Assembly: GCF_010729895.1 (NCBI RefSeq)
Contig: NZ_AP022612.1
Location: 2,418,001-2,482,000, forward strand
Direction: 5' to 3'
Length of the DNA: 64,000 nt
From: Mycolicibacterium confluentis
GTDB taxonomy: Bacteria; Actinomycetota; Actinomycetes; Mycobacteriales; Mycobacteriaceae
Every line of letters begins with the position of its first letter. Position 1 is the stretch's first letter. Below, in pieces: positions 1 to 64,000 of the stretch. The notes under the pieces were generated by a model. It worked only from the letters and a program-made list of their open reading frames with translations, ran no database searches and was not told where the DNA came from. A program made the translations under genes and the position numbers.

Positions 1-2
1 CC

Positions 3-137
3 CCGGAATTGGACACACCCGCGCAGGACGGTTCCAGCACCGCGCGGTTGGCCGATGTCACCGTCGCCTTCGACCGCTACTCGGGGCAACCGCGGATGAG
101 TGCGATTCCGGTGACGGTGACTCCGGCACCGCGCTGA
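3..137 (+). CDS. C-terminal end of an unidentified protein (partial)
   Basis: A reading frame open from the window edge ends at a TGA at 135-137 after 44 codons. The visible peptide ends in ...IPVTVTPAPR and has no motif I recognise. The frame has the strong GC bias at third positions expected of a real gene here. It converges on the MOSC gene at 151. The product cannot be named from this piece. Confidence 0.5.
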   Translation, partial: PELDTPAQDGSSTARLADVTVAFDRYSGQPRMSAIPVTVTPAPR

Positions 138-150
138 GGAGGGGCGGGTA

Positions 151-588
151 TCAGTCGGCAGGCAGCAGTTCCACGTCGTCACCGACGCGGATCTGTCCCG
201 AGGTCAGCACCCGGAACACCGACCCTCCCCGAGCGTGCATCGCTCTGGCGGCGCCAGGTGCGATCCAGTCGTCCAACAGCCGGCACGGTGCCGCAATCCG
301 CACCACTTCGAGTTCGACGTCGCCGATCCTGAGCCGGTCTCCGGGTCTGGTGGGGATATCCCCGGCGTCGACGGTGACGTTGCGTCTGGTGGCACCCGGA
401 TCGATGGGATGGCCGAGTTCGGCTGCCGCGTGTTCCAGCAGTTCGCGGGACTGCAGGGTGACGTGTCGGTGTTTGGCGCCGTGGTAGCGGTCGCCCACCA
501 ATCCTTTGCCTGCCTCGGCGTCGACGGCGGGGACTGAGCGCGTCGGAATCTTGCGTCCAGGCGCGATGTGGATGTCGACGATGCGCAT
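151..588 (-). CDS. MOSC domain-containing protein
   Basis: This 145-residue protein is a stand-alone MOSC (molybdenum cofactor sulfurase C-terminal) domain. Visible family features are GDRYHG near residue 32, the following RHVTLQS strand, the TRRNVTV segment near 68 and a conserved cysteine in the APCRLL motif near 100, which is the residue thought to carry or transfer sulfur in MOSC proteins. Length matches single-domain MOSC proteins (about 140-160 aa). These are usually linked to molybdenum cofactor sulfuration or to reduction of N-hydroxylated compounds, but this member has no molybdopterin genes beside it, so its substrate is unknown. ATG start at 588. It is divergent from the oxygenase gene at 695. 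Confidence 0.85.
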   Translation of the reverse strand: MRIVDIHIAPGRKIPTRSVPAVDAEAGKGLVGDRYHGAKHRHVTLQSRELLEHAAAELGHPIDPGATRRNVTVDAGDIPTRPGDRLRIGDVELEVVRIAAPCRLLDDWIAPGAARAMHARGGSVFRVLTSGQIRVGDDVELLPAD

Positions 589-634
589 GATTGGCCAGTA
601 TAGGAAGCCTCGCGTTTCGCATCCGGAGCAACAT

Positions 635-664
635 ATGCGACAGTTTCAGTAGATAGTGTCGCAT
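635..664. promoter_or_regulatory. Inverted-repeat operator, probably for the TetR at 1924
   Basis: Two perfect 8-bp arms, ATGCGACA at 635-642 and TGTCGCAT at 657-664, are separated by 14 bp. The site lies in the divergent gap between the MOSC gene and the oxygenase-tetR pair, a usual place for a TetR autoregulatory operator. It covers the GTG at 656, which argues that translation of the oxygenase starts at the ATG at 695. Confidence 0.55.
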
Positions 665-694
665 TTGTTGCGGGAGTCACAGGTGGGAGCGGGT

Positions 695-1927
695 ATGAAG
701 GTCGAGCAGGGCGCCGGTAGGCCGTGGCAGCACTTCGCGGACTACTACTACGCGGGAACGCCGAGCAAGCGCCGCGTTGACGCCGACCGGGAGTGGTACG
801 CGAAGAAGTGGGGCCACCTGACGACGATGGGCGATGACGCGGCGGATCGGTTGGCCGTGGCGATCATCGACAAGCGTGTCGCCCGGGCGGATTTCGAAGC
901 CGCGTTGACCAACGGCGTGTCCGACGCAGTGGACTTCGCACCGGAGATCGTCGAGTTCATCGCGCCGCGTCAGACTCTGCCGGCCTGCCTGGACGCCGAA
1001 GCCATCGCCCGGGGCGCGAAGGCGTACCGCCGGTTGCCGATGCCGGCGTGGGTGGCCCACGGCGCCATCGCGGGGTTCATATTCGGTGCCATCTCACCGA
1101 ACTCGTCGATGACGTTGTCGCTCAACGAAGCCATTGTCGAATCGACGCACAAACGCTATGTGGAGACCGCCAAGTACGTCCACGACCTGTTGGTGGACCC
1201 AGCGGGCAGCAGTGCGTTCCAGACCGGTTGCCGGGTGCGGCTCGTGCATGGCTTCGTCCGCACGGAGATCAGCCGGCACGTGCAGTGGAACACCGAGGCC
1301 TACGGCACCCCGATCAATCTGGCCCCGATGCTTGTTGCCGCGGCGGTCGAAGGGCCTTGGGCAGTACCGCTTCTGGAGAAGCAGGGCTATCGCCTGACCG
1401 CGCAGGAGAAGGACGACATCGCCATGTTCAGCGCCTACCAGTCGTTCCTGCAGGGTGTGCCCGAAGAGGAGCTGCTGACCACGCACGACGACTACAGCGA
1501 CTTTCTCTACTTCTACCTGAGCAGCGACTCCGTCCCACTGCCGGAGGACCGGCCCGCTGCCGAGAAGGTGCTGCGACCGCTGATCGCCAACGGGTATCCG
1601 ATCAGTTCCTCGCAAGCGGTGACGGACCTGTTCAACGCCTTCATCCTGGCCGAGACCCGGCGCAGTTTCGGTCCCGAGATCAGTCGCGAGTGGGGGATTG
1701 ACGTCCCAGCAGCAGGTCTTGTCGTAGCTCCCATCGCAGGGGTGCTCAACCGTGCACTGGGCTTCGCCCGTCGCATGCCGTTGACCCGGCCGCTGTGTGA
1801 CAAACTTGCCGACAACATGGTGTATTCGACGATGCCCCAGATGGTCAAGCGGGTCACAGGATCCAGCGACGTCAAGTTCGACTCGGCCGCCAAGGAGGAG
1901 CGAACCCCGGTCGGTGGCGCGGTATGA
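695..1927 (+). CDS. Oxygenase MpaB family protein (DUF2236)
   Basis: A 410-residue member of the DUF2236 / MpaB / latex-clearing-protein superfamily, proposed haem b oxygenases. The diagnostic core RVRLVHGFVR (near residue 180) holds the histidine that is the axial haem ligand in Lcp. The polar N-terminus and lack of a signal peptide suggest a cytosolic or peripheral protein. I chose the ATG at 695, which follows GGTGGGAGCGGG, over the in-frame GTG at 656 because the latter lies inside an inverted repeat. The stop overlaps the next gene by ATGA, so it is co-transcribed with the TetR at 1924, which likely controls it. The substrate is not known; mycobacterial genomes carry many uncharacterised paralogues. 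Confidence 0.8.
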   Translation: MKVEQGAGRPWQHFADYYYAGTPSKRRVDADREWYAKKWGHLTTMGDDAADRLAVAIIDKRVARADFEAALTNGVSDAVDFAPEIVEFIAPRQTLPACLDAEAIARGAKAYRRLPMPAWVAHGAIAGFIFGAISPNSSMTLSLNEAIVESTHKRYVETAKYVHDLLVDPAGSSAFQTGCRVRLVHGFVRTEISRHVQWNTEAYGTPINLAPMLVAAAVEGPWAVPLLEKQGYRLTAQEKDDIAMFSAYQSFLQGVPEEELLTTHDDYSDFLYFYLSSDSVPLPEDRPAAEKVLRPLIANGYPISSSQAVTDLFNAFILAETRRSFGPEISREWGIDVPAAGLVVAPIAGVLNRALGFARRMPLTRPLCDKLADNMVYSTMPQMVKRVTGSSDVKFDSAAKEERTPVGGAV

Positions 1928-2505
1928 GAGTCGGAGCGCGTGAGCTGATCGTCGAATCGGCGGCGGCGAAGTTCGCCGAGTTCGGCATCGACCGGGTGTC
2001 TTTGGATGAGATTGCCCAAGCCGCTCATGTGCACCGCAGCACCCTGCACCGACACTTCCCCGACGGTCGCGACGCCCTGGTCATCGCGACCCTCGATCAC
2101 GAGGCGGAACGAGCTGCCGCCCGTCTGGTCGCGGCGGCCGATGCCGCCCCCAACGCCATCGACGGTCTCTCGGACGAGTTCACCGAGTTGGTCATGTTGT
2201 CCCGAAACAACCAGGTCGTGCGACACCTGGCGGCGCAGGACGTCGGCAAGCGGGCCGTCCTCAGCAACGGCGCCACCCGGATGCGGGCCTTGGCGGCGGA
2301 GCACTGGGAGCGCCTTGCCGAGCGTGCCCGTGCTGAGGGCTATAACGTCAGCTCCGCACCCGCTGAGGCCGTGGCCGGGCACGTGCTGCGGATGTCGGTG
2401 AGCCTGGTGGCCGACCCCGGTGACATCCAGACGCCGGCGGACGTGCGGCGCTACGCCGAGTTGTTCGTCACGCCGGCCCTCATCTGGGCTTCCGCCGCCG
2501 AATAA
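1924..2505 (+). CDS. TetR family transcriptional regulator
   Basis: A 193-residue TetR regulator. The N-terminal helix-turn-helix spans about residues 8-50, with the recognition helix around VHRSTLHRHFPD. The C-terminal ligand-binding part is poorly conserved, as is normal for the family. The gene overlaps the DUF2236 oxygenase by four bases (ATGA), so the two are translationally coupled. The 8-bp-arm palindrome at 635-664 upstream of the pair is the obvious candidate binding site, giving a self-regulated oxygenase operon. The inducer cannot be told from sequence. Confidence 0.9.
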   Translation: MRVGARELIVESAAAKFAEFGIDRVSLDEIAQAAHVHRSTLHRHFPDGRDALVIATLDHEAERAAARLVAAADAAPNAIDGLSDEFTELVMLSRNNQVVRHLAAQDVGKRAVLSNGATRMRALAAEHWERLAERARAEGYNVSSAPAEAVAGHVLRMSVSLVADPGDIQTPADVRRYAELFVTPALIWASAAE

Positions 2506-2560
2506 CCGCGCCATCTCGCCATGTGACTTCTCGGCGAGAGCTCGGCGCTCCCAATGCATC

Positions 2561-3157
2561 TCAGTAGCTGGACAGCGATGACGTCCGCGGATAGAGGATC
2601 GCGGGTCCCAACCATCGAGCAATGAAGCGGCGCAATACGATGCCTTCGCGTGGTGTCTGACCGGGGTCGGTCAACAAGGACTGCACTGTGCGCAGGGTCA
2701 TTTCGGCGAGTTCTTCCAACGCGGCGCTGTTGAATCCGTGAAGCTGCCAATCGACATCGAGGCGGCGGAACAGCGACAGGCAGAATGCGGTCGCTGTGGG
2801 GGAGGTCAGCGAGGTGACGATCTCGCCCTCTTGTCGCCGGGACAGCAGGTTCTCCAGCTGGGGATCGCCGGAGAGGCGTTCGACGGCGAACGCAACGCAA
2901 TCGACGACAGCAGTGATCGGATCGTTGACTCCGCTGACGTGTCCCACCACCTGATCGATGAACCCGTCGACCGCACGCATCGCACTGGCGATCAGCAGCG
3001 CGTCGGCATTGGGGAAGTATCGGTACACCGTCTGACGCGTGACCCCGAGTCTGCGGGCGACGTCGGCGAGGCGAATCCCTGCTCCGTGTTCGGCGACCAC
3101 CTCGTCCACGGCATCCAGGATTCGAGCGACGGCCTCCTCGTCGGAGTCGGGTGTCAT
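2561..3157 (-). CDS. TetR family transcriptional regulator
   Basis: A 198-residue TetR protein with an N-terminal helix-turn-helix (ADVARRLGVTRQTVYRYFPN, roughly residues 32-51). I chose the ATG at 3157 because GGGCAGG lies just upstream; an ATG at 3181 is also in frame and would overlap the P450 stop. It is the last gene of an SDR-P450-tetR run on the minus strand, so it is probably the regulator of that small oxidation operon. Its own operator would then be upstream of the P450 or the SDR, for example the repeats at 4484-4567. Confidence 0.9.
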   Translation of the reverse strand: MTPDSDEEAVARILDAVDEVVAEHGAGIRLADVARRLGVTRQTVYRYFPNADALLIASAMRAVDGFIDQVVGHVSGVNDPITAVVDCVAFAVERLSGDPQLENLLSRRQEGEIVTSLTSPTATAFCLSLFRRLDVDWQLHGFNSAALEELAEMTLRTVQSLLTDPGQTPREGIVLRRFIARWLGPAILYPRTSSLSSY

Positions 3158-3173
3158 ACCTGCCCATCCGCGA

Positions 3174-4427
3174 CTACGCATCCGCTCTCACCAGCCTTTC
3201 GCTGGTGAATTCGATCGGAAGTGTTGTCGGACCGGTCATTCCCAACACGGACTTCCACGGAGCCGGCCCGATGCGACGCGGAGCAGGCAGTCGGCGGGTG
3301 AGGACTACGAGCGCTTCCGCCAACTCGCGACGTGCGAGGTTGGCACCCAGGCAGTAGTGCGCACCACCGCCGAAGGTCAGAATCGGGGGCACATCCCTGC
3401 GCGCGATGTCGAAGCGGTCGGCTTCGCCGTAGATCGCTGGGTCACGGTTGGCGGCAAAGGTGTTCGCGAAGACGAAGGTCCCCTTCGGGAACATATAGCC
3501 GCCGAATTCGATGTCCTCGGTGGCGGCGCGCGGCACGATGCAGGCCGCCGGTGAGTGGCGCATGCTCTCCTCGACCGCCTGCATCGCAAGCTCGGGTTGG
3601 TCGCGAAGCCTCATCCATTGATCCGGATGCTCGCAGAGCACCTGCACCGACGCGGCCAGTTGGTTCCGCGTCGTATCCGTGCCCGCCATCAGGAAGCCGG
3701 CCACCAGCCCGCGGAGTTCGTCGAGAGTCAGGCGGTCGCCGTCGCTCTCAGCGCGAATGAGCTCGGACAGCAGGTCATCGGCCAGAGAGTCTCGTCGCGC
3801 GGCGACCATGTCGTCGACGTAGGCGTCGAGTTCGCCCCACGCCCGCATGACCGCGGCCTCGTCGAAGGTGACGTCCGTCTGAAAGTTGAAGGCCTTGAAG
3901 ATCTCTTCGGTCCAATCCGCGAACAGCTGCCAATCCTCGGGGGGTGCACCGAGCAGCGCGCAGATGATCGGGGTGGGGTAGGGGCGCGCGATGTCGGTCA
4001 CGACGTCGCACCGGCCGGCGTCCATCACCCGATCGACCAGTCCGTTGACCACCTCTTGGATTGTGGCCTGCAGTCGTGATGTTGCCCGTGGAGTGAACGC
4101 CTTGGAGACCAGTTTGCGCAAGCGAATGTGTGGTGCGCCGTCGAGACCCAGCAGGCTGTTGGCCAGCTTGTCGAACAGTGGACCCGACGTGATGCCCTGT
4201 GCTGCCAGCGTGATACCAGGGGGAAGTCGAAATCTGTTGTCGCGGAGGAAGTCCCGAGACATCTCGTAAGACAGGATCTCCGGTCCGAGGGGCCCGATGG
4301 CGACGGGGGCACATGACTGCGCTCCTCGGAGGTCCGCGAGGATGTCGTGCGGGGTGGCGGTGAGGCTGTAGTCCAGCGTCGGGAGGCCGGCGTCGAAGAC
4401 GTTGGTGGCGGTGCTGGTCGCGGTCAT
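3174..4427 (-). CDS. Cytochrome P450
   Basis: A 417-residue soluble bacterial class I P450. All hallmarks are visible: the I-helix AGTDTTRN oxygen-activation motif, the ExxR pair in EESMRHSP, and the haem-binding loop FGGGAHYCLG with its cysteine ligand, followed by ANLARREL. It would hydroxylate a hydrophobic substrate using electrons from a ferredoxin, but no ferredoxin gene is adjacent. The ATG at 4427 is preceded by GGAGG with a 9-base gap; a TTG at 4436 lies too close to that site. It sits between an SDR (4615) and a TetR (2561) on the same strand, suggesting hydroxylation followed or preceded by alcohol/ketone conversion. The CYP family number cannot be assigned by eye. Confidence 0.95.
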   Translation of the reverse strand: MTATSTATNVFDAGLPTLDYSLTATPHDILADLRGAQSCAPVAIGPLGPEILSYEMSRDFLRDNRFRLPPGITLAAQGITSGPLFDKLANSLLGLDGAPHIRLRKLVSKAFTPRATSRLQATIQEVVNGLVDRVMDAGRCDVVTDIARPYPTPIICALLGAPPEDWQLFADWTEEIFKAFNFQTDVTFDEAAVMRAWGELDAYVDDMVAARRDSLADDLLSELIRAESDGDRLTLDELRGLVAGFLMAGTDTTRNQLAASVQVLCEHPDQWMRLRDQPELAMQAVEESMRHSPAACIVPRAATEDIEFGGYMFPKGTFVFANTFAANRDPAIYGEADRFDIARRDVPPILTFGGGAHYCLGANLARRELAEALVVLTRRLPAPRRIGPAPWKSVLGMTGPTTLPIEFTSERLVRADA

Positions 4428-4483
4428 CGACGTCAACCTCCGTTGCGCTCAAGTGGGCGTCTTGGTGGACAAGTATGAATAAA

Positions 4484-4567
4484 GTGTATGACCATCTGAC
4501 TGGGGCGGTCAACGGCCCTGGGCAGGAAGCGTTGATTCTGAACGTAAAGCACGCGGTGGTCATACAC
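4484..4567. promoter_or_regulatory. Perfect 11-bp inverted repeat in the P450 promoter region
   Basis: GTGTATGACCA at 4484-4494 is repeated in inverted orientation as TGGTCATACAC at 4557-4567, 62 bp apart, in the 187-bp gap between the SDR and the P450. Both copies are associated with locally AT-rich sequence in an otherwise GC-rich region. Either copy could be a half site or a full site for the TetR at 2561. A minus-strand -10-like CATACT lies next to the left copy. Confidence 0.4.
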
Positions 4568-4614
4568 CCACAGTAAGAACGTATCGTCCACGTCGATCGG
4601 CTCTGGGCCGCGCG

Positions 4615-5400
4615 TCAGAACTTGAGGTAGCCGCCGTCGATACGCAGAACGTCGCCGGTGTGGTAGCGGCTCGCCGCGCTGGCCAGGTACACCGCCACCC
4701 CGCCGATGTCGTCAGGGGAGCCCCAGCGGCGTACCGGAACGCGAGGCAACACGCGCTCGCGGAACCGTTCGTCGTGCAGCCCCTCCGAGGTCATCTCGGT
4801 GTCGAACCAGCCGGGAGCCACCGTGTTGGCGCGGATCCCGTAGCGGGCCAACTCGACGGCCATGCTGTCGGTCAGTGAGGTGACGCCGGCCTTGGAGGCC
4901 GCGTAGGCGGGTTGGCGCGGCATGCCCTGGAAAGCCCCGAGGCTGGACACTGCCACCAGGCTGCCGCCGCGGCCCGCCTCGACCATCTGGCGGGCGGCTT
5001 CGCGCAGCGTGAGGAAGACGCCGTCGAGATCGACGCGAGTGACTTCCCGGAACGCCTCCAGCGACGTCTCCAGTACCGGGATGAACGACCCACGCACCCC
5101 GGCGTTGGCGAAACATGAGTCCAGATAACCGAACTCGCCGCGAACCCGGGCCATCGCTGCCGTGGTGGCGTCCTCGTCGGCGACGTCGCAGACCAGCGGC
5201 AGCACCGCTCGACCGTGTCGGCGGAGTTGTTCGGCGGCGCTGTCCAACCGGGAGGCGGTGCGGCCGAGGATGGCTACCGAGGCACCTGCGCGGGCCAAGC
5301 CCTCGGCCATGCCGAAACCGATGCCGGAACCGCCGCCGGTGACGACCGCCACGTGGCCGGTGAGGTCGAAGGGATTGTCAATGGGTGCTGCGTCGGTCAC
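4615..5400 (-). CDS. SDR family oxidoreductase
   Basis: A 261-residue classical short-chain dehydrogenase. The cofactor motif TGGGSGIGFGMA lies near residues 21-32, the NAG-type motif (here FANAG) is central, and the catalytic tyrosine and lysine are in YAASKAG near residue 155. The C-terminus IDGGYLKF is typical of the FabG-like group. GTG start at 5400. It reads toward the P450 and TetR genes and probably belongs to the same oxidation pathway, acting on an alcohol or ketone of unknown structure. Confidence 0.9.
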   Translation of the reverse strand: MTDAAPIDNPFDLTGHVAVVTGGGSGIGFGMAEGLARAGASVAILGRTASRLDSAAEQLRRHGRAVLPLVCDVADEDATTAAMARVRGEFGYLDSCFANAGVRGSFIPVLETSLEAFREVTRVDLDGVFLTLREAARQMVEAGRGGSLVAVSSLGAFQGMPRQPAYAASKAGVTSLTDSMAVELARYGIRANTVAPGWFDTEMTSEGLHDERFRERVLPRVPVRRWGSPDDIGGVAVYLASAASRYHTGDVLRIDGGYLKF

Positions 5401-5444
5401 GGGCCGACTCTACGCAGACGCTCGACGCCAGGAACGCGGGCGCC

Positions 5445-5591
5445 CTATTCGTCTTCTTCCTCTCGACGGCGCGCGGCCTCGATCACCTCAGGCGGGGCAG
5501 GTTTCCGCAGCCAGGCCCGCATCCGCAACAGCCCGCCGGCGATCGTGCCGATGGCCAGCACGGCAATGATGATCCAGAATGCGGTGGACAT
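5445..5591 (-). CDS. Small single-span membrane protein
   Basis: A 48-residue protein beginning MSTAFWIIIAVLAIG, with one transmembrane helix (about residues 4-23) followed by a basic stretch (RMRAWLRK) and an acidic, glutamate-rich tail. Charge distribution predicts an N-out or short N-in anchor with a cytoplasmic tail. A longer frame to 5723 exists, but its added N-terminus is low-complexity and arginine/serine rich, so I took the ATG at 5591. Similar short proteins are scattered in mycobacterial genomes; the function is unknown. Confidence 0.6.
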   Translation of the reverse strand: MSTAFWIIIAVLAIGTIAGGLLRMRAWLRKPAPPEVIEAARRREEEDE

Positions 5592-5787
5592 AGGTCCAGT
5601 GTCCGCCTTTCGGCATCGGGTGTGGGCATCAATGTCCGAGTCGGATGAACGCACGGTCGGGCACCTCAGCGTGGAGGGCGAAAGTCCCTGGATGTGGGTC
5701 GTTGGACTGACCGCGCCGGCCACTCGTTGGTCGTACCGTTATGCCGTGGGACGAGGGGCCTGAAAACGGTGAGAGGGAGACGGTCCG

Positions 5788-5892
5788 ATGAGTGAAGTGT
5801 TGTCGGATGTGTCGGCGGGGCGTGTCGGGAGTCCGTGTGCCCGGCCGACCCACGGGTCACGCTGCCGGACTGTCCCCATGACTTCCTGCTGA
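5788..5892 (+). CDS. Candidate leader peptide upstream of the metal-transport operon
   Basis: A 34-codon ORF starts with ATG at 5788 behind a strong ribosome site (GAGAGGGAG at about 5771-5779) and ends with TGA at 5890-5892, one base before the GTG start of the MgtE-N protein. The peptide (MSEVLSDVSAGRVGS..., ending TVPMTSC) carries three cysteines and three prolines in its second half. Its last codons form the 5' arm of a hairpin that contains the downstream start codon. I infer a translational leader peptide; an alternative is that it marks an N-terminal extension broken by a frameshift. Confidence 0.5.
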   Translation: MSEVLSDVSAGRVGSPCARPTHGSRCRTVPMTSC

Positions 5893-5911
5893 CGTGCTGC
5901 TGCTCAGCAGG
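5885..5911 (+). promoter_or_regulatory. Hairpin with the MgtE-N start codon in its loop
   Basis: CCTGCTGA at 5885-5892 pairs perfectly with TCAGCAGG at 5904-5911. The 11-base loop (5893-5903) contains the GTG start codon at 5894. The 5' arm is the end of the leader ORF, so a ribosome finishing the leader would melt the stem. This is seen directly; regulation by metal availability is inference. Confidence 0.5.
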
Positions 5912-6730
5912 CTTGTGCACCGAGCGGTTGTGGGCGCAACCGGCAACACAGTGGGTCGCGTCGCCGATGTGAGTGCTCGCCCCGTCGGCAGTGCGGGCTT
6001 GCCCGTGGTGGACCACATGGTGCTGTCCCGACGCGGCGAGCCCGCAGTACGGGTGCCGTTCGAGGCCATCAACCTTGTCCATCCCCAACACATTCGGCTG
6101 GAGGACAGTGCAGGCGACCTCCCTTTCGTCACGGCGGGGCCACTGGGGGACGACGAGATTCTGCTGGTACGCGACGTTCTCGACACGCAGGTGGTCGACG
6201 TGACTGGTCAGCGTCTCACCCGAGTGGCTGACGTCGTGCTCGCCCGCAGAACTGACGGCCGCATCGAAGTCGTCGGTGTGGAGGTGGGCTTTGATGCTGT
6301 GCTGCGTCGTCTCGGCTGGGGCGGGCTGGCGAATCGATTCTCCAGCGACGCCATCGAATGGACTGACCTGCACCTGACCTCGGAGCGAGGACACGCTGTT
6401 CAGCTCGCGTCACCACGTTCGGCAATCCACCGGTTGGATGCGCGCGCCTTGGCAGCACTGGTTGCACGACTCAGTACAGGGCCCGCCGCCGAGGTGCTCG
6501 CGGCCAAGGACGCTGCGATGGTCGCAGATGTCATCCGAGCCAGTCACCCGGACGATGCGGAACGGATACTCAGGGCGTTGGCCGAAAGCACCGCCGCCGA
6601 TGTGGTCGCCGCGATGCCGGCCGAGTACGTCGGTCACTGGAGAGAAAGGCTGTCGACGGCACGTCCGCGGCAGAGGCATCTTCTTCGTTCGGGCGTCTGG
6701 CCCCGACGTCGGCACAAGGTGTCGCGGTGA
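5894..6730 (+). CDS. PRC-barrel / MgtE N-terminal domain protein
   Basis: A 278-residue soluble protein. The first half resembles two PRC-barrel-like beta units (GATGNTVGRVADVSARPVG near residue 14 and a second VTGQRLTRVADVVLA near 103). The second half (about residues 170-260) is an MgtE N-terminal helical superhelix, with alternating ALVARLSTG and VIRASHPDDAERIL helices. In full MgtE channels this domain senses cytosolic Mg2+; here there is no membrane part. The next gene, an NRAMP transporter, overlaps it by GTGA, so this protein is most likely a regulatory or sensory partner of that transporter. GTG start at 5894, held in a hairpin loop and one base after a leader ORF. Confidence 0.8.
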   Translation: MLLLSRLVHRAVVGATGNTVGRVADVSARPVGSAGLPVVDHMVLSRRGEPAVRVPFEAINLVHPQHIRLEDSAGDLPFVTAGPLGDDEILLVRDVLDTQVVDVTGQRLTRVADVVLARRTDGRIEVVGVEVGFDAVLRRLGWGGLANRFSSDAIEWTDLHLTSERGHAVQLASPRSAIHRLDARALAALVARLSTGPAAEVLAAKDAAMVADVIRASHPDDAERILRALAESTAADVVAAMPAEYVGHWRERLSTARPRQRHLLRSGVWPRRRHKVSR

Positions 6731-7971
6731 CTGCGGCGGTGACGAAGCGCCGCGGGTTGGCGATCAGCGCCTTGGTGGTGGTCGTGGGCCCTGGACTGCT
6801 CGCCGGCCTGTCTGACGATGATCCGGCTGGTATCACCACGTACTCGGTGCTCGGCGCTGACTACGGATATCAGCTCCTGTGGGTCCTGCTGCTGTCGACG
6901 CTCGCTTTGGTGATGTTCCACACCCTGGCGGCTCGCATGGGCGTGGTCACCGGCCAGGGAATGATCGGCCTGGTGCGCCAGCGGTACGGGGTGCGCATCG
7001 GCGGCACCGTCCTGCTGGCGCTCACGATCGCCAACATCGGTACCACATGTGCCGAGTTCGCCGGCATTGCAGCCGGTTTCGAACTCTTCGGGGTCAGCCG
7101 CTACGTCAGCGTCCCCGCGGCAGCGCTGTTGGTGTCAGCAGTCGTTCTGCGCGGGAGCTTCCATCGGATTGAACACTTCCTGCTGCTGTTGTCGACGGTC
7201 TTCCTGGCCTACATCGCTTCAGGCATCCTGGCTGATCCCGATTGGGGAGCGGCAGCCCACGGACTGTTGATTCCGACGATGCCTACCGATCGCGAGGCAT
7301 TGGCGATAGTCACCGCCACCGTTGGAACGACGTTGGCACCGTGGGGGCTGTCGTTCATCCAGTCCTACGCCGTTGACAAGAAGCTGCGAATCGAAGACCT
7401 GCGTTTCGAGCGCATTGATGTGGTGACCGGCGCCCTGCTGACGGGGGTCATCGGTTTCTTTGTTGTGGTCGCCTGCGCCGCGACACTCCACCGCGACGGC
7501 CGCACCATCACCGATGCGGCCGACGCCGCGCTCGCGTTGCAGCCGCTGGCCGGCGACCTCGCGTCGACGATGTTTGGGATCGGATTGGTGGGCGCGGCGG
7601 TACTGGCCGCAGCTATTCTGCCGCTGTCGACCGCCTACTCGGTGTGCGAGTACACGGGAGTCGAAGCGGCCCTGAATGACCCGTTCCGAGAAGCGAAGAC
7701 GTTCTACGTGACGTTTGGGTGCGTCACCGCACTCGGCGCACTCATCGTCCTGGTTCCGGGTGCACCTCTGGTGACGATCTTGGTTGCCACGCAGGTCCTC
7801 AACGCCGTCCTGCTGCTCCCTCTGCTGGCCGTGATCATCGGTGTCGCACGTGACGCCGACCTGATGGGTCAGTACCGGTTGAGCAGGGCGGGCACGGCCG
7901 CCTACGGGGTGACAGCGGCAGTGGTGCTGATGTGCGTGGTTGCGCTCGCGGTGACCACGGGTTGGGGCTGA
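6727..7971 (+). CDS. NRAMP family divalent metal transporter
   Basis: A 414-residue multi-span membrane protein with about eleven hydrophobic helices. The first helix carries GPGLLAGLSDDDPAGITTYS, matching the NRAMP metal-binding TM1 motif (DPG/DPA-N) in altered form: DDDPAG, with the usual asparagine replaced. TM6 normally supplies an AxxxMPH motif; the equivalent region (ATVGTTLAPWGL) lacks the methionine of Mn/Fe transporters. This is the pattern of the Mg2+-type NRAMP-related branch, so magnesium rather than manganese is plausible. It is translationally coupled (GTGA) to the MgtE-N protein. Ion specificity is inference. Confidence 0.85.
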   Translation: MTAAVTKRRGLAISALVVVVGPGLLAGLSDDDPAGITTYSVLGADYGYQLLWVLLLSTLALVMFHTLAARMGVVTGQGMIGLVRQRYGVRIGGTVLLALTIANIGTTCAEFAGIAAGFELFGVSRYVSVPAAALLVSAVVLRGSFHRIEHFLLLLSTVFLAYIASGILADPDWGAAAHGLLIPTMPTDREALAIVTATVGTTLAPWGLSFIQSYAVDKKLRIEDLRFERIDVVTGALLTGVIGFFVVVACAATLHRDGRTITDAADAALALQPLAGDLASTMFGIGLVGAAVLAAAILPLSTAYSVCEYTGVEAALNDPFREAKTFYVTFGCVTALGALIVLVPGAPLVTILVATQVLNAVLLLPLLAVIIGVARDADLMGQYRLSRAGTAAYGVTAAVVLMCVVALAVTTGWG

Positions 7972-8000
7972 GGCAGAGGGGAGTGCGGGGTTTGTCGTGG

Positions 8001-8810
8001 TCAGCCGTTGTCCCGCCAGATGAGCACCTGCTTGAGGGACGTGAGGTCGTAGCCGTTGTCGGCGGTGAGTTCGGTCTGGAACAGCGTGACGCCTGCCTCG
8101 CGGAAGGCATCGGCACTGTCGGCGTCCTGCCAGAGAGTCGAGCGTTCGATATCGGCGCCGTTGCGGCCGAACGTCGCCGCCAGCTCGTCGACGCGGTCGC
8201 TGGACCGACGGAACGCGTCGAGGTCTTGAAACGCGTGCCAGATGTCGGCGTGCCTGGCGACGGCGGGCAGCGAGCGCTTGGGCCCCGTGCCGCCGATGAG
8301 GATCGGTATCCTGCGCACGGGCGGCGGAATCAGTGCGGCGAGCCGGTTCTCGATGCGGATCAGGCTCTCGTCGAACAGGTCGAAGCGAGACCCGAAGGTG
8401 CCGAAGTCGTAACCGTATGTGGTGTAGTCCTTTTCGTACCATCCTGCGCCGAGGCCCAGGATGACCCGGCCGCCGCTGATGTGGTCGACGGTGCGCGCCA
8501 TGTCAGCGAGCAGGTCTGGGTTGCGGTAGCCGACACCGGTGACCAGGAGACCGATCTCGGCGTGTGAGGTGATCTCGCCCCACGACGCGAGCGCGGTCCA
8601 GCCCTCGAAGTTGGCGACGTCGGGCTGCTCGTCGAACATGACGGGCTTGCCGTCGACGATAGCTTCCATCGCCGGGCGGTGGAAGTGGTCATAGCCGAAG
8701 ATGACGTCGACGCCGAGGTCGTCGGCGGCCAGGACGGCGTCGCGCCATGTGGCGTAGTCGGGCGTTCCGCCGGGCTGGATCTGCACGGCGATGCGGATGG
8801 GACGGGTCAT
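8001..8810 (-). CDS. LLM class F420-dependent oxidoreductase
   Basis: A 269-residue luciferase-like TIM-barrel oxidoreductase. Typical elements are an N-terminal IRIAVQIQPGG strand, DVIFGYDHFHRPA near residue 36, the GLLVTGVGYRNP segment near 88, GGRVILGLGAGWYEKDY near 113, and IPILIGGTGPKRSL near 170, which binds the phosphate of the cofactor. This arrangement is that of the F420-dependent subgroup abundant in mycobacteria. ATG at 8810 has AGGAG seven bases upstream. It stands between a convergent NRAMP gene and a GMC oxidoreductase on the same strand. The substrate is unknown. Confidence 0.9.
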   Translation of the reverse strand: MTRPIRIAVQIQPGGTPDYATWRDAVLAADDLGVDVIFGYDHFHRPAMEAIVDGKPVMFDEQPDVANFEGWTALASWGEITSHAEIGLLVTGVGYRNPDLLADMARTVDHISGGRVILGLGAGWYEKDYTTYGYDFGTFGSRFDLFDESLIRIENRLAALIPPPVRRIPILIGGTGPKRSLPAVARHADIWHAFQDLDAFRRSSDRVDELAATFGRNGADIERSTLWQDADSADAFREAGVTLFQTELTADNGYDLTSLKQVLIWRDNG

Positions 8811-8969
8811 GAATGCTCCTGAGCCGGGGGACTGGCGACTCTTGAGGCAAGTCAGCGGGTGCGGGGTTTATTCCGGGTCAGACGTCGTAGTCGGTGGAGA
8901 ACTGTTCTACACGACCGGCTGTGTGAGCGAGTACAGGCGGAAAAGTGCTGCGCTACAGGTGAAAACGAG

Positions 8970-10658
8970 TCATTCCAAGATTGCCCGCGCTGCGCGCTCG
9001 GCGATCAGCATGACCGGCGCGTTGGTGTTCCCAGAAGTGATGGTGGGCATCGCCGATGCGTCGACCACTCGAAGGCCGGCGACTCGGAATACGCGGCAGT
9101 CGGTGTCGAGCACTGTGGCGGTCGACCGCGGCAGACCGCGTGTGTCGAAGGCACCCATCGCGCAGGTGCCCACCGGGTGGAAGATCGTGGTTCCCAGTTC
9201 ACGGGCCGCGGTCTGCAGGTCGTCGTCGCTCACCAGTTGTGGGCCGGGAAGCATCTCTTCCGGGGCGTAGCGGGCCAGTGCCGGCGCCGACATGATCTGC
9301 CGGGTCATCCGGAGTCCGCGCACGGCGACGTCGAGGTCGGCGTCAGTGGACAGGTAGTTGCAGAGGATCCTCGGGCTGGTCAGCGGATCCGCGGTGGCCA
9401 TGCGGACATGGCCGCGCGAAGTGGGGCGCAGGTTGCAGACCGAGGGTGTGATCGCGCCGAAGGGGTGCAGGGCCTCGCCGAACTTCGGCAGGGACAAAGG
9501 TTGCACATGCCATTCCATGTCGGGGCTGGCCAGGTTCGGATCGCTCTTGGCGAATGCCCCGAGCGTGGACGGCGGCATGGTCAGAGGACCTGAGCGCAGC
9601 AGCGCATACTGAATTCCCATGGCAGCCCGGGTGATCCAGTTCCGGTAGAGCGTGTTGACGGTTCGTGCGCCCTTCACCCGGTAGACGGATCGAATCTGCA
9701 GGTGATCCTGCAGGTTCTCGCCGACTCCGGGCAGATCGACGGCCACCGGCACCTGATGTTCGGTGAGCAACCCGGCCGGGCCCAGGCCCGAGACCTGCAT
9801 CAGATGCGGCGAGCCGACGGCACCGGCACTCAGAATCACCTCCCGGCGCGCGCGGACGTCGATGGTCTGGCCGTCTTTGACCAGGCGTAGGCCGGTGACG
9901 CGGTGCTGGGCGGTGGTCCAGGCGCCGTGACGCTGATGCTCCGAGACCTGGTCGTCCATCAACAGCTTCAGGGCCTGGGTGTGGGTGTAGACGGTGAGGT
10001 TGGGGCGGTGGGAGATCGGGTGCAGGAAGGCGTCGGCCATCGACCAGCGCCGGCCGCGTTTCTGGTTGACGTGGAAATAGGCGCTGCCGGAGTTGTCGCC
10101 CCGGTTGAACTCTTCCTTCGGCTCGATGCCCGACTCGGCGGCAGCGGCCTGCCAGGCGTCCAGGATCTTCCAGCGGACGCGGGGCCGCTCGACTCGGATC
10201 TCACCGTCGGCGCCGTGCCAGTCGTCGGCGCCGCCGAAGTAGTTCTCCAACTCCTTGTAGATGTCCAGGGTCTGGCCGTCGGGGCCACCCCACAGCCATC
10301 GGTCGTCGCCGGTGGCCTGCGCCCACAGTTCGTAATCGCTGGCCTGCCCGCGCATGTGGATCATGGCGTTGATCGAGGAGCAGCCGCCGATCACACGGCC
10401 CCGCGCGTAGATGATGCTGCGCCCGGCCAGACCGGGATCGGGCTCGGTGGTGAAGCACCAGTCGGTGCGGGGGTTGGCGATGGTGTACAGATAGCCCACC
10501 GGCACCTTGATCCAGAACCAGTTGTCCTTGCCGCCGGCCTCAACCAGGAGTACCCGGTGGTCGGGGTTGGCGCTGAGCCGATTTGCGAGAAGGCAGCCCG
10601 CGCTGCCTGCGCCCACGATGATGTAGTCGTATTCGGCCACAGGGCTGATATCCGGCAC
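8970..10658 (-). CDS. GMC family FAD-dependent oxidoreductase (choline dehydrogenase-like)
   Basis: A 562-residue glucose-methanol-choline oxidoreductase. The ADP-binding motif GAGSAGCLLANRL lies near residue 16, the GMC signature GGCSSINAMIHMRG near 90, and the catalytic histidine in FHPVGTCAMG near 490, followed by DASAMPTITSGNTNAP at the C-terminus with the second active-site residue (Asn). It oxidises a primary or secondary alcohol to the carbonyl. GTG at 10658 is preceded by GGAGGAAC; an upstream in-frame start at 10706 adds a basic tail that looks non-coding. It lies downstream of an MBL hydrolase on the same strand. The substrate could be choline, a polyethylene glycol or a terpenoid alcohol. 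Confidence 0.9.
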   Translation of the reverse strand: MPDISPVAEYDYIIVGAGSAGCLLANRLSANPDHRVLLVEAGGKDNWFWIKVPVGYLYTIANPRTDWCFTTEPDPGLAGRSIIYARGRVIGGCSSINAMIHMRGQASDYELWAQATGDDRWLWGGPDGQTLDIYKELENYFGGADDWHGADGEIRVERPRVRWKILDAWQAAAAESGIEPKEEFNRGDNSGSAYFHVNQKRGRRWSMADAFLHPISHRPNLTVYTHTQALKLLMDDQVSEHQRHGAWTTAQHRVTGLRLVKDGQTIDVRARREVILSAGAVGSPHLMQVSGLGPAGLLTEHQVPVAVDLPGVGENLQDHLQIRSVYRVKGARTVNTLYRNWITRAAMGIQYALLRSGPLTMPPSTLGAFAKSDPNLASPDMEWHVQPLSLPKFGEALHPFGAITPSVCNLRPTSRGHVRMATADPLTSPRILCNYLSTDADLDVAVRGLRMTRQIMSAPALARYAPEEMLPGPQLVSDDDLQTAARELGTTIFHPVGTCAMGAFDTRGLPRSTATVLDTDCRVFRVAGLRVVDASAMPTITSGNTNAPVMLIAERAARAILE

Positions 10659-10778
10659 CGTTCCTCCATTGCGCTTCGTTGCGCGTCCCAGTCTGCGCGA
10701 GACCATTCTGCGGGTCGCGGTGCTCGCACGGTCACCAGGTCCACTGTGGGCGGAGCGGCTGCCGGACGCCGCAGCGGT

Positions 10779-11693
10779 CTACCGGGCACCCAACTCGAGC
10801 CAGTCATCGATCGCGAACGCGTCGCCGCGCGCCACCACGGTGGCACCGCCATGTCCTGGATAGTGCGCGGGGATGACGGCGGCGCGCCGCCTGGTCGCCT
10901 CGGTGAGCACCCGCCGACGCGTGGCCGCGGCCTCCGCGAAGTCCTCGTCGAGCACGCACGAATCCGTGGGCCTGTGCAACTGCATGGGGCTGTGGGTGAG
11001 GTCACCGACGAACACCGCGGGAGTGCCCGCATCCAGCCAGAGCACAGACGAGCCGGGAGTGTGGCCGGGGGCGGGCCGCAACCGCAGCGAGTCGCTCACC
11101 ATGTAGTCTTCGGACCACAGTTCGATCTGACCCGCCTCAGCAACCGGAATAATGCTGTCGGAGAAAAGGATTCGGCTGGCGTCCAGCCGGGCCTGGTGTT
11201 CCTCGGACCGGCCGGGGCCACGCGCGTCGGCGTTGTCGGGGTGGTAGTAGCGGTAGTCGGCTTCTGGCACCAGGTAACGCGCATTGGGAAATGTCGGCAC
11301 CCATTCGCCGTTGTCGCGAGTGGTGTTCCAGCCGACGTGGTCGGTGTGGATGTGGGTGTTCACCACGACGTCCACCGAGTCGGGGGAGATGCCTGCGGCG
11401 CCAAGTGATTCCAGGAAATCGGTGTCGAGATCGGCCAGGAACGGCATCGCTGGGCGGTCGCGGCCATTGCCGACGCCGGTGTCGACCAGCACCGTGAGCC
11501 CGTCCACCTCGATGGCCCACGTCTGCACCACCGCATGCCAGCTGCTGTGGTCCCAGAACGTGGGGCTCAGCTCGGGTGCCAGCTCCCGCCACACCTCCGG
11601 CGGCGTCTCGGGAAACATGGTGAGCGGCAGGTCGAGCCGCCACTCGACCACCCGCGTAACGGTCGCGGCGCCCAGCTGTATGCGGTCGGACAT
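10779..11693 (-). CDS. MBL fold metallo-hydrolase
   Basis: A 304-residue metallo-beta-lactamase-fold hydrolase of the lactonase-like group. The zinc motif HIHTDHVG lies near residue 117, further ligands are in PAPGHTPGS near 212 and VFVGDLTH near 230, and the last histidine is in PAHYPGHGG near the C-terminus. It likely hydrolyses an ester or lactone. Part of this gene is duplicated, with a central deletion, at 15899-16105, which preserves the SRILFSDSIIPVAEAGQIE stretch almost unchanged. Co-oriented with the GMC oxidoreductase downstream. Confidence 0.9.
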   Translation of the reverse strand: MSDRIQLGAATVTRVVEWRLDLPLTMFPETPPEVWRELAPELSPTFWDHSSWHAVVQTWAIEVDGLTVLVDTGVGNGRDRPAMPFLADLDTDFLESLGAAGISPDSVDVVVNTHIHTDHVGWNTTRDNGEWVPTFPNARYLVPEADYRYYHPDNADARGPGRSEEHQARLDASRILFSDSIIPVAEAGQIELWSEDYMVSDSLRLRPAPGHTPGSSVLWLDAGTPAVFVGDLTHSPMQLHRPTDSCVLDEDFAEAAATRRRVLTEATRRRAAVIPAHYPGHGGATVVARGDAFAIDDWLELGAR

Positions 11694-11702
11694 CCCCGAA
11701 CC

Positions 11703-11936
11703 CTACGACCGGGCCGACACGATGGCGGCGGATGACGGACTTTCGGCTGTGCACGGTGAAGCAGTTGACCGGCTGAGGAACTGCGCGAGCCCGGCCTGTA
11801 CACCGGTGATGGCGGCCTCGACAATCACCGAGTCGAGCCGTTCGTCTCGAGGCCGTCCTCGTCGCTGCGTTGGACGGGCGCGGGCCAGTCGGCGGTCATC
11901 GAGGTGGCCTCGCTCGCCGATCGCCAAGCGGGACAA
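11703..11936 (-). pseudogene. Truncated TetR family regulator remnant
   Basis: This 77-codon frame contains RRGRPRDERLDSVIVEAA (about residues 25-42), the usual N-terminus and first helix of a TetR regulator. The sequence then loses any helix-turn-helix similarity (GVQAGLAQFLSRSTASP...) and stops. I read it as the leftover N-terminus of a deleted tetR gene. The rest of the 252-bp gap between the MBL and serine hydrolase genes shows nothing else. Confidence 0.45.
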
Positions 11937-11945
11937 GGCTTCGCT

Positions 11946-13127
11946 TCAAGTGGTGGTCCCGGTGAGTTCGAGTGCCACCGCATCGAATGCCCGCAGCGTG
12001 TCCAACGACATCTGAGGGTCCTCGGTGTCAGCCTGGGTGGACACCTTGGCGGCGACCATCTCGGCGGCGCGGTCGACGTAGATCATCTGGCCGCGCATCC
12101 CCTGGCACAGCACGACGTTGTTGCCGGGGTAGGGAAACCATGTCTGGTTGCGGTACATCCCACCGGGCATCGAGTTCTCGCCGGGGCTGGCGTCGAACGC
12201 CTGTCGCGAGTCGGGACCGCCCTGGAGAGTGTCGGCGATCCAGGCCGCCGGCACCACCTGCCGGCCCGTCAACGAGACACCCTCGCACAGGAACAGCGAG
12301 CCGAACCGGATCAGGTCGGTCAGACACGCGCTGACACCGCCGTCGAAGAAGCCGGTGCCGTCGGCGTCCACCCCGATGGTGGCGTCGCATTGGGCACCGA
12401 TGCGGCGCCACAGCAGATCCGACATCAACCGGGGCATCCGCTGGCCGCCTGCGACCTCACAGATCCAGCCGAGCACATCGGTTTCACACGACCGGTATTC
12501 GAACGGACCGCCGTGAGCCGACTTCTGCCGCAGGCTGAGCAGGAACTCACGCAGCGTGGGCGGGACGTCCGGGCCGCTTCGCGGTGCCCACCCGACCGCC
12601 TGGTCAAGCAGGTGCACCTCAGCGGTCGGGTGGAAATAGTTGTCCGAGAAGGCGATACCTGACCGCATGTCCAGCAGGTGGCGCACTGTCGCACCGGCGT
12701 AGCCGCAGTTCGCCAAGGCGGGAACATAGGTCGTGACTGGCGCGTCCACATCGATCGCGCCTTCGCCGACCAGTGCACCCACCACGGCGCCCACCAACGA
12801 TTTGCTCACTGAGAACAGCAGATGCCTGGTATGGGCGGTGAACCCGTCGATGTACTCCTCGGCGATCATCGAGCCGCGGTGGCTGACGGCCCATCCGTCG
12901 GTCGCGGTCGCGGCCAGCACCTCGCCGACGGTGGTGGCCACGCCGACACTGCTGGTCACTCGAACGTCGGCGATCGGTGTGCTGACCGCGGGCAGCGTCG
13001 CGATCTGCCCGGTTCCACGGGTGATCACTGCGGTCGGCACAAACTCCTCGACGTGCTGGAAGGACCAGTGCGCGTACGGCTCCGACAGCCAGTTCGCCAG
13101 TGAGATACCGGCAGGGGCGTGGCTCAC
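11946..13127 (-). CDS. Serine hydrolase, beta-lactamase/D-Ala-D-Ala carboxypeptidase family
   Basis: A 393-residue class C beta-lactamase-like serine hydrolase. The catalytic SxxK is in LLFSVSKSLVGAV near residue 122, with downstream RHLLDMRSGIAFSDNY typical of EstB-like and amide hydrolases of this family. No signal peptide is visible, so it acts in the cytoplasm. The GTG at 13127 overlaps the stop of the ATP-grasp gene (GTGA), and a longer upstream frame only translates that gene's DNA, so translation is coupled to the ATP-grasp enzyme. The pair suggests an amide- or ester-forming ligase working with a hydrolase on one pathway. The substrate is unknown. Confidence 0.85.
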   Translation of the reverse strand: MSHAPAGISLANWLSEPYAHWSFQHVEEFVPTAVITRGTGQIATLPAVSTPIADVRVTSSVGVATTVGEVLAATATDGWAVSHRGSMIAEEYIDGFTAHTRHLLFSVSKSLVGAVVGALVGEGAIDVDAPVTTYVPALANCGYAGATVRHLLDMRSGIAFSDNYFHPTAEVHLLDQAVGWAPRSGPDVPPTLREFLLSLRQKSAHGGPFEYRSCETDVLGWICEVAGGQRMPRLMSDLLWRRIGAQCDATIGVDADGTGFFDGGVSACLTDLIRFGSLFLCEGVSLTGRQVVPAAWIADTLQGGPDSRQAFDASPGENSMPGGMYRNQTWFPYPGNNVVLCQGMRGQMIYVDRAAEMVAAKVSTQADTEDPQMSLDTLRAFDAVALELTGTTT

Positions 13128-14593
13128 GCTCGCGCGACGAGTCGCGACACCATCGGCGTCGTCGGAGTCAGGGGAGTTGAGGCGAACTGTGTCTTGAAGC
13201 CGTTGATCCAGCGCCGACAGCGCTCGGTCAGCTGGTAGTCGTCCGTCTGCAGGTGAGCGCGGGTGACGAGTACGCCGAGTTGAGCGCCCAGGCAACGCAG
13301 CTCCCCGGGGGCGGCGACCCGCATGTAGAACGCCTCGGACTCATCGAGCAGCGTCGACGAATCGTCGCTGGGTCGTGCGAAGGCGACGTGTCCGTCGTCG
13401 TGGAGCTGCCACACACCCGTGCGCGGGGTCGCGGTGAATATCTGCACGTCCGGCGAGGTCTCCGAGATGATCAGCTGGCCCCAGACCTCGGTCTCGCCAT
13501 AGCCCCGTTCCCATCGCGTGTTGATCTCGTCGATGTCGAGTTCGTACTCGACGTCCATGTACTCGAGCAGATGGAAGAGGAACAGCGGAATGTCGGCGTA
13601 GGCCTCGGTGGTCAGGTTCGTCATCGGGCTCACCCCACTGAGGCGCGGGTTGACCTCGCCGAGGTACAGCTCGTCGGTGTCCAGGTCATGCAGCAGGTCG
13701 ACCTCGAAGTAGCCGCGGTACCCCTCGCGGTGCAGGACGTCGCCCAATCTCCCGACCATCTGGCGCGCGGTGTGTGTCTGGGCGGCCGGCAGCACGTCGC
13801 GCCAGATGTCGTTGCCGCACCAGCTGCCCTTACCGGGAGTCACCTCCGGGTAGCCGACCAGACTGGTCATCGGGGGACCGATGACGGTGCCGTGCCGGGT
13901 CACGGTGCCCTCGAGGCACACCTCGACATTGCGGATGCGCTTCATGACTTTGATGTCCTGCCCGGTGAGGGCGCCGGCGCACCGGTCCCAGTCGCCTGGG
14001 CCCCGCACGAAGAACGTTCCGCTGCCGGCGTTGCCGTAGGCGATCTCGATGACGAGGTCGTCGCCGAGGCCGGCGTTGCGGCTCAGTGTGGCCAACTCGT
14101 CGTAGGAGCTCACTCGGCCCATCGCGTGCGGCACGCTCGGCACGCCGGCCTCATCGGCCAGCCGCGTCATCACCAGTTTGGAGTCCAGGCGGTGGCGTAA
14201 CTCCGCCCGCGGGTGCATGACGTCGAGTCCGGCCGCATGCGCCACGTCCTGAGTCTCCTCGTCCACCATCACGAAGCACGCCTTGCCGCCCGCACCGCGC
14301 TGGGAGACGAAGTCGAGCGTCTCGGGATCGCGCAGCAGGTGTTTGCACACATCCCCCATGGAGTCGAAGTCGATGCGGTCCCGTCGCCGCGGCACGAACA
14401 CCCGTGAATGCTCACCTTCGAAGGAGTCGAAGTAGTTCAGGTAGAAGAAGTTCCGCACCCAGCGGTCGATGCCCAGCAGGTTGAACGGTGTGGGGGAGAC
14501 GAAGTACAGCGGGGTGGTGTTGGTGTGGAAGAACGCGCGGATGTCGGACAGACCGTTGAGCACGCGCGCCGGCTGTCCCCCCAGTGGCTGCAT
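13124..14593 (-). CDS. ATP-grasp domain protein (biotin-carboxylase-like ligase)
   Basis: A 489-residue ATP-grasp enzyme. The central ATP-binding region includes KLVMTRLADEAGVPSVPH near residue 135, a glycine-rich loop DDLVIEIAYGNAGSGTFF near 174, and the metal-binding GYFEVDLLHDLDTDELYLGEVNPRLSG near 300, with the conserved E and NPR. Such enzymes activate a carboxylate as acyl phosphate and join it to an amine, thiol or other acceptor. I placed the start at ATG 14593; GTG 14632 is also possible. It overlaps the serine hydrolase at 13127 and has no recognisable biosynthetic partner beyond that, so the product is unknown. Confidence 0.8.
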   Translation of the reverse strand: MQPLGGQPARVLNGLSDIRAFFHTNTTPLYFVSPTPFNLLGIDRWVRNFFYLNYFDSFEGEHSRVFVPRRRDRIDFDSMGDVCKHLLRDPETLDFVSQRGAGGKACFVMVDEETQDVAHAAGLDVMHPRAELRHRLDSKLVMTRLADEAGVPSVPHAMGRVSSYDELATLSRNAGLGDDLVIEIAYGNAGSGTFFVRGPGDWDRCAGALTGQDIKVMKRIRNVEVCLEGTVTRHGTVIGPPMTSLVGYPEVTPGKGSWCGNDIWRDVLPAAQTHTARQMVGRLGDVLHREGYRGYFEVDLLHDLDTDELYLGEVNPRLSGVSPMTNLTTEAYADIPLFLFHLLEYMDVEYELDIDEINTRWERGYGETEVWGQLIISETSPDVQIFTATPRTGVWQLHDDGHVAFARPSDDSSTLLDESEAFYMRVAAPGELRCLGAQLGVLVTRAHLQTDDYQLTERCRRWINGFKTQFASTPLTPTTPMVSRLVARA

Positions 14594-15091
14594 GGAACCA
14601 GTGTGCGCCCGGGCCGAAGTCCATGTCGACACCTCGCACCATCCGGCCAGGCGCGACGTGGTTCTGCGAACCCCGGCCGCCCCGACCTCTCGGCAAACTG
14701 GCGTGCGGCGCTGGTCGAGTGTGTGGACGTAGATCACAGCCCCGCCGGGGTGCTTTCCTTGCCGGAGTTTGCATTTTCAAATACAGTGGTGGCAACGTGT
14801 TACCGGGCAGTATCGCCTGGTGAATGGCATAAATCACAGCAGGGCAACAAGTGAGTTCGTTGCCACACAGATGATGTGTCAGCGGTGGGCCACGTCCTCG
14901 CCGCTGCGTCGGTGATACATACAGCAAACCTCTCTCTGGCGTGTGTCCGGTCGGGTCAACGCTCAGTCGCTGCAGTGCGCCCATGGGTAGTCCGATGCTG
15001 CCCTCGTCCGGGCCGAGAGGGGACCGGATCCGAGTGGGATCCAGACAGTTCAACCCCCCAGAAATTCAACACCCCAGAAGTGAGCAGGACC

Positions 15092-15832
15092 ATGCCGAAC
15101 GTCGGCCCCATCATCAAGATGTTCCGTGATCAGAAGCGCGGCACCAAGTTCATCAGCACCCTTCTCGTCGTCTCCGGCCTCGGCGGTGCGACGGTGCTGA
15201 TTCCGTCCACGGATCGGCATGCCGAGGTCGGCGTTGAGCAGCGGGCCGAAGGCGAGGCCGCCAGCCCCGCTCCGGCCGCCGCCCCCGACGGTCCCGCGGT
15301 CGTGGCCAGCTCGCCCCCGGCCGTGCAGCCGGCGCTGGTGGTCGTGCCCGAACCACCCCTGGTCGTCACCAAGGACTCCGGCGCGCAGGACATCGTCAAG
15401 GCCATCGTGGGTCACGGCCGGGCCGCCGGGCTGAACGAAGAACAGATCAAGACGGTCATCGCCACCGCGAAGATCGAGTCCAGCTTCCGGCCGACGGTGT
15501 CCGGCGGGGTGCAGGCCTACGGTGGGCCGGGGACGGCCGCCGACGAGGTCATCGGCCTGTTCCAGGAGAAGGCCAGCTTCGGCACCGTCGCCGAGCGCCA
15601 GGACCCGAACGCCGCGATCACCCGCTTCATCGCCCGGTTCACCGACGCGTATCACCGGCACGGTATCGCCGGCGACCACGTCCAGGCGGCCACGCTCGCC
15701 CAGAACCCGCAGCTGCGCAAGAACAACCGCGGGATCGGAACGCACTACTACAACACCGTCGCAGCCGCGATGGACGAGGCCGCCCACCTGTACCGGCAGG
15801 CGGTGGACGGCCCCGTTCCGCCGGTCATCTGA
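15092..15832 (+). CDS. Secreted or membrane-anchored lysozyme-like / transglycosylase domain protein
   Basis: A 246-residue protein. The N-terminus is basic (FRDQKRGTKF) followed by a hydrophobic segment (ISTLLVVSGLGGATVLI, about residues 18-34), which serves as a signal anchor. An alanine/proline-rich linker covers about residues 45-90. The C-terminal domain (about 100-235) has an SLT/Rpf-like fold with the probable catalytic glutamate in IATAKIESSF and a following IGLFQEKASFG. It likely cleaves peptidoglycan. ATG at 15092 follows GAGCAGGAC; the frame upstream to 14876 looks non-coding. The 5' region contains a short direct repeat of TTCAAC-CCCCAGAA at 15047-15080. Confidence 0.8.
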   Translation: MPNVGPIIKMFRDQKRGTKFISTLLVVSGLGGATVLIPSTDRHAEVGVEQRAEGEAASPAPAAAPDGPAVVASSPPAVQPALVVVPEPPLVVTKDSGAQDIVKAIVGHGRAAGLNEEQIKTVIATAKIESSFRPTVSGGVQAYGGPGTAADEVIGLFQEKASFGTVAERQDPNAAITRFIARFTDAYHRHGIAGDHVQAATLAQNPQLRKNNRGIGTHYYNTVAAAMDEAAHLYRQAVDGPVPPVI

Positions 15833-15898
15833 CGGCTCGCGGCGGTCAGGGGAGAGAACAGGCCCCGGCTGGGGGAGTGGATGCGCTGGACCCGAGCC

Positions 15899-16105
15899 TC
15901 ACTGACACACCGCACGAGTGTGGCCTGGGGCGGGCCGCAACCTCAACGAGTCGCTGATCCGGTGATCCTCGGACCACGGTTCGATCTGACCCGCCTCAGC
16001 AACCGGGATGATGCTGTCGGAGAACAGAATTCGGCTGGCGTCCAGTCGTGCCTGATGTTCCTCGGTCGGGAGAGATGCGGCACCCAGCTGCGTGCGCTCG
16101 GCCAT
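15899..16105 (-). pseudogene. Internally deleted copy of the MBL gene at 10779
   Basis: This 68-codon frame begins like the MBL hydrolase (MAERTQLGAAS against MSDRIQLGAAT), then jumps to EEHQARLDASRILFSDSI and on to SLRLRPAPGHT, nearly identical to the intact gene at about 11050-11210. Roughly 440 bp encoding the first zinc motif are missing, and the C-terminal third is lost. Sequence flanking the start is also similar (compare 16081-16130 with 11655-11710). It is a duplicate that has decayed and cannot encode an active enzyme. Confidence 0.75.
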
Positions 16106-16147
16106 CCCCGTACTCCACGACCGGACATGCTCTGTAGTGGGGGCGAG

Positions 16148-16783
16148 TCAGCCGCCTTCCGGGGCAGCGGTGCGATGCTCCTGAGCGATGGCGGCGGCGA
16201 TGGCCTCCAGTTGGCGCGCGAGTTGGCCGGGATCGTTGAACGTCTGGTCACCGGCGACCAGACGGGTGAACACTCCGGTGATGAAGGTGGTGACCGCGTT
16301 GGTCTGAGCATTCAGCAGTTCGGCGTCGGCGGTTCCGGGTTGCAGGTGTGCGAGGGAATCTCGAGCGAGCTCGATCGTTCGGCTGACGACCTTTGTCGAT
16401 GCTTCGGCAAGCTCGGGGTCGCGCGTGGTGTGCAGGAGGAGCTCGTGGCGTGCCCGGTTCAGCATGAGCCCGGGGCCGCGGGACTGCAGGAGCGTGAGCT
16501 GCGCGAGGTGCGTGAATGGTGCCCGCGGATCGAGTGGGCGCTCGGTGACCGAACGCAGGTTGGCGAGATCGATTTCTGCGACCCGTTTCCCGACTGCACG
16601 CAGCAGAGCGGCGCGGGTGCGGAAGTAGTACGACGTGGTGCCCTCGGGTACGTCGGCGCAGCGGTCGACCTGTCCGTGAGTCAGGCCCCGTGAGCCGTGC
16701 TCTGCCAGAACCTGGATTCCTGCGTCGCACAGTTCGCGGCGGCGCTGCTCACCGTCGCGTTTACGGGGCGCGTGGGTGTCCAT
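16148..16783 (-). CDS. TetR family transcriptional regulator
   Basis: A 211-residue TetR regulator with an N-terminal helix-turn-helix (GLTHGQVDRCADVPEGTTSYYFRTR, about residues 33-57). I used the ATG at 16783; a longer frame to 16849 overlaps the SDR gene and adds a basic, non-conserved tail. It follows the SDR at 16798 by 14 bp on the same strand, so both are transcribed away from the MBL-sulfotransferase operon. The tandem palindromes at 17610-17650 in the divergent promoter are the likely operators. Confidence 0.9.
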   Translation of the reverse strand: MDTHAPRKRDGEQRRRELCDAGIQVLAEHGSRGLTHGQVDRCADVPEGTTSYYFRTRAALLRAVGKRVAEIDLANLRSVTERPLDPRAPFTHLAQLTLLQSRGPGLMLNRARHELLLHTTRDPELAEASTKVVSRTIELARDSLAHLQPGTADAELLNAQTNAVTTFITGVFTRLVAGDQTFNDPGQLARQLEAIAAAIAQEHRTAAPEGG

Positions 16784-16797
16784 GATTGTGTCCGATC

Positions 16798-17592
16798 TCA
16801 GCGCAACACGGTGCCGCCGTCGATGTTGACGACCTGACCGTTGATCCATTCTCCCTCATCGGAGAGCAGAAACGCCACGAGTGCGGCCACGTCGGCCGGT
16901 TGGCCGACGCGGGTGCCCCGGATGCGCCGCAACGCGGCGGCCTCCAGTTCGGGCCACTGTGGTGCGTTACGGATCGTTTCGGTTGCGGTGAACCCCGGAG
17001 CGACAGCGTTGCAACGGATTCCGTCCTTTCCCCAGCGAGATGCCACGTGTCGGGTGAGTGCGCCGATACCGGCCTTGGCGGTGGCATAGGCGGGCCGGGC
17101 GGGTTCTCCCTGAAACGCCGCGGCTGACGACATGTTGACGATCGCACCGCCACCCTGCTGCAGCATCGCCGGAATCGCATGCTTCATCGCCGCGAGGTAG
17201 CCACGCAGGCTGACCGTCATCACCCGGTCCCAGACGTCGAGGTCGATGTCCACCACGTCGGTGTCGGCGCGGAGGGTGGACATATCGGCGCCCACGTTGA
17301 AGAGCAGATGCAGCGCGCCGAAGGTGTCGACCGCGACCCCGATGAGGTCGGCGACCGACGAGGGATCGGCGAGATCGAAGACGACCGGCACCGCGGTTCC
17401 GCCGGTGTCGCTGATGCGCTGCACGATCTCGACGGACGCTTCCTCGGCGACGTCTCCGACCAGAACGCGGCAGCCCTCCTGCGCCAACCGCATGGCGGTC
17501 GCAGCACCGAGGCCGCTGCCGCCGCCCGCCACGACCGCGACCTTTCCCGACAAACCCCGCAACCCCATACCCGTCGTCCTCACTGTCGCCAT
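16798..17592 (-). CDS. SDR family oxidoreductase
   Basis: A 264-residue classical SDR. The cofactor motif AGGGSGLGAATAMRL lies near residue 22, with an aspartate (VGDVAEE) after beta-2 indicating NAD(H) preference, and catalytic YATAKAG near residue 162. The C-terminus VNIDGGTVLR is typical of FabG-like enzymes. It starts at ATG 17592, with an alternative ATG at 17568 just before the first beta strand. It is divergent from the MBL/sulfotransferase operon and shares its two-operator control region, so it probably acts in the same pathway. Confidence 0.9.
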   Translation of the reverse strand: MATVRTTGMGLRGLSGKVAVVAGGGSGLGAATAMRLAQEGCRVLVGDVAEEASVEIVQRISDTGGTAVPVVFDLADPSSVADLIGVAVDTFGALHLLFNVGADMSTLRADTDVVDIDLDVWDRVMTVSLRGYLAAMKHAIPAMLQQGGGAIVNMSSAAAFQGEPARPAYATAKAGIGALTRHVASRWGKDGIRCNAVAPGFTATETIRNAPQWPELEAAALRRIRGTRVGQPADVAALVAFLLSDEGEWINGQVVNIDGGTVLR

Positions 17593-17609
17593 TTCGGCTA
17601 TTGACTTTA

Positions 17610-17650
17610 CCTCTATGGGTCTAGAGGATCAGCCTCTATAAACATAGAGG
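17610..17650. promoter_or_regulatory. Tandem 18-bp palindromic operators of the divergent promoter
   Basis: Two palindromes of the same design lie side by side: CCTCTATGGGTCTAGAGG at 17610-17627 (6-bp arms) and CCTCTATAAACATAGAGG at 17633-17650 (7-bp arms). Their centres are 23 bp apart, about two helical turns. The second overlaps the AGGAGG ribosome site of the gene at 17659. A -35-like TTGACT lies at 17601-17606. They are well placed for the TetR at 16148 to repress both directions. Confidence 0.7.
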
Positions 17651-17658
17651 AGGTAGTG

Positions 17659-18900
17659 ATGGCCGGCATTCATCGCCGACGGCCCGGCGCCGATGACCTC
17701 GAATCCGCAACTGACACAACGGCGATTCCGCTCGGCGACGACATCTGGATGTCGCCCGGGGTTTCCAACGCCTACGCGGTCGGCACCGACGCCGGGCGGG
17801 TGATCGTCAACGCCGGATTGGTGTTCGAGGGGCACCTGCGCAAGAAGGCGTTCGCGGGGATCGGCGGGCCCACCCGAAGCATCGTCGTCACCCAGGGGCA
17901 TGCCGACCACTGGGGAGCCGTCAACGCGCTGCGTGATCCCGAGACCGATGTGGTGATGCATCGCAACTACCGCTACTGGCGCGAAGACAATGCCCAGTTG
18001 ATGGGCTATCGGGTGCCCAAGACGTCGTTCGCCTTCCAGACGTTCTCCGACGCCGTCATCGAACATCTGAAGACCGTCGATGCGGCATCCATCGACTTCT
18101 CCTTCCCCGAGCCCACCACCACCTTCGACCGTGAGCACCGGTTCGACGTGGGCGGTCGACGCTTCGAACTGGCCTGGACGCCCGGCGGTGAGACCACGGA
18201 CGCGCTGGTCATGTGGCTTCCCGAGGATCGAATCCTCTTCACCGGCAATCTGTTCGGACCGCTGTTCGGGCACGTGCCGAATCTGATGACCATCCGCGGC
18301 GACCGCTATCGCGATCCGATTCTCTACATCGAATCCTTGAACACGGTGCTGGACTACCGACCCGAAAAGCTGATCACCGGGCACTTCGACCCGGTCGTCG
18401 GAGCCGATCTGATCACCGAAGAGGTGACGGCGATGCGTGATGCCATGCAGGCCGTACACGACCGCACCGTCGAACTGATGAACTCCGGAGCCGATCTGCA
18501 CACCGCCATGAGAGAGGTGAAGGTTCCCGAGCACCTCGATATCGGCGAGGGCTACGGCAAGACCTCCTGGAACGTGCGGGCGATCTGGGAGATGTACACC
18601 GGATGGTTCCGGCACAAGTCGACCACCGAGTTGTACGGCGAGCCAACCGAATCCGTCGCACCCGATGTGGTCGGGGCCGCCGGAGCGGATTCGCTGGTGG
18701 CGGCGGCGCGCACCCAGCTCGACGCCGGCCGCCCCGTGCGGGCGATCCACCTGACCGATCTGGTGCTGGCCGTCGAGCCGACACACTCCGGGGCGCGCGC
18801 TGCGGCCGTGGAGGCGCACGAGGCGCTGCTCGAGGGCACCGAGAACTTCTGGGAAAAGGCTTGGCTCACAAAATCGATCAACGACTTGAGGAAAGACTGA
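17659..18900 (+). CDS. MBL fold hydrolase with alkyl-sulfatase dimerisation domain
   Basis: A 413-residue protein. The N-terminal metallo-beta-lactamase domain (about residues 25-235) has the metal motif TQGHADHWG at 78-86; the first histidine of the usual HxHxDH is glutamine here. Later ligand regions are ELAWTPGGETTDALV (with Gly-Gly-Glu where the sulfatases have a histidine loop) and LFTGNLFG. The C-terminal part (about 275-410) is the helical alkyl-sulfatase dimerisation region (GYGKTSWNVRAIWEMYTGWF). Family members cleave alkyl sulfate esters with two zinc ions, but the altered metal ligands make the reaction here uncertain. Strong AGGAGG before the ATG. First gene of a six-gene operon that includes a sulfotransferase. 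Confidence 0.85.
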   Translation: MAGIHRRRPGADDLESATDTTAIPLGDDIWMSPGVSNAYAVGTDAGRVIVNAGLVFEGHLRKKAFAGIGGPTRSIVVTQGHADHWGAVNALRDPETDVVMHRNYRYWREDNAQLMGYRVPKTSFAFQTFSDAVIEHLKTVDAASIDFSFPEPTTTFDREHRFDVGGRRFELAWTPGGETTDALVMWLPEDRILFTGNLFGPLFGHVPNLMTIRGDRYRDPILYIESLNTVLDYRPEKLITGHFDPVVGADLITEEVTAMRDAMQAVHDRTVELMNSGADLHTAMREVKVPEHLDIGEGYGKTSWNVRAIWEMYTGWFRHKSTTELYGEPTESVAPDVVGAAGADSLVAAARTQLDAGRPVRAIHLTDLVLAVEPTHSGARAAAVEAHEALLEGTENFWEKAWLTKSINDLRKD

Positions 18901-19662
18901 ATGACTGCGATCACGAACGACGTCTCCTACGACTTCACCGGCTGTCATGTGCTGGTGACCGGTGGGACCAGCGGCATCGGTCACGCCGTTGCCCGCGACT
19001 TCGCCCGTGCCGGGGCCAGCGTCACGGTCACCGGGACCAGGGCGTCGGCCGCTGACTATCCCGAGGTCGACCTGACCGGGTTGCAGTTCCGGCAGTGCCA
19101 GATGTCGGACAAGGCTGCCATCGACGAACTCGCGGCCTCCCTGGGGAATCTCGACGTGCTGGTCAACAACGCCGGTGGCCCGTACGCCGGCCATGCCGAC
19201 GAGTGGGACGCCGACGGCTATGCCGGATCGGTGGAGGTCAACCTGTTCGCCCATGTGCGACTCACCCTCGCCTGCCACGAGCTGTTGAAGGCCAGCACAG
19301 TGCCGGGTGGCGCCAGTGTGGTCACCACGGTGTCGATGTCGGCGTTCGTCTCGGCGGTCAACGTTCCTGCCTACAGCTCGTCCAAGGCAGGGATGGTGGC
19401 GTTCACGAAGAACCTCGCGCGCCGTTGGGTCGATGACGGGATCCGGGTCAACGCCGTGGCACCCGGACTGATCGACACCCGGTTGACGCACCCGGTACTC
19501 GACATCCCGGAGATGCTCGACTCCGAGTTGCGGCATATCCCGATGAACCGGATGGGTATGTCCGACGAGGTCTCCCCGGCGGTGCTGTTCTTGTCCAGCA
19601 ATGCCGCCCGCTACATCACCGGAACCACGATCGCCGTTGACGGCGGCTACCTGACCGTCTGA
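18901..19662 (+). CDS. SDR family oxidoreductase
   Basis: A 253-residue SDR starting directly after the stop of the MBL gene. The cofactor motif is TGGTSGIGHAV (residues 20-30), NNAGG follows near 89, and the catalytic pair is in YSSSKAG near 160. The GTTIAVDGGYLTV C-terminus is classical. NADP preference is suggested by VTGTRAS after the second strand. It is the second gene of the operon and presumably oxidises or reduces the hydroxyl/keto group of the same substrate that the neighbouring sulfotransferase and alcohol dehydrogenase act on. Confidence 0.9.
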   Translation: MTAITNDVSYDFTGCHVLVTGGTSGIGHAVARDFARAGASVTVTGTRASAADYPEVDLTGLQFRQCQMSDKAAIDELAASLGNLDVLVNNAGGPYAGHADEWDADGYAGSVEVNLFAHVRLTLACHELLKASTVPGGASVVTTVSMSAFVSAVNVPAYSSSKAGMVAFTKNLARRWVDDGIRVNAVAPGLIDTRLTHPVLDIPEMLDSELRHIPMNRMGMSDEVSPAVLFLSSNAARYITGTTIAVDGGYLTV

Positions 19663-19675
19663 AAGAGACTGTGCC

Positions 19676-20860
19676 ATGAGTGAATTCGACGAAGTACGCA
19701 CACCCGACGACGTTCTCAAGCTGGCCGCACAACGCTGCGGCCTGGTCGACATCGACTCCGATTCCTGGCGTGAAGGCCTCGCCATCATGCTCGACGAACT
19801 CAACTCCTCTCCAGCCTTCACCGCGGCTGGTCGAGAACGAATCATCGACGACGCGGCCAAGGCGCTGGAGCGCCGGCTGCAGATCCACGACTACATCCAG
19901 CACCATCCCGAGGTTCTCGACACTCCCGTGCAGCGACCGATCTTCACCATCGGTATGCCCCGTACCGGGACCACGGTGATCAGCTACCTCCTCGATCAGG
20001 ATCCCCACCGGCGCTCCCTGCTGCACTGGGAGTGCATGACCCCGGTACCGCCACCCACCGCAGATGCGTTGCGCACCGACCCGCGCTGTCTGGCCCAACT
20101 CGAACAACAGCGGCAGATCCTGGAGATGGTCAAGGCGGCCAATATGTCGCTGCCACACTGGGAGGACGCGGACGGACCCACCGAATGCATGTTCATCCAC
20201 AACCAAGATTTCAAGGGGCTGTCCTGGGACGCCTTCCTGTTCACCCCGCGCTACGCCCGGTGGCTGCTCAACGAGGCTGACATGACCAGCACCTACGAGT
20301 ACCAGAAGCGTTACCTGCAAGTGCTGCAATCGAAGGCGCCCGGCACCTGGAGCCTGAAGATGCCGTCGCATTCGGTGCACATCGACGCCCTGCTGCAGGT
20401 GTTCCCCGACGCCCGGTTCATCTGGGCCCACCGTGATCCGTACAGGGCCACCGGATCGTTGGGCAATCTGCTGAAACTTCCCAAGAGCATGGTCCTGCAC
20501 CCCGAAGCTCACGCCGAGGTCGACTGGGCGACCAACCTCAAAGAACAGATGAGCCAACACGTCACGCGCCCCCTGCGGACTCGCGCGCGGATCGGTGACG
20601 ATCGGTTCTTCGATATGTACTACCACGAGATGATGGCCGACCCGATGGGCGTCATGCACCGCATCTACGAGTGGACCGGCGATCCACTCGACGCGGACAC
20701 CGAAGCGAGCATGCAGAACTGGCTGGCCGATCACCCCCAGGACCGGTACGGCAAGAACGCCTACACGCTCGACGAGTACGGCCTCACCGTGGAGGAGCTG
20801 GCCCCGATCTTCGCCGACTATCTCGAGGCATTCGACATCGAACTGGAGGGCGCACAGTGA
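19676..20860 (+). CDS. Sulfotransferase family protein
   Basis: A 394-residue PAPS-dependent sulfotransferase. The 5'-phosphosulfate loop is PIFTIGMPRTGTTVIS (residues 88-103), and the 3'-phosphate-binding stretch is RFIWAHRDPYRATGS near 245. This long type with a preceding helical domain is common in mycobacteria, where relatives act on lipids or small secondary alcohols. Its placement between SDRs and after a sulfatase-like protein suggests a pathway in which a hydroxyl is sulfated, perhaps as an activating or leaving group. The next gene overlaps by GTGA. The acceptor is unknown. Confidence 0.9.
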   Translation: MSEFDEVRTPDDVLKLAAQRCGLVDIDSDSWREGLAIMLDELNSSPAFTAAGRERIIDDAAKALERRLQIHDYIQHHPEVLDTPVQRPIFTIGMPRTGTTVISYLLDQDPHRRSLLHWECMTPVPPPTADALRTDPRCLAQLEQQRQILEMVKAANMSLPHWEDADGPTECMFIHNQDFKGLSWDAFLFTPRYARWLLNEADMTSTYEYQKRYLQVLQSKAPGTWSLKMPSHSVHIDALLQVFPDARFIWAHRDPYRATGSLGNLLKLPKSMVLHPEAHAEVDWATNLKEQMSQHVTRPLRTRARIGDDRFFDMYYHEMMADPMGVMHRIYEWTGDPLDADTEASMQNWLADHPQDRYGKNAYTLDEYGLTVEELAPIFADYLEAFDIELEGAQ

Positions 20861-21309
20861 ATCCGGACGATCTCTATCACGTCGGACTGATCGTCGACGA
20901 TGTGGAGGCAGCCGCGGCGCGGCTGACCGCGGCCGCCGGATATGAATGGACCCAGCCGGTGCAGGCCACCCTGTCGGTGACCGCCGACGGGAGCGAGATG
21001 GATGTGCCGTTCACCTTCGTCTATTCGGTGCAGGCCCCGCATCTGGAACTGGTCCAAGCGGTGCCCGGGTCGGTGTGGACCGCCGCACCGGGACAGGCGG
21101 CCCATCACCTCGGATACTGGGTGGACGATCTCGCGTCGGCCGCCGCTCAACTGGAATCCTCGGGCTTTCGGTTGGAAGCCCGACCCAGCGGTGACGAACT
21201 CTCTCAGTTCGCCTACTACATCGATCCCGCCGGGGCGCGGATCGAGATCGTCGACCGGGCGCTGTTCCCGGATTGGCCGGGATTCCTGATGGCGATGCGT
21301 CGGGGCTGA
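20857..21309 (+). CDS. VOC family (glyoxalase-like) protein
   Basis: A 150-residue vicinal-oxygen-chelate protein with two beta-alpha-beta-beta-beta units. DDLYHVGLIVDDVEAAAARL begins unit one, and HHLGYWVDDLASAAAQL begins unit two (about residue 80). Candidate metal ligands are H8, E59 in LELVQAV, H81 or H82, and E128 in ARIEIVDR. The GTG start at 20857 overlaps the sulfotransferase stop. It may be an isomerase, lyase or dioxygenase-like enzyme of the pathway; sequence alone does not separate these. Confidence 0.85.
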   Translation: MNPDDLYHVGLIVDDVEAAAARLTAAAGYEWTQPVQATLSVTADGSEMDVPFTFVYSVQAPHLELVQAVPGSVWTAAPGQAAHHLGYWVDDLASAAAQLESSGFRLEARPSGDELSQFAYYIDPAGARIEIVDRALFPDWPGFLMAMRRG

Positions 21310-21311
21310 TC

Positions 21312-22064
21312 ATGGCCGACGCATTGGAGGGTCGCCGCGTCGTGGTGACCGGCGCGGCCACCGGTATCGGTGCTGCCGCGGTGAGTGCCCTGACGGCGGC
21401 GGGCGCGCAGGTCTTGGCCACCTTCCACCAGTCCCCGCCGGTCGAGGCCGGTGGGGAATGGGTGTCGTGCGATGTCACCGATCCGGAAAGTGTCGCGCAG
21501 CTGTTTGCCACCGCTGAGAACCGTTGGGGCGGAATCGATGTCCTCATTCACGCTGCCGGTGCCTGGAAGCCGGGCATTCCCGGCCAGATCGACCTGGCCG
21601 ATCTGGATGCGGTGCTGGCCACCAACTTCACCTCGACGGTGTTGACCAACCAGGCGGCGTACCGGCTCATGAAGAGCTCCGGGGGCGGGCAGATCATCAA
21701 CTTCGGCTCGGCAGAAGCCGTGATGGGCAGCCCACTGGCCGCCGGTTACGCCGCCGCCAAGGCGGCTGTGGCGGCCTGGACGCGCTCGGCGGCCAGGGCA
21801 TGGGCCTCCGAGCAGATCACCGTCAATGCGCTGGCGCCCGCCGTGGACACCCCCGGCGCGGAGCGGCTGCGCGAGTTCCTCGGTCCCGAGGCCGTGCCGT
21901 TCCTGGAGCAACAACTGCAACAGTCGATTCCACTCGGAGGCGCCCTGGGCGACCCACTTCGCGACATCGGCCCGGTTCTGGTGTTTCTCAGCAGCCCCGG
22001 CGCCCGGTTCATCACGGGTCAGCTGATCGCCGTCGACGGCGGTCTGGTGATGCTCGGTACGTGA
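21312..22064 (+). CDS. SDR family oxidoreductase
   Basis: A 250-residue SDR with TGAATGIGAAAV at residues 13-24 and YAAAKAAVAAWT near 147 supplying the catalytic tyrosine and lysine. The start was set at ATG 21312, two bases after the VOC gene's stop; an earlier in-frame ATG at 21273 overlaps that gene. It is the third SDR connected with this locus. Its LAPAVDTPGAERL segment and GGLVMLGT C-terminus are ordinary. Substrate unknown. Confidence 0.9.
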   Translation: MADALEGRRVVVTGAATGIGAAAVSALTAAGAQVLATFHQSPPVEAGGEWVSCDVTDPESVAQLFATAENRWGGIDVLIHAAGAWKPGIPGQIDLADLDAVLATNFTSTVLTNQAAYRLMKSSGGGQIINFGSAEAVMGSPLAAGYAAAKAAVAAWTRSAARAWASEQITVNALAPAVDTPGAERLREFLGPEAVPFLEQQLQQSIPLGGALGDPLRDIGPVLVFLSSPGARFITGQLIAVDGGLVMLGT

Positions 22065-22101
22065 TGGTGACAGCACGCACCCACTCCGGAAGGATCAGAA
22101 C

Positions 22102-23112
22102 GTGAAGGTTTCGACGGTCACCGGTCCCGGCACGACCGAACTGCTCGACGTCGACCGGCCGCAGCCGGGACCGGCAGACGTCCTGGTGCGGATGCGCGCC
22201 TGCGGAATCTGCGGCTCAGACGCCTTCTACATCACCATCGGTGGAATATCGCCGCGCCAGGGATGTACACCCCTCGGCCATGAACCCGCCGGGGAAGTGG
22301 TGCAGGTCGGTGCGGCGGTGACCGGTGTCAGCGTGGGTGACCACGTGGTCATCAACCCGATGGCCGCACCGAGCGGAATCATCGGCAACGGGGGAGCCGC
22401 CGGTGCGTTGGCCGACTTCCTGTTGATCGAGAACGCGGTCCGCGGGGTGTCTCTGGAGGTCATTCCCGATCACATTCCCTGGGAAGTCGCCGCACTCAAC
22501 GAACCGATGGCGGTGGCCAGGCATGGTGCCAACCAATGCAGTCCGAAGCCGGGGGACAAGGTCGTGGTGTTCGGAGCCGGCCCGGTGGGGTTGGGAGCGG
22601 CCTTGGCGTTCAAGTCCCTCGGCGCCAGCCATGTGGCTGTGGTCGACATTCTCCCGGGACGGCTGGACAAGGCTCTGCAGATCGGGGCCGATGCCGTCAT
22701 CAACTCCGCGGAAGAAGACGTCGTCCAGCGCCTGATCGATCTGCACGGTGAGGGCGAAGCGATGTTTCCCGGCAAGCCGGGGACTGACATCTACTTGGAT
22801 GCGGCCGGTGTACCCGCCGTTGTGACCACCGCGCTGTCGGCGGCGAAAAGGCGTGCGACCCTGGGCATCGTCGCCGTCCACAAGGAGCAGGTGCCCGTCG
22901 ATCTCGTCAACATCATGAGCAATGAGATCACCATCGTCGGATCCATGGGCTATCCCGATGAGATCTTCGAAGTCACCGAGGATCTCGTCGCGAACTGGGA
23001 GAAATACGCGTTGATCGTCAGCCACACCGTCCCGTTCGATGAGGTCGAGCGTGCGCTGCAGCTGGCCAGCACTCCGGGAGCGGCCGACAAGGTGGTGGTC
23101 ACCTTCCCGTAG
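22102..23112 (+). CDS. Zinc-dependent alcohol dehydrogenase (MDR family)
   Basis: A 336-residue medium-chain dehydrogenase. The catalytic zinc ligands are in ACGICGSD (C34, C37 region) and LGHEPAGEVVQVG near residue 61. The usual four-cysteine structural-zinc lobe is absent; the equivalent stretch reads INPMAAPSGIIGNGG. The NAD(P)-binding motif GAGPVGLGAAL lies near 159 with an acidic residue (VVDILPGR) favouring NAD. It resembles sorbitol/threonine-type dehydrogenases. GTG start with GGAAGGATC upstream. Last gene of the operon that starts at 17659. Confidence 0.9.
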   Translation: MKVSTVTGPGTTELLDVDRPQPGPADVLVRMRACGICGSDAFYITIGGISPRQGCTPLGHEPAGEVVQVGAAVTGVSVGDHVVINPMAAPSGIIGNGGAAGALADFLLIENAVRGVSLEVIPDHIPWEVAALNEPMAVARHGANQCSPKPGDKVVVFGAGPVGLGAALAFKSLGASHVAVVDILPGRLDKALQIGADAVINSAEEDVVQRLIDLHGEGEAMFPGKPGTDIYLDAAGVPAVVTTALSAAKRRATLGIVAVHKEQVPVDLVNIMSNEITIVGSMGYPDEIFEVTEDLVANWEKYALIVSHTVPFDEVERALQLASTPGAADKVVVTFP

Positions 23113-23176
23113 CGCGTCAGGGCGTCATGGGGTCACCCTCAGCCCGAAGGCGGCCGCCTCTGTCGTAAATCCGTCG

Positions 23177-23189
23177 TAGAATGGCGACA
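23177..23189 (+). promoter_or_regulatory. Promoter giving a probably leaderless toxin-antitoxin transcript
   Basis: A -10-like TAGAAT lies at 23177-23182, and the expected start of transcription falls on the A of the ATG at 23189. TGTCG at 23161-23165 and CGACA at 23185-23189 form an inverted pair around it, a possible site for antitoxin autorepression. Confidence 0.4.
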
Positions 23190-23842
23190 TGTTGACGACG
23201 ACGGTGGTGGACCTGCGGGAACTGCTGGCCGAGGTCGACGCTGCGACCAAACTGCTGCAGCGGTCGAGGACCGTCCCCGACGACGTGGCCAGCGTCATCG
23301 ACGGTGTCGGTGTTGCCCTGGACGCGGCCCACGTCCAACAGGAGGCGGACCCGTATCTCACCGCCGCGCTGTGGAAGGCGGCCTATCGCGCCGAGAAGGC
23401 GCTGCGGGACGAAGACCCCGCGCAGCGGCGGCGCGCCGTCCGTATCGCGCTCGAACAGTTCCGGCAGGCGCTGCGCGATATCACCGACGATCGTCCCTAT
23501 TCCGCTGAGGTGCCCGTCGGCGAAGTTCTGGCCGGCACAGTGCAGACGCTCGGCGTCCCGCAGAAGGATGTGGCTGATCTTCTCGGTGTGTCGGTGCGCC
23601 AACTGCAGCGGTGGCTGTCCGAAGGAGGTTCCGAGCCGTCGGCCGACGATGCCGGACGCGTCCGTGCCGTGGGGCGGATCGTCAACCAGCTGCGTCACAC
23701 GTTCACCGGACACGGGGTGCTCGCGTGGTTTCAGCGCGACCACCCGGCGCTGGGTCTGCCGCCGATCAAACTGCTCGATGATCCACTCCGGTACCCGGAG
23801 GTGCTTCGCCTCGCCAGGTCCGCGCGTGCGATGGCTGCATGA
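23189..23842 (+). CDS. Xre/MbcA-type antitoxin of a RES-Xre toxin-antitoxin pair
   Basis: A 217-residue protein. The central region (about residues 108-150) is a DNA-binding helix-turn-helix (TLGVPQKDVADLLGVSVRQLQRWL). The C-terminal region (VLAWFQRDHPALGLPPIKLLDDPLRYPEVLRLA) matches the DUF2384/MbcA toxin-binding domain that inserts into RES toxins. A helical N-terminal extension of about 100 residues is longer than in typical antitoxins of about 150 aa. It overlaps the toxin gene by ATGA, antitoxin first, which is the normal order. Confidence 0.85.
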   Translation: MLTTTVVDLRELLAEVDAATKLLQRSRTVPDDVASVIDGVGVALDAAHVQQEADPYLTAALWKAAYRAEKALRDEDPAQRRRAVRIALEQFRQALRDITDDRPYSAEVPVGEVLAGTVQTLGVPQKDVADLLGVSVRQLQRWLSEGGSEPSADDAGRVRAVGRIVNQLRHTFTGHGVLAWFQRDHPALGLPPIKLLDDPLRYPEVLRLARSARAMAA

Positions 23843-24441
23843 GATTCACCGCATACCGGCACGCCGCGTATGACACACCATGGTGGGCATTCCCGAGCTC
23901 CCGCGACGGACGTTTTCACCGGGCGGAGCAGGACACCGTTCAGTATCTGAGTCTGCATCCGCTGGGGCCGGCCGCGGAGATGCTGCGCCACCACGTCGGC
24001 CCACTCGGTGATCCCGACCAGGTGCGGCTCAACCTGTGGACCGCGGTCATCGATATCGACGCGGTGACCGCGGTGGACTTCGATGACTGTGCGGCTTATG
24101 GACTCAGCGCCGACCAACTCGTCGGTGCCGACTACGCACCGACACAGGCATTGGCTGATGCTGTCCGTGGCGGGGGAGCAGAGGCGATGGTGGTGCCGTC
24201 GGCAGCGCTGCCCGGTACCCACAATCTGATCCTGTTCGGTGTCAGGGTTCTGCACCCATACCTGTGGGAGCCGATCGATGCCGAAGAGGTGCGCACCGGA
24301 CATCTCACGGACTGGGCACGCCCGGCCGCCGAAGTCGCCGGCCGAGTGCGATGGCACGGGGCGCCGCACTCCGCGGTCGAACAGTGGAAGCTGACGGGCA
24401 CCTACGACCCCTTCGACGATCCACCACCCACCCGCCGGTGA
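23839..24441 (+). CDS. RES domain toxin (MbcT-like)
   Basis: A 200-residue RES domain protein. Conserved positions visible are R7 in TAYRHA, the QYLS motif near 46, a glutamate in GPAAEM near 56, and the C-terminal NLILFGVRVLHP segment. RES toxins such as MbcT of M. tuberculosis degrade NAD+ by phosphorolysis and are held inactive by the cognate Xre/MbcA antitoxin, here the gene immediately upstream (ATGA overlap). The active-site pattern appears complete, so the pair is probably functional. Confidence 0.85.
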   Translation: MRFTAYRHAAYDTPWWAFPSSRDGRFHRAEQDTVQYLSLHPLGPAAEMLRHHVGPLGDPDQVRLNLWTAVIDIDAVTAVDFDDCAAYGLSADQLVGADYAPTQALADAVRGGGAEAMVVPSAALPGTHNLILFGVRVLHPYLWEPIDAEEVRTGHLTDWARPAAEVAGRVRWHGAPHSAVEQWKLTGTYDPFDDPPPTRR

Positions 24442-24544
24442 CGGACACGCCGGGGGAGTCCGGTGGATAGTGCTGCGCGCCAACCCATAACGGCGGGCAG
24501 GGTGTCCGCGGCGAGGCGCGCTGATCCCAGCGTCTCGCAGCGGC

Positions 24545-25537
24545 TCAACCGCTGCTCAGAGCCTCACGCAGGAAGTCGATCGTCAGCTTGCGGGCGACGT
24601 TGGCCGCCTTGGTGTTTCGGAGACTGTCGAGCATGAGGAAGTCGTGCACCATGCCCGCAACCCGGACCGAGGTGACGTCGTTCCCGGCTTCCCTGAGCTT
24701 GTTCGCAAACTGCTCGCCCTCGTCCCGCAGCACGTCGGCTTCGTCGGTGATGACGAGCGTGGGCGGAAGGCCCTCGAGCTCATCGATGCTCGCCTGCAGC
24801 GGTGCCGCGTACTTCTGCGTGCGCTGCGCCGGATCCGAGGTGTAGGCGTCCCAGAACCACTGCATGCCCTCGCGGGTCAGGTAGTACCCCTCGGCGAACT
24901 GAAGGTAGGAGGGAGTGTCGAAGTCGGCGTTGGTGACCGGTTACAGCAGCGCCTGGGCTCTCAGGTCGATGCCGCCGCGGTCCTTGTTCATCAGGGCGAA
25001 GACTGCGGACATACACCCGCCGACCGAATCGCCGCTGACGGCAATGCGACTCGTGTCCATGCCGTGATCCGAACCGTTCTGCACGATCCACTGGCCCACG
25101 GCATAGTTCTGTTCGATCTGGCTGGGGAACTGATGCTCGGGTGCGCGGTCGTACAGCGGGAACACGCCGATCGCGCCCGCTCCCACGGTCAGTTCACGGA
25201 AGAGCCGGTCGTGGGTCACGTCGTCGCCGAAGACCCATCCCGCGCCGTGGATATAGATCAGCACGGGCAGTGGGCCGCTGGTTCCGCGCGGCCGGATGAT
25301 GCGAGTACGGACAGTGCCCCACTCGCCGGCATCGATGTCCACCCATTCCTCGTCGACGTCGGGCCGCGGGACGCTCGCATCGGTCTGCAACTCGGCGAGG
25401 ATCGAGCGCCCCTGTTGCGGCGGGACCTCGTAGATTCGCGGGTGTGGAGAGGTCGCGTCCGCGAGGGCCTGCGCTTCGGGTTCGAGATGGGGAGCGATCG
25501 GTGGTGGCAGTGCCGAGGAGGACGGTGTGTGCGGCAT
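24545..25537 (-). pseudogene. Alpha/beta hydrolase (HSL/esterase family) broken by a nonsense codon
   Basis: Read through, this is a 330-codon hormone-sensitive-lipase-like esterase: HGAGWVFGDD oxyanion hole, nucleophile in SGDSVGG, acid in TDEADVLRDEG and histidine in GMVHDF. A TAA at 24941-24943 interrupts it in frame exactly where the family reads LLYPVT (sequence gives ALL-stop-PVTNADFD), so a tyrosine codon TAC or TAT became TAA. The reading frame continues perfectly on both sides, so decay is recent. The truncated product lacks the catalytic acid and histidine. Start taken at ATG 25537. The 103 bp after the RES toxin up to here hold only a small hairpin (24537-24555). Confidence 0.85.
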
Positions 25538-25768
25538 GGCATTCCCATTCTGCGCGTTAGGGTTCCGAGCGTCCGGCGGTTGCAGTATAGAAGTGGTCGT
25601 CAGGATGTGCAGCGCGAATGAGCGTCGTCGGTGGCATCGGGCGCCAGCGGCCGAGAACGGGTTGGGGTGTGGGGCCCGATGCGGCGAACTCTCAGCGTTG
25701 TGTCGTGCCCTGGCTTTGCACTCAAACACCGACATACCGTTGTCGCAGCCGTGTCTGATGCTGGCGTC

Positions 25769-26173
25769 ATGAACGAGAACGTGAACATGGTGCATACGAA
25801 CTGGGCTGCTGCGGATGCGGCGCTCGCGGTGTGGCTGGAGATGTGGAACGCCGACAGTGAGATCGCGCGTCGAATCTGCAGTGAGGATTTCCGGATTCAC
25901 TTCCTGATCTCCGAGGCGGATGGGTCGAACCCGGGCGACGACGTGCTCGGCGCGGAGAGTTTCGCTTGGTTCCTGGATCGGTACCGGCAGCGGCATCCCG
26001 ATGTGGTGTTCACCGAGGTCGCGCGGTCCGTGGACGGCGCGCACGGGCGGATGCTGTGGAACCTGCACGCCGGGGAGGTTGTTGCGGGCGGGATCGATGT
26101 CTTCGACTTCACCGAGGATGGGCTGATCCGCGAGGTGTGGTCAGTGAACGGGACGCGCCCGCACCAAACCTGA
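25769..26173 (+). CDS. SnoaL/NTF2-like domain protein
   Basis: A 134-residue protein of the NTF2/SnoaL cone-shaped fold: an N-terminal helix (ALAVWLEMWNADSEIARRIC), then SEDFRIHFLISEADG, a central helix (FAWFLDRYRQRHPDVVF) and C-terminal beta strands (GRMLWNLHAGEVVAGGIDVFDFTEDGLIREVW). Such proteins are small isomerases, hydrolases or ligand binders. The ATG at 25769 was chosen, with 25787 as an alternative. It is followed 19 bp later by a WYL regulator. It is divergent from the broken esterase. Confidence 0.8.
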   Translation: MNENVNMVHTNWAAADAALAVWLEMWNADSEIARRICSEDFRIHFLISEADGSNPGDDVLGAESFAWFLDRYRQRHPDVVFTEVARSVDGAHGRMLWNLHAGEVVAGGIDVFDFTEDGLIREVWSVNGTRPHQT

Positions 26174-26192
26174 GACCGGGAGACTTGCTTTC

Positions 26193-26885
26193 ATGAGGAG
26201 AGCCGAGCGGTTGTACGCCCTGGTGGATCTGCTGCGGGGAGCACGCCGGCCGTTGTCGGCCGCTCGGCTCTCCGAGGAGTTCGAGGTGTCCAAGCGCACG
26301 ATCGAGCGGGACATCCAGTCGCTCCAGCTGGCGGGCGTCCCGATCTATGCCGACCACGGGGTGTCCGGCGGGTATTCGATACTGCGGGAACATTCCCTGC
26401 CACCGCTGAATCTCACGGTGCCGGAGTCGCTGGCGGTGCTGGCGGGACTTGGTCTGCTGGAGAACTCGCCCTATGGTGCGGCGGCGCGTCGGGCGCGGGC
26501 GAAGGTGCTGGCGATCAGCCGCGAGGATCAGCTCGCGCCGGTCGATGAGGCGTTGGCGTCGATGTTCGTCATCGACGCCGACTCGCCGTCGGAAGCGGCG
26601 ATCTCGCTGATACCGGAGGCGATCGCCGCGCGCCGTGTCCTGCGGTTGGACTACACCGGCGAGGATGGCGAGACCCACACCACCCGTGACGTGGAGGCGA
26701 TGGGCCTGCTGCGCGGGGGTGATTCGTGGATGTTCGTGGGGTGGTGTCGGCTGCGCCAAGGCATCCGCGGATTTCACCTCGAGCGCATCCGGCACCTGGA
26801 GATCACCGGCGAGGTGTTTCCCGAACGCGATCCTGCGGTGCTGGACGCGGATCTATCGCGATGGCGTACTCGGCGGCTCGGGTGA
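26193..26885 (+). CDS. HTH-WYL transcriptional regulator (YafY family)
   Basis: A 230-residue regulator. The N-terminal HTH_11 domain has RRPLSAARLSEEFEVSKRTIERDIQSL (residues 17-43) followed by the wing GVPIYADHGVSGGYS. The C-terminal WYL-type domain (about 140-225) contains AIAARRVLRLDYTGEDGE and FHLERIRHLEITGE; the WYL triplet itself is represented by MFVGWCRL. It is probably co-transcribed with the SnoaL gene and may regulate it or the divergent esterase. Confidence 0.9.
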   Translation: MRRAERLYALVDLLRGARRPLSAARLSEEFEVSKRTIERDIQSLQLAGVPIYADHGVSGGYSILREHSLPPLNLTVPESLAVLAGLGLLENSPYGAAARRARAKVLAISREDQLAPVDEALASMFVIDADSPSEAAISLIPEAIAARRVLRLDYTGEDGETHTTRDVEAMGLLRGGDSWMFVGWCRLRQGIRGFHLERIRHLEITGEVFPERDPAVLDADLSRWRTRRLG

Positions 26886-26989
26886 GGCATCTGCTGAATC
26901 AGGTGGACTGTGACAGGGGAGAGGTGCTGACTGCTGACCTGATCGCCACACCAACCGTCCGCTGTTCACGTTCACCGCGTTGTGAGGAT

Positions 26990-27199
26990 TCACACGACGC
27001 TGCTGACAATCGCGATAACCAGCCCGACCAGGGTCAGCACCCCAACCATCACCGTGGCGGCGATCGCCTGGCGTCGTCGGTGCCGGCGGGCACCGTGGAT
27101 CGCCACCGCGATGCCGGCAAGGATCAACGCTGCATAGGCCGCCAGCCCCACCGTCAGCGTCGCCGTTGCCGAGGCGCTGGCCAGAGTCACGTTGTGCAT
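26990..27199 (-). CDS. Small two-span membrane protein
   Basis: A 69-residue hydrophobic protein with two transmembrane helices (about residues 13-35 and 46-68) joined by a strongly basic loop, HGARRHRRRQ. The positive loop predicts cytoplasmic placement with both ends outside. No family recognised. The 123 bp between it and YaeQ contain a short minus-strand frame ending in FLSDGKVHPFAP that could be a gene remnant but is too short to judge. Confidence 0.6.
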   Translation of the reverse strand: MHNVTLASASATATLTVGLAAYAALILAGIAVAIHGARRHRRRQAIAATVMVGVLTLVGLVIAIVSSVV

Positions 27200-27322
27200 G
27201 CGGTGAGCCTACGGCGCGAACGGATGCACCTTGCCGTCGGACAGGAAGCGACTGCCGTTCTGCGGCTGCGCGTGGAAAAGGCTTGGGCGGCTGCCGGAAT
27301 CAACCGCCTCGGGCTCCGACGT

Positions 27323-27874
27323 TCACTCCAACGGCTCGGGCGTGAAGGTGACGTCGACACCACCGACCGTCATCGTCACCTGACCTTCCATCACCATGAC
27401 CTGTGCCGAGACCCGTCGATCGACATTCTGGGCCAGTTCCTGCACCGCTGCGTGCGGTATCTGGACCACGGACAGATTGGGCAGCCTCGCCACTTTGGGT
27501 CCCACGGTGCGCCACCAGGTGGCCACGCCGGCGGCGAATGGGAACAGCAGCACCTGGTCGGCCTGGCTGACCGCTTTGCCCAAGGCTCGCTCATCGGGCT
27601 GGCCAACGATGATCCACTCCAGGATCCGGCCCGTGTAGTCCGCGAGACCCAAGTCCGGTACGCCGGGGGTCGACAGGCCCGCCCCGAACGTCAACTCACC
27701 GTCGACTTCGCTGAGCCGGTGTGCGCGCAACCCAAACGCCAACAACCGCACCACCATCCGCTCATCGGTCTCACTGGGATGACGGGCGAGGGTCAGTGCG
27801 TGATCAGCGTAGTAACCGTGATCGACATCGGACACGCTGAGTTCGACTTTGAACACTGTTGCAGAAAGGGCCAC
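27323..27874 (-). CDS. yaeQ: YaeQ family protein
   Basis: A 183-residue YaeQ-family protein, recognised from ATVFKVELSVSDVDHGYYADHALTLARHPSE at the N-terminus, RMVVRLLAFGLRA near residue 40, and the LADYTGRILEWIIVGQPDERALGKA stretch near 77. The fold is PD-(D/E)XK nuclease-like, and the glutamate, lysine and acidic residues of that core appear retained. The biological role is not established. The GTG start at 27874 is one base past the stop codon of the SDR at 27876, so the two are co-translated. Confidence 0.85.
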   Translation of the reverse strand: MALSATVFKVELSVSDVDHGYYADHALTLARHPSETDERMVVRLLAFGLRAHRLSEVDGELTFGAGLSTPGVPDLGLADYTGRILEWIIVGQPDERALGKAVSQADQVLLFPFAAGVATWWRTVGPKVARLPNLSVVQIPHAAVQELAQNVDRRVSAQVMVMEGQVTMTVGGVDVTFTPEPLE

Positions 27875-27875
27875 G

Positions 27876-28862
27876 TCATAGTGTCCACCCCGGTGAGGCC
27901 TCCCGAGTAGTCGGGTCGCTTCGGTTGGTCAGGCCGCCGCGCGCTGGCGGTCGGATCGAGCGGCCGAATGGACCGTGCGGTGAGCCGGGCCGGTTGTGTT
28001 CTTCTTTCGGCATGTACGGTCGCAGAGCGGCCGCGAAGATGCGGTCGAGGAGCCGGTCGGGCAGCAGTCGTGTCACCGAGAGCAGCGCCGCTTCGCGGCC
28101 CACGGTGTACCGCGTGCGTGGCTTACGGGCGGTGATTGCTTTGGCGATCACCGCGGCCGCGGCCTCGGCGGGTAGTCCAGACCTGGTTGACGCTTCGGCT
28201 TGAGCATTCACCGCCTGAACCAGCCCGCCATATCGGCGACGCTGCTCGGACGTCATTGCCGCGAGCGGATCGTGGGCGCTGGCGATGGCTCTGCCGAGCA
28301 TCTCTGTGCGCACAGCGCCAGGTTCGATCACGACCACCTGGACCCCATGGGGGGCGACCTCGCGGCGCAGAGAGTCGCTCACGGCTTCGAGCGCGAACTT
28401 TGTGCCCGCGTACGGACCGTAGGTGGCCATCGCGATCTTTCCTCCCACCGAGCTGATGTTGACCACCCGCCCCCTGCTGTCGATCAGCGACTGCAGCAGG
28501 GCTTGGATCACCGCGACGTGGCCGAAGAGGTTGACTTCGAACATGTCTCGCCACTGGTCAATGGCGAAGGCTTCGACCGGAACGTTGGCCTGCACAGCAG
28601 CGTTGTTCACCACCGCCCGAAGAGCCCGACCTTGCGGGTCCTCGCGCACCCTCTCGGCGAGCGCGCGGATGTGTTCAGGGTTGGTGATGTCGAGAATCAG
28701 AGGTTCGATATTCGGCCTTCGGATGACGTCGGCGTCGCGTTCCCGCCGGACCCCGGCGAGCACATGAAACCCTCGTTGCGCCAACTCTCGGGCAGTGGCC
28801 GCGCCGATACCGGTTGAAGCGCCGGTGATTACGACCAACCTATTTTCAGTTGACAACGTCAT
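27876..28862 (-). CDS. SDR family NAD(P)-dependent oxidoreductase
   Basis: A 328-residue SDR. VITGASTGIGAATAREL lies near residue 12, the NNAAVQ motif near 94, and YAGTKFALEAVSD near 156 gives the catalytic tyrosine and lysine. The downstream AMTSEQRRRYGGLV and a long C-terminal tail place it in the retinol-dehydrogenase-like group common in actinobacteria. The ATG at 28862 lies in the left copy of the divergent operator; an ATG at 28874 is also in frame. Probably repressed by the divergent TetR at 28914. Confidence 0.9.
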   Translation of the reverse strand: MTLSTENRLVVITGASTGIGAATARELAQRGFHVLAGVRRERDADVIRRPNIEPLILDITNPEHIRALAERVREDPQGRALRAVVNNAAVQANVPVEAFAIDQWRDMFEVNLFGHVAVIQALLQSLIDSRGRVVNISSVGGKIAMATYGPYAGTKFALEAVSDSLRREVAPHGVQVVVIEPGAVRTEMLGRAIASAHDPLAAMTSEQRRRYGGLVQAVNAQAEASTRSGLPAEAAAAVIAKAITARKPRTRYTVGREAALLSVTRLLPDRLLDRIFAAALRPYMPKEEHNRPGSPHGPFGRSIRPPARGGLTNRSDPTTREASPGWTL

Positions 28863-28899
28863 CCTTTCGACCATACGGTATAAGTTGACGTTGTCAACT
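28848..28899. promoter_or_regulatory. Operator pair in the SDR/tetR divergent promoter
   Basis: AGTTGACGTTGTCAACT at 28883-28899 is a perfect 7+3+7 palindrome. A second, partial copy, AGTTGACAACGTCA, lies at 28848-28861 and reaches the SDR start codon. They fit binding by the TetR at 28914 to control both itself and the SDR-yaeQ unit. Confidence 0.65.
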
Positions 28900-28913
28900 A
28901 AACTGGCCGGGCT

Positions 28914-29507
28914 ATGAACCGCAAGGAATCGGCTGCCGCTACCCGCCGCGCCCTGATCGATCAGGCCGCCCAGCTGCTGGACGGCGGGGGTCTCGATGCG
29001 GTTACGTTGCGCGAGGTCGGTGCCCGCGCGGGCGTGAGTCGGGGTGCTCCGTATCGGCACTTCGCCGACAAAGAGGGTCTACTCACCGCGGTGGCCGCCG
29101 ACGGCTGGAGCCGTCTCGAAGATGAGATGCGTGAGTTGAACGCCGATCCCGGGCTTTCGCCCCTCGAGAAGGTGCGGAAGGCGCTGACTACGGTCGTCAC
29201 CCTCAGCCGACAACAGCCTCACCTGTATCGCCTGATGTTCCGCCCGCCCGAGGGGGATGGGGACGCGTCTGCCGTGTCCCTGGCCGCGCAACGGATGTGT
29301 GACGAGTTCCGCGGCATCGTCGTCGGCATTGCCGACCATGAGGACGCTGAGCGCTACGCCGCCATGCTCCTGACTGGTGTACATGGTGCCGCGGGCCTGG
29401 AAATGAGCGGCCTTCTGCGCACCGACAAATGGCAGACCACGGCCGAAGAACTCACCGAGAGCCTGCTTGCCCTCATAGACGACGCCGCCCGCCGAGGCCA
29501 CGATTAG
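28914..29507 (+). CDS. TetR family transcriptional regulator
   Basis: A 197-residue TetR regulator with a helix-turn-helix at residues 28-52 (TLREVGARAGVSRGAPYRHFADK). The C-terminal part with GLSPLEKVRKALTTVV and PHLYRLMFRPPEG is the TetR_C_33/WHG-like ligand domain. Divergent from the SDR at 28862, and the GTTGAC palindromes between them are its likely binding sites. The following 199 bp to the VapB gene hold no gene; a self-complementary GCAATGCATTGC occurs near 29612. Confidence 0.9.
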   Translation: MNRKESAAATRRALIDQAAQLLDGGGLDAVTLREVGARAGVSRGAPYRHFADKEGLLTAVAADGWSRLEDEMRELNADPGLSPLEKVRKALTTVVTLSRQQPHLYRLMFRPPEGDGDASAVSLAAQRMCDEFRGIVVGIADHEDAERYAAMLLTGVHGAAGLEMSGLLRTDKWQTTAEELTESLLALIDDAARRGHD

Positions 29508-29680
29508 GCCGGTCAGCACGCGCCGGCCTAAGCCGGATCGCCGTGGTTCGTTCCGGGCGCGGCACATCTGTGGCAGCTCAACGAGAGCCGTTGGGCAGTA
29601 GGGCAATGCGGCAATGCATTGCTGGTCACCCTGCGTATTCGCCTTCTGCATCTTCGCGCGCAAGTAAGTGTCGCTACGGC

Positions 29681-29698
29681 TGTATCACCGGTGATACA
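29681..29698. promoter_or_regulatory. Perfect palindrome overlapping the vapBC promoter
   Basis: TGTATCACCGGTGATACA at 29681-29698 is a perfect 18-bp palindrome. Its right end merges with a -10-like TACACT at 29695-29700, placing transcription start at or next to the ATG at 29707. This is the expected site for VapB(C) autorepression and a leaderless start. Confidence 0.7.
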
Positions 29699-29706
29699 CT
29701 GGGTAT

Positions 29707-29943
29707 ATGGATACGGTCACGGTGCGCGATCTTCGGAACAACGGGGGAGAAGTTCTGCGTCGCGTCGAGCATGGCGAGCGCATCGTCGTTACTCGCGACG
29801 GCGCGCCGGTGGCCGAACTCCGCCCCCTTCCTCGGTCCAGCGCCGGACCGGCCGAACTCATTCGTCGCCGCAAGAACCTGCCGCAGGTAAACCCAAATGC
29901 GCTCCGGCGCGATATCGACGACCTGATGGACCCGTCGCTGTGA
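29707..29943 (+). CDS. vapB: Type II antitoxin, VapB/Phd-YefM type
   Basis: A 78-residue antitoxin. The N-terminal DNA-binding fold reads TVTVRDLRNNGGEVLRRVE and HGERIVVTRDGAPVAELRPL, the Phd/YefM-like arrangement found in many mycobacterial VapB proteins. The C-terminus is polar and likely disordered until bound to toxin. Its stop overlaps the toxin GTG by GTGA. An 18-bp palindrome lies just upstream of the start. Confidence 0.85.
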   Translation: MDTVTVRDLRNNGGEVLRRVEHGERIVVTRDGAPVAELRPLPRSSAGPAELIRRRKNLPQVNPNALRRDIDDLMDPSL

Positions 29944-30362
29944 CAGAAGATTCGCCCCAGGGAATGCTGGACACCTCCACGGTGATCCTCCTCGGCCAGA
30001 TATCCGACCCAACCGAGCTTCCCGATGAATCGGTGATTAGCGCGATAACGCTGGCCGAACTTTCCGTAGGACCGCATGTAGCGCGCGACGATGCCGAGCG
30101 CAGCGCCCGTCAGCAGCACCTGCAGCAGGCCGAGGCGGACTTTGATGTTCTTCCATTCGATGGTGATTGTGCGCGGGCGTTTGGCGCCGTGGCGGCGGCA
30201 CTGCGCGCATCGGGACGCAAGCCAGCGGCGCGCGCGTATGACGCGCTCATCGCGGCGAGCGCGATCGCGCATGGGTTGCCGCTCTATACATGTAATCCAA
30301 CCGACTTCGCAGGAATCCCGCGGCTTGAGCTCCGGCCGGTCACCCATCCTCATCACCAGTAG
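29940..30362 (+). CDS. vapC: PIN domain ribonuclease toxin VapC
   Basis: A 140-residue PIN-domain protein. The metal-binding acidic residues are D11 (GMLDTSTV), E40 (ITLAELSVG), D101 (ARAYDALIAASA) and D122 (NPTDF), so the catalytic quartet is intact. VapC toxins cleave structured RNAs, often tRNA or 23S rRNA. Antitoxin VapB lies immediately upstream with a four-base overlap. GTG start at 29940. Confidence 0.85.
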   Translation: MTEDSPQGMLDTSTVILLGQISDPTELPDESVISAITLAELSVGPHVARDDAERSARQQHLQQAEADFDVLPFDGDCARAFGAVAAALRASGRKPAARAYDALIAASAIAHGLPLYTCNPTDFAGIPRLELRPVTHPHHQ

Positions 30363-31121
30363 GGGAAGCGGCTACTCGGCTGGGCCGGCCGTATCGAAAA
30401 GCGTTGGGCAGCAGAACATCCTGCAATGGTTTACTTGACATAATGTGGCTTATCGGTACTTTGGTGACCTGGGGTCGTGATGCGAAAGGGCCTCGGCGGT
30501 CTATGTCGCAATGTCCATACCGGGCACCGTCGGCCACTGTCATCCACTCGGTGGCCGCAGTTCCGCGCGTCTGACCAGCTTGCCCCGGTGATTGCTCGCC
30601 GTACGCGGTGTATGCGTGGACTGCGTGGGCGCCGGCGGCCGTCGGGTCACTGACACCTTTGTGGTGCAGCTTGCGTGCCGCCGAGTGGTCTCAGCGCCCC
30701 GTCGGGCGATGCACGCCTGCGCCACCCAGTTCCGTCACTGTGACGTAACATACTGTGGTGCAGCAGGTTTGGGCTGTGGCGGCAGCGTGCCCCCGTGGAA
30801 CTTCGGCCTGCGGGAGTTTGGCAGCCGCCGGTGTCCGACCGCCGGGCGCCGGGGATGGCGATGGGGTGTGACCCCCGCGGATTCATCCGACTCGGGCTGG
30901 TGTTCTCAGGTGTGCGCCGGCGTCCCTCCCCTGTGGATGGGCTCAATGTCCCCATAACGTCACAGTGACGAAACGTACACGACTAACGTGGTGATCAATT
31001 CTCCACTGGCATAGTGAGTTTCGACGGACCGCCGCCGGTCGATTCGATGCTGCCGTCGGGTGTGTCGTCGCGCGAGAGGCGATGACCCTGATCGGCCGGT
31101 CGCCCACGGCCTGTCAGCGGC
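30363..31121. other. 759-bp non-coding stretch with a promoter-like site and paired palindromes
   Basis: No convincing gene was found between vapC and trpB2; the open frames here lack families and have odd composition. A good sigma-A-like promoter, TTGACA (30435-30440), 16 bp, TACTTT (30457-30462), points to the right. Two 13-bp palindromes of near-identical sequence sit at 30733-30745 and 30958-30970 in mutually inverted context. A 37-codon frame starting with GTG at 30758 follows the first palindrome and a CATACT hexamer, but I cannot support it as a gene. Confidence 0.5.
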
Positions 31122-32426
31122 TCACTGAAGATTCCCGTCGAGGTACTCCGCGTAGGCCGGCAGATCGAGCTGGCCGTGCCCGGACAGTCCGATGACCACG
31201 ACCTGCTCCCGCGGATCGTCGGCGACGTGCCTGGCCGCAGCCGCGATGGCGTGCGTCGCCTCCGGGGCGGGCACGATGCCCTGGGACCGTGCGAACTGCA
31301 CACCCGCGGCAAAGGCGTCGCGCTGCGAGATCGCCACCCCCTCAACCAGACCGAGCTCAACGGTGTGGCTGAGCGCCGGCGCCATCCCGTGGTAGCGCAG
31401 CCCGCCGGCGTGGATCGGGTCGGGCACGAACTCCATGCCGAGGGTGTGCATCTTGAGCAGCGGGGTCAGCCCCGCCACGTCGCCGTGATCGTAGCGGTAT
31501 TCGCCCTCGGTGATCGACGGGCACGCGGACGGCTCGGCGGCCACGATCCGTGGGTTCGACCGCCCGTGGATCTTCTCCCGCAGGAACGGGAAGGACAGCC
31601 CGGCAAGATTGGAACCTCCTCCGGCGCAACCGAAGACAACATCGGCGCCGTCGGATTCGACAAGCGCCAGCTGCGCGACGGCCTCCTGGCCGATGACGGT
31701 CTGGTGCAGCACCACGTGGTTCAGCACGCTGCCCAGCGCATACCGGGTGTCCGGTTCGGACGCGGCAACCTCGACCGCCTCGCTGACTGCCATACCGAGG
31801 CTGCCGGTGGTGTTCGGATCCTTGGCGAGGATCGCGCGCCCGGCCTGCGTGAGCGTCGACGGGCTCGAATGCACCGTGCCGCCGTAGGTCCGGATGAGGT
31901 GACCGCGATACGGCTTGGACTCGTACGAGGCGCGGACCTGCCACACCTCGACGTCCAGGCCGAACTGTGCGCCGGCGAACGACAGCGCACTGCCCCACTG
32001 CCCGGCGCCGGTCTCGGTGGTCAGCTTCCGCACGCCGTCGATGTGGTTGTAGTAGGCCTGCGCGACCGCGGAGTTGGTCTTGTGGCTGCCCACCGGGCTG
32101 ACACCTTCGTACTTGACGTAGATGCGCGCTCCGGTGTTCAGGGCCTGTTCGAAGCGTCGGGCGCGGATCAACGGGGACGGGCGCCACATCGCGTAGATGT
32201 CCCGCACCGTCTCCGGGATCTCGATGTAGGTCTCGGTGGACGCCTCCTGCGCGATCAGCCCGCTGGCGAACAGCGGCGCGAGGTCATCTGGCCCGACCGG
32301 TTCCCTGGTGCCGGGATGCAGGTGCGGCGGGATCGGCTGGTCAAGCTCGGCCGCCAGGTTGTACCAGTGCGTCGGAACCTCGACGGTGACCAGGTCTGGA
32401 TGGGTGGCGCCGAGCTGTTGAGTCAT
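31122..32426 (-). CDS. TrpB2-like tryptophan synthase beta chain
   Basis: A 434-residue fold-type II PLP enzyme of the TrpB2 group, recognised by its long N-terminus (HWYNLAAELDQPIPPHLHPGT) and by RPSPLIRARR. The lysine that binds PLP is in VGSHKTNSAVAQ near residue 110, and the phosphate loop is GCAGGGSN near 245. TrpB2 enzymes make tryptophan from indole and serine or act on phosphoserine, often without TrpA. No trp genes are nearby. A -10-like TACAGT lies seven bases before the ATG at 32426, so the transcript is probably leaderless; a GTG at 32435 is the alternative start. Confidence 0.9.
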   Translation of the reverse strand: MTQQLGATHPDLVTVEVPTHWYNLAAELDQPIPPHLHPGTREPVGPDDLAPLFASGLIAQEASTETYIEIPETVRDIYAMWRPSPLIRARRFEQALNTGARIYVKYEGVSPVGSHKTNSAVAQAYYNHIDGVRKLTTETGAGQWGSALSFAGAQFGLDVEVWQVRASYESKPYRGHLIRTYGGTVHSSPSTLTQAGRAILAKDPNTTGSLGMAVSEAVEVAASEPDTRYALGSVLNHVVLHQTVIGQEAVAQLALVESDGADVVFGCAGGGSNLAGLSFPFLREKIHGRSNPRIVAAEPSACPSITEGEYRYDHGDVAGLTPLLKMHTLGMEFVPDPIHAGGLRYHGMAPALSHTVELGLVEGVAISQRDAFAAGVQFARSQGIVPAPEATHAIAAAARHVADDPREQVVVIGLSGHGQLDLPAYAEYLDGNLQ

Positions 32427-32548
32427 GCCGGACACTGTAGTGGTCGTGTTTCGTGGGGCCAGCTGCGCTGGTCAGGACCGCTGGCGCCGACCCGCCTCCG
32501 GGCGCGATCCCGGCTTCTGTGCTGGAGTCGGGTGATGCGGCCGTGTCA

Positions 32549-33430
32549 TCAGCCCGCGCGGGCACGCGATCGCAGCCTCCGTGGTGATGTGGGATTCCGC
32601 CGCGTCGTGCCTCGCGTGTGCCCGAGCCTGAACAGGTAGGCCAGGGTGAACGCCGCCCCGTTCGCGAGGACCACCATGGGCCCGGACGCGGTGTCGAGGT
32701 GGTAGCTGGCATAGAGGCCGATCAACGCGCACGCGGCCGCCAGCGTAGGTGCGATCAGCAGCATCCGACCGAAGCGGTTGGTCAGCAGGTGGGCGGTGGC
32801 ACCGGGAGTGATGAGCAGGGCGACGACGAGGACGACGCCGACGGCTTGCAGTGCTACGACGGCGGTCAATGCGAGCAGGCCGAGCAGAGCAGCGCCGAGG
32901 AGTCTCGGGTTGAGTCCGAGGGCGTGCGCGTGGTTGGGATCGAAGGCGTAGAGCGTGAAGTCGCGACGTTTGTAGACCAGGACTGCCAAGGTGACGATCC
33001 CGAGGACGGCGACTTGGGTCAGGTCCGAGCGAGAGACGCCGAGGACGCTGCCGAAGATGATGTGGTGCAGGTCGACATGGCTGGGCGTGACCGAGATCAG
33101 GACCAGACCGAGCGCGAACAGCGTAGTGAAGACGACGCCGATCGCGGCGTCCTCCTTGGTCGGTCCGGTGTCGCGGACGACGCCGACGAGCGCGACGGCG
33201 GCGAACCCGAACAGGATGGCGCCCAGGGCGAATGGGGCTCCGGCTATGTGGGCGAGTACGACGCCGGGCAGCACGGCGTGCGAGACCGCGTCGCCCATCA
33301 GCGACCAGCCGATGAGCACCAGCCAGCAGGACAGGGTGGCGCACACCACTGACGCGATGACGGTGATGGCGATCGCGCGGACCATGAACTCCAGCCGCAG
33401 CGGTTCGACGAGGAACTCGACGAGGTTCAC
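32549..33430 (-). CDS. Zn/Mn-type metal ABC transporter permease
   Basis: A 293-residue ABC-3 family permease with about eight membrane helices, including LVGLSLMGDAVSHAVLPGV-like (SLMGDAVSHAVLPG near residue 46) and FGSVLGVSRSDL near 127, both typical of ZnuB/MntB/TroC proteins. It forms the channel of the importer whose ATPase (33427) and binding lipoprotein (34173) are encoded just upstream. GTG start overlapping the ATPase stop. A histidine-free, basic C-terminus extends about 20 residues beyond the last helix. Confidence 0.9.
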   Translation of the reverse strand: MNLVEFLVEPLRLEFMVRAIAITVIASVVCATLSCWLVLIGWSLMGDAVSHAVLPGVVLAHIAGAPFALGAILFGFAAVALVGVVRDTGPTKEDAAIGVVFTTLFALGLVLISVTPSHVDLHHIIFGSVLGVSRSDLTQVAVLGIVTLAVLVYKRRDFTLYAFDPNHAHALGLNPRLLGAALLGLLALTAVVALQAVGVVLVVALLITPGATAHLLTNRFGRMLLIAPTLAAACALIGLYASYHLDTASGPMVVLANGAAFTLAYLFRLGHTRGTTRRNPTSPRRLRSRARAG

Positions 33431-34176
33431 CGCGGTCCTGGAGTGTCGTCGAGAATGTCGAGGCCGAAGGCGCGGGCCAGATTACGCGGTTGCAGCACGG
33501 TCTCGGGGCTGTCGTGCAGCAGCACCGTGCGCATCAGCAGAATCGCCTCGTCGGCGAGTTCGGGCAGCGCGCGCAGGTCGTGAGTGGAGACGAGGATCGT
33601 CGTGCCGCCGCCCGCCAGATCACGCAGCAGGCCGCTGATCGTGGCCTCGCTGCGCTTGTCGACGCCGGCGAAGGGTTCGTCGAGCAGCAGCAGGTCGGCA
33701 CCCTGGGCGATGCACCGCGCCAGGAACGCGCGCTTGCGCTGCCCGCCGGAGAGCTGCCCGATCTGGCGGTGCTGCTGATCGACGAGTTCGACGCGCTCCA
33801 GCGCGTTGTCGACCGCTCGGTGGTCGCAGCGGCGGGCCCGCCGGGCAGGCCCCATATGGCCGTAACGGCCGGTGAGGACCACGTCGCGGACCGACAGCGG
33901 GAATCCCCAGTCGATGGCTTCGCTCTGCGGCATGTAGCCGACGCGCCCGGCTCGGCGCGCGTGCGCGGGATCCGCCCCGTGAATGCGCACCGTGCCACAG
34001 TGGGTGCGCAACAATCCCATCACCGCCTTGAACAGGGTGGATTTCCCCGACCCGTTCATTCCGACCAGTCCGCAGACCCGGCCGGGGTGCAGTGCCAACG
34101 AAACATCCTGCAGGGCGAGCACGGGTCCGTACTGCACGGTGACCGAATCGACCTGCAGCGCCGGGACAGTCGTCAC
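33427..34176 (-). CDS. Metal ABC transporter ATP-binding protein
   Basis: A 249-residue ABC ATPase of the ZnuC/MntA class. Walker A GMNGSGKST lies near residue 40, the Q-loop near 85 (YMPQSEAIDW, characteristic of Mn/Zn importers), signature LSGGQRKRAFLAR near 142 and Walker B LLLLDEPFAGVD near 166. It energises import with the permease at 32549 and the lipoprotein at 34173. The GTG start overlaps the stop of the binding-protein gene (GTGA), and its own stop overlaps the permease start in the same way. Confidence 0.95.
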   Translation of the reverse strand: MTTVPALQVDSVTVQYGPVLALQDVSLALHPGRVCGLVGMNGSGKSTLFKAVMGLLRTHCGTVRIHGADPAHARRAGRVGYMPQSEAIDWGFPLSVRDVVLTGRYGHMGPARRARRCDHRAVDNALERVELVDQQHRQIGQLSGGQRKRAFLARCIAQGADLLLLDEPFAGVDKRSEATISGLLRDLAGGGTTILVSTHDLRALPELADEAILLMRTVLLHDSPETVLQPRNLARAFGLDILDDTPGPR

Positions 34177-35111
34177 GATGTGTGGTCGGCGGTCAGCGCC
34201 GCCGCGATGGTTCCGGCGTCGTGGCGGATCAGGTCGAGGTAAGTCGGCACCGGTCCGTCAGCCTCGGAGAGCGAGTCGACGAACAGCACCCCGCCAAAGC
34301 GGGCTCCGGTGGCTTCGGCGACGCGCTGCATCGGTGCATCAGAGACCGTGGACTCACAGAACACGGCGGGTACGTCATGGGCTTTGACGAATTCGATGGT
34401 CGAGGCGATCTGCTGTGGCGTGGCCTGTTGCTCGGCGTTGACGGGCCAGATGTACTTCTCGGTCAACCCGGCATCACGCGCCAGATAGGAGAACGCCCCC
34501 TCACAGGTCACCAGGGCACGCTGCGAGGCCGGCAGGTCTTCCAATGCGGCGACGAGCTCGTCGTGGACCTGCCGGATCTGGGCGCGGTAGGCCGTGGCGT
34601 TGTCGCGATAGTCCTGGGCATGCTCGGGGTCGAGTTCGGCGAAGGCCTCCGCCATGTTGTCGGCGTAGATCTGGACGTTCAGCGGTGACATCCAGGCGTG
34701 TGGGTTCGGCAGACCGGCGTAGGCGTCTCCGGTGATGTCCAAGGGTTGCACCCCGTCACTGACCACCACATGGGGTACATCGAGGCCCTCCACGAACCGA
34801 CCGAACCAGGCCTCGAGGTTCAGGCCGTTGTCGAGGATCAGATCAGCGCCGGCGGCCTTCCTGATGTCTCCGGGTGTCGGTTCGTAGCCATGAATCTCCG
34901 CCCCCGGCTTGGTGATCGACTCCACCCTCAGGTGCTCCCCCGCGACGTGGGAGGCGATGTCGGCCAACACGGTGAACGTCGTCAACACCGTCGGTCGCTC
35001 TGCGTCGCCCGCGCCGCTGCCAGAGGAACAGGCCGTCAACGTCGCCGCGACACCGATGATGGCCATGGCCGTGGCCTTCCCGGTCCTGCACCGCCAACCG
35101 CCCAATCTCAC
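34173..35111 (-). CDS. Metal ABC transporter substrate-binding lipoprotein (ZnuA/MntA family)
   Basis: A 312-residue cluster A-I binding protein. The signal peptide ends in the lipobox LTAC (cysteine about residue 28), so it is a lipid-anchored extracytoplasmic protein. Metal-binding positions include a histidine in GAEIHGYEPTPGD near 75, another in GLPNPHAWMSP near 137, a glutamate in CEGAFSYLA near 205 and an aspartate in VLFVDSLSE near 285. The HHED-like set suits Mn2+ or Zn2+. GTG at 35111 has GGAGG six bases upstream, better than the in-frame TTG 35144 or GTG 35135. A palindrome at 35147-35164 lies in the promoter. Confidence 0.9.
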   Translation of the reverse strand: MRLGGWRCRTGKATAMAIIGVAATLTACSSGSGAGDAERPTVLTTFTVLADIASHVAGEHLRVESITKPGAEIHGYEPTPGDIRKAAGADLILDNGLNLEAWFGRFVEGLDVPHVVVSDGVQPLDITGDAYAGLPNPHAWMSPLNVQIYADNMAEAFAELDPEHAQDYRDNATAYRAQIRQVHDELVAALEDLPASQRALVTCEGAFSYLARDAGLTEKYIWPVNAEQQATPQQIASTIEFVKAHDVPAVFCESTVSDAPMQRVAEATGARFGGVLFVDSLSEADGPVPTYLDLIRHDAGTIAAALTADHTS

Positions 35112-35146
35112 CTGTCGCCTCCGAAGGGTCGTCACTTCGTCCAATG

Positions 35147-35164
35147 GTTTCGGATGACCGAAAC
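35147..35164. promoter_or_regulatory. Palindromic operator of the metal ABC importer
   Basis: GTTTCGGATGACCGAAAC at 35147-35164 has perfect 7-bp arms around a 4-bp centre, 36 bp before the start of the binding-protein gene. The layout suits a metal-dependent repressor of the DtxR/MntR or Fur/Zur class. Which metal is not readable from this site alone. Confidence 0.6.
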
Positions 35165-35292
35165 TACAGTATCGGACACTCGAATCAATTCCGGGTAGGT
35201 TCCAACTTCGGCCGACCTGCTCCTCCCCTGTCCATCGCCGTCCTGTTCACACCTGCCAGCGCTACACAGCCCCCCACACCCCTGGAGGTCCG

Positions 35293-35616
35293 ATGACTGG
35301 CAGCGTCGACACCCGCACGCAGATCATGAACGCGTTCAGCGATCAGCTCGCCGCGAGCGGCTACACCGGCATCTCGCTGATCGAGATTGCGCCGAGCAGG
35401 GCAGCGACAGGACGGGTAGTCGGCTACTCATGTGCTCCCGCACCTACGGGCGCACAGTGGGAACACGGGCACACCGCCGTGGTGGGAGGCATCCCGGTGC
35501 GGATCAGGTGCAGCGTCGAAACGAGTACGCATCGCGCTTCGACAGCACTGAGACAGCCGCGCACCACGGCGGTGGGCTCTACGCTGGCGGCTCGGTCAGC
35601 GCAACTGGCGGGTTGA
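35293..35616 (+). pseudogene. Truncated TetR regulator
   Basis: The frame starts with ATG at 35293 behind CTGGAGGT and encodes RTQIMNAFSDQLAASGYTGISLIEIA, the first two helices of a TetR DNA-binding domain. After about residue 34 similarity is lost and the remaining codons are serine/arginine/threonine-rich filler. The start region is intact, so this is a gene cut by a deletion whose endpoint is near 35395. The peptidase operon begins shortly afterwards. Confidence 0.6.
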
Positions 35617-35624
35617 GGGTGGCG

Positions 35625-37481
35625 ATGGCCGAACAGCTCACTGCCAACGGAGCTCGTGCACAGGAAATCTCCGAAAGCACCGGCCCCCGTGCGCGAACGC
35701 GTCAAGCACGTCCAGCATCGAAATTCGGGACCCGCCGCGCACTGCGGATCATCGCGCAGGACCCCAGCGTGCGGGGGCCGGACGGCAAGGTCGTCACCGC
35801 GCAGGTCAGCCTGCCCTGGGAGGACCTGATCGACGGCCCGATGGGATGCGCGGTCTACGTGATCGACTACGACGCTTCCGCCCGCGCCATGTACCGGCCC
35901 GCACAGCCTCCCGAGGACCTCACCACCGCGCCCACGTTCAGCGCCGACCTGCTCGACGACCCGAACTTCCACGCCGTCAATGCGTACGCCATCGTGATGC
36001 GCACGCTGTTGCGTTTCGAGTCCGCACTCGGCAGGCGCATTCCCTGGGGCATCCACGGTCATCAGATCAAGGTGGTGCCGCACGCCTTCGAAGTGGCCAA
36101 CGCCTACTATTCGCCGGATCTCGAGGCGATCGTGCTCGGCTACGTGCGTGGCGAGGATCCGGTGTACCTGTGTCTGTCACACGACGTGGTGGCCCACGAA
36201 ACCGCTCACGCACTTCTCGACGGGCTTCGCGACAAGTTCATGGCGCCCTCTTCGGCTGACCAGGCCGCTCTGCATGAGGCGTTCGCCGATATTGTCGCTC
36301 TGCTCTCGGTCTACTCCCTGCCCGAACTCGTCTGCCACCTCCTGACGCCCATCGTCGACTCGTCCTCGCCACCGTCGACGGCGCCCGAAGTGCCCGAAGG
36401 TTTCGTCGCCCGATCAGCACTGTCCTGGGACAATCTCGCTGGCAGTGCGCTGTTCGGCCTGGCCGAACAGATGCGGGCCAACGCCGGCGATGCGCGGGTC
36501 AACGCACTTCGTCGCTCGATTGCCATCCCTCCGTCCAAACGGATCCTGGCAGACCCGGAATTCGAAGAGGAGCACAGGCGCGGCGAGGTGTTCGTTGCCG
36601 GCGCGATGCGCGGCTTCCTCGCGGCCTGGGTCGCCCGAATCGAGCGGATGGCCGTGGGCGATCACGGTTTGGTGAGCATAGCGATGGCAGCCGAGCAGGG
36701 CGCCGACATCGCCGCGACCCTCCTGTCGATGGTGATCCGGGCCATCGACTACACGCCACCGATCCACATCAGCTTCGGGGATCTGCTGTCGGCCCTTCTC
36801 ACCGCCGACGCCGAGGTGCGCACCGACGACAGCCGATACGAACTGCGGCGTCATCTGCGCACCGCGATGGCCGACTACGGGATCACCCCGGCTTCCACGA
36901 CACGTACTGGGCTGTGGCGGCCACCGGCGAAGAAGTTGCAGCGCTCCGGGGTACACCTGGGTGCGCTGCAGACCGATCCCACTGAGATGTTCCGCCACAT
37001 CTGGAACAACCGCGACGTGCTGAACCTCAACCCCGAGGCCTACACCCGGGTCGCCAGCGTGCGGCCCTGCCTGCGCATCTCCCCCGATGACGGCGCCCAG
37101 ATCCACGAGACGGTCGTCGAATGCACCCAGTACCTGCGGCTCACGGGTGAGGAACTGCAGACCTACCACCTTCGGCCGCCGCCGGGGATGGGAGCAGACC
37201 AGACTGTGGCACTTGAGGGCGGCTCCACGTTGATTCTCGATGAGTACGGGGACCTGAAGTTCGAGGTGTCCAACCGAGTGCTGAGCCGCGACGCCCACGA
37301 GCGCGATATCGAGAAGTGGCAGCATCGCCTGGACTACATGTGGGAACGCGGTTACCTCGACGGCGCCAACCGCTCCTCGCAGCTGGCCTCCTTCCACTTG
37401 GAACGCACTCTGTTCGCAAGCGCAGAGTCCGCCGATGAGGCACGCCGCCAGCTGCGCTCGTCCGAGGAGGCGTGGACATGA
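35625..37481 (+). CDS. Gluzincin (thermolysin-like) zinc metallopeptidase
   Basis: A 618-residue protein without a signal peptide or membrane segment. The zinc motif HETAH is in SHDVVAHETAHALLDGL near residue 190, and the third ligand is in LHEAFADIVALLS about 30 residues later, the M4-like HExxH...E arrangement. The remaining 380 residues include a helical region and a C-terminal domain (ARMRPCLRISPDDGAQIHETV-like, near 480) that I do not recognise. ATG at 35625 follows GAGGGTGGCG. The next gene overlaps by ATGA. A cytoplasmic thermolysin-like peptidase coupled to an MBL protein is not a combination I know. Confidence 0.75.
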   Translation: MAEQLTANGARAQEISESTGPRARTRQARPASKFGTRRALRIIAQDPSVRGPDGKVVTAQVSLPWEDLIDGPMGCAVYVIDYDASARAMYRPAQPPEDLTTAPTFSADLLDDPNFHAVNAYAIVMRTLLRFESALGRRIPWGIHGHQIKVVPHAFEVANAYYSPDLEAIVLGYVRGEDPVYLCLSHDVVAHETAHALLDGLRDKFMAPSSADQAALHEAFADIVALLSVYSLPELVCHLLTPIVDSSSPPSTAPEVPEGFVARSALSWDNLAGSALFGLAEQMRANAGDARVNALRRSIAIPPSKRILADPEFEEEHRRGEVFVAGAMRGFLAAWVARIERMAVGDHGLVSIAMAAEQGADIAATLLSMVIRAIDYTPPIHISFGDLLSALLTADAEVRTDDSRYELRRHLRTAMADYGITPASTTRTGLWRPPAKKLQRSGVHLGALQTDPTEMFRHIWNNRDVLNLNPEAYTRVASVRPCLRISPDDGAQIHETVVECTQYLRLTGEELQTYHLRPPPGMGADQTVALEGGSTLILDEYGDLKFEVSNRVLSRDAHERDIEKWQHRLDYMWERGYLDGANRSSQLASFHLERTLFASAESADEARRQLRSSEEAWT

Positions 37482-38788
37482 CCGAGGTCGCCTCGGCCCG
37501 GTTGCGGGCCTACAACGTCGGATTCGGTGACTGCCTCCTGCTGACTTTGACCTACACCGACAATGATCGCCGCAGCATTCTGATCGACTTCGGCAGCACC
37601 CAGATGCCGCGCAGCGCCCCTCCGAGCCGGATGGCCGATGTCGCCGCCGACATCAGGACCCAGACCGATGGACACCTGGACATGGTGGTGGCCACCCACC
37701 GGCACGCCGACCACATCAGCGGGTTCGGCTCCGGACCGTCCGGCGACATCATCGAGGCACTGCGCCCCGGGGTCGTCGTGCAGCCCTGGACGGAGGCCCC
37801 GGATCTGGCGACCAACGCCACCGCTCCGCGGGGCACCCGGACACGCGACGCCATGCTGGCCGCCACGATGAACGAGATGCACTCCTTCGCGGCGGGCGCG
37901 CGCGCCGAAGGGCGTCGGCTCAAGCAGGGCAACGATTTTCCCGCGGTGGTGGCCGACAAGCTGGCGTTCCTCGGTGAGACCAACCTGAAGAACAAGGCGG
38001 CCGTCACCCGGCTGATGAAGATGGGTGCACGCGACGCGATCTACACGAAGTTCGGTGACGACCTCACCGACCCGACGCTGATCCCCGGCGTCAAGATCAG
38101 CGTCCTCGGGCCACCCACCCTGGCGCAGGCGCCATCGATCGCCCGTCAGGCCCGCACCGATGCCGATGAATTCTGGCATCTGGCCGGCGCCTGGGGTATG
38201 GCCGCGGCAACCGGTGACGCCTCCGGACTGGACCTGAACGCCGTTGTGGCGCCGCTCTTCCCGGATGCGGTCGTGGACCTGCCGAAAGAAGCCGAATGGC
38301 TGGTGCCCCGGATCAACCGTGCCTACGTCAGCGGCATGATGTCGCTGCTGCGGGTGATGGACGGAGTGCTCAACAACACCAGCGTCATCCTGCTGATACA
38401 GATCGCGGGCACCCGGCTTCTGTTCCCCGGTGACGCTCAGATCGAAAACTGGTCCTACGCACTGTTCGACGCCCCCAACAGCGAGGCCATTCGCGCCGAA
38501 CTGGCCGACACCCACCTCTACAAGGTCGGCCACCACGGCAGCCTGAACGCCACTCCCAAGACACTGTGGAATCACTTCGAGCACCGCAGCACCAACGGGC
38601 GAGATCCCCGGCGATTGATCTCCGTGGTCTCGACGCTGGCCGGCAAACACGGCACCCCACAGAGTCGCACCGAGGTGCCGCGAAAGACGCTGCTGGCCGA
38701 ACTCGAGGCGAAATCCGAGTTCCACTCCACCCAGGACCACAGTGCGGCGAAGCGACCGTGGGTGGATGTCGACGTTCCCATCTACTGA
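37478..38788 (+). CDS. MBL fold hydrolase (ComEC/Rec2-like), peptidase partner
   Basis: A 436-residue metallo-beta-lactamase-fold protein. It begins LRAYNVGFGDCLLLTL, the ComEC-type opening strand with GFGD. The metal motif is ATHRHADHISG near residue 76, a later ligand aspartate is in LLFPGDAQIENW near 314, and a histidine pair in YKVGHHGSLNATP near 350. This GHHGSxNA motif is typical of the ComEC-like group, which acts on phosphodiesters or nucleic acids. No transmembrane segments. It overlaps the peptidase stop by ATGA, so the two are made together. Confidence 0.85.
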   Translation: MTEVASARLRAYNVGFGDCLLLTLTYTDNDRRSILIDFGSTQMPRSAPPSRMADVAADIRTQTDGHLDMVVATHRHADHISGFGSGPSGDIIEALRPGVVVQPWTEAPDLATNATAPRGTRTRDAMLAATMNEMHSFAAGARAEGRRLKQGNDFPAVVADKLAFLGETNLKNKAAVTRLMKMGARDAIYTKFGDDLTDPTLIPGVKISVLGPPTLAQAPSIARQARTDADEFWHLAGAWGMAAATGDASGLDLNAVVAPLFPDAVVDLPKEAEWLVPRINRAYVSGMMSLLRVMDGVLNNTSVILLIQIAGTRLLFPGDAQIENWSYALFDAPNSEAIRAELADTHLYKVGHHGSLNATPKTLWNHFEHRSTNGRDPRRLISVVSTLAGKHGTPQSRTEVPRKTLLAELEAKSEFHSTQDHSAAKRPWVDVDVPIY

Positions 38789-38835
38789 CCCCGTCGCAGT
38801 CGGGCGGTGGGACCGCGTGAACGCGCGGAATCCGG

Positions 38836-39606
38836 CTACCAACTCCCGTCGGTGACGGGGGTGGGGCCGGCACCACTGATCGTGACCACGGTCTTCGGAT
38901 CGACGGGCACGAACGGATCCTCCTCAACCCCAAGCTTTTCGCCGACACTGGTGACCTTCGCCAGAATCTTCGACGGTGCGAGGTCCTTGGCGTCCGCGTC
39001 GTAGTAGTCGAACCACGGCAGACCGGCGCGCACGTATTCGTCTCGGTCCACGGGCGGCCCGGCAGGCTCGCGTGCGGCGTGCCATGCCGCGAGCGCCTCC
39101 TCGGTCAGACCGACGGCACGCAGCTGCACTCCACCATGGGTCTCCTCCCCCGTCACCTGACCTTCGACTGTGGCGCCGGACCCGAGCGGCACGGCGACGA
39201 ACTGGCGGATGAAGCCGTCCCCGGAATTGATTCCGTCCAGCCACGGCTGCTCGGGCAGTGCGACGTAGTTCTGCGGATCACCGATCAGATGGTCGATCCA
39301 CGGCAGGCCGCTGACCGCGCACACCTTGCCGACGCCGATCTGCAGGGCGGCGGGTTCGGGAGCGTCGAACGACAGCCACATCGCCTCGCGCTGGTAGATC
39401 GGCAGCATGACTCCGCCACGCGACAGCCACTCGGGCGGAGCGGTGTCCGGGTAGTCCGAGACGCGCCGCAGTGGGAACTCCCCCAGGCCGGGCGGAAGCG
39501 GATGTACCCCCGTCTCGGGGATTCGCAGGGTCCGCTGGAACGACACCGTCGCCGGTCCCAGCCCCAACTGGTCCTGGACGATCTCCACCACTGTCTTGCC
39601 CGTCAT
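38836..39606 (-). CDS. Conserved hypothetical protein
   Basis: A 256-residue soluble protein of no recognised family. It contains YQREAMWLSFDAPEPAALQIG near residue 90 and ALPEQPWLDGINSGDGFIRQF near 140, regions with many aromatic residues that look conserved in style. The C-terminal half has an acidic, repeat-free composition. ATG at 39606 follows GGAGGTAGTC, a strong ribosome site. It is convergent with the MBL gene at 37478 and divergent from the cutinase. Confidence 0.6.
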   Translation of the reverse strand: MTGKTVVEIVQDQLGLGPATVSFQRTLRIPETGVHPLPPGLGEFPLRRVSDYPDTAPPEWLSRGGVMLPIYQREAMWLSFDAPEPAALQIGVGKVCAVSGLPWIDHLIGDPQNYVALPEQPWLDGINSGDGFIRQFVAVPLGSGATVEGQVTGEETHGGVQLRAVGLTEEALAAWHAAREPAGPPVDRDEYVRAGLPWFDYYDADAKDLAPSKILAKVTSVGEKLGVEEDPFVPVDPKTVVTISGAGPTPVTDGSW

Positions 39607-39768
39607 GACTACCTCCATCTCGGCGTGTTGCCGATATCTGTAGCAGCACGCTCCGACAGGACCGAAACTGTGCCTGACCAGGGCGGTTCGGCTCCAGCGG
39701 GCTGATCCCCGACACCGAGATCGGCATTTCTGACCCGGCCGAACCGACGTCAGCCCTACGCTGACCGT

Positions 39769-39784
39769 GTTGCCAGATGGCAAC
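39769..39784. promoter_or_regulatory. Palindrome in the cutinase 5' region
   Basis: GTTGCCAGATGGCAAC at 39769-39784 has perfect 7-bp arms with a 2-bp centre. It is 63 bp before the cutinase start. A second inverted pair, CGGTTCGG at 39684-39691 and CCGAACCG at 39739-39746, lies farther up in the same 241-bp divergent gap. Confidence 0.4.
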
Positions 39785-39847
39785 CGCCGATCGACGCGTG
39801 GGGACTCGACGGTCGGCGCCGCACGACGTCGCAATGGGGGGACGGAA

Positions 39848-40567
39848 GTGGTTGCTGTTGTCGGATTGGTCCCGCGTCTGCTGGCGGCCATGGGCTTGTT
39901 GTTGTTCCCCCTGTCCGTGACGCCGACCGCATCGGCGGACCCGTGCCCCGACATCGGAGTGGCCTTCGCGCGAGGCACCGCGGAACAGCCCGGACCGGGT
40001 GCGGCGGGCCAACGATTCATCGACTCGCTCAGGGCTCAGGCGTTCCCGCGCACCGTGGGCATGTACGGCGTCAACTATCCCGCCAGCGCCAATTTCGCGG
40101 CTGGCCCGGCGTTCACTATGAACGTCGTCGACGGTGTGCGGGACGAAGCCAACCATGTGCGGGGCGTCGTGTCCGTCTGCCCGCAGACCCAGATGGTGCT
40201 CGGCGGATACTCCCAGGGCGCCGCGGTGACGGCGCTCGTCACCTCGGGCATCGTGCCGGCCGGGGTGAGCCCCGAGGCCCTCCCGCCTCCGTTGCCGCCG
40301 GACGTCGCCGACAACGTGGTCGCGGTGGTGCTCTTCGGTAAACCGGCCGGACCGGCGCTGCCGAAGTATGGCGTGCCCGCGCTCGATGTCGGACCCGTGT
40401 ACGCGGGGAGAGCTCAGGAGCTGTGTGCACCCGGTGACACGGTGTGCTCCGGCGGCTTCGGCCCGGGGTCTGGCACCGCGCACGTGCAGTACGCGGTCAA
40501 CGGGATGGCCGATCAGGCAGCTGCTTTCGCGGTCAGTCGGCTCGTGGCGTTGCCTGCGCCGGTGTGA
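39848..40567 (+). CDS. Secreted cutinase family esterase
   Basis: A 239-residue secreted serine esterase of the cutinase (Culp) family. The signal peptide covers about residues 1-30 (hydrophobic LLAAMGLLLFPLSVTPTASA, cleaved after ASA). The mature protein starts DPCPDIGVAFARGTAEQPG. The nucleophile is in LGGYSQGAAV near residue 122, the acid in CAPGDTVC near 203 and the histidine in GTAHVQY near 218. Four cysteines fit the two disulfides of the family. GTG at 39848 has GGGGGACGGAA upstream; a longer frame to 39767 adds a non-signal-like stretch. Confidence 0.9.
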   Translation: MVAVVGLVPRLLAAMGLLLFPLSVTPTASADPCPDIGVAFARGTAEQPGPGAAGQRFIDSLRAQAFPRTVGMYGVNYPASANFAAGPAFTMNVVDGVRDEANHVRGVVSVCPQTQMVLGGYSQGAAVTALVTSGIVPAGVSPEALPPPLPPDVADNVVAVVLFGKPAGPALPKYGVPALDVGPVYAGRAQELCAPGDTVCSGGFGPGSGTAHVQYAVNGMADQAAAFAVSRLVALPAPV

Positions 40568-40590
40568 TCCGAGAAGCGGCGGCTGCTCAA

Positions 40591-41100
40591 CTAGCTTCTC
40601 CAGTCCTCGACAACGATGCGCCACCGCTCCCCCAACTCGTCAGCGAGCCGCTGCAGGGCGCGGGTCAGGCACAGTGTCCCGCGGGCTGAGCCGCCGTCGA
40701 GTATCGGTGAGACGATGACACCGTCCACGACGCCAAGCCGCGCCAGGTCCGCCAGATAGGATCCCAGCCCGGCATGCGTACCGTAGTAACGCAGTCGATT
40801 CTGTAACTCTGACGACTCCGCATGCTCGACAGGCACCAACTTCTGGGACGAGGCGCAGGCCGCCTCCGCCAAGCCGACGTGCAGATCCAGCAACGACAGG
40901 CGCGGTGACGTGTGTTTGATTCGCTCAGCGATCACATACGCACGGCCCAAATGCGGCGCATAGATGACCGACGCCGGACGCCGGACGCCTTGGACGTACA
41001 CATCTTCAGGCTGGTGGCCCAAGCTGCTCGCAGCGAACCCGGCTGGCCTGCCCTGCTGAGCGATGATCACCGTGAATATCAGCTCCGGCCTGTATGACAT
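40591..41100 (-). CDS. Hypothetical protein at the end of the importer operon
   Basis: A 169-residue soluble protein with no family I recognise. It has VIYAPHLGRAYVIAERIKH near residue 45 and helical stretches such as LLDLHVGLAEAACASS. A longer frame starts at 41160 inside the ATPase gene; I prefer the ATG at 41100, which follows AAGACAGG. It lies 28 bp after the ABC ATPase and may be transcribed with it. The function cannot be inferred. Confidence 0.5.
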   Translation of the reverse strand: MSYRPELIFTVIIAQQGRPAGFAASSLGHQPEDVYVQGVRRPASVIYAPHLGRAYVIAERIKHTSPRLSLLDLHVGLAEAACASSQKLVPVEHAESSELQNRLRYYGTHAGLGSYLADLARLGVVDGVIVSPILDGGSARGTLCLTRALQRLADELGERWRIVVEDWRS

Positions 41101-41128
41101 GGCCTGTCTTGGGCTGGAGTGCTGTGCG

Positions 41129-42832
41129 TCAGCTCCGTGTCGTGAAGGATTCGAGCTCATCGGCCGCTGCGATCAGTTGACGGGTGTACTCGAATTCAGG
41201 CGATGAGATCAGGTCGGCAGTCGGCTTATCCTCGAGAATCTCGCCGGAGTGAATCACCGCGGTCCGTTGCGCAATGCTGGTGATTACGCCGAGATCATGC
41301 GACACGAAGAGAAGAGCCAGTTGGAGCTCCTGGCTGAGTGTCTTCAACATCCGCAGGATCTTTGCCTGCACCGAGACGTCCAGTGCGGAGGTGATCTCAT
41401 CACAGATCAGGAGTTTCGGCTCCGCAGCCAGTGCTGAGGCGATCATCACCCGCTGCCGTTGACCGCCGGACAACTCGCGCGGCCGGCGTGCCGCCGCGGA
41501 GGCATCCAGCTCCACCAGATCGAGATAGCGTCGAACCTCGTCGGCGTTGGCGGCGCGCCGACCACCTCGCCTCAGCTGAATCGGACGACCGACGATCTCG
41601 TTCACCGTCAATGCGGGGTTCAAAGACAGCGTCGGATTCTGAAACACAACCTGAATCGAGCGCAGCTGCTCAGTGGAACGATCCTTGTAGCGCAACGGCA
41701 GATTCTGTCCGTCGAAGGTGATCGTTCCACCGTTCGCGTCCACGAGCCCACTGATGCAGCGGGTCAGCGTCGTCTTACCGCTGCCTGATTGGCCCGCGAT
41801 GGCGACCCGCTCGCCCACCCCGATCCGCAGATCTACGTTCCGCAGGATGGGCACGTAGGTTCCCCGGGATCGGTATCCGGCCTGCAGGCCCTGCACAGTC
41901 AGGACATCGCCTTGACTGTGCAGCTGGGTATCGGCCGCCGCTCCCCTGCCCTGCGGTTGCGCAGGGCCGGTGACCGAGACGGTGCTAGGCGGGCGGGACG
42001 CCACGGGCTCAGGTGCATCGATCCGGGCTCGGTGGCTGGGAATCGCGGCGACCAGGCTCTTGGTGTACTCGTGCTGAGGGTCCTGAAGCACAGTCCGAGC
42101 ATCGCCGGTCTCCACGATGCGACCCCGATGCATGACACACACGCGGTCCGCCAGATCTGCGACCACGCGGAGATCGTGCGAGACGTACACCATCGCGACG
42201 CCCAGTTCGTCTCTCAGCGAGCGGATTTCACGCACGATGAGGGCCTGTGTCAGCAGGTCCAGTCCGGTGGTCGGCTCATCGAACACAACTGCCCCAGGCC
42301 GCGCGGCAAGTGCTGCACCGATGGCAAGACGCTGCTGTTGACCACCGGAGAGCTGATGCGGAAACCGCCTGATGAAGTCGCGGTCGGTGGGCAGGTCGAC
42401 GCGGCTCAGCGCAGCACCGATGCCTGACGAACTCTGGTCGCGGCCCGCATGTGCGGCCAGCATCGAGTTGATCAGCTTGGCGACCCGCATCGAAGGATTC
42501 AGGGCAGACGGCGGGTCCTGGGGGACGTAGGCGATCTCCAGACCGCGCACCGCCCGCAGCTGTGCCGGTGTCAGCTCGAGCAGATTCCTTCCGGAGACTT
42601 CGACACGGCCGGCGAGCGTCACGCCGGGGGTTGCATAGCCCAGCAACGCCAGAGACGTCGTGGTCTTACCGCTGCCGGACTCTCCGATGATTCCCAGGAT
42701 CTCACCCGGTGCCACCGAGAACGACACGTCCTCGACGATCTTCGTGCCGTCGTCGAGTTCGGCGGTCAACCCCGCGACGTTGATGAATGCAGTGCCTGTC
42801 TTCGCCGGGGAGGTCAATGATTCCGCCGTCAC
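41129..42832 (-). CDS. Dipeptide/opine-type ABC transporter, fused double ATPase
   Basis: A 567-residue protein fusing the two ATPase subunits of a Dpp/Opp-type importer (DppD-DppF order, as in GsiA). Domain one has Walker A GESGSGKTTT near residue 54, signature LSGGQQQRLAIGAAL near 166 and Walker B VVFDEPTTGLD near 187. Domain two has Walker A GQSGSGKTTL near 350, signature LSGGQRQRVMIASAL near 460 and Walker B LICDEITSALD near 480. It powers uptake through permeases at 42829 and 43653. The start overlaps the permease stop (ATGA-like). Confidence 0.95.
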   Translation of the reverse strand: MTAESLTSPAKTGTAFINVAGLTAELDDGTKIVEDVSFSVAPGEILGIIGESGSGKTTTSLALLGYATPGVTLAGRVEVSGRNLLELTPAQLRAVRGLEIAYVPQDPPSALNPSMRVAKLINSMLAAHAGRDQSSSGIGAALSRVDLPTDRDFIRRFPHQLSGGQQQRLAIGAALAARPGAVVFDEPTTGLDLLTQALIVREIRSLRDELGVAMVYVSHDLRVVADLADRVCVMHRGRIVETGDARTVLQDPQHEYTKSLVAAIPSHRARIDAPEPVASRPPSTVSVTGPAQPQGRGAAADTQLHSQGDVLTVQGLQAGYRSRGTYVPILRNVDLRIGVGERVAIAGQSGSGKTTLTRCISGLVDANGGTITFDGQNLPLRYKDRSTEQLRSIQVVFQNPTLSLNPALTVNEIVGRPIQLRRGGRRAANADEVRRYLDLVELDASAAARRPRELSGGQRQRVMIASALAAEPKLLICDEITSALDVSVQAKILRMLKTLSQELQLALLFVSHDLGVITSIAQRTAVIHSGEILEDKPTADLISSPEFEYTRQLIAAADELESFTTRS

Positions 42833-43656
42833 GACTTCGTCCTATCCGCGCGTACGCCAGAGCGTTTCAGTGTGTTGCGACGACGTGTTCGCGCCGCTCG
42901 ATCGCCGGCGAGGTTGACGCCGAAGATGAACAGGCCGATCAGCACCGCAGGGGCCAAGGTTGCCAGTGGCTGGATGGACAACCCGATCCGATTCTCGGAC
43001 ACCATGAGTGCCCAGTTCGACGACGGCGGGGTCTCACCGAGGCCGAGGAACGTCGCGCCGGCGATGAGGAGAATCGAGGACGCGGTGCGAGTCCCGAAGT
43101 CGGCGGCCAGCGTAGGCATGACGTTCGGCCACACGTCCCGACGGGCTATCGCGAACGTACGCTCACCTCTCAGCCAGGAGGCGTCGACATAGCTCGAGAG
43201 CACGACGTCACTCGCGCTTGCGCGGGCAAGCCTGCACACCTGCGGGAAGTGGCCGATGATCACCGCCACGACGACGACGGTCACGCCCTTTCCCGCGCTC
43301 GTTGCCAGCAGCAGCAGCAACAGGATCGGCGGAAACGCAAGGACGACGTCGTTGAGCCAGGTCATGACCCGTTCGGCACCACCACCGCGCAACGCCATGA
43401 AGACGCCCACCGGAGCGGCCAGCAGGTAGGAGACGGCGGTGGCGACGACTCCTGTGACGATCAATCCGAGTCCGCCGTAGAGCACCCGGGACCACACGTC
43501 GCGTCCCAGCGCATCCAGGCCGAGCAGCCCGATCTGGGAACTGTAGGGGGTGCCCACCACCTCGGTGGGCGAATACGGCGCGATGAAGCGGCCGAAGACT
43601 GCAAACAGGAGGATTCCGGTCAGGATGACGAGCCCGACTTTGCGCTGAGTGGTCAT
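42829..43656 (-). CDS. ABC transporter permease, DppC type
   Basis: A 275-residue permease with about six membrane helices. It starts with the short cytosolic TTQRKVGLV and a first helix LILTGILLFAVFG. The EAA-like coupling loop reads ASDVVLSSYVDASWLRGERTFAIARRDVWPN near residues 160-190. GLDALGRDVWSRVLYG near 52 is the standard DppC signature. ATG at 43656 overlaps the DppB stop by ATGA. Second channel subunit of the island's importer. Confidence 0.95.
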   Translation of the reverse strand: MTTQRKVGLVILTGILLFAVFGRFIAPYSPTEVVGTPYSSQIGLLGLDALGRDVWSRVLYGGLGLIVTGVVATAVSYLLAAPVGVFMALRGGGAERVMTWLNDVVLAFPPILLLLLLATSAGKGVTVVVVAVIIGHFPQVCRLARASASDVVLSSYVDASWLRGERTFAIARRDVWPNVMPTLAADFGTRTASSILLIAGATFLGLGETPPSSNWALMVSENRIGLSIQPLATLAPAVLIGLFIFGVNLAGDRAARTRRRNTLKRSGVRADRTKS

Positions 43657-44711
43657 CGCTGTCCCCACCGCCGCGGGGTCACCAGGACGATCAGGGCGTC
43701 GTTCAGGGTGTTGACCACGATGTAGACAGCTGCGATCAGCGCTGTCACACCCAGAATGACCGGGAAGTCCCGCTGCAGAGTCGCATTCACGGCCATCAAT
43801 CCGATTCCCGGGTACTGGAACACGGTCTCCACCAGAACCACTCCACCCACCAGATAGACAAGGATGAACGAGATGCTCTGTATGCAGGGCGCCAGTGAAT
43901 TGCGGAGCGCGTACTTGAAGACAATGTCACGCTCCTTGACGCCGTTCAGCCTGGCCATCTTCACGTACTCAGACGACATCGCCTCAGCAACGCCGGCCCG
44001 CACGATGCGCAGCGCGTAACCCATGTTCACCAAAACCATTGTGAGGACCGGTAGTACGAGGACACGTGGATCGGCGAGCGGACTGCCGTTCGCCGGGAAC
44101 ACCGAGATCGCCGGAATCACGCCGTTGCTCTGCACACCAATCAGATAGGCCAGCAGCGCGCCCAGGGTGAACTCGGGCATCGAAAGGAACCCCAGAGTCG
44201 ACGTTGAGATGATCCGATCAACGCGAGACCCGGGCGAGGCGCCAGCGTAGGCGCCGAGCACCAGCGCTGCCGGTACGAGCAGCAGTAGCGCGCACCCTGC
44301 CAGGATCAACGAATTCGAGATACGTGGCGCAAGAATCGATGTCACTGACTCCTGGGAGACCAGAGACTTGCCGAAGTCACCGGACAACACGCCCGTCAAC
44401 CAGTTCCAATAACGCTCCAGCAGGGGCTGATTGAGCCCCAGCGACTCCCGGATCGCAGCGATCCGCTCGGGTGAGGCGCTGCGGCCCAGCACCGCGCTGA
44501 CGGGGTCCCCCGGCAGCAGAGCGGCGGCGAAGAAGGCGAGTGTGAGGACCGTGAACAGCAGCGCGATCCCAGCGCCCACACGCTTGGCTATCACCACTCC
44601 GACGGCGATCCAGGGTCTCTGCTGCAGCATCGCCGACACCCGTGCTGCAATTGATCGCTCATCACTGACTTCGTTCGAACTCGTCGGACTCAGCCCGACA
44701 TCAAGACTCAT
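43653..44711 (-). CDS. ABC transporter permease, DppB type
   Basis: A 352-residue permease. A polar N-terminal tail of about 45 residues precedes the first helix (GAGIALLFTVLTLAFFAAALLPGDP), which is longer than usual for DppB. RESLGLNQPLLERYWNWLTGVLSGDFGKSL is the family's periplasmic signature, and the coupling loop is VRAGVAEAMSSEYVKMARLNGVKE. The C-terminal helices include FQYPGIGLMAVNATLQRDFPVI. It forms the channel with the DppC-type subunit at 42829. The 209 bp between it and the flavin reductase hold nothing I can identify. Confidence 0.95.
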   Translation of the reverse strand: MSLDVGLSPTSSNEVSDERSIAARVSAMLQQRPWIAVGVVIAKRVGAGIALLFTVLTLAFFAAALLPGDPVSAVLGRSASPERIAAIRESLGLNQPLLERYWNWLTGVLSGDFGKSLVSQESVTSILAPRISNSLILAGCALLLLVPAALVLGAYAGASPGSRVDRIISTSTLGFLSMPEFTLGALLAYLIGVQSNGVIPAISVFPANGSPLADPRVLVLPVLTMVLVNMGYALRIVRAGVAEAMSSEYVKMARLNGVKERDIVFKYALRNSLAPCIQSISFILVYLVGGVVLVETVFQYPGIGLMAVNATLQRDFPVILGVTALIAAVYIVVNTLNDALIVLVTPRRWGQR

Positions 44712-44920
44712 CGAATGGCTCCTTCAACACAAAGCGGTCGAGCACACAGTCGTGGCGGCCCCGCCCACGACTGTGTTCCTCCTGCGAGCACGTCACCGAT
44801 CCACACGCTGGCGGTCCCGCTGCCGTACAGCGCGCTCACAGACACCGGCGAACAGTACGGGACGGATGACCCGGGCACAGCGCGTGCTTCGGGTCATGCG
44901 CCGATCGTCGTGGTGGCCGG

Positions 44921-45448
44921 TCATGAATCGCCGGAGTTCGCGGACGGACTCCCTGCGCTTAACGCGTAGCCTCCGCGGTGGTACAGCAGTGCCTCCCGCG
45001 CTTGCCGCTCGGAGTGGAAATCGAGGACCCGTCCAACGACCAGATGATGGTCTCCGATCGTGTATTCGGCTTCGAGGCGACAGTCGATCCATCCGAGCAC
45101 ACCGGACAGGACTGGGTTTCCACCAGGGCTCGGGGTCCAGTCCACACCAGCCCACTTGTCGTCGGCCCTCCGGGCAAAGTTGCTCGAGAGGTCGTGTTGC
45201 CCCGCGGCCAGGACATTGCAGCAGAACGACCCGTGCTCACGGATGCGGGGGTAGCTCACCGAGGTGATGCTGGGAGCGAACGCGATGTACGGCGGGTCCA
45301 ACGACAGTGACAGAAAAGACTGGCACGTCATGCCAACGGGGTCGTCGGCATCAGCGGTGACAACCACGATCCCTGAGGGGAAGACACCCATGATGTCGCG
45401 CAACTCTCGTTGGTCGAACGACCGACCGGCTTCTCGTTGTTCAGTCAC
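44921..45448 (-). CDS. Flavin reductase family protein (HpaC/DIM6-type)
   Basis: A 175-residue flavin reductase. The FMN-binding split-barrel motifs are IMGVFPSGIVVVTA near residue 18, PVGMTCQSFLSLSLDPPYIAF near 37, and FCCNVLAAGQHDLSSNFARR near 74. GDHHLVVGRV near 132 carries the conserved histidines. It supplies reduced flavin (FMNH2 or FADH2) to a two-component monooxygenase, here almost certainly the LLM enzyme at 46005. The GTG start lies inside the stop region of the next upstream gene (8-base overlap). Confidence 0.9.
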   Translation of the reverse strand: MTEQREAGRSFDQRELRDIMGVFPSGIVVVTADADDPVGMTCQSFLSLSLDPPYIAFAPSITSVSYPRIREHGSFCCNVLAAGQHDLSSNFARRADDKWAGVDWTPSPGGNPVLSGVLGWIDCRLEAEYTIGDHHLVVGRVLDFHSERQAREALLYHRGGYALSAGSPSANSGDS

Positions 45449-45965
45449 CGGCGGAGAGGTTTCGGGCCATGAGGTTCATCGCGGCGATCCCGTGCGCATT
45501 GCTGGTCATCCACTCCTCGATCAGGTCGTCGAGGTGATCGAGTTGACTTGTAGCGACCGGAAATGCTGCCGTCGCCACCGTCGCGCCGAGTTCGACCAGC
45601 ACGGGACGCAGTTGTGTCTCCGCGGCTAGATAGTGCCGGTCAGACCCGATGGTCATCAGCGGAACTGCGAAGACGCCCGCCAGATCACCGGCCCCGTAAT
45701 GGTCTAGGAATGCCTTCAGCAGGCCGGTGAAGCTGGCCTTGTACGTCGGGGTCGCGACGACGACCACATCGGCATCGAGCACCCGATGCTTCGCGTCGAG
45801 CACCTTCGTGGAGCTGAAATCGAATACTTCAGACGCAATCTCGCTGAGTTCGAGGGTGTGGGGATCGCTGTCACCGAGTTTCTCGGCCAGACGTCTGGCC
45901 GCGGCCACGGTCCGTGACCCCGGCTGGGGGTTCCCGCTCACGATCGAGACCTTCAACGCGCTCAT
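45441..45965 (-). CDS. NADPH-dependent FMN reductase (SsuE/MsuE-like)
   Basis: A 174-residue flavodoxin-like reductase. VSIVSGNPQPGSRTVAAARRLAEKL at the N-terminus is the phosphate-binding loop, VVVVATPTYKASFTGLLKAFLDHY near residue 69 is the family signature, and GSDRHYLAAETQLRPVLVELGA near 107 follows. SsuE/MsuE enzymes feed FMNH2 to alkanesulfonate-type LLM monooxygenases, which suits the enzyme encoded at 46005. Two dissimilar reductases for one monooxygenase in one operon is unusual. Confidence 0.9.
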   Translation of the reverse strand: MSALKVSIVSGNPQPGSRTVAAARRLAEKLGDSDPHTLELSEIASEVFDFSSTKVLDAKHRVLDADVVVVATPTYKASFTGLLKAFLDHYGAGDLAGVFAVPLMTIGSDRHYLAAETQLRPVLVELGATVATAAFPVATSQLDHLDDLIEEWMTSNAHGIAAMNLMARNLSAGD

Positions 45966-46004
45966 CGGGGCATCCTTCCTGGTGTTGTCGAATCGACGGT
46001 TCTG

Positions 46005-47309
46005 TCAGAACGCACGCAGGTTGTCCCGGAGAAACTCGTGGCCATACTCGGTCCTGACCCGACCGCGACGTTGCAGCGCGGGCACCAACCCCTCCGTCAC
46101 CTCGGCCACGAATCGGCGGTTCAGGCTGTTGGAGCCGGTGTAGATCAGGAACCCATCGCCACCGACCTCGTCGACGATCTCCCCCATCCGGTCAGCAACC
46201 TCGTCGGGTGTGCCCACCAGCTCGACGCGAGGCGAGAGGTAGTCGATCGCCAGCTCGCGCAACGTCTTTCCGCTTCCACGCTGCAGAAACATCTCCAGGG
46301 CGGACTGTTCGCCGTCGGTCGTGAGGTCCTGTGGCGGCACCTCGTCGAGCGGGAACTGTGAGAAGTCGATGTCGGTCGTGAAGGAGAACTGCGCCAAGAT
46401 GTTCTCCACCGCGCGATCACTGGTGATGTTCCGCCGGTTAGCCGCCACCGCCTCCTCGGTGGTGGCCCCCAGGACCGGCATCATGATGAACAGGATCTTG
46501 ATCTCGTCGGGGTTTCGACCGTGCGCGGCGGCACGGGCACGCACATCGTCGCGGAACTTGCGCATGTCCTCGATGCTGCCCGGGTTGGCGACGATCGAAT
46601 CTGCGTACTTGGCCGCGAAGTCACGGCCTTTGGGTGAGCCACCTGCCTGCACGAACACCGGCTGCCCATTGGGCGGACGAACAGTGGTGAGCGGACCCTT
46701 CGAACGGAAGTACTCGCCATCGTGATCCACCGCGCGCACGCTGCCCGGCGCAAAGTACGCACCGGTCTCGCGATCACGGACGATGTTGTCGGCATCCCAG
46801 GAGTTCCACAGTTCACGCACCAGATCGATGTACTCGTGGGCGATGTCGTAACGCTTGTCGTGGGGCGGCAGCTTGTCCATGCCGAAGTTCAGTGCGGCCT
46901 GATTCTGCGCGGACGTCACGATGTTCCAGCCGAATCGCCCCTTGGCGATGTGGTCCACCGTGGCCACCGTTCGAGCCAGCATGTAGGGCGGATAGAAAGC
47001 CGTGGACATGGTTGCGATGATTCCGAGCCGCGACGTGGCAGCTGCGATGACGGCCGCGAGCGGAACCGGATCATGCTTGGGTGCCCACAGGGCGTGCTTG
47101 AGATAGGTGTCAAAGGAGCGGCCGTAGGCATCGGGAACGCTGACAGTGTCCTCGAACATCATGTAGTCGAAGCCGGCGCGCTCCAACGACTGCGCCATCT
47201 CGACATAGAACTTTCCGTCCCACGGCTCATCTGGCGGCGAGAACGGTCCGGTGAAGTCGTTGGCGACGAATCCAACGAACCAGCCCAGGTGAAACTTCTT
47301 GGGAGACAA
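46005..47309 (-). CDS. NtaA/SnaA/DszA-type LLM flavin-dependent monooxygenase
   Basis: A 434-residue flavin monooxygenase of the nitrilotriacetate monooxygenase group. Family marks are FHLGWFVGFVANDFTGPF at the N-terminus, DYMMFEDTVSVPDAYG near residue 50, the long RFGWNIVTSAQNQAALNFG near 125, and PVFVQAGGSPKGRDFAAKYADSI near 215. Relatives cleave C-N bonds (NTA, EDTA), C-S bonds (dibenzothiophene sulfone, sulfonates) or hydroxylate. The start is a TTG at 47309 behind AAAGGATAACGAC; no ATG or GTG fits the conserved N-terminus. It is transcribed with two flavin reductases, an amidase and an ABC importer. Confidence 0.85.
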   Translation of the reverse strand: MSPKKFHLGWFVGFVANDFTGPFSPPDEPWDGKFYVEMAQSLERAGFDYMMFEDTVSVPDAYGRSFDTYLKHALWAPKHDPVPLAAVIAAATSRLGIIATMSTAFYPPYMLARTVATVDHIAKGRFGWNIVTSAQNQAALNFGMDKLPPHDKRYDIAHEYIDLVRELWNSWDADNIVRDRETGAYFAPGSVRAVDHDGEYFRSKGPLTTVRPPNGQPVFVQAGGSPKGRDFAAKYADSIVANPGSIEDMRKFRDDVRARAAAHGRNPDEIKILFIMMPVLGATTEEAVAANRRNITSDRAVENILAQFSFTTDIDFSQFPLDEVPPQDLTTDGEQSALEMFLQRGSGKTLRELAIDYLSPRVELVGTPDEVADRMGEIVDEVGGDGFLIYTGSNSLNRRFVAEVTEGLVPALQRRGRVRTEYGHEFLRDNLRAF

Positions 47310-47373
47310 GTCGTTATCCTTTCGATCGTGCTGATGAGTTTGCAGCTTGTTCGCGCAGCGGCGGCCTGTCGGC

Positions 47374-48846
47374 TCAGCTGAAAGTCGGTCGGCCGGAACT
47401 GTCGCTGTAGCGGCTGCGGCTGCGGTCGAGAGCGGCGGCAGCGGCCAGGGAGTCGATGTCCTGATAGGGCCGGCCGACGAACTGAGCGCTCGTCGGCATC
47501 CCGTTCGCATCGAATCCGGTCGGGACCGCCGTCGACGGGCAGCGGCCGAGAATATTGAACGGTCCGGTCATCAGGCCGTCGCGCTCGACGTTGCTGGCGA
47601 CCTTGCCGTTGATGGTCGGGCCGCGGTCAACATACGACTGACCCGCGTCGAGTGCGATGGTGGCCAACGTGGGGCACAGCAGAATTCGATACTGCTCGAA
47701 TACTCGCGACAGTGGCCGGTAGAACTGCGCTTCGGCTTCGTAGGTTTCGGCCATCGTCATGGCGGCCGCTCCGGCGGTCGACCGCTCGATGAAGTCGAGC
47801 GTGTAGTCGTTGAGCAGGTCGGCGTTGTCCACCGCATGGCGAGCGGCTGCCGCGCCGGCGATGTGACCGAAGTGCGCGTCCAGCATGGCCTTGATCTGCC
47901 CGCGTGTCCAGGGCAGTTCGATCTCATCGACGATGAACCCGAGCTGGCGAAGCTGCTCGGCCTCGGCCCGAAGGTTGTCCTCGATGGCCTGCTCGATCTC
48001 GTAGTCGCCCAGGTTGACACACAACGCCACTCGCCAGCCGGTCACGTCGGGAAGCCGGGCGGGCATGTCCAGTGTCGGCGCGAGGGTGGCGATATCGTCT
48101 GGATGGTGTCCCTGCATGATGCCGAAGAGCAGCGCGGCGTCGTCGACTGTCCTGGCCAAGGGGCCGTTCTGGCAGTAGTGGTCCAGGTTCCATGGCGGTA
48201 CGTCGGGAACTCGGCCGTACGAGGGTTTGAAGCCGACGACTCCGCAGAACGCGGCGGGGATGCGGATGGAACCGCCAATGTCCGATCCCGTCGCCAGCGT
48301 GGTGGTTCCGGCCGCCAGCGCGGCACCCGAGCCTCCGGACGAGCCACCTGCCGACTTGGTGAAATCCCACGGCGTCGGGGTCAGGCCCCACATCCGCGAC
48401 TGGGTGAATGGCGCACAACAGAACTCGGGTGTGGTCGTCCGTGCATGCATGATGCCGCCGGCATCGAAGATGCGCTGGGCCAGGGGCGCGGTCTCCGTCG
48501 CGATATGGCCGGCGTGGGTCAGGGAACCTTCCGTGTGTGAAAGTCCTTGTATTGGGACTTCCTCCTTGATGGCGACGGCAAGACCCTCCAGCGGTCGAGC
48601 CCTGTGTCCGTCACCCGCGTATGCATCTGCCGCGCGGCGAGCCATTTCAAGAGCATCGTCGAAGAACGTCTCAGCGAATGCGTTGATCTGGGGTTCGAGC
48701 TGCTCGGCCCGGTCAATCAGGGCCTGCATGAGTTCGACGGGAGAAAGCTCCTTGGCGCGAAACAGTTCCAATGCGTCCGCAGCAGAGATATAGGCCAGGT
48801 CCTCGACCGTGGTGATGTCGGTACTGCGACCGATAATCGATGTCAT
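47374..48846 (-). CDS. Amidase (amidase signature family)
   Basis: A 490-residue amidase-signature hydrolase. The Ser-cisSer-Lys triad is visible: lysine in AVAIKEEVPIQG near residue 90, the cis-serine in KSAGGSSGGSGAALAAG near 168, and the nucleophile serine in LATGSDIGGSIRIPA near 190. It hydrolyses a carboxamide to acid and ammonia or amine. ATG at 48846 has GAAAGG upstream; a longer frame to 49203 is not supported. It sits between the binding-protein gene and the LLM monooxygenase, suggesting it removes an amide from the imported compound. Confidence 0.9.
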   Translation of the reverse strand: MTSIIGRSTDITTVEDLAYISAADALELFRAKELSPVELMQALIDRAEQLEPQINAFAETFFDDALEMARRAADAYAGDGHRARPLEGLAVAIKEEVPIQGLSHTEGSLTHAGHIATETAPLAQRIFDAGGIMHARTTTPEFCCAPFTQSRMWGLTPTPWDFTKSAGGSSGGSGAALAAGTTTLATGSDIGGSIRIPAAFCGVVGFKPSYGRVPDVPPWNLDHYCQNGPLARTVDDAALLFGIMQGHHPDDIATLAPTLDMPARLPDVTGWRVALCVNLGDYEIEQAIEDNLRAEAEQLRQLGFIVDEIELPWTRGQIKAMLDAHFGHIAGAAAARHAVDNADLLNDYTLDFIERSTAGAAAMTMAETYEAEAQFYRPLSRVFEQYRILLCPTLATIALDAGQSYVDRGPTINGKVASNVERDGLMTGPFNILGRCPSTAVPTGFDANGMPTSAQFVGRPYQDIDSLAAAAALDRSRSRYSDSSGRPTFS

Positions 48847-48962
48847 TGCATAGCCTTTCACCGCCCTGGGCGGCCGATAAAGTTCAACCAACTGCTGATC
48901 TGCCGCTGTCGCAGCACTGGCAACGAAGTGCTGAGCACCCGGTGACCGGGACAGGGGAGAGC

Positions 48963-49005
48963 GATCGGCAGTGGCGCCCCCAGCACGAGGGCGCCACTGC
49001 CGATC
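48963..49005 (-). terminator. Strong hairpin after the binding-protein gene
   Basis: Perfect 17-bp arms (48963-48979 and 48989-49005) flank a 9-base loop, immediately after the stop of the SBP gene at 49010 and before the amidase. No U-tract follows, which is normal for mycobacteria. It may act as a partial terminator or a 3' stabiliser, leaving the binding protein more abundant than the downstream gene products. Confidence 0.75.
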
Positions 49006-49009
49006 CGGG

Positions 49010-50581
49010 TCACTGATCCAACCAGACCTCGTTGAGTCCGGCCATCCTGAATCCGACCTGCTTGCCGCCGGCATAGGCGTCGAGCCCCTGCACCTTGCCG
49101 GCGTGCGCAGTGAGGAAGTCGCCGTATCCCCAGACGATGTAGATGTGCTCCTGCTGAATCTGCTTGGCGAGTTCGGCGTAGGCGGCGTTTCGTGCGTCGG
49201 CATCCATCAGCGCCTGTGCTTCGAAGAAGGCCCGGTCGAATTCGGGGTTGGCGAAGCCGACCTCGTCGAAGAACGCGCCGTTGAGCATCGTCATCCGGGC
49301 CAGGTACTCGAAGGATGCACCCAGCCATGCGGTCATGCCGAAGTCCCAGGACAGGTATCCGGCATCGGGATTGAACACGTCCTGACCGGGAACGGTGCTG
49401 AAGTCAATCGTGATCCCGGCCGCCTTGGCGGACTCTTGGAAGACCTGGGCGCACTCGACCATTCCCGGCCCGCCCGGACCAAGGTGCAGTGTGATGCTGG
49501 GATTGTTGATCCCCGCTTTGGCGAGCACGGACTTGGCGCGCTCCGGGTCGTAGCTGATCGTCTCGGCGTCCTTGGGGAAGGACGGGAAGTTCACTCCGAA
49601 GAGGTCCGAGGCGACCGTACCCTTGCCCTGCAGAGCGACATCGACACACTTCTGCCGGTCGATGGCCAGCGACAGTGCCTCACGAAGCGCCGGCTGGTTG
49701 GTGGGCGCCGAGTCGGCGCGCATGTAGAAGTTCGACGCTGCCGCACCAGTCTTCGCGGCCACGGAGACACCGGCCTGTTCGAACGCCGCCACGGACGTCG
49801 GCGACACGTCGACGGAGACATCGACAGCACCGGAGAGTACGGCGTTGACGCGCGCGGTCTCATCGCTCATCGGCATCACCACGAGTTCGTCGAGGTGCGC
49901 CTTCGTGCCCCAGTAGTCGTCGTTGCGAACGAAGACGCTGCGATCACCGCGCGTCCATGACTTGAACTTGAACGGACCGGTTCCGACTGGCGCTTCGAAG
50001 TTCTCGGTGCCCGACTTGACGATCGATGTCGACGGGTCGACGAAGAACGACGGGAAGTCTCCGGCGGGCTTCTTCAGTTGGAAGACGATGGTGTGATCGT
50101 CGACCTTCTCAGTCCGGTCGAAGTCGACAACCGAGAGGGTGGCGGCCGCGGCAGCGCCTGAGTCCACAACCCGGCGAAGCGAATACAGCACGTCTGCGGC
50201 CGTGAGCGGTGTGCCGTCATGGAACTTGACGTTCTCACGAACCGACATCGTCCACTCGGTGCCGTCTTCGTTGGGGGTGAACTCGGACGCGAGCAGCATC
50301 TGGGGGCTGCCGTCCTGGCCCAGTTCGACGAGCTGATCGTAGAGTGCGCCGAGCCTGGTCTGGTCGGGCGTGTTCGCCCATTTGGTGGGGTCGAGGGTCT
50401 CGGTCTGTCCCCCGCCGATCGCGGCGAGCGTGAGCGTGCCGCCGTCCTTTGGAGTTCCCGTCGACTGCTGCCCGGAGTCCTGTGCCGGGGTACCGCAAGC
50501 CGGTACCAACACCAGGATCGCCGCGGCCGCGATGAGGCTGCGTGCCCACGGCTTATGGACCAGTGGCTGAATCTTCTTCAC
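49010..50581 (-). CDS. Dipeptide/opine-type ABC substrate-binding lipoprotein
   Basis: A 523-residue SBP_bac_5 (cluster C) binding protein. The signal peptide (SLIAAAAILVLVPAC) ends in the lipobox VPAC, cysteine near residue 28. Family features are DPTKWANTPDQTRLGALYDQL near 60, SVRENVKFHDGTPLTAADVLYSL near 115, and GTGPFKFKSWTRGD near 180. Such proteins bind peptides, opines, sugar oligomers or nickel complexes. GTG at 50581 follows AAAGGCAGGTCC. First gene of the minus-strand catabolic operon, divergent from the aldehyde dehydrogenase with an operator-like palindrome between. Confidence 0.9.
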   Translation of the reverse strand: MKKIQPLVHKPWARSLIAAAAILVLVPACGTPAQDSGQQSTGTPKDGGTLTLAAIGGGQTETLDPTKWANTPDQTRLGALYDQLVELGQDGSPQMLLASEFTPNEDGTEWTMSVRENVKFHDGTPLTAADVLYSLRRVVDSGAAAAATLSVVDFDRTEKVDDHTIVFQLKKPAGDFPSFFVDPSTSIVKSGTENFEAPVGTGPFKFKSWTRGDRSVFVRNDDYWGTKAHLDELVVMPMSDETARVNAVLSGAVDVSVDVSPTSVAAFEQAGVSVAAKTGAAASNFYMRADSAPTNQPALREALSLAIDRQKCVDVALQGKGTVASDLFGVNFPSFPKDAETISYDPERAKSVLAKAGINNPSITLHLGPGGPGMVECAQVFQESAKAAGITIDFSTVPGQDVFNPDAGYLSWDFGMTAWLGASFEYLARMTMLNGAFFDEVGFANPEFDRAFFEAQALMDADARNAAYAELAKQIQQEHIYIVWGYGDFLTAHAGKVQGLDAYAGGKQVGFRMAGLNEVWLDQ

Positions 50582-50687
50582 GGACCTGCCTTTCCGATTT
50601 TTCGGTGTCGCGCAACGCAGAAGCCTTGCGCCCTGCCTTTCTTGACTTGCAGCGCACACTATCAGTACCTTCCGAAATTGAGAACGG

Positions 50688-50706
50688 TTGTACGAAATAT
50701 CGACAA
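50688..50706. promoter_or_regulatory. IclR-type operator 1 (SBP/ALDH divergent promoter)
   Basis: TTGTACGAAATATCGACAA at 50688-50706 is a 19-bp imperfect palindrome with TTGT...ACAA ends. Its reverse complement matches the site at 54127-54145 in 16 of 19 positions. It lies between the binding-protein and aldehyde dehydrogenase genes and is probably bound by the IclR protein at 53261. Confidence 0.65.
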
Positions 50707-50720
50707 ACGAAGGGCCGGCA

Positions 50721-52268
50721 TTGGATTCGCGACGGGAAGAACTCACCTCGGTTGACGCCAGGACGGGTGAGGTGGCGTCACTGGCCACATCCAGCACACC
50801 ACCGGATGAGCTGACGTCGATGGCCCGCGACGCTGCGGCTGCGGTGCCCTATCTGTGCGGCCTGGGCCGGACCGGCCGCGCCGCGCTGCTCAACCAACTG
50901 GCCGATGCCCTGGAGCGACGACGGTCGGACATCGTCGACGTCGCCGACAAGGAGACCGCGCTGGGCGGCGTTCGCCTCAACGGTGAGCTCACCCGGACAT
51001 GTGTGCAGCTGCGATTCATGGCTGAGGTGGTGGCCGAGGGCAGTTACCTCAACGCGTCGATCGATCATCCCGGTGACACCCCGATGGGGGTGCGCCCGGA
51101 CCTGCGGAGAACATCCATCCCGATGGGCCCCGTGGCGGTCTTCGGGGCCAGTAATTTCCCCCTCGCGTTCAGCGTGCCCGGTGGCGACACCGCATCCGCG
51201 CTTGCCGCCGGGTGCCCGGTGATCGCAAAGGCGCATCCCTCCCACGTTGCGACATCGGCGCTGATCGCTGAGATCTGGCTGGATGAACTGCAGCGATTTG
51301 GCGCGCCCCCAGGGGTGTTCAGCATCGTTTATGGGATGGACGCCGGAACCGCGTTGATCCTTGACCCGAACATCAAGGCGGTCGGTTTCACGGGATCGCT
51401 GGCCGGCGGGCGCGCGCTCTTCGACCTGGCGGGCCGGCGGGAAACGCCGATCCCCTTCTACGGCGAGTTGGGCAGCGTCAATCCACTCGTGGTGACGGCA
51501 GCGGCCGCCGATGATCGCGGGGAGTCCATCGGTGCCGGTATCGCGGCATCGATGACACTGGGAGTCGGTCAGTTCTGCACCAAGCCCGGCCTGTTTCTGA
51601 TCCCGGCCTCCCCCGCGGGCGACCGAGTCGTCGAAGCGCTGGTCTCTGGTCTGCGCGGCGTCGAGCCCGCATACCCGTTGAATGCCGGGATCCGCGAGGC
51701 GTACCGCGAAGGAGTCGCTCGGATCGCCACCGTCGCAGAGGTTCTCGTGGGCCAGGCCACGACCGACGGTCGTCAGATCGGGCCAGTGCTGGCAGCCGCT
51801 GATGTCGAAGCGGTCGTTGGGGACGGACAACGTCTGCTCACCCACGAGATCTTTGGCCCCTTCGGCCTGTTGGTTCGGTACCGGGAGACAGCCGAAGTCC
51901 TCCGCGTGCTCAGAAGCCTTCCGGCCACCCTCACCGGTACCGTGCATGTCGGCGATGCCGATCAGGACGCGGCCGCGATCACCACCGAGCTCGAAAACCT
52001 CTCCGGCAGAATTGTTTACAATGGATACCCGACCGGGGTTGCGGTGTCGTGGTCGATGCAGCACGGCGGCCCCTATCCGGCATCCACGGTCTCCGCGTCG
52101 ACGTCGGTCGGTGCCGCCGCGGTCGGCCGTTGGATCCGCCCACTCTGCTACCAGGACGCGCCTCAGTCGGTGTTGCCCGACGAACTCCGAGACACTCCGT
52201 CGCAACCTCTTCCACGCCGGATAGACGGGCGTCTGATCACCCCCACCCCCCAACCAGGAGCCAACTGA
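50721..52268 (+). CDS. Aldehyde dehydrogenase (alpha-ketoglutaric semialdehyde type)
   Basis: A 515-residue aldehyde dehydrogenase of the branch that includes alpha-ketoglutaric semialdehyde dehydrogenases. FGASNFPLAFSVPGGDTASALAAG near residue 140 and AVGFTGSLAGGRALFDLA near 225 form the cofactor site. The general base glutamate is in FYGELGSVNPLVV near 252 and the nucleophilic cysteine in GVGQFCTKPGLF near 290. The C-terminal WSMQHGGPYPAST is characteristic of this branch. The start is probably TTG 50721 after GAAGGGCC, though a TTG at 50688 inside the operator is in frame. It precedes the DapA-type gene with a one-base overlap. Confidence 0.85.
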   Translation: MDSRREELTSVDARTGEVASLATSSTPPDELTSMARDAAAAVPYLCGLGRTGRAALLNQLADALERRRSDIVDVADKETALGGVRLNGELTRTCVQLRFMAEVVAEGSYLNASIDHPGDTPMGVRPDLRRTSIPMGPVAVFGASNFPLAFSVPGGDTASALAAGCPVIAKAHPSHVATSALIAEIWLDELQRFGAPPGVFSIVYGMDAGTALILDPNIKAVGFTGSLAGGRALFDLAGRRETPIPFYGELGSVNPLVVTAAAADDRGESIGAGIAASMTLGVGQFCTKPGLFLIPASPAGDRVVEALVSGLRGVEPAYPLNAGIREAYREGVARIATVAEVLVGQATTDGRQIGPVLAAADVEAVVGDGQRLLTHEIFGPFGLLVRYRETAEVLRVLRSLPATLTGTVHVGDADQDAAAITTELENLSGRIVYNGYPTGVAVSWSMQHGGPYPASTVSASTSVGAAAVGRWIRPLCYQDAPQSVLPDELRDTPSQPLPRRIDGRLITPTPQPGAN

Positions 52269-53179
52269 TGAGCCTCATCCGAGGTGCTATCCCCGTCGTG
52301 CCGACAGTGTTCAACGACGAGCACGAACTCGACTGTGCCGGACAACGGAGGGTCGTCGACTTCCTCGTCGACGCCCGCTCGGCCGCCATCTGCGCTATGG
52401 CGAACTACTCGGAGCAGTTCTCACTGACCGACACCGAGCGCGACGTCGTCGTCGAAACCACGATCGATCAGGCCGCGGGGCGGATTCCGGTCTGCGTGGC
52501 CACCAGTCACTACAGCGCCCGTGTCGCGGCGGAGCGCAGTCGGCGCGCTCAGGAACAGGGTGCGGCACTTGTGATGCTCATGCCCCCGTTCGTCGGCGCC
52601 TCGGTGACGGTCGACGAGCGAGGTGTCGTCGAGTACTTCACGCGCGTGGCCGAGGCCATCGACATCCCGATCATGATCCAGGATGCGCCGATGAGTCCGA
52701 CGCCGTTGTCGGCTGAACTGCTCGCTCGGCTCGCACGCACCATTCCGCACGTGCAGTACGCGAAGATCGAAGTGGCTCATGCCGCCGACAAGATCCGTCG
52801 AGTGCACCAGATGGCCGGGGAGGACATGCCCGGCCTCTACGACGGCGAGGAGGCGGTGACGCTCATCCCTGATCTGTTGGCCGGGGCTCAGGGCACGATG
52901 AGCAGTTCGATGATCCCAGAGATTCTGGCAGAGGCCATCCGACTGTTCCATGACGGCGAACGCGATGCGGCTCAGGGCGTCTGGGAGGATGCGCTGCCAT
53001 TGATTCAGTTCGAGAACCGCCAATGCGGCCTGCGGGCAACCAAGATTCTGCTCAAGGAGGGTGGCATCATCGGCAGCGATGCCACGCGCTCACCGATGCG
53101 CACAGTGCACCCGGACACCCGGGTCCAGCTCATCGAACTGGCCAAGCGGAAGAACGCACTCATCCTGCGATGGGCGTGA
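52268..53179 (+). CDS. DapA-family lyase/dehydratase
   Basis: A 303-residue dihydrodipicolinate synthase superfamily TIM-barrel protein. AIPVVPTVFNDEHELD is the usual N-terminal strand, and the Schiff-base lysine is in VQYAKIEVAHA near residue 165. The YNxP motif of true DapA is replaced by IMIQDAPMSP near 140, so it is not a lysine-pathway enzyme. With an alpha-ketoglutaric semialdehyde dehydrogenase-type gene before it and a sugar-acid dehydratase nearby, a 5-dehydro-4-deoxyglucarate dehydratase or a 2-keto-3-deoxy acid aldolase fits best. The ATG overlaps the ALDH stop (TGATG). Confidence 0.85.
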   Translation: MSLIRGAIPVVPTVFNDEHELDCAGQRRVVDFLVDARSAAICAMANYSEQFSLTDTERDVVVETTIDQAAGRIPVCVATSHYSARVAAERSRRAQEQGAALVMLMPPFVGASVTVDERGVVEYFTRVAEAIDIPIMIQDAPMSPTPLSAELLARLARTIPHVQYAKIEVAHAADKIRRVHQMAGEDMPGLYDGEEAVTLIPDLLAGAQGTMSSSMIPEILAEAIRLFHDGERDAAQGVWEDALPLIQFENRQCGLRATKILLKEGGIIGSDATRSPMRTVHPDTRVQLIELAKRKNALILRWA

Positions 53180-53260
53180 CCTCGCGCCATGGCGGTTGGA
53201 GCACCATCGCATCGGACGATCCGATCCGGTGAATGCTGCCAGGTGGCCGGCGGGACGGGC

Positions 53261-54025
53261 TCAGCTCGGGGATCCGAGCTCGAGCCCGATCTCGCGAGCC
53301 CCAGTGGTGACCAGGTCCACCCACTCCTGCTCGGGTCGCTGCTTCCAGCGGATGTAGGGCACCGAGACACTCAGCGCGGCAATCAACTTCCCCCGATGAT
53401 CACGCACAGGCGCGGCCACGCAGGTGACGTCCGGATTGGACTCACCGAACTCGAACGCGACACCACGCTGCCTGATCATCCGGATCTGGGCCATGATCTC
53501 CGCCGGATCGGTGATGCTGTTGGGGGTCAGCGATACGAGCGATTCCCGGGTCAGCATCTTGGCCAGCTCGGTGTCGTCGAGTGCTGCCAGGAGCACCTTT
53601 CCGATCGCCGTGCAGCTCGCCGGCAGCCGTCCGCCCACCTTCGATATGGTGTGGACGGCGAAGGTGCTGTCGACCTTGCAGAGGTAGACGATGCTGTCGT
53701 CGTCGAGCACGCCGAAGTTGACGGTCTCGTTGCAGCGGGCAGCAACTCGCTCCGTCACCCGCTGACCAACCTTGAGCAGGTCAAACTGATCGGCGAAGGC
53801 GAAGCCGAGCCGAAACGCGTTGATGCCCAGCTGATAGATCCCGTTGGCGTTGTCGCGTCGCAGATACTTCGTCGCGACCATGGTGGCCAGCAACTCATGA
53901 ACGGTGGTGCGGGGCAGGCCCGTGTGTTCCACGATCTGCGCAGACGTCAGGCCCTGTCCCCCATCGTCGATGAACATCTCGAGAATGCCGAAAGCGCGCA
54001 CGAGAGCCGGTGTCAGTCGTGTCAT
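53261..54025 (-). CDS. IclR family transcriptional regulator
   Basis: A 254-residue IclR regulator. The N-terminal winged helix reads TSAQIVEHTGLPRTTVHELLATM (residues 27-49). The C-terminal effector domain contains NFGVLDDDSIVYLCKVDS near 105, the LPASCTAIGKVLLAAL loop near 133 and VAAPVRDHRGKLIAALSVSVP near 210. ATG at 54025 has GGGGAGAGG upstream. It is divergent from the sugar-acid dehydratase gene, and 19-bp sites of matching sequence occur both there and in the SBP/ALDH promoter, so it most likely controls the whole island. The effector is probably a pathway intermediate. Confidence 0.9.
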   Translation of the reverse strand: MTRLTPALVRAFGILEMFIDDGGQGLTSAQIVEHTGLPRTTVHELLATMVATKYLRRDNANGIYQLGINAFRLGFAFADQFDLLKVGQRVTERVAARCNETVNFGVLDDDSIVYLCKVDSTFAVHTISKVGGRLPASCTAIGKVLLAALDDTELAKMLTRESLVSLTPNSITDPAEIMAQIRMIRQRGVAFEFGESNPDVTCVAAPVRDHRGKLIAALSVSVPYIRWKQRPEQEWVDLVTTGAREIGLELGSPS

Positions 54026-54126
54026 GGTGAGCCTCTCCCCGCATGATTTGAGTGGCACCGCGCAGGGTGCGCCTCCCCAACCTGAGTGGCCGAGTCTACC
54101 TATAGTTGTCCAATATATCTGTCCCA

Positions 54127-54145
54127 TTGTCAAAATTTCGAACAA
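54127..54145. promoter_or_regulatory. IclR-type operator 2 (IclR/dehydratase divergent promoter)
   Basis: TTGTCAAAATTTCGAACAA at 54127-54145 is a palindrome with TTGT...ACAA ends, matching the reverse complement of the site at 50688-50706 in 16 of 19 positions. It ends ten bases before the dehydratase ATG, suiting repression. A related half site, TTGTCCAATATATC, starts at 54106. Confidence 0.65.
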
Positions 54146-54154
54146 GGTGAAGCG

Positions 54155-55699
54155 ATGCCCACGGCGCAGAACGTCCCCACTCTGATTCAACTCGATCCGC
54201 GTGACAGCGTCGGGCTCACTCGTCAGCATCTACCGCGGGGCGCGGTGATCTCCACTGCCGCAGGAGAACTCACGTTGGTCTCGGAGGTTCCCCGCAGTCA
54301 CAAGGTCGCACTTCGCCCGATCGCCCGAGGCGAAGAGGTCCGACGGTACGGCCAGATCATCGGGTTTGCCGCCGCGGACATCCGAGCGGGCGAGCACGTG
54401 CATCTGCACAACCTCGAGTATCAGGAGTTCGATCGCGAATACGAATACTGCGTCGATGCACGGCCTGAAGAGGTGCTGCCCGCCAGTGAGCGTGCGACGT
54501 TCCGCGGCTACGTCCGCTCCGACGGGCGGGTCGGCACACGGAACTACATCGGCGTCCTCACCACGGTCAACTGTTCGGCCACCGCGGCCAAGCGGATCGT
54601 CGGACAGATCCGGCAGTCCGGCGTTCTCGAGGAGTACCCGAACATCGACGGGATCGTCGCCCTGACGCATGGCACGGGTTGCGGAATGGCTCAGGTCAGC
54701 CAGGGGATGGAGATCCTGAGGCGCACGATGCGAGGTTACCTGGGGCACCCTAACTTCGGTGGGTTCCTGGTGCTCGGGTTGGGGTGCGAGGACAACCAGA
54801 TCAGCATGCTGACCCGGGATGTGTCTCTGCGCGCGGATCTCCCGATCGCCTACTCCACGATCCAGGAGTTGGGCGGTACGGCAAAGACTGTGCAGGCCGG
54901 AGTCGCGGTCCTGCAGGGCATGTTCGAGCAGGTCAACCGCGCCCAGAGGGTGACCGTCCCCGCATCGGAGCTCATCCTGGGCACCAACTGCGGTGGGTCC
55001 GACGCGTTCTCCGGCATCACGGCAAATCCTGCGCTGGGCAACGCCGTCGATCGGCTGGTCCGGCAGGGCGGCGCGGCGATTGTGGGCGAAACGCCGGAGA
55101 TCTACGGCACCGAGCACATGTTGGTGCGACGGGCGGCGAGCGAAAGCGTGGCTACGAAGCTCCTCGAACGCATCGAGTGGTGGCGCCGCTACACCGAGAT
55201 GAATGACGGAACCATGGACAACAATCCGTCGCCCGGGAACAAAGATGGTGGGCTCACGACGATTCTCGAGAAGTCCCTTGGCGCGGTGGCAAAAGGCGGG
55301 ACGACGACGCTGCGTGAGGTTCTCGAGTACGCCGAACCGGTGACATCCAAGGGCTTCATCTTCATGGACACACCAGGATTCGACCCGGTGTCGGTGACAG
55401 GGATCATCGCCGGGGGCGCCAACCTGGTGTGCTTCACGACGGGGCGCGGGTCTGCGTTCGGATGCGCGCCGGTTCCGTCGCTGAAGCTGGCGACCAATTC
55501 TGAACTGTATGCCCGGATGACCGATGACATGGACATCAACTGCGGCGGAATCGCCGATGGCACCGCCACTGTGAGCGAGATCGGCGAGCAGATCTTCAAC
55601 GAGATCCTGCGTGTCGCATCGGGCACCCAGACCAAGAGCGAAGAATTCGGTTACGGCGATGAGGAATTCGTGCCGTGGCTCCTCGGCACAGTGATGTGA
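54155..55699 (+). CDS. UxaA/GarD-family altronate or galactarate dehydratase
   Basis: A 514-residue sugar-acid dehydratase. The N-terminal SAF domain (about 1-95) starts IQLDPRDSVGLTRQHLPRG. The second and C-terminal galactarate-dehydratase/altronate-hydrolase domains contain GYVRSDGRVGTRNYIGVLTTVNCSA near 123, LTHGTGCGM near 170, LGTNCGGSDAFSGITANPALG near 275, and TGRGSAFGCAPVPSLKLATN near 430. The cysteines (CSA, GCGM, NCGG, GCAP) likely bind iron. It removes water from an aldonate or aldarate to give a 2-keto-3-deoxy acid, upstream of the DapA-type and ALDH enzymes. ATG after AAGGTGAAGCG. Confidence 0.9.
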   Translation: MPTAQNVPTLIQLDPRDSVGLTRQHLPRGAVISTAAGELTLVSEVPRSHKVALRPIARGEEVRRYGQIIGFAAADIRAGEHVHLHNLEYQEFDREYEYCVDARPEEVLPASERATFRGYVRSDGRVGTRNYIGVLTTVNCSATAAKRIVGQIRQSGVLEEYPNIDGIVALTHGTGCGMAQVSQGMEILRRTMRGYLGHPNFGGFLVLGLGCEDNQISMLTRDVSLRADLPIAYSTIQELGGTAKTVQAGVAVLQGMFEQVNRAQRVTVPASELILGTNCGGSDAFSGITANPALGNAVDRLVRQGGAAIVGETPEIYGTEHMLVRRAASESVATKLLERIEWWRRYTEMNDGTMDNNPSPGNKDGGLTTILEKSLGAVAKGGTTTLREVLEYAEPVTSKGFIFMDTPGFDPVSVTGIIAGGANLVCFTTGRGSAFGCAPVPSLKLATNSELYARMTDDMDINCGGIADGTATVSEIGEQIFNEILRVASGTQTKSEEFGYGDEEFVPWLLGTVM

Positions 55700-55750
55700 C
55701 GACCCCGATCGATCTGCGTGGCGAAGACCTCCAGCCGGGCCGACCGGTGG

Positions 55751-56743
55751 TCAGCGACCTCGCGCCAGTCGGTACTGCTGCGCCACCAGATCGAGAATCT
55801 CCGGCGTCAGCATGCCGTTGGCGTACTCCACCCAGCACCAACTGCGGGTGATCGCCTGTCCCGACGGCCCCTCGGTCAGGGTGCCGAAGTAGTGCAGCGG
55901 ACTGCCCATGGTGTCGAATGCGAACGAATAGAGCTTTGCGCCATAGGAAGCCGTCAAGGTGACCAGTCGACCGGCGTCGTCGAACGCGGGTTCCGCGGTG
56001 ATGTCGTCGCGCGTGGTGGTGATTCCGTTCTTGACCTGATACCCGGGGCCGAACGCCAACTCGTCGCGGCCCTGCCAGAAACTGCCGCCGCCGATCTCGC
56101 CGTCGGAGTACTCGTGCAGCCAGGACACCCACATGCCCTGCAGCTTTCGGGCGATGGGCAGTTCGGTGTAGATCATGCCCTCAGGGCCATAGGCGAAGTC
56201 CTGGTGTGCGTACCCCGACACCTCGACGCCGTTGACGGTGCCGGTGGCGTACATGAGTTCATGGCGATAGAAGACATCGTGATCGATGCCGTCCTGTGCG
56301 GGCACGTGGGTGATCACCGCGTCACTGACGGTGCGGCCGTGGATCTCCCACCGTCCACCCGCGTCGAACCAGTGGAAACCGTCGTTGTCCCGTTCGATGC
56401 GCCCACTGGGATAGGTCGTCTGGACGAGTTCGTCACTGGCCGTGTACGTCAGTGGCTCGAACCAGTCGATGCCGGAGTACTCCGGGAAAAGATGTGGGGC
56501 GTTAGGGTCCAGAACCTTTGGCAGAGAGCGGAATCCACACACCGGCGACACCACGTGCGCCATGCCTGCGATGAAGTCGTCGGTTCCCCGCAGGCCCCAG
56601 TAGTTCTCGCCGCCGGCGTCACTGACGACCGCGCCGATCCAGATCCCGCTGAGATGGGCGCCAGTGTCGGGAGTCCAGTCGCGACGGTAGTGCGCCAAGG
56701 TCGGGGTGTGGCGGCGGACCTCGAAGTCAATGGTGTCGGTCAA
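55751..56743 (-). CDS. Conserved hypothetical protein (lipocalin/AttH-like beta-rich)
   Basis: A 330-residue protein rich in tryptophan, tyrosine and alternating beta patterns (WFEPLTYTASDELVQTTYP near 95, GGRWEIHGRTVSDAVITHV near 135). The layout resembles the two-domain lipocalin-like proteins found beside terpenoid and steroid catabolic genes in mycobacteria. No catalytic motif is visible. The start is a TTG at 56743 with GGGGAGAAGG upstream; an in-frame ATG at 56758 overlaps that ribosome site. It lies downstream of a truncated ABC binding-protein gene, suggesting the remnant of a larger catabolic cluster. Confidence 0.6.
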   Translation of the reverse strand: MTDTIDFEVRRHTPTLAHYRRDWTPDTGAHLSGIWIGAVVSDAGGENYWGLRGTDDFIAGMAHVVSPVCGFRSLPKVLDPNAPHLFPEYSGIDWFEPLTYTASDELVQTTYPSGRIERDNDGFHWFDAGGRWEIHGRTVSDAVITHVPAQDGIDHDVFYRHELMYATGTVNGVEVSGYAHQDFAYGPEGMIYTELPIARKLQGMWVSWLHEYSDGEIGGGSFWQGRDELAFGPGYQVKNGITTTRDDITAEPAFDDAGRLVTLTASYGAKLYSFAFDTMGSPLHYFGTLTEGPSGQAITRSWCWVEYANGMLTPEILDLVAQQYRLARGR

Positions 56744-56768
56744 CGTCCTTCTCCCCATGTCTGGTGTG

Positions 56769-57284
56769 TCATCCCGGTGCGGTCGGTCGCACGTGCCCTT
56801 CGGCGGTCGCGTAGATTGGACCGTGAACCGTCGCCGGAAATCCTTCGGGCGAACAGGAATTCACTTCCCACCCACCCGGCCAGCTGCTGTGACCACCATG
56901 GTGAGCTGGCGGCGAACTCGAACGCCGTTGTGGTGTACCGCGGGGGCATTCAGCCCAGGACGGACAGCGCGTCGGAACCTGGGCCACCTTCTCGACGAAG
57001 GGCCGCAGTGCGACACCGTTCTCCGACACCCACGGCCCGAAGATCACCAGGGCGTCCTCATCGACCAGTTGGTGGAATGCGTCGCGGACCGCCCCAAAAG
57101 CACCTTTGGGCAGGCCCTGCACCGCGCGGACGACGAACTCGACTGGACGATCCAGGATTTCGCGGTCGCGGAAGTCATCGGCGACGAGTTGCAGTGTCGG
57201 GAGGATGTTCTCGTCGAACCCGCCCTGCTCACCGAGGTAGTCGATCAGCAGACCGACGCGAGCTGGGGTCACTCCTGCCTTCAC
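56769..57284 (-). pseudogene. Truncated ABC-type substrate-binding protein
   Basis: From GTG 57284 (GGAGGGGCC upstream), the frame encodes VTPARVGLLIDYLGEQGGF, then LPTLQLVADDFRDREILDR and DEDALVIFGPWVSENGVAL, the N-terminal lobe of a type-1 periplasmic-binding-protein-like receptor of the branched amino-acid/amide type. After about residue 102 the sequence turns into serine/proline/arginine-rich codons, a sign of a frameshift or deletion. Related residues appear in another frame at 56900-56950. The full family is about 370-400 aa, so more than half is lost. No signal peptide is present, as in several mycobacterial relatives. Confidence 0.65.
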
Positions 57285-57500
57285 GGCCCCTCCCTGGACT
57301 GGGCGCTCTCGGCCGACGATCACGCTACTACGAGGGGAACGCAACCATGCCGGGATTCCTCAAGGTTCGGCTCAGACAGGTCGCCGCCACCCGAGGTGAC
57401 CGCGGGAGCGAACTGAGGACGTTCGACCCTCGCCGCATGGGTCGAGGGGTGGGATGGTCAGGGTGGCGAGCAGGAGGTCGTCGACGGACAGGACAATCCC

Positions 57501-57809
57501 ATGGCCAAACACTCCGTGAAATGGCGCAAGTCGCAGAAGGCACCCGCGGTGCAGGACGATGCCGACGACGTGAACAGGCAGGAGCCATCCGGTGCGAGGA
57601 TTGTGGTCCTCACCGACGATCCGCACCGGCGCGTGGTGATAGTGCCGGGTTGCCACATCGATTCATTGCCGCATGACGCAGGTACCTACTTCCTGGAGGC
57701 CGGCAACGAGTTGGTCGGGATGATCGTCGAGGGCGGGACCGTCGAGTATCGGTCCGAAGAACGCACCTACATTGTGCGGCTGTCCGACGTGTGGCATGCC
57801 GGTGAGTGA
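57501..57809 (+). CDS. Hypothetical protein
   Basis: A 102-residue soluble protein. The N-terminal 35 residues are polar and likely disordered (KHSVKWRKSQKAP). The rest has a beta-rich pattern, RIVVLTDDPHRRVVIVPGCHI then FLEAGNELVGMIVEGGTVEYRSEERTYIVRLSDVWHAG, which could be a small barrel. No family recognised. The 216 bp before it contain no gene I can support. Confidence 0.5.
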   Translation: MAKHSVKWRKSQKAPAVQDDADDVNRQEPSGARIVVLTDDPHRRVVIVPGCHIDSLPHDAGTYFLEAGNELVGMIVEGGTVEYRSEERTYIVRLSDVWHAGE

Positions 57810-57823
57810 CCGTTAGCGGCGTT

Positions 57824-58030
57824 TCAGAATTCGCAGGAACGACCGGCGCAGCCACCGCTGGACGTGGAATCAGTTTGGGCCAGAACGGGTCGGGCGAAAC
57901 ACCCGGCCAGCAGGCCGAGGTCGGTGCTGTCGTTCATCAATGTCGGCGAGTTGGGCAGGAACTCCAGGCCGCGCATCATCGTCGAGAAACGCTCAGCACA
58001 CTGCGCCGGCATGCGCGACCTCCCGGTCAT
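57824..58030 (-). pseudogene. Ribonucleotide reductase relic with internal deletion
   Basis: The 68-codon frame carries FSTMMRGLEFLPNSPTLMN followed by STDLGLLAGCFARPVL, which matches the start of the catalytic barrel in class I/II ribonucleotide reductase large subunits (FLPNSPTLMNAG...LSGCF). It then runs straight into SSGGCAGRSCEF and a stop, closely resembling the C-terminal redox tail (CxxxxC) of these enzymes. Several hundred codons between the two parts are missing. It cannot be functional. Start ATG at 58030 is tentative. Confidence 0.65.
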
Positions 58031-58061
58031 TGCCGCGGACTTCGTTGCCTGATCCGAATTC

Positions 58062-58328
58062 CTACGAAGTCGTGTCGCGGGAGATCTCCGACTGGACCGC
58101 TCCGAACCGATGGCGCGCCCGCTCATCGGCGGCCTCCTGCTCCTCATCGGTGACGACGACCGCGTCTGGACCGGGAAACACCGTCGCCACGTGGTCGTTG
58201 TCGAGCCAGCGCACCACATACGGTGGCGAACCATCGGCGGAGTGGACCTCAGTGATCAGACCCCGCTGGTCTCGTCGGCCGATGGTCGTGCCCTTGATCA
58301 CCAGCCAGTCGCCAACCTTCGCCCTCAT
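58062..58328 (-). CDS. DUF1918 domain protein
   Basis: An 88-residue protein whose first 60 residues form the DUF1918 domain: MRAKVGDWLVIKG, then RGLITEVHSADGSPPYVVRWLDNDHVATVFPGPDAVV. The fold is a small SH3-like barrel. Actinobacteria usually carry one or more copies; the function is unestablished. The C-terminal 28 residues are charged and helical (EEQEAADERARHRFGAVQ), an extra compared with the minimal family of about 60 aa. Confidence 0.85.
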   Translation of the reverse strand: MRAKVGDWLVIKGTTIGRRDQRGLITEVHSADGSPPYVVRWLDNDHVATVFPGPDAVVVTDEEQEAADERARHRFGAVQSEISRDTTS

Positions 58329-58432
58329 CAGCAGTCCCCTTCCGGTCGGGGTTCAATCGTGCGCGCACCCGGTACCTCGGCGGCAAGAGCAGCAGGCCAC
58401 CACGCCCTATGGACCAAGGTCCCTCAGGCCCC

Positions 58433-59686
58433 TCACATCGCCAGGACCGTGGCCAACGTGGCGCCGAATGCGACCGTGGGCAGGACCATCCCGGCCAGGA
58501 AGCTGAGGCCGAACCGTTGCCCACCGGCGGCGAAGGCCAGCACAGTCTTGACGAGCAGGTTGGACCCGAGTGCCGCCCCGATCGCCACCAACGCGGTGTC
58601 GACGGTGATGTCGCCGTTGGCGGCGAGGCTGGCGGCCGCGACGGCACCGGCATGGGCGTCGGCCAGGCCCGCAGCGGTCGCCGCCAACACGGTCCCCTTG
58701 GCGCCGAACACGTCAGCTCCCCAGCGACCGATGAGTAGAGCCAAAGTCAGCACCGCCGCCAGGACGAGGGCAGGTTTCAGGGCGAAGGGGCGACCCGCGG
58801 GCGGAGCCTCGGAGTGTTCACCACCGGGCGCGTCGTCGTGCTGGACCCGCACGCCTCCCCGGTAGACCAGGGCGACGATGATCACCAGCACTGCCGCGCC
58901 CGCTGCCACGGGGGGCCACAGCCGGCGAAGGACATCGGTGTCGACGACTCCGATCACCAGGAGCAGTTGGACAAAGGTCGCGAGGCTGGCGGCCAGAGCG
59001 CTGGCCAGCGGTGCCCGCAGACTGGCGCTGGAACGGCTCAGGCGACCCATCGATGCCGTCGTGGCACTCGCTGAGACGAACCCGCCGGCCATACCGGTGA
59101 CGAGCAGACCGCGTTCGGGGCCCAGGGCGCGCACACCGATGTAGCCGACCCAGCCGATGCCGGTGAGCAGCACCACCAGCAGCCACACCTTGGCGGGGTT
59201 GAGCACACCGTAGGGGCCGAGAGCCTGATCCGGCAGCAGCGGCAGGATGACGAACGCCACAACCAGGAATTTGATGGCGTCTTCGAGTTCGACCTCGCTG
59301 ATGATCTCGCGGGCGAAGCGATGAATACGGGTCTTCGACACCAGCAGCACCGCGACGACGACGGCGAGGGCCACGGCGAGCGCCGGGCGACTGAACGCGA
59401 GCGCACCGAGCATGTAGGCGGCAAGGCCCGCAATCGTGGTGGTGGTTCCCGGGTCATCCTCGCTGGTGCGGGCATACGCAAGCGCCAGCACCGCGCCCAC
59501 GGCGGCAAGCCCGGCCACCACGGCCCACTGGTCGAAGCTTGCGGCGATCGCGCCCACGAGCGACAGCAGCGCAAAGGAGCGCGATCCGGCGGGCAGCCTG
59601 CGGTTGTGACTGCGTTCGCGCTCCAGGCCGAGCATCAGACCGATCGCCAGGGCGACCAGGAAGGGCTGGATCTGCTGCCAGGTCAC
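58433..59686 (-). CDS. MgtC/SapB-DUF4010 family membrane protein
   Basis: A 417-residue membrane protein with about twelve helices. The N-terminal third is the MgtC/SapB-like part (LVALAIGLMLGLERERSH near residue 10, GSRSFALLSLVGAIAA near 34). The remainder is DUF4010, with ARALGPERGLLVTGMAGGFVSASATTASMGRL-type motif near 205. The role is unknown but MgtC relatives are linked to magnesium stress and phosphate metabolism. GTG at 59686 follows AGGAG; the earlier GTG/ATG to 59713 is less likely. Overlapping hairpins occur in the 5' region (59704-59731). Confidence 0.8.
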   Translation of the reverse strand: MTWQQIQPFLVALAIGLMLGLERERSHNRRLPAGSRSFALLSLVGAIAASFDQWAVVAGLAAVGAVLALAYARTSEDDPGTTTTIAGLAAYMLGALAFSRPALAVALAVVVAVLLVSKTRIHRFAREIISEVELEDAIKFLVVAFVILPLLPDQALGPYGVLNPAKVWLLVVLLTGIGWVGYIGVRALGPERGLLVTGMAGGFVSASATTASMGRLSRSSASLRAPLASALAASLATFVQLLLVIGVVDTDVLRRLWPPVAAGAAVLVIIVALVYRGGVRVQHDDAPGGEHSEAPPAGRPFALKPALVLAAVLTLALLIGRWGADVFGAKGTVLAATAAGLADAHAGAVAAASLAANGDITVDTALVAIGAALGSNLLVKTVLAFAAGGQRFGLSFLAGMVLPTVAFGATLATVLAM

Positions 59687-59703
59687 AGCGACTCCTAGTC
59701 CGA

Positions 59704-59731
59704 CCAACCGCACACACGGTTGGCGTGCGGT
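59704..59731 (-). promoter_or_regulatory. Mutually exclusive hairpins before the MgtC/DUF4010 gene
   Basis: CCAACCG (59704-59710) can pair with CGGTTGG (59717-59723), and ACCGCAC (59707-59713) with GTGCGGT (59725-59731). The stems share bases and cannot form together. They are 18 bp before the GTG start, next to a minus-strand -10-like TAGAGT. A switch is possible but unproven. Confidence 0.35.
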
Positions 59732-59763
59732 TCCGTCACTCTAATCGTTGGCGCCTGTGCGTT

Positions 59764-60057
59764 TCAGGTGCTACTCGTGATCGAGTGAGGGGGTGCGGGG
59801 TCCCGCAGTTCGGCGCGGGTGTCGACGACGCAGTAATAGACCACGTCACGATCGGCCACGGCCTTCGCCAGTGCCTCGGAATCGAACACGTCTCCGTAGA
59901 ACGTTTCGACGTCCAATCCGTCGATTCCCTTGGTGGAACTGCCCTTCCGCAGCAGGACCCGGACATCGTCACCGCGTTGCACCAGGCGACGCACCACGCA
60001 GGAACCCACATTCCCGCTGGCCCCCGTGACCAGTGCCTTGGGCCGATCAGCCGCCAT
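59764..60057 (-). pseudogene. Truncated NAD-dependent epimerase/dehydratase
   Basis: From ATG 60057 (AGGAGG upstream) the frame encodes ADRPKALVTGASGNVGSC, then VQRGDDVRVLLRKGSSTKG, the Rossmann start of an extended SDR (dihydroflavonol reductase/HpnA-like). It ends after 97 codons: VYYCVVDTRAELRDPAPPHS and then a stop, where intact relatives continue for about 230 more residues including the YxxxK. The 5' end including the ribosome site is part of a 227-bp tandem duplication (60022-60475). Confidence 0.7.
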
Positions 60058-60475
60058 CGCCTCCTCTTTCGTCGCCGTCCTGGCAGCGAGCGCTCCGCGA
60101 CCGACCACTGGGGTACGCGACGCGGTGCGACGAACTGCGGGCGGTGCAACTGTAAGGGCGACAGTGGGCTGCGAGGTGGGAACGCCGCGGATTGATGGGG
60201 CATATGACGACGACAAGGCCCCGCTGCCGGTGCAGCGGGGCCTCGCTGCCCCGTGACCAGTGCCTTGGGCCGATCAGCCGCCATCGCCTCCTCTTTCGTC
60301 GCCGTCCTGGCAGCGAGCGCTCCGCGACCGACCACTGGGGTACGCGACGCGGTGCGACGAACTGCGGGCGGTGCAACTGTAAGGGCGACAGTGGGCTGCG
60401 AGGTGGGAACGCCGCGGATTGATGGGGCATATGACGACGACAAGGCCCCGCTGCCGGTGCAGCGGGGCCTCGCTG
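60022..60475. repeat. Perfect 227-bp tandem duplication
   Basis: Bases 60022-60248 are repeated without change at 60249-60475. The unit contains the first 12 codons, ribosome site and promoter region of the epimerase fragment plus the strong hairpin that follows the AhpD-like gene. Flanks share CGCTG at both junctions, consistent with a slippage or microhomology event. Identity over the whole unit implies it is very recent or an assembly artefact. Confidence 0.85.
60443..60470 (-). terminator. Terminator-like hairpin after the AhpD-like gene (two copies)
   Basis: AGGCCCCGCTGC (60443-60454) and GCAGCGGGGCCT (60459-60470) form a perfect 12-bp stem with a 4-base loop, 12 bases past the end of the gene at 60482. 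The duplicate is at 60216-60243. It suits termination of the minus-strand transcript. Confidence 0.8.
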
Positions 60476-60481
60476 GCCCGA

Positions 60482-61105
60482 TCAGTGCTGTGGCACGCCC
60501 GTGTACTCCGGGTTCGGCGGCACCGACAACGCGATCCCGATGCGGTTGGTGGCACCGATGAACGCCGCGATTGAGATGCCCTCCAAGATCAGGTGATCGT
60601 CCAGGCCCAACCGGCGCAGACGCTCGAAGTCCTCGTCGCGGATGGACTGCGGATTGTTGTTCACCGCGATCGCCAGGTCCGCGAGCGCGCGCTCCCGGTC
60701 GGTCAGCTCGGCGACCTGGTGATGGTCGATGGCCACGCGTTGACCGAAGGACCAGTCCCCCGCGACCTTGCCGAGCTTGTTGGCGTGGTTGGTGTGGCAG
60801 TAGGCGCAGCGGTTCTCGCCGGAGACCACGGTGGCGATCACCTCACGCTCGCGGTCTGTGAGTCCACCACGTCCGTCGGTGCCCAGCAGTGGCAGCAGGT
60901 AACCGTTGAGGCGGCCCAGATCGTCCTCGTTCAGCGACAGGGCACGGAACCAGTTGGAGGTCAGGCCCTCCTCGCGCTCCTGGCGCGTGAAGAATCCCTT
61001 CACCGCGGGGTTCTTCAGTTCCTCGACCTCGGGCACCTCGAGTCGTGAAATCCTGGTCGTGGGCGGGCTGGTGACGTCGTCGTGGCGTTCGGCTGTGGCG
61101 GTCAT
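60482..61105 (-). CDS. AhpD-like / carboxymuconolactone decarboxylase family protein
   Basis: A 207-residue peroxidase-related protein of the CMD/AhpD fold. The redox motif CxxC with following histidine is in ENRCAYCHTNHANKLG near residue 95, preceded by LTDREREVIATVVSG. This is the AhpD/uncharacterised peroxidase-related group that reduces hydroperoxides with the cysteine pair. It is divergent from the TetR gene at 61341 across a 235-bp gap in which I saw no clear palindrome apart from a -10-like TATAGT at 61289-61294. Confidence 0.9.
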   Translation of the reverse strand: MTATAERHDDVTSPPTTRISRLEVPEVEELKNPAVKGFFTRQEREEGLTSNWFRALSLNEDDLGRLNGYLLPLLGTDGRGGLTDREREVIATVVSGENRCAYCHTNHANKLGKVAGDWSFGQRVAIDHHQVAELTDRERALADLAIAVNNNPQSIRDEDFERLRRLGLDDHLILEGISIAAFIGATNRIGIALSVPPNPEYTGVPQH

Positions 61106-61340
61106 AGGGCCACTGTGCCCGCCCGATCAGAGGGGGCCAATCATTAAGCGTCGGCAGACTTTAATTCGCGACGGCCGAGGCCCGTGGCGTGACTTCTGCC
61201 TCGTGACGGATCGCGCTGCCACAGGCGGAGAACCACGACTGATCTCTCGGTCGCTGGTGCGAAACCGGCCGGATCGGTGCAGCCGACGTATAGTCCCACC
61301 TGTCAAGCCGGTCGCATGGCCGAAAGCGATAAGGATCGTT

Positions 61341-61946
61341 ATGCCCTACGTTCCCTCTGAGGAGCGGCGCCAGCACTTCATCGACGCTGCCAGAAGGATC
61401 ATCCAAGAGGAGGGGCTGGCGAAGGCCACGACTCGGCGCATCGCCGATGCTGCGGGCGCCCCATTGGGCAGCCTCCACTACTGCTTCCGGAACAAAGAAG
61501 AACTCTTTGAAGCCGTCTCGCAGAGATTCGGCGACGAAGGTCTGGCCATTGCGGCCAGTAATATCACGCCGGGAATGGGCGCGGTCAAAGCGGCCGGCGA
61601 GATCCTGCGCACCCTGGCGCGCTGGATCAGCGAGACCCAGAACGCCCAAGTCGGCGAATTCGAATTCCTTTCCTGGGCGATGCGCTCCGAACAGAACAAG
61701 GAGATCCCCCGCCGCGTGTACACCCGCTGGGTGAACGGCCTGCGAGACATCATGCAGGCGGCGTCCACCGGCACCGACGGTGATCTCGACCTGGACCTGC
61801 TGGCGCGGGCGATGCTGGCGCTCACCGACGGGTTCAACCTGCAGGACCGCCTGCTGAGTGAGTCGCGGATCACCGACAACATGGAGGCGATCATCGCCGG
61901 TCTCACGGCCGCCATCGATCATGGCGCCTACCGGCGGTCGGTCTGA
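61341..61946 (+). CDS. TetR family transcriptional regulator
   Basis: A 201-residue TetR regulator. The helix-turn-helix spans about residues 26-50 (ATTRRIADAAGAPLGSLHYCFRNKEELF). The LHYCF/GEFEFLSWAMRSEQN features are of the BetI-like TetR_C_6 group. ATG at 61341 follows AAGGATCGTT; an in-frame extension to 60906 is anti-sense to the AhpD-like gene and not credible. It probably controls that divergent gene. Confidence 0.9.
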   Translation: MPYVPSEERRQHFIDAARRIIQEEGLAKATTRRIADAAGAPLGSLHYCFRNKEELFEAVSQRFGDEGLAIAASNITPGMGAVKAAGEILRTLARWISETQNAQVGEFEFLSWAMRSEQNKEIPRRVYTRWVNGLRDIMQAASTGTDGDLDLDLLARAMLALTDGFNLQDRLLSESRITDNMEAIIAGLTAAIDHGAYRRSV

Positions 61947-62087
61947 CCCGTTCGGTCCGCGCGCGGCCGTCGTCGAAAATTCGGTCAGGAATGCCGATTC
62001 CGACTGGGACTAATGGGAAATTACTCCTATTCACCCCTGCGTGAATATTCATCAATCGCCACGGAATTGATCGGACCGATTGTTAGG

Positions 62088-62100
62088 GTGCCTCAGGCAC
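62088..62100 (+). promoter_or_regulatory. Short palindrome in the lipoprotein 5' region
   Basis: GTGCCTCAGGCAC at 62088-62100 has 6-bp arms around one base, 19 bp before the lipoprotein start. The preceding 130 bp are unusually AT-rich for this window. It may be an operator or a small 5' hairpin. Confidence 0.3.
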
Positions 62101-62119
62101 TCGACAAAAGGAATATGAA

Positions 62120-62620
62120 ATGGCAGATATCCGCGTTCTGGTGATTGCGACGACAGTCGGTCTGGCGCTGACGAGTTGCGGAAACTCCGACTCCACAAAG
62201 GCCGAAGACGCCGCCGACGCCGCCGAATCGGGGACCACGACGGCGCAGGTCTCCCCTGCCCCGCAGTCCTCGGCGGATCTGCCCGCGCTCATCCCGGCAC
62301 CGGCAGGCGCACAGGAGACCAAGGGCCCCAATGACATCTCGGACGGCGGCGTGCACGTGTTCTTCCGAGTCGAGGGCGAACCCGGTGCGGTCATGGACGC
62401 CTACCAGTCCGAGCTCGAGGCCAAAGGCTGGCAGGTCACGGTCATCACGACATCAGAGGGTGGCAAGGACAGCGGCGGCGGAGGTGCCGTGTTCACCGGG
62501 ACGCTCGGCGACGCCTACGGAGTCATCGATGGCGGCGGGTACGAGGACAAGACCTTCGTCGATGTGTGTGCATGGCCGTCCAAGCCTGCCAAGCCGGTCT
62601 GCGATCGCGGCGGTCGCTGA
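62120..62620 (+). CDS. Putative lipoprotein
   Basis: A 166-residue secreted lipoprotein. The signal peptide IRVLVIATTVGLALTSC ends in the lipobox LTSC (cysteine residue 20). A low-complexity alanine/serine/threonine linker follows to about residue 55. The mature domain (about 70-160) reads HVFFRVEGEPGAVMDAYQSELEAKGWQVTVI, a short alpha-beta fold found in many mycobacterial lipoproteins, with two cysteines near the C-terminus. The function is unknown. ATG preceded by AAAGGAATATGAA. Confidence 0.8.
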   Translation: MADIRVLVIATTVGLALTSCGNSDSTKAEDAADAAESGTTTAQVSPAPQSSADLPALIPAPAGAQETKGPNDISDGGVHVFFRVEGEPGAVMDAYQSELEAKGWQVTVITTSEGGKDSGGGGAVFTGTLGDAYGVIDGGGYEDKTFVDVCAWPSKPAKPVCDRGGR

Positions 62621-62636
62621 TGCGGGCCTGACGCCG

Positions 62637-63356
62637 TCAGGCCGCGAAAGGGTCTGTCGCGCTGGCGATTCGCTGTGACGCGTAGGCCAAGACGGCTTCG
62701 CCGTGGCCGAAGCCGGCGACCGCAGCCCCAGTCGCGGCGAGTGTGGACAACGCATCGCGTGCCCGCGCTCGATCGACGTTGAACACCCCGAGGATCACCT
62801 GCCCGTGGAACTCCGCCACGGCATCACCGGCCAGAACGGCATCGGCCTCGGGAAGATACAGGCCGATACTGCCCGGCGTATGTCCCGGAATGCCGAGCAC
62901 TTTCGCCCCACCGGCGAAGGCGAGTACGTCGCCGTCGTCGACCGCGCGATCCACCCGACAGGGCGGGCCGTGTGAGGGGTCGGTGAAATCTGGGTGCAGT
63001 GTTCGCTCCGCAGCAGTCAGTACGGGCAACGGGCCGCGCTCGACGCCCTGTATATAGGTGACGTCGGGACCGCCGGCCACCACCTCGACGTCCCCCCACG
63101 AAGCGATCTCGGCCGCCGATCCGGTGTGGTCCTCGTGGAAATGGGTCAGCACCAGCCTGGCGACATCCTGGCGCCCGCGCCCCAGTGCCGACAACGCGTC
63201 GGCGATCAGGCCTGCGCTGTCGGGCCAGCCGCTGTCGACGAGCGTGACCTCGGCGTCGCCGACCCACAGGTAGGTGTTCAGCAGGTGCGCGCGGCTATCG
63301 GGAATGCGAAGCCGGTACAGACCTGAGGCCATCTGCTGCAGATCGGGATGCGCCAT
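62637..63356 (-). CDS. MBL fold metallo-hydrolase
   Basis: A 239-residue metallo-beta-lactamase-fold hydrolase of the glyoxalase II-like group. Metal ligands are in LTHFHEDHTGSAAE near residue 70, GIPGHTPGSIGLYLP near 152, VLAGDAVAEF near 171, and the final histidine in GFGHGEAVL near 215. The full set of ligands is present. Substrate unknown. It is convergent with the lipoprotein gene (16 bp between stops) and divergent from the anion transporter. Confidence 0.9.
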   Translation of the reverse strand: MAHPDLQQMASGLYRLRIPDSRAHLLNTYLWVGDAEVTLVDSGWPDSAGLIADALSALGRGRQDVARLVLTHFHEDHTGSAAEIASWGDVEVVAGGPDVTYIQGVERGPLPVLTAAERTLHPDFTDPSHGPPCRVDRAVDDGDVLAFAGGAKVLGIPGHTPGSIGLYLPEADAVLAGDAVAEFHGQVILGVFNVDRARARDALSTLAATGAAVAGFGHGEAVLAYASQRIASATDPFAA

Positions 63357-63448
63357 CCTTCGACGCTAACCCGGATTCGCGCGAGGGCCCCGTGGTTAGC
63401 CTCTCAGCGAAAATGGGCACTCCCTCGGAAAAGAGTAGGGGGGCAGGA

Positions 63449-64000
63449 GTGACCACGCAGGAACCGGTCGCCAAGACCGACGTCGACAAGTCGCTGCTGG
63501 GCAGCGCCACCTACCGCAGCCTCGGCGAACAACGGCTGACCCCCAAGGAGGAACGCTTCGAAAAGGCCCGTCGCACCGTCGGACTCTTCCTTGCTCCCGT
63601 GGTGACGGTCGCATTTCTCCTTGTCCCACTGGACATCCCACCGCAGCAGCAGAGCCTCGCCGGAGTCCTGCTCGGCGTGATCGTGCTGTGGGTCAGCGAA
63701 GCGGTGCCCATCCCCATCGGTGGCCTCCTCGGGGTGGCCGTCGTGGTGTTCCTGGGCGTCGCCCCCGCCGATGACGTCCTCGCGCCTTTCGGCTCTTCCA
63801 CGATCTTCACGTTCATCGGCGCGTTCATCCTCGCCCAGGCCATGCTCAAACACGGCCTGGCACGACGGTTCGCGTTCCGCGTCCTGGCTCTGCCCCGCGC
63901 CGGCAGCTCCACCACGGGCGTCATCCTGTCCTTCGGTGCGATCACCTGCCTGCTGTCCGCGTTCGTCTCCAACACCGCCACCGTGGCGATGCTGCTGCCG
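63449..64000 (+). CDS. SLC13/DASS-family anion transporter (partial, runs off the window)
   Basis: An open frame of 184 codons continues past the window end. After a cytosolic tail of about 45 residues come helices VGLFLAPVVTVAFLLVPL, LLGVIVLWVSEAVPIPIGGL and others. Family marks are SEAVPIPIGGLLG and the DASS signature SNTATVAMLLP at the very end. This family takes up dicarboxylates or sulfate with sodium. I used GTG 63449, which follows GGGGGGCAGGA; an ATG at 63413 is in frame. Confidence 0.85.
   Translation, partial: MTTQEPVAKTDVDKSLLGSATYRSLGEQRLTPKEERFEKARRTVGLFLAPVVTVAFLLVPLDIPPQQQSLAGVLLGVIVLWVSEAVPIPIGGLLGVAVVVFLGVAPADDVLAPFGSSTIFTFIGAFILAQAMLKHGLARRFAFRVLALPRAGSSTTGVILSFGAITCLLSAFVSNTATVAMLLP

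Follow-up and report, generated by a model that had tools for sequence, protein, structure and literature searches.

A candidate pentonate route head to head with a separate import, monooxygenase, and amidase module in Mycolicibacterium confluentis

Parts of the locus analyzed here resemble several described systems. A passage of PMC6336799 describes a pentonate dehydratase of the UxaA/GarD superfamily, and XynR, a predicted IclR-type regulator, responds to 2-keto-3-deoxy-D-xylonate according to a passage of PMC13279387. CmoJ, a flavin monooxygenase, works in the salvage of acetylated S-alkylcysteine, as part of PMC10863075 reports. No paper describing the present gene set as a whole was found in the open-licence literature. 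The initial annotation had listed a Dpp-type importer, an amidase, an NtaA-type monooxygenase, two flavin reductases, dehydratases, and an aldehyde dehydrogenase (ALDH) in the window (the whole 64-kb stretch of M. confluentis DNA that was analyzed); family scans confirmed this set and, together with the list of open reading frames, the gene content and coordinates of positions 40591 to 55699 (Table 1). The designations DppB and DppC are our assumption from gene position and paralogues rather than from a family scan.

Table 1. Features of the locus, numbered by position in the 64-kb window
Feature	Positions	Strand	Basis or remark
orf171, small protein, start uncertain	40591..41106	-	At end of front-end module
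DppDF-type fused two-domain ABC ATPase	41129..42832	-	Two ABC_tran stretches + oligo_HPY
DppC-type permease	42829..43668	-	Paralogue 71%; homologues 70%, 70% within front-end module copies
DppB-type permease	43653..44711	-	Paralogue 73%; homologues 75%, 78%
Flavin reductase (Flavin_Reduct)	44921..45448	-	PF01613, E = 1.1e-40
NADPH-dependent FMN reductase, SsuE/MsuE type	45441..45965	-	PF03358, E = 3.9e-24
NtaA/DmoA-family FMN-dependent monooxygenase, start inferred from orthologues	46005..47309	-	TIGR03860, 403.1 bits
Amidase-signature hydrolase, inferred start	47374..48846	-	PF01425, E = 2.1e-80
SBP_bac_5 solute-binding lipoprotein (SBP), inferred GTG start	49010..50581	-	PF00496, E = 2.3e-84
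Candidate IclR operator site 1	50688..50706	+	SBP/ALDH divergent region
ALDH, NADP+-type, probable alpha-ketoglutaric semialdehyde dehydrogenase, inferred TTG start	50721..52268	+	PDB matches
L-2-keto-3-deoxyarabonate (L-KDP) dehydratase relative, DHDPS superfamily	52268..53179	+	PDB matches
IclR-family regulator	53261..54025	-	PF01614 + PF09339
Candidate IclR operator site 2	54127..54145	-	IclR/UxaA divergent region
UxaA/GarD-superfamily sugar-acid dehydratase, one-chain altronate-dehydratase family	54155..55699	+	TIGR03248 below cutoff

We conclude that the locus probably consists of two modules placed head to head, a pentonate module (module A, 50.7 to 55.7 kb) and a front-end module (module B, 40.6 to 50.6 kb), which in this genome would have one divergent promoter region in common. 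The substrates named below are those that we infer from gene content, homology, and the recurrence of module B.

Judged by its sequence, the DHDPS-family protein of module A is a relative of L-2-keto-3-deoxyarabonate (L-KDA) dehydratase. Its best PDB matches are the L-KDA dehydratases 7c0c (E = 1.1e-93) and 3fkk (E = 2.4e-93), with the next best at 6e-22, and its residues 7 to 305 align with them ungapped over 299 residues; the closest-relative assignment refers to solved structures. With its inferred start, the gene of the DHDPS-family protein shares one base with the stop of the ALDH gene. The ALDH best matches 1eyy (E = 9.3e-116) and 3v4c (E = 7.7e-113), and its alignment retains the Cys and Glu of what we take to be the catalytic motifs. 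Among 11 plasmid stretches around L-KDA-dehydratase matches, ALDH homologues (44 to 46%) lie near the L-KDA dehydratase gene on four plasmids, from Azospirillum argentinense, Caballeronia sp. SBC1, and two strains of Paraburkholderia largidicola. Sequence and context thus mark the ALDH as a probable alpha-ketoglutaric semialdehyde (KGSA) dehydrogenase of the type linked to L-KDA dehydratase, which supports the end of the route as originally proposed.

The UxaA/GarD-family protein is 39% identical to Escherichia coli GarD, 34% to E. coli UxaA, and at most 58% to the other members compared; four Cys are kept in all 11 family sequences aligned. Assignment of its substrate by a tree of 11 sequences was abandoned, because the window protein fell in no well-supported group; the E. 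coli branches were very long. Proteins from altronate-like contexts were as close to it as the one from a pentonate context. Against the galactarate-dehydratase equivalog model TIGR03248, it scored 404.8 bits, far below the cutoff of 730.85.

These results bear on the earlier aldarate proposal, under which module A would be a genuine galactarate/glucarate route; the DHDPS-family enzyme would then act on 5-keto-4-deoxyglucarate. The aldarate route also forms alpha-ketoglutaric semialdehyde, and the dehydratase is closer to GarD than to UxaA of E. coli. However, the sub-cutoff GarD score and the L-KDA dehydratase kinship of the DHDPS-family protein both argue against aldarate as the substrate, and we dropped this assignment as improbable. 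The same kinship and score, together with the ALDH context elsewhere, suggest instead a route from pentonate to alpha-ketoglutarate. In module A so understood, the UxaA-family enzyme would dehydrate pentonate to 2-keto-3-deoxypentonate, the DHDPS-family enzyme would take off a second water, and the alpha-ketoglutaric semialdehyde so formed would be oxidized to alpha-ketoglutarate by the ALDH.

The IclR-family regulator is matched by the BhcR, KdgR, and PcaR/PcaU models, all under their cutoffs. It may govern two module A transcripts, that of UxaA and that of the ALDH and the dehydratase, via a 19-bp operator, and its inducer is probably the keto-deoxy acid, by analogy with XynR. As a candidate for this operator, we newly found a near-repeat of 19 bp that each divergent promoter region contains; sites 1 and 2 agree at 16 of 19 bases. 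Shuffled sequences reached the match in 0/1,000 cases at length 19, a length chosen post hoc, and in 7/1,000 at 18, 5/1,000 at 20, 4/30 at 16, and 2/30 at 14. The best match to the motif in promoter stretches of other module copies was 12/19 (five stretches, with those upstream of SsuE in relatives G653 and G730 left out). A palindrome search of the two intergenic regions returned no perfect 6-base dyad; the sole palindrome from that search, an imperfect one of 15 nt, lies within the SBP gene. Site 1 is ∼107 bp ahead of the SBP start, a position from which the importer too could come under its control; the shared sequence may also serve module A alone. Common regulation of the entire locus, another claim of the initial annotation, is not readable from the genes themselves, and the candidate near-repeat in both divergent regions lends it weak support.

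The front-end genes are a module separate from the pentonate genes. This module, composed of the importer, amidase, NtaA-type monooxygenase, FMN reductase, and small protein orf171, occurs in four copies in three genomes: M. confluentis has two of them, the window copy and a second one, and G653 and G730 have one each. All four copies have the eight front-end genes, in a different order in the window copy, and pentonate genes stand beside the window copy only. No UxaA homologue was found in G653 or G730 by whole-genome search at E ≤ 1e-10, a query that retrieved its own genome, and their DapA relatives are distant only (25 to 28% identity). Likewise, 35 NtaA loci from genome contigs, some of them short stretches, had no UxaA, L-KDA dehydratase, or ALDH match. 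SBP matches at 32 to 37% were present in 9 of 147 other genomes; the five of these nine stretches that were compared (L054 to L058) contain Dpp genes and no NtaA or amidase match.

The single pathway first proposed would take up a sugar-acid derivative bearing an amide or amine, use flavin-dependent oxygenation together with amide hydrolysis to open it, and burn the skeleton via the dehydratases and the ALDH. It fits the physical adjacency of the genes, the candidate operator common to both divergent regions, the missing Lrp gene (below), and the absence of another transporter alongside module A. Three of the four front-end copies nevertheless lack dehydratase and ALDH genes and thus occupy loci separate from pentonate genes; this, the searches of G653 and G730, and the 35 NtaA loci make one joint pathway a poor prospect. 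Because module B is found without module A in relatives, its product need not be pentonate.

The three other copies are each adjoined by an Lrp/AsnC gene. That of the second copy was used as the query: its counterparts in the two relatives (82.6% and 78.7%) likewise adjoin the module, and it gave no match within the 64-kb window at E ≤ 1e-3. The usual regulator of module B would then be an Lrp/AsnC protein that is absent here, and this absence makes local rewiring of the importer to IclR possible. No transporter belonging to module A itself is present in the window, in contrast to the plasmid loci, where L-KDA dehydratase genes have other transporters nearby; the Dpp importer could therefore serve module A. 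A reading built on these points is that the window copy lost its Lrp gene and came under the IclR regulator of a pentonate route gained by this genome. The UxaA, L-KDA dehydratase, and ALDH enzymes would then receive a C5 sugar acid from the front end, released for instance from a pentonate that is N-acylated or amide-linked, while the second copy would keep the ancestral substrate. We consider this unlikely.

The two modules could also be accidental neighbors, unrelated gene sets in a variable region under no common control. The two genes flanking the locus were each detected in 11 of the 118 genomes searched in the genus. M. confluentis was the single genome common to both sets, so that an empty site was not readable in relatives. 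L-KDA dehydratase was found at E ≤ 1e-60 in just 2 of 248 relatives, M. confluentis counted, and the other (G231) had no UxaA, ALDH, or front-end match within 20 kb. Both observations favor chance proximity; the 19-bp sequence common to the two divergent regions, although it may serve module A only, speaks against it, and we hold this possibility in some doubt.

Returning to the two-module arrangement, the Dpp-type ABC importer of module B would bring in a small compound that is an amide or resembles an amino acid. With reduced FMN supplied by one or both reductases, the NtaA-family monooxygenase would cleave either a C-S or a C-N bond; before or after this step, the amidase would cut an amide bond. 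The monooxygenase scored 403.1 bits against TIGR03860 (cutoff, 279.7), and with the adjoining FMN_red and Flavin_Reduct genes it has the makeup of an NtaA/DmoA two-component system. It is 86, 84, and 82% identical to its counterparts in the three other copies, in which homologues of the SsuE-type FMN reductase (58, 62, and 59%), amidase (71, 73, and 72%), and SBP (75, 70, and 72%) also occur. The Flavin_Reduct gene is present in two of the four copies, L089 alone among the three others having a homologue (59%). An aryl acylamidase is the best PDB match of the amidase, and PDB relatives of the SBP include nickel-, opine-, and peptide-binding proteins.

Sulfur or nitrogen salvage is the likelier role of module B. 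A specific form, compatible with two modules, is salvage of organosulfur compounds or modified amino acids: NtaA-type C-S cleavage as by CmoJ, YxeK, or DszA, with the amidase as a deacylase and an Lrp-type regulator. The top PDB relatives of the monooxygenase, YtnJ/MoxC (250 bits; YtnJ we take to be CmoJ) and dibenzothiophene enzyme A (247 bits), the role of CmoJ noted above, and the Lrp/AsnC genes of the other copies are in line with it. On the other hand, the same PDB list includes nitrilotriacetate (NTA), EDTA, riboflavin, alkane, and hexachlorobenzene enzymes, and the Lrp-type regulator does not in itself indicate a substrate. Moreover, in place of a CmoJ-type set (acetyltransferase plus CmoO-type and CmoJ-type oxygenases), the module genes comprise one oxygenase and no N-acetyltransferase. 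This form of salvage is a serious possibility that we advance tentatively.

The small protein orf171, kept in all four module copies, had no Pfam or NCBIfam match. Sequence profiles did not place it in the luciferase-like monooxygenase family, and hhalign, run on alignments of 4 and 5 rows, gave no profile link to the NtaA set (probability 0.2). Its structural model weakly resembles a barrel-deleted luciferase-like monooxygenase. At E ≤ 1e-6, similar stretches turn up in 59 of the 263 genomes searched in the genus, module copies counted; three that were scanned against Pfam had a best E of 0.08.

These findings suggest that this probable mycobacterium enters the L-KDP route in a rare way, through a UxaA-type enzyme, and they turn a vague pathway guess into testable pieces, the 19-bp candidate operator among them. 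The uncharacterized import/monooxygenase/amidase module exists in two copies in one genome, which permits direct comparison, and orf171, which is conserved, may be related to the monooxygenase that travels with it, as a barrel-deleted form.

Compared with known systems, module B shares with CmoJ salvage, as partly described in PMC10863075, a flavin monooxygenase of the same superfamily, YtnJ being its best PDB match; it differs in its Dpp-type importer and amidase-signature hydrolase and in having no acetyltransferase among its genes. On Rhodococcus fascians pFiD188, an NtaA/DmoA gene encoding an 81% identical monooxygenase lies beside the fas genes, but no Dpp, amidase, or FMN reductase gene is annotated in 31 kb, and no further module match came from three 21-kb contig stretches of R. 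fascians type (L004, L006, and L029). Module A resembles a plasmid locus of Caballeronia sp. M1242 (NZ_CP071131.1), in which a UxaA gene (54%) directly adjoins an L-KDA dehydratase gene (52%). That locus differs in that it carries an MFS transporter and an alpha-hydroxy acid oxidase, its ALDH is more distant (24%), and LysR rather than IclR lies nearby; no front-end match was found there, NtaA and Dpp being without a match across 15 kb. The Herbaspirillum huttiense C785_RS13685 cluster, in the portion of PMC6336799 that describes it, likewise has a UxaA/GarD-superfamily enzyme with four conserved cysteines, there a pentonate dehydratase (C785_RS13685 was compared by description), but FAH-superfamily proteins take the place of the DHDPS-family enzyme. 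Relative to Route II of the nonphosphorylative pentose pathway (the L-arabinonate branch), the first step here would belong to a UxaA/GarD-family enzyme, whereas an IlvD/Edd enzyme is annotated on three plasmid stretches, and no sugar dehydrogenase, lactonase, or sugar transporter was recognized among the locus genes. As in Route II, the L-KDA dehydratase relative and the NADP+-type ALDH would yield alpha-ketoglutarate.

The genes named in the initial annotation are all present in the 15-kb stretch, and a single 5.88-Mb contig contains the window. From 50.6 kb leftward, the minus strand encodes a solute-binding lipoprotein (SBP), an amidase, an NtaA/DmoA-family monooxygenase, an SsuE-type FMN reductase, a second flavin reductase, DppB, DppC, a fused DppDF, and orf171, a conserved small protein without known family; these genes make up the front-end module. 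The pentonate module follows on the plus strand, with genes for an ALDH, a DHDPS-family enzyme, and a UxaA/GarD-family dehydratase. The inferred start of the DHDPS-family gene overlaps the ALDH stop, and an IclR gene lies on the minus strand between the DHDPS-family and UxaA/GarD-family genes. Elsewhere in the window, two genes overlap; the product of one weakly matches thermolysin-type (M4) peptidases, and that of the other has a sub-threshold metallo-beta-lactamase match.

Coordinates of features in the window and in compared stretches
Feature	Location	Strand	Remarks
Overlapping gene pair	window 35430-38788		M4 and metallo-beta-lactamase matches
orf171	window 40591-41106	-	no known family
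Near-repeat, SBP/ALDH intergenic region	window 50688-50706		19 bp
Near-repeat, IclR/UxaA intergenic region	window 54127-54145		19 bp, strand opposite to the other site
Second front-end copy	G000:C1 about 1,004,600-1,013,900 (L052 14606 to L053 3991)		same genome (G000)
Variovorax UxaA-family locus	L107 1619-10276 (CP063167.1)		FAH-family and ALDH genes
Rhodococcus fascians pFiD188 monooxygenase	L051 15001-16305 (NC_021080.1)		directly behind fas genes

The front-end module occurs a second time in the same genome, with identities to the window copy of 86% for NtaA, 75% for SBP, 73% for DppB, 71% for both DppC and the amidase, 63 to 68% for DppDF, 58% for SsuE, and 43% for orf171. Among 297 genus genomes, NtaA is matched at E ≤ 1e-150 in 26 but at ≥80% identity in only three: the window genome (two copies) and two relatives, G653, with nine of the nine front-end genes, and G730, with all except the second flavin reductase. 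The gene order of the window copy is unlike that of the three other copies, in all of which an Lrp/AsnC gene adjoins orf171; no counterpart of this gene was detected in the 64-kb window. The 20-kb stretches around the G653 and G730 modules contain no ALDH, L-2-keto-3-deoxyarabonate (L-KDA) dehydratase, IclR, or UxaA matches. In whole-genome searches of these relatives, no UxaA homologue was found at E ≤ 1e-10, with a query that did recover the window's genome and three others, and DapA relatives appeared only at 25 to 28% identity. At 35 NtaA loci from a wider collection, which may omit records very near the window's genome, the stretches covered, several of them short, contained no matches to UxaA, L-KDA dehydratase, or ALDH. 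Because its three other copies recur beside an Lrp/AsnC gene without pentonate genes, we conclude that the front-end module is independent and does not need the pentonate route.

The closest PDB matches of the DHDPS-family protein are the L-KDA dehydratases 7c0c and 3fkk (E ~1e-93; next entry, 6e-22), to which residues 7 to 305 align without gaps. The ALDH matches 1eyy and the NADP+ ALDH 3v4c, which we take to represent the type III alpha-ketoglutaric semialdehyde dehydrogenase branch, 1eyy presumably being from Vibrio harveyi. Among the other one-chain altronate-dehydratase-family proteins compared, none exceeds 58% identity to the UxaA-family protein of the window; the values for Escherichia coli GarD and UxaA are 39% and 34%. 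The window protein retains four cysteines that are invariant across the 11 sequences compared, which agrees with the description of four in C785_RS13685 given in passages from PMC6336799; these passages also report D-arabinonate dehydratase activity for a member of the UxaA/GarD superfamily. Passages from PMC7374468 report that L-KDP (L-KDA) and D-KDP dehydratases are each specific for their own isomer. Together, these sequence comparisons and reports suggest that the downstream route likely leads from a pentonate to alpha-ketoglutarate. The single pathway proposed initially, in which importer, oxygenase, and amidase feed an aldarate route, is unsupported: G653 and G730 hold the module without UxaA or L-KDA dehydratase matches in the 20-kb stretches, the UxaA-family protein scores 404.8 bits against a galactarate dehydratase model with a cutoff of 730.85, and the DHDPS-family enzyme is a relative of L-KDA dehydratases.

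The genes of the likely pentonate route in this genome are rare. Of 248 relatives, two (own genome counted) have a match to the L-KDA dehydratase, as does, at E ≤ 1e-60, 1 of 396 phylum genomes, the window's own. The UxaA protein occurs in four of the 396 at E ≤ 1e-100, own included, and the stretches around it in the three others have no L-KDA dehydratase match. Plasmids of Pseudomonadota carry many homologues of the pentonate genes at identities below 60%. Horizontal gain of these genes is likely; neither a donor nor an empty site was identified. Eleven plasmid stretches around L-KDA dehydratase matches (L062, L095 to L100, and L103 to L106), hand-picked from the best 25 of 397 records, were compared. 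Four (L097, L099, L103, and L106, two being strains of one species) have the window-type ALDH family at 44 to 46% identity, and one (L062, Caballeronia) has a UxaA homologue directly adjoining the L-KDA dehydratase. Three have an annotated IlvD/Edd dehydratase in the vicinity, 5 of the 11 being without any annotation. In Variovorax, genes for an ABC importer of the amino-acid type and a cyclase-family protein precede a UxaA-family gene, which FAH-family and ALDH genes follow; here too, genes of a sugar-acid dehydratase set accompany a non-sugar importer.

Both the SBP/ALDH and the IclR/UxaA intergenic region contain a 19-bp near-repeat, the two sites agreeing at 16 bases. In a first shuffling test, the best match was reached in 1/30 (lengths 18 and 20 each), 2/30 (length 14), and 4/30 (length 16) cases; in a second, the counts were 7/1000 at length 18, 5/1000 at 20, and 0/1000 at 19, a length picked once the match had been seen. 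With up to three mismatches, the two-site pattern finds only its source sites in the window (0.01 expected), their exact matches being by construction, and one further site, with three mismatches, elsewhere in the genome. Its best match in five promoter-side stretches of other module copies is 12/19. The near-repeat is consistent with a candidate operator for IclR control of the pentonate genes, one that would also lie within the importer's divergent promoter region, and the front end may be co-regulated with them. Passages from PMC13279387 report that the E. coli xylonate operon has a regulator, XynR, which is of predicted IclR type and responds to 2-keto-3-deoxy-D-xylonate.

We found no description of the front-end module in the literature. 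Outside the genus, the closest monooxygenase relative (81%) is on Rhodococcus fascians pFiD188; the passages that term searches located in two papers on such fas plasmids do not mention this gene. Three actinobacterial loci (L030, L034, and L035) combine Dpp-type importer matches with four to six NtaA-family monooxygenase matches. Stretches like orf171 occur in 59 of 263 genus genomes, and the predicted structure of orf171 bears a weak resemblance to a barrel-deleted luciferase-like monooxygenase. The closest PDB relatives of the SBP are nickel-, opine-, and peptide-binding proteins, that of the amidase is aryl acylamidase, and that of the monooxygenase is YtnJ/MoxC, with dibenzothiophene desulfurization enzyme A within 3 bits. 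YtnJ is presumably CmoJ. According to passages from PMC10863075, CmoJ acts in the salvage of cysteine from acetylated S-alkylcysteine. Since no acetyltransferase is encoded among the module genes, the front end is not a CmoJ-type gene set; we propose, with modest confidence, that it salvages sulfur or nitrogen from a compound resembling an amide or an amino acid.
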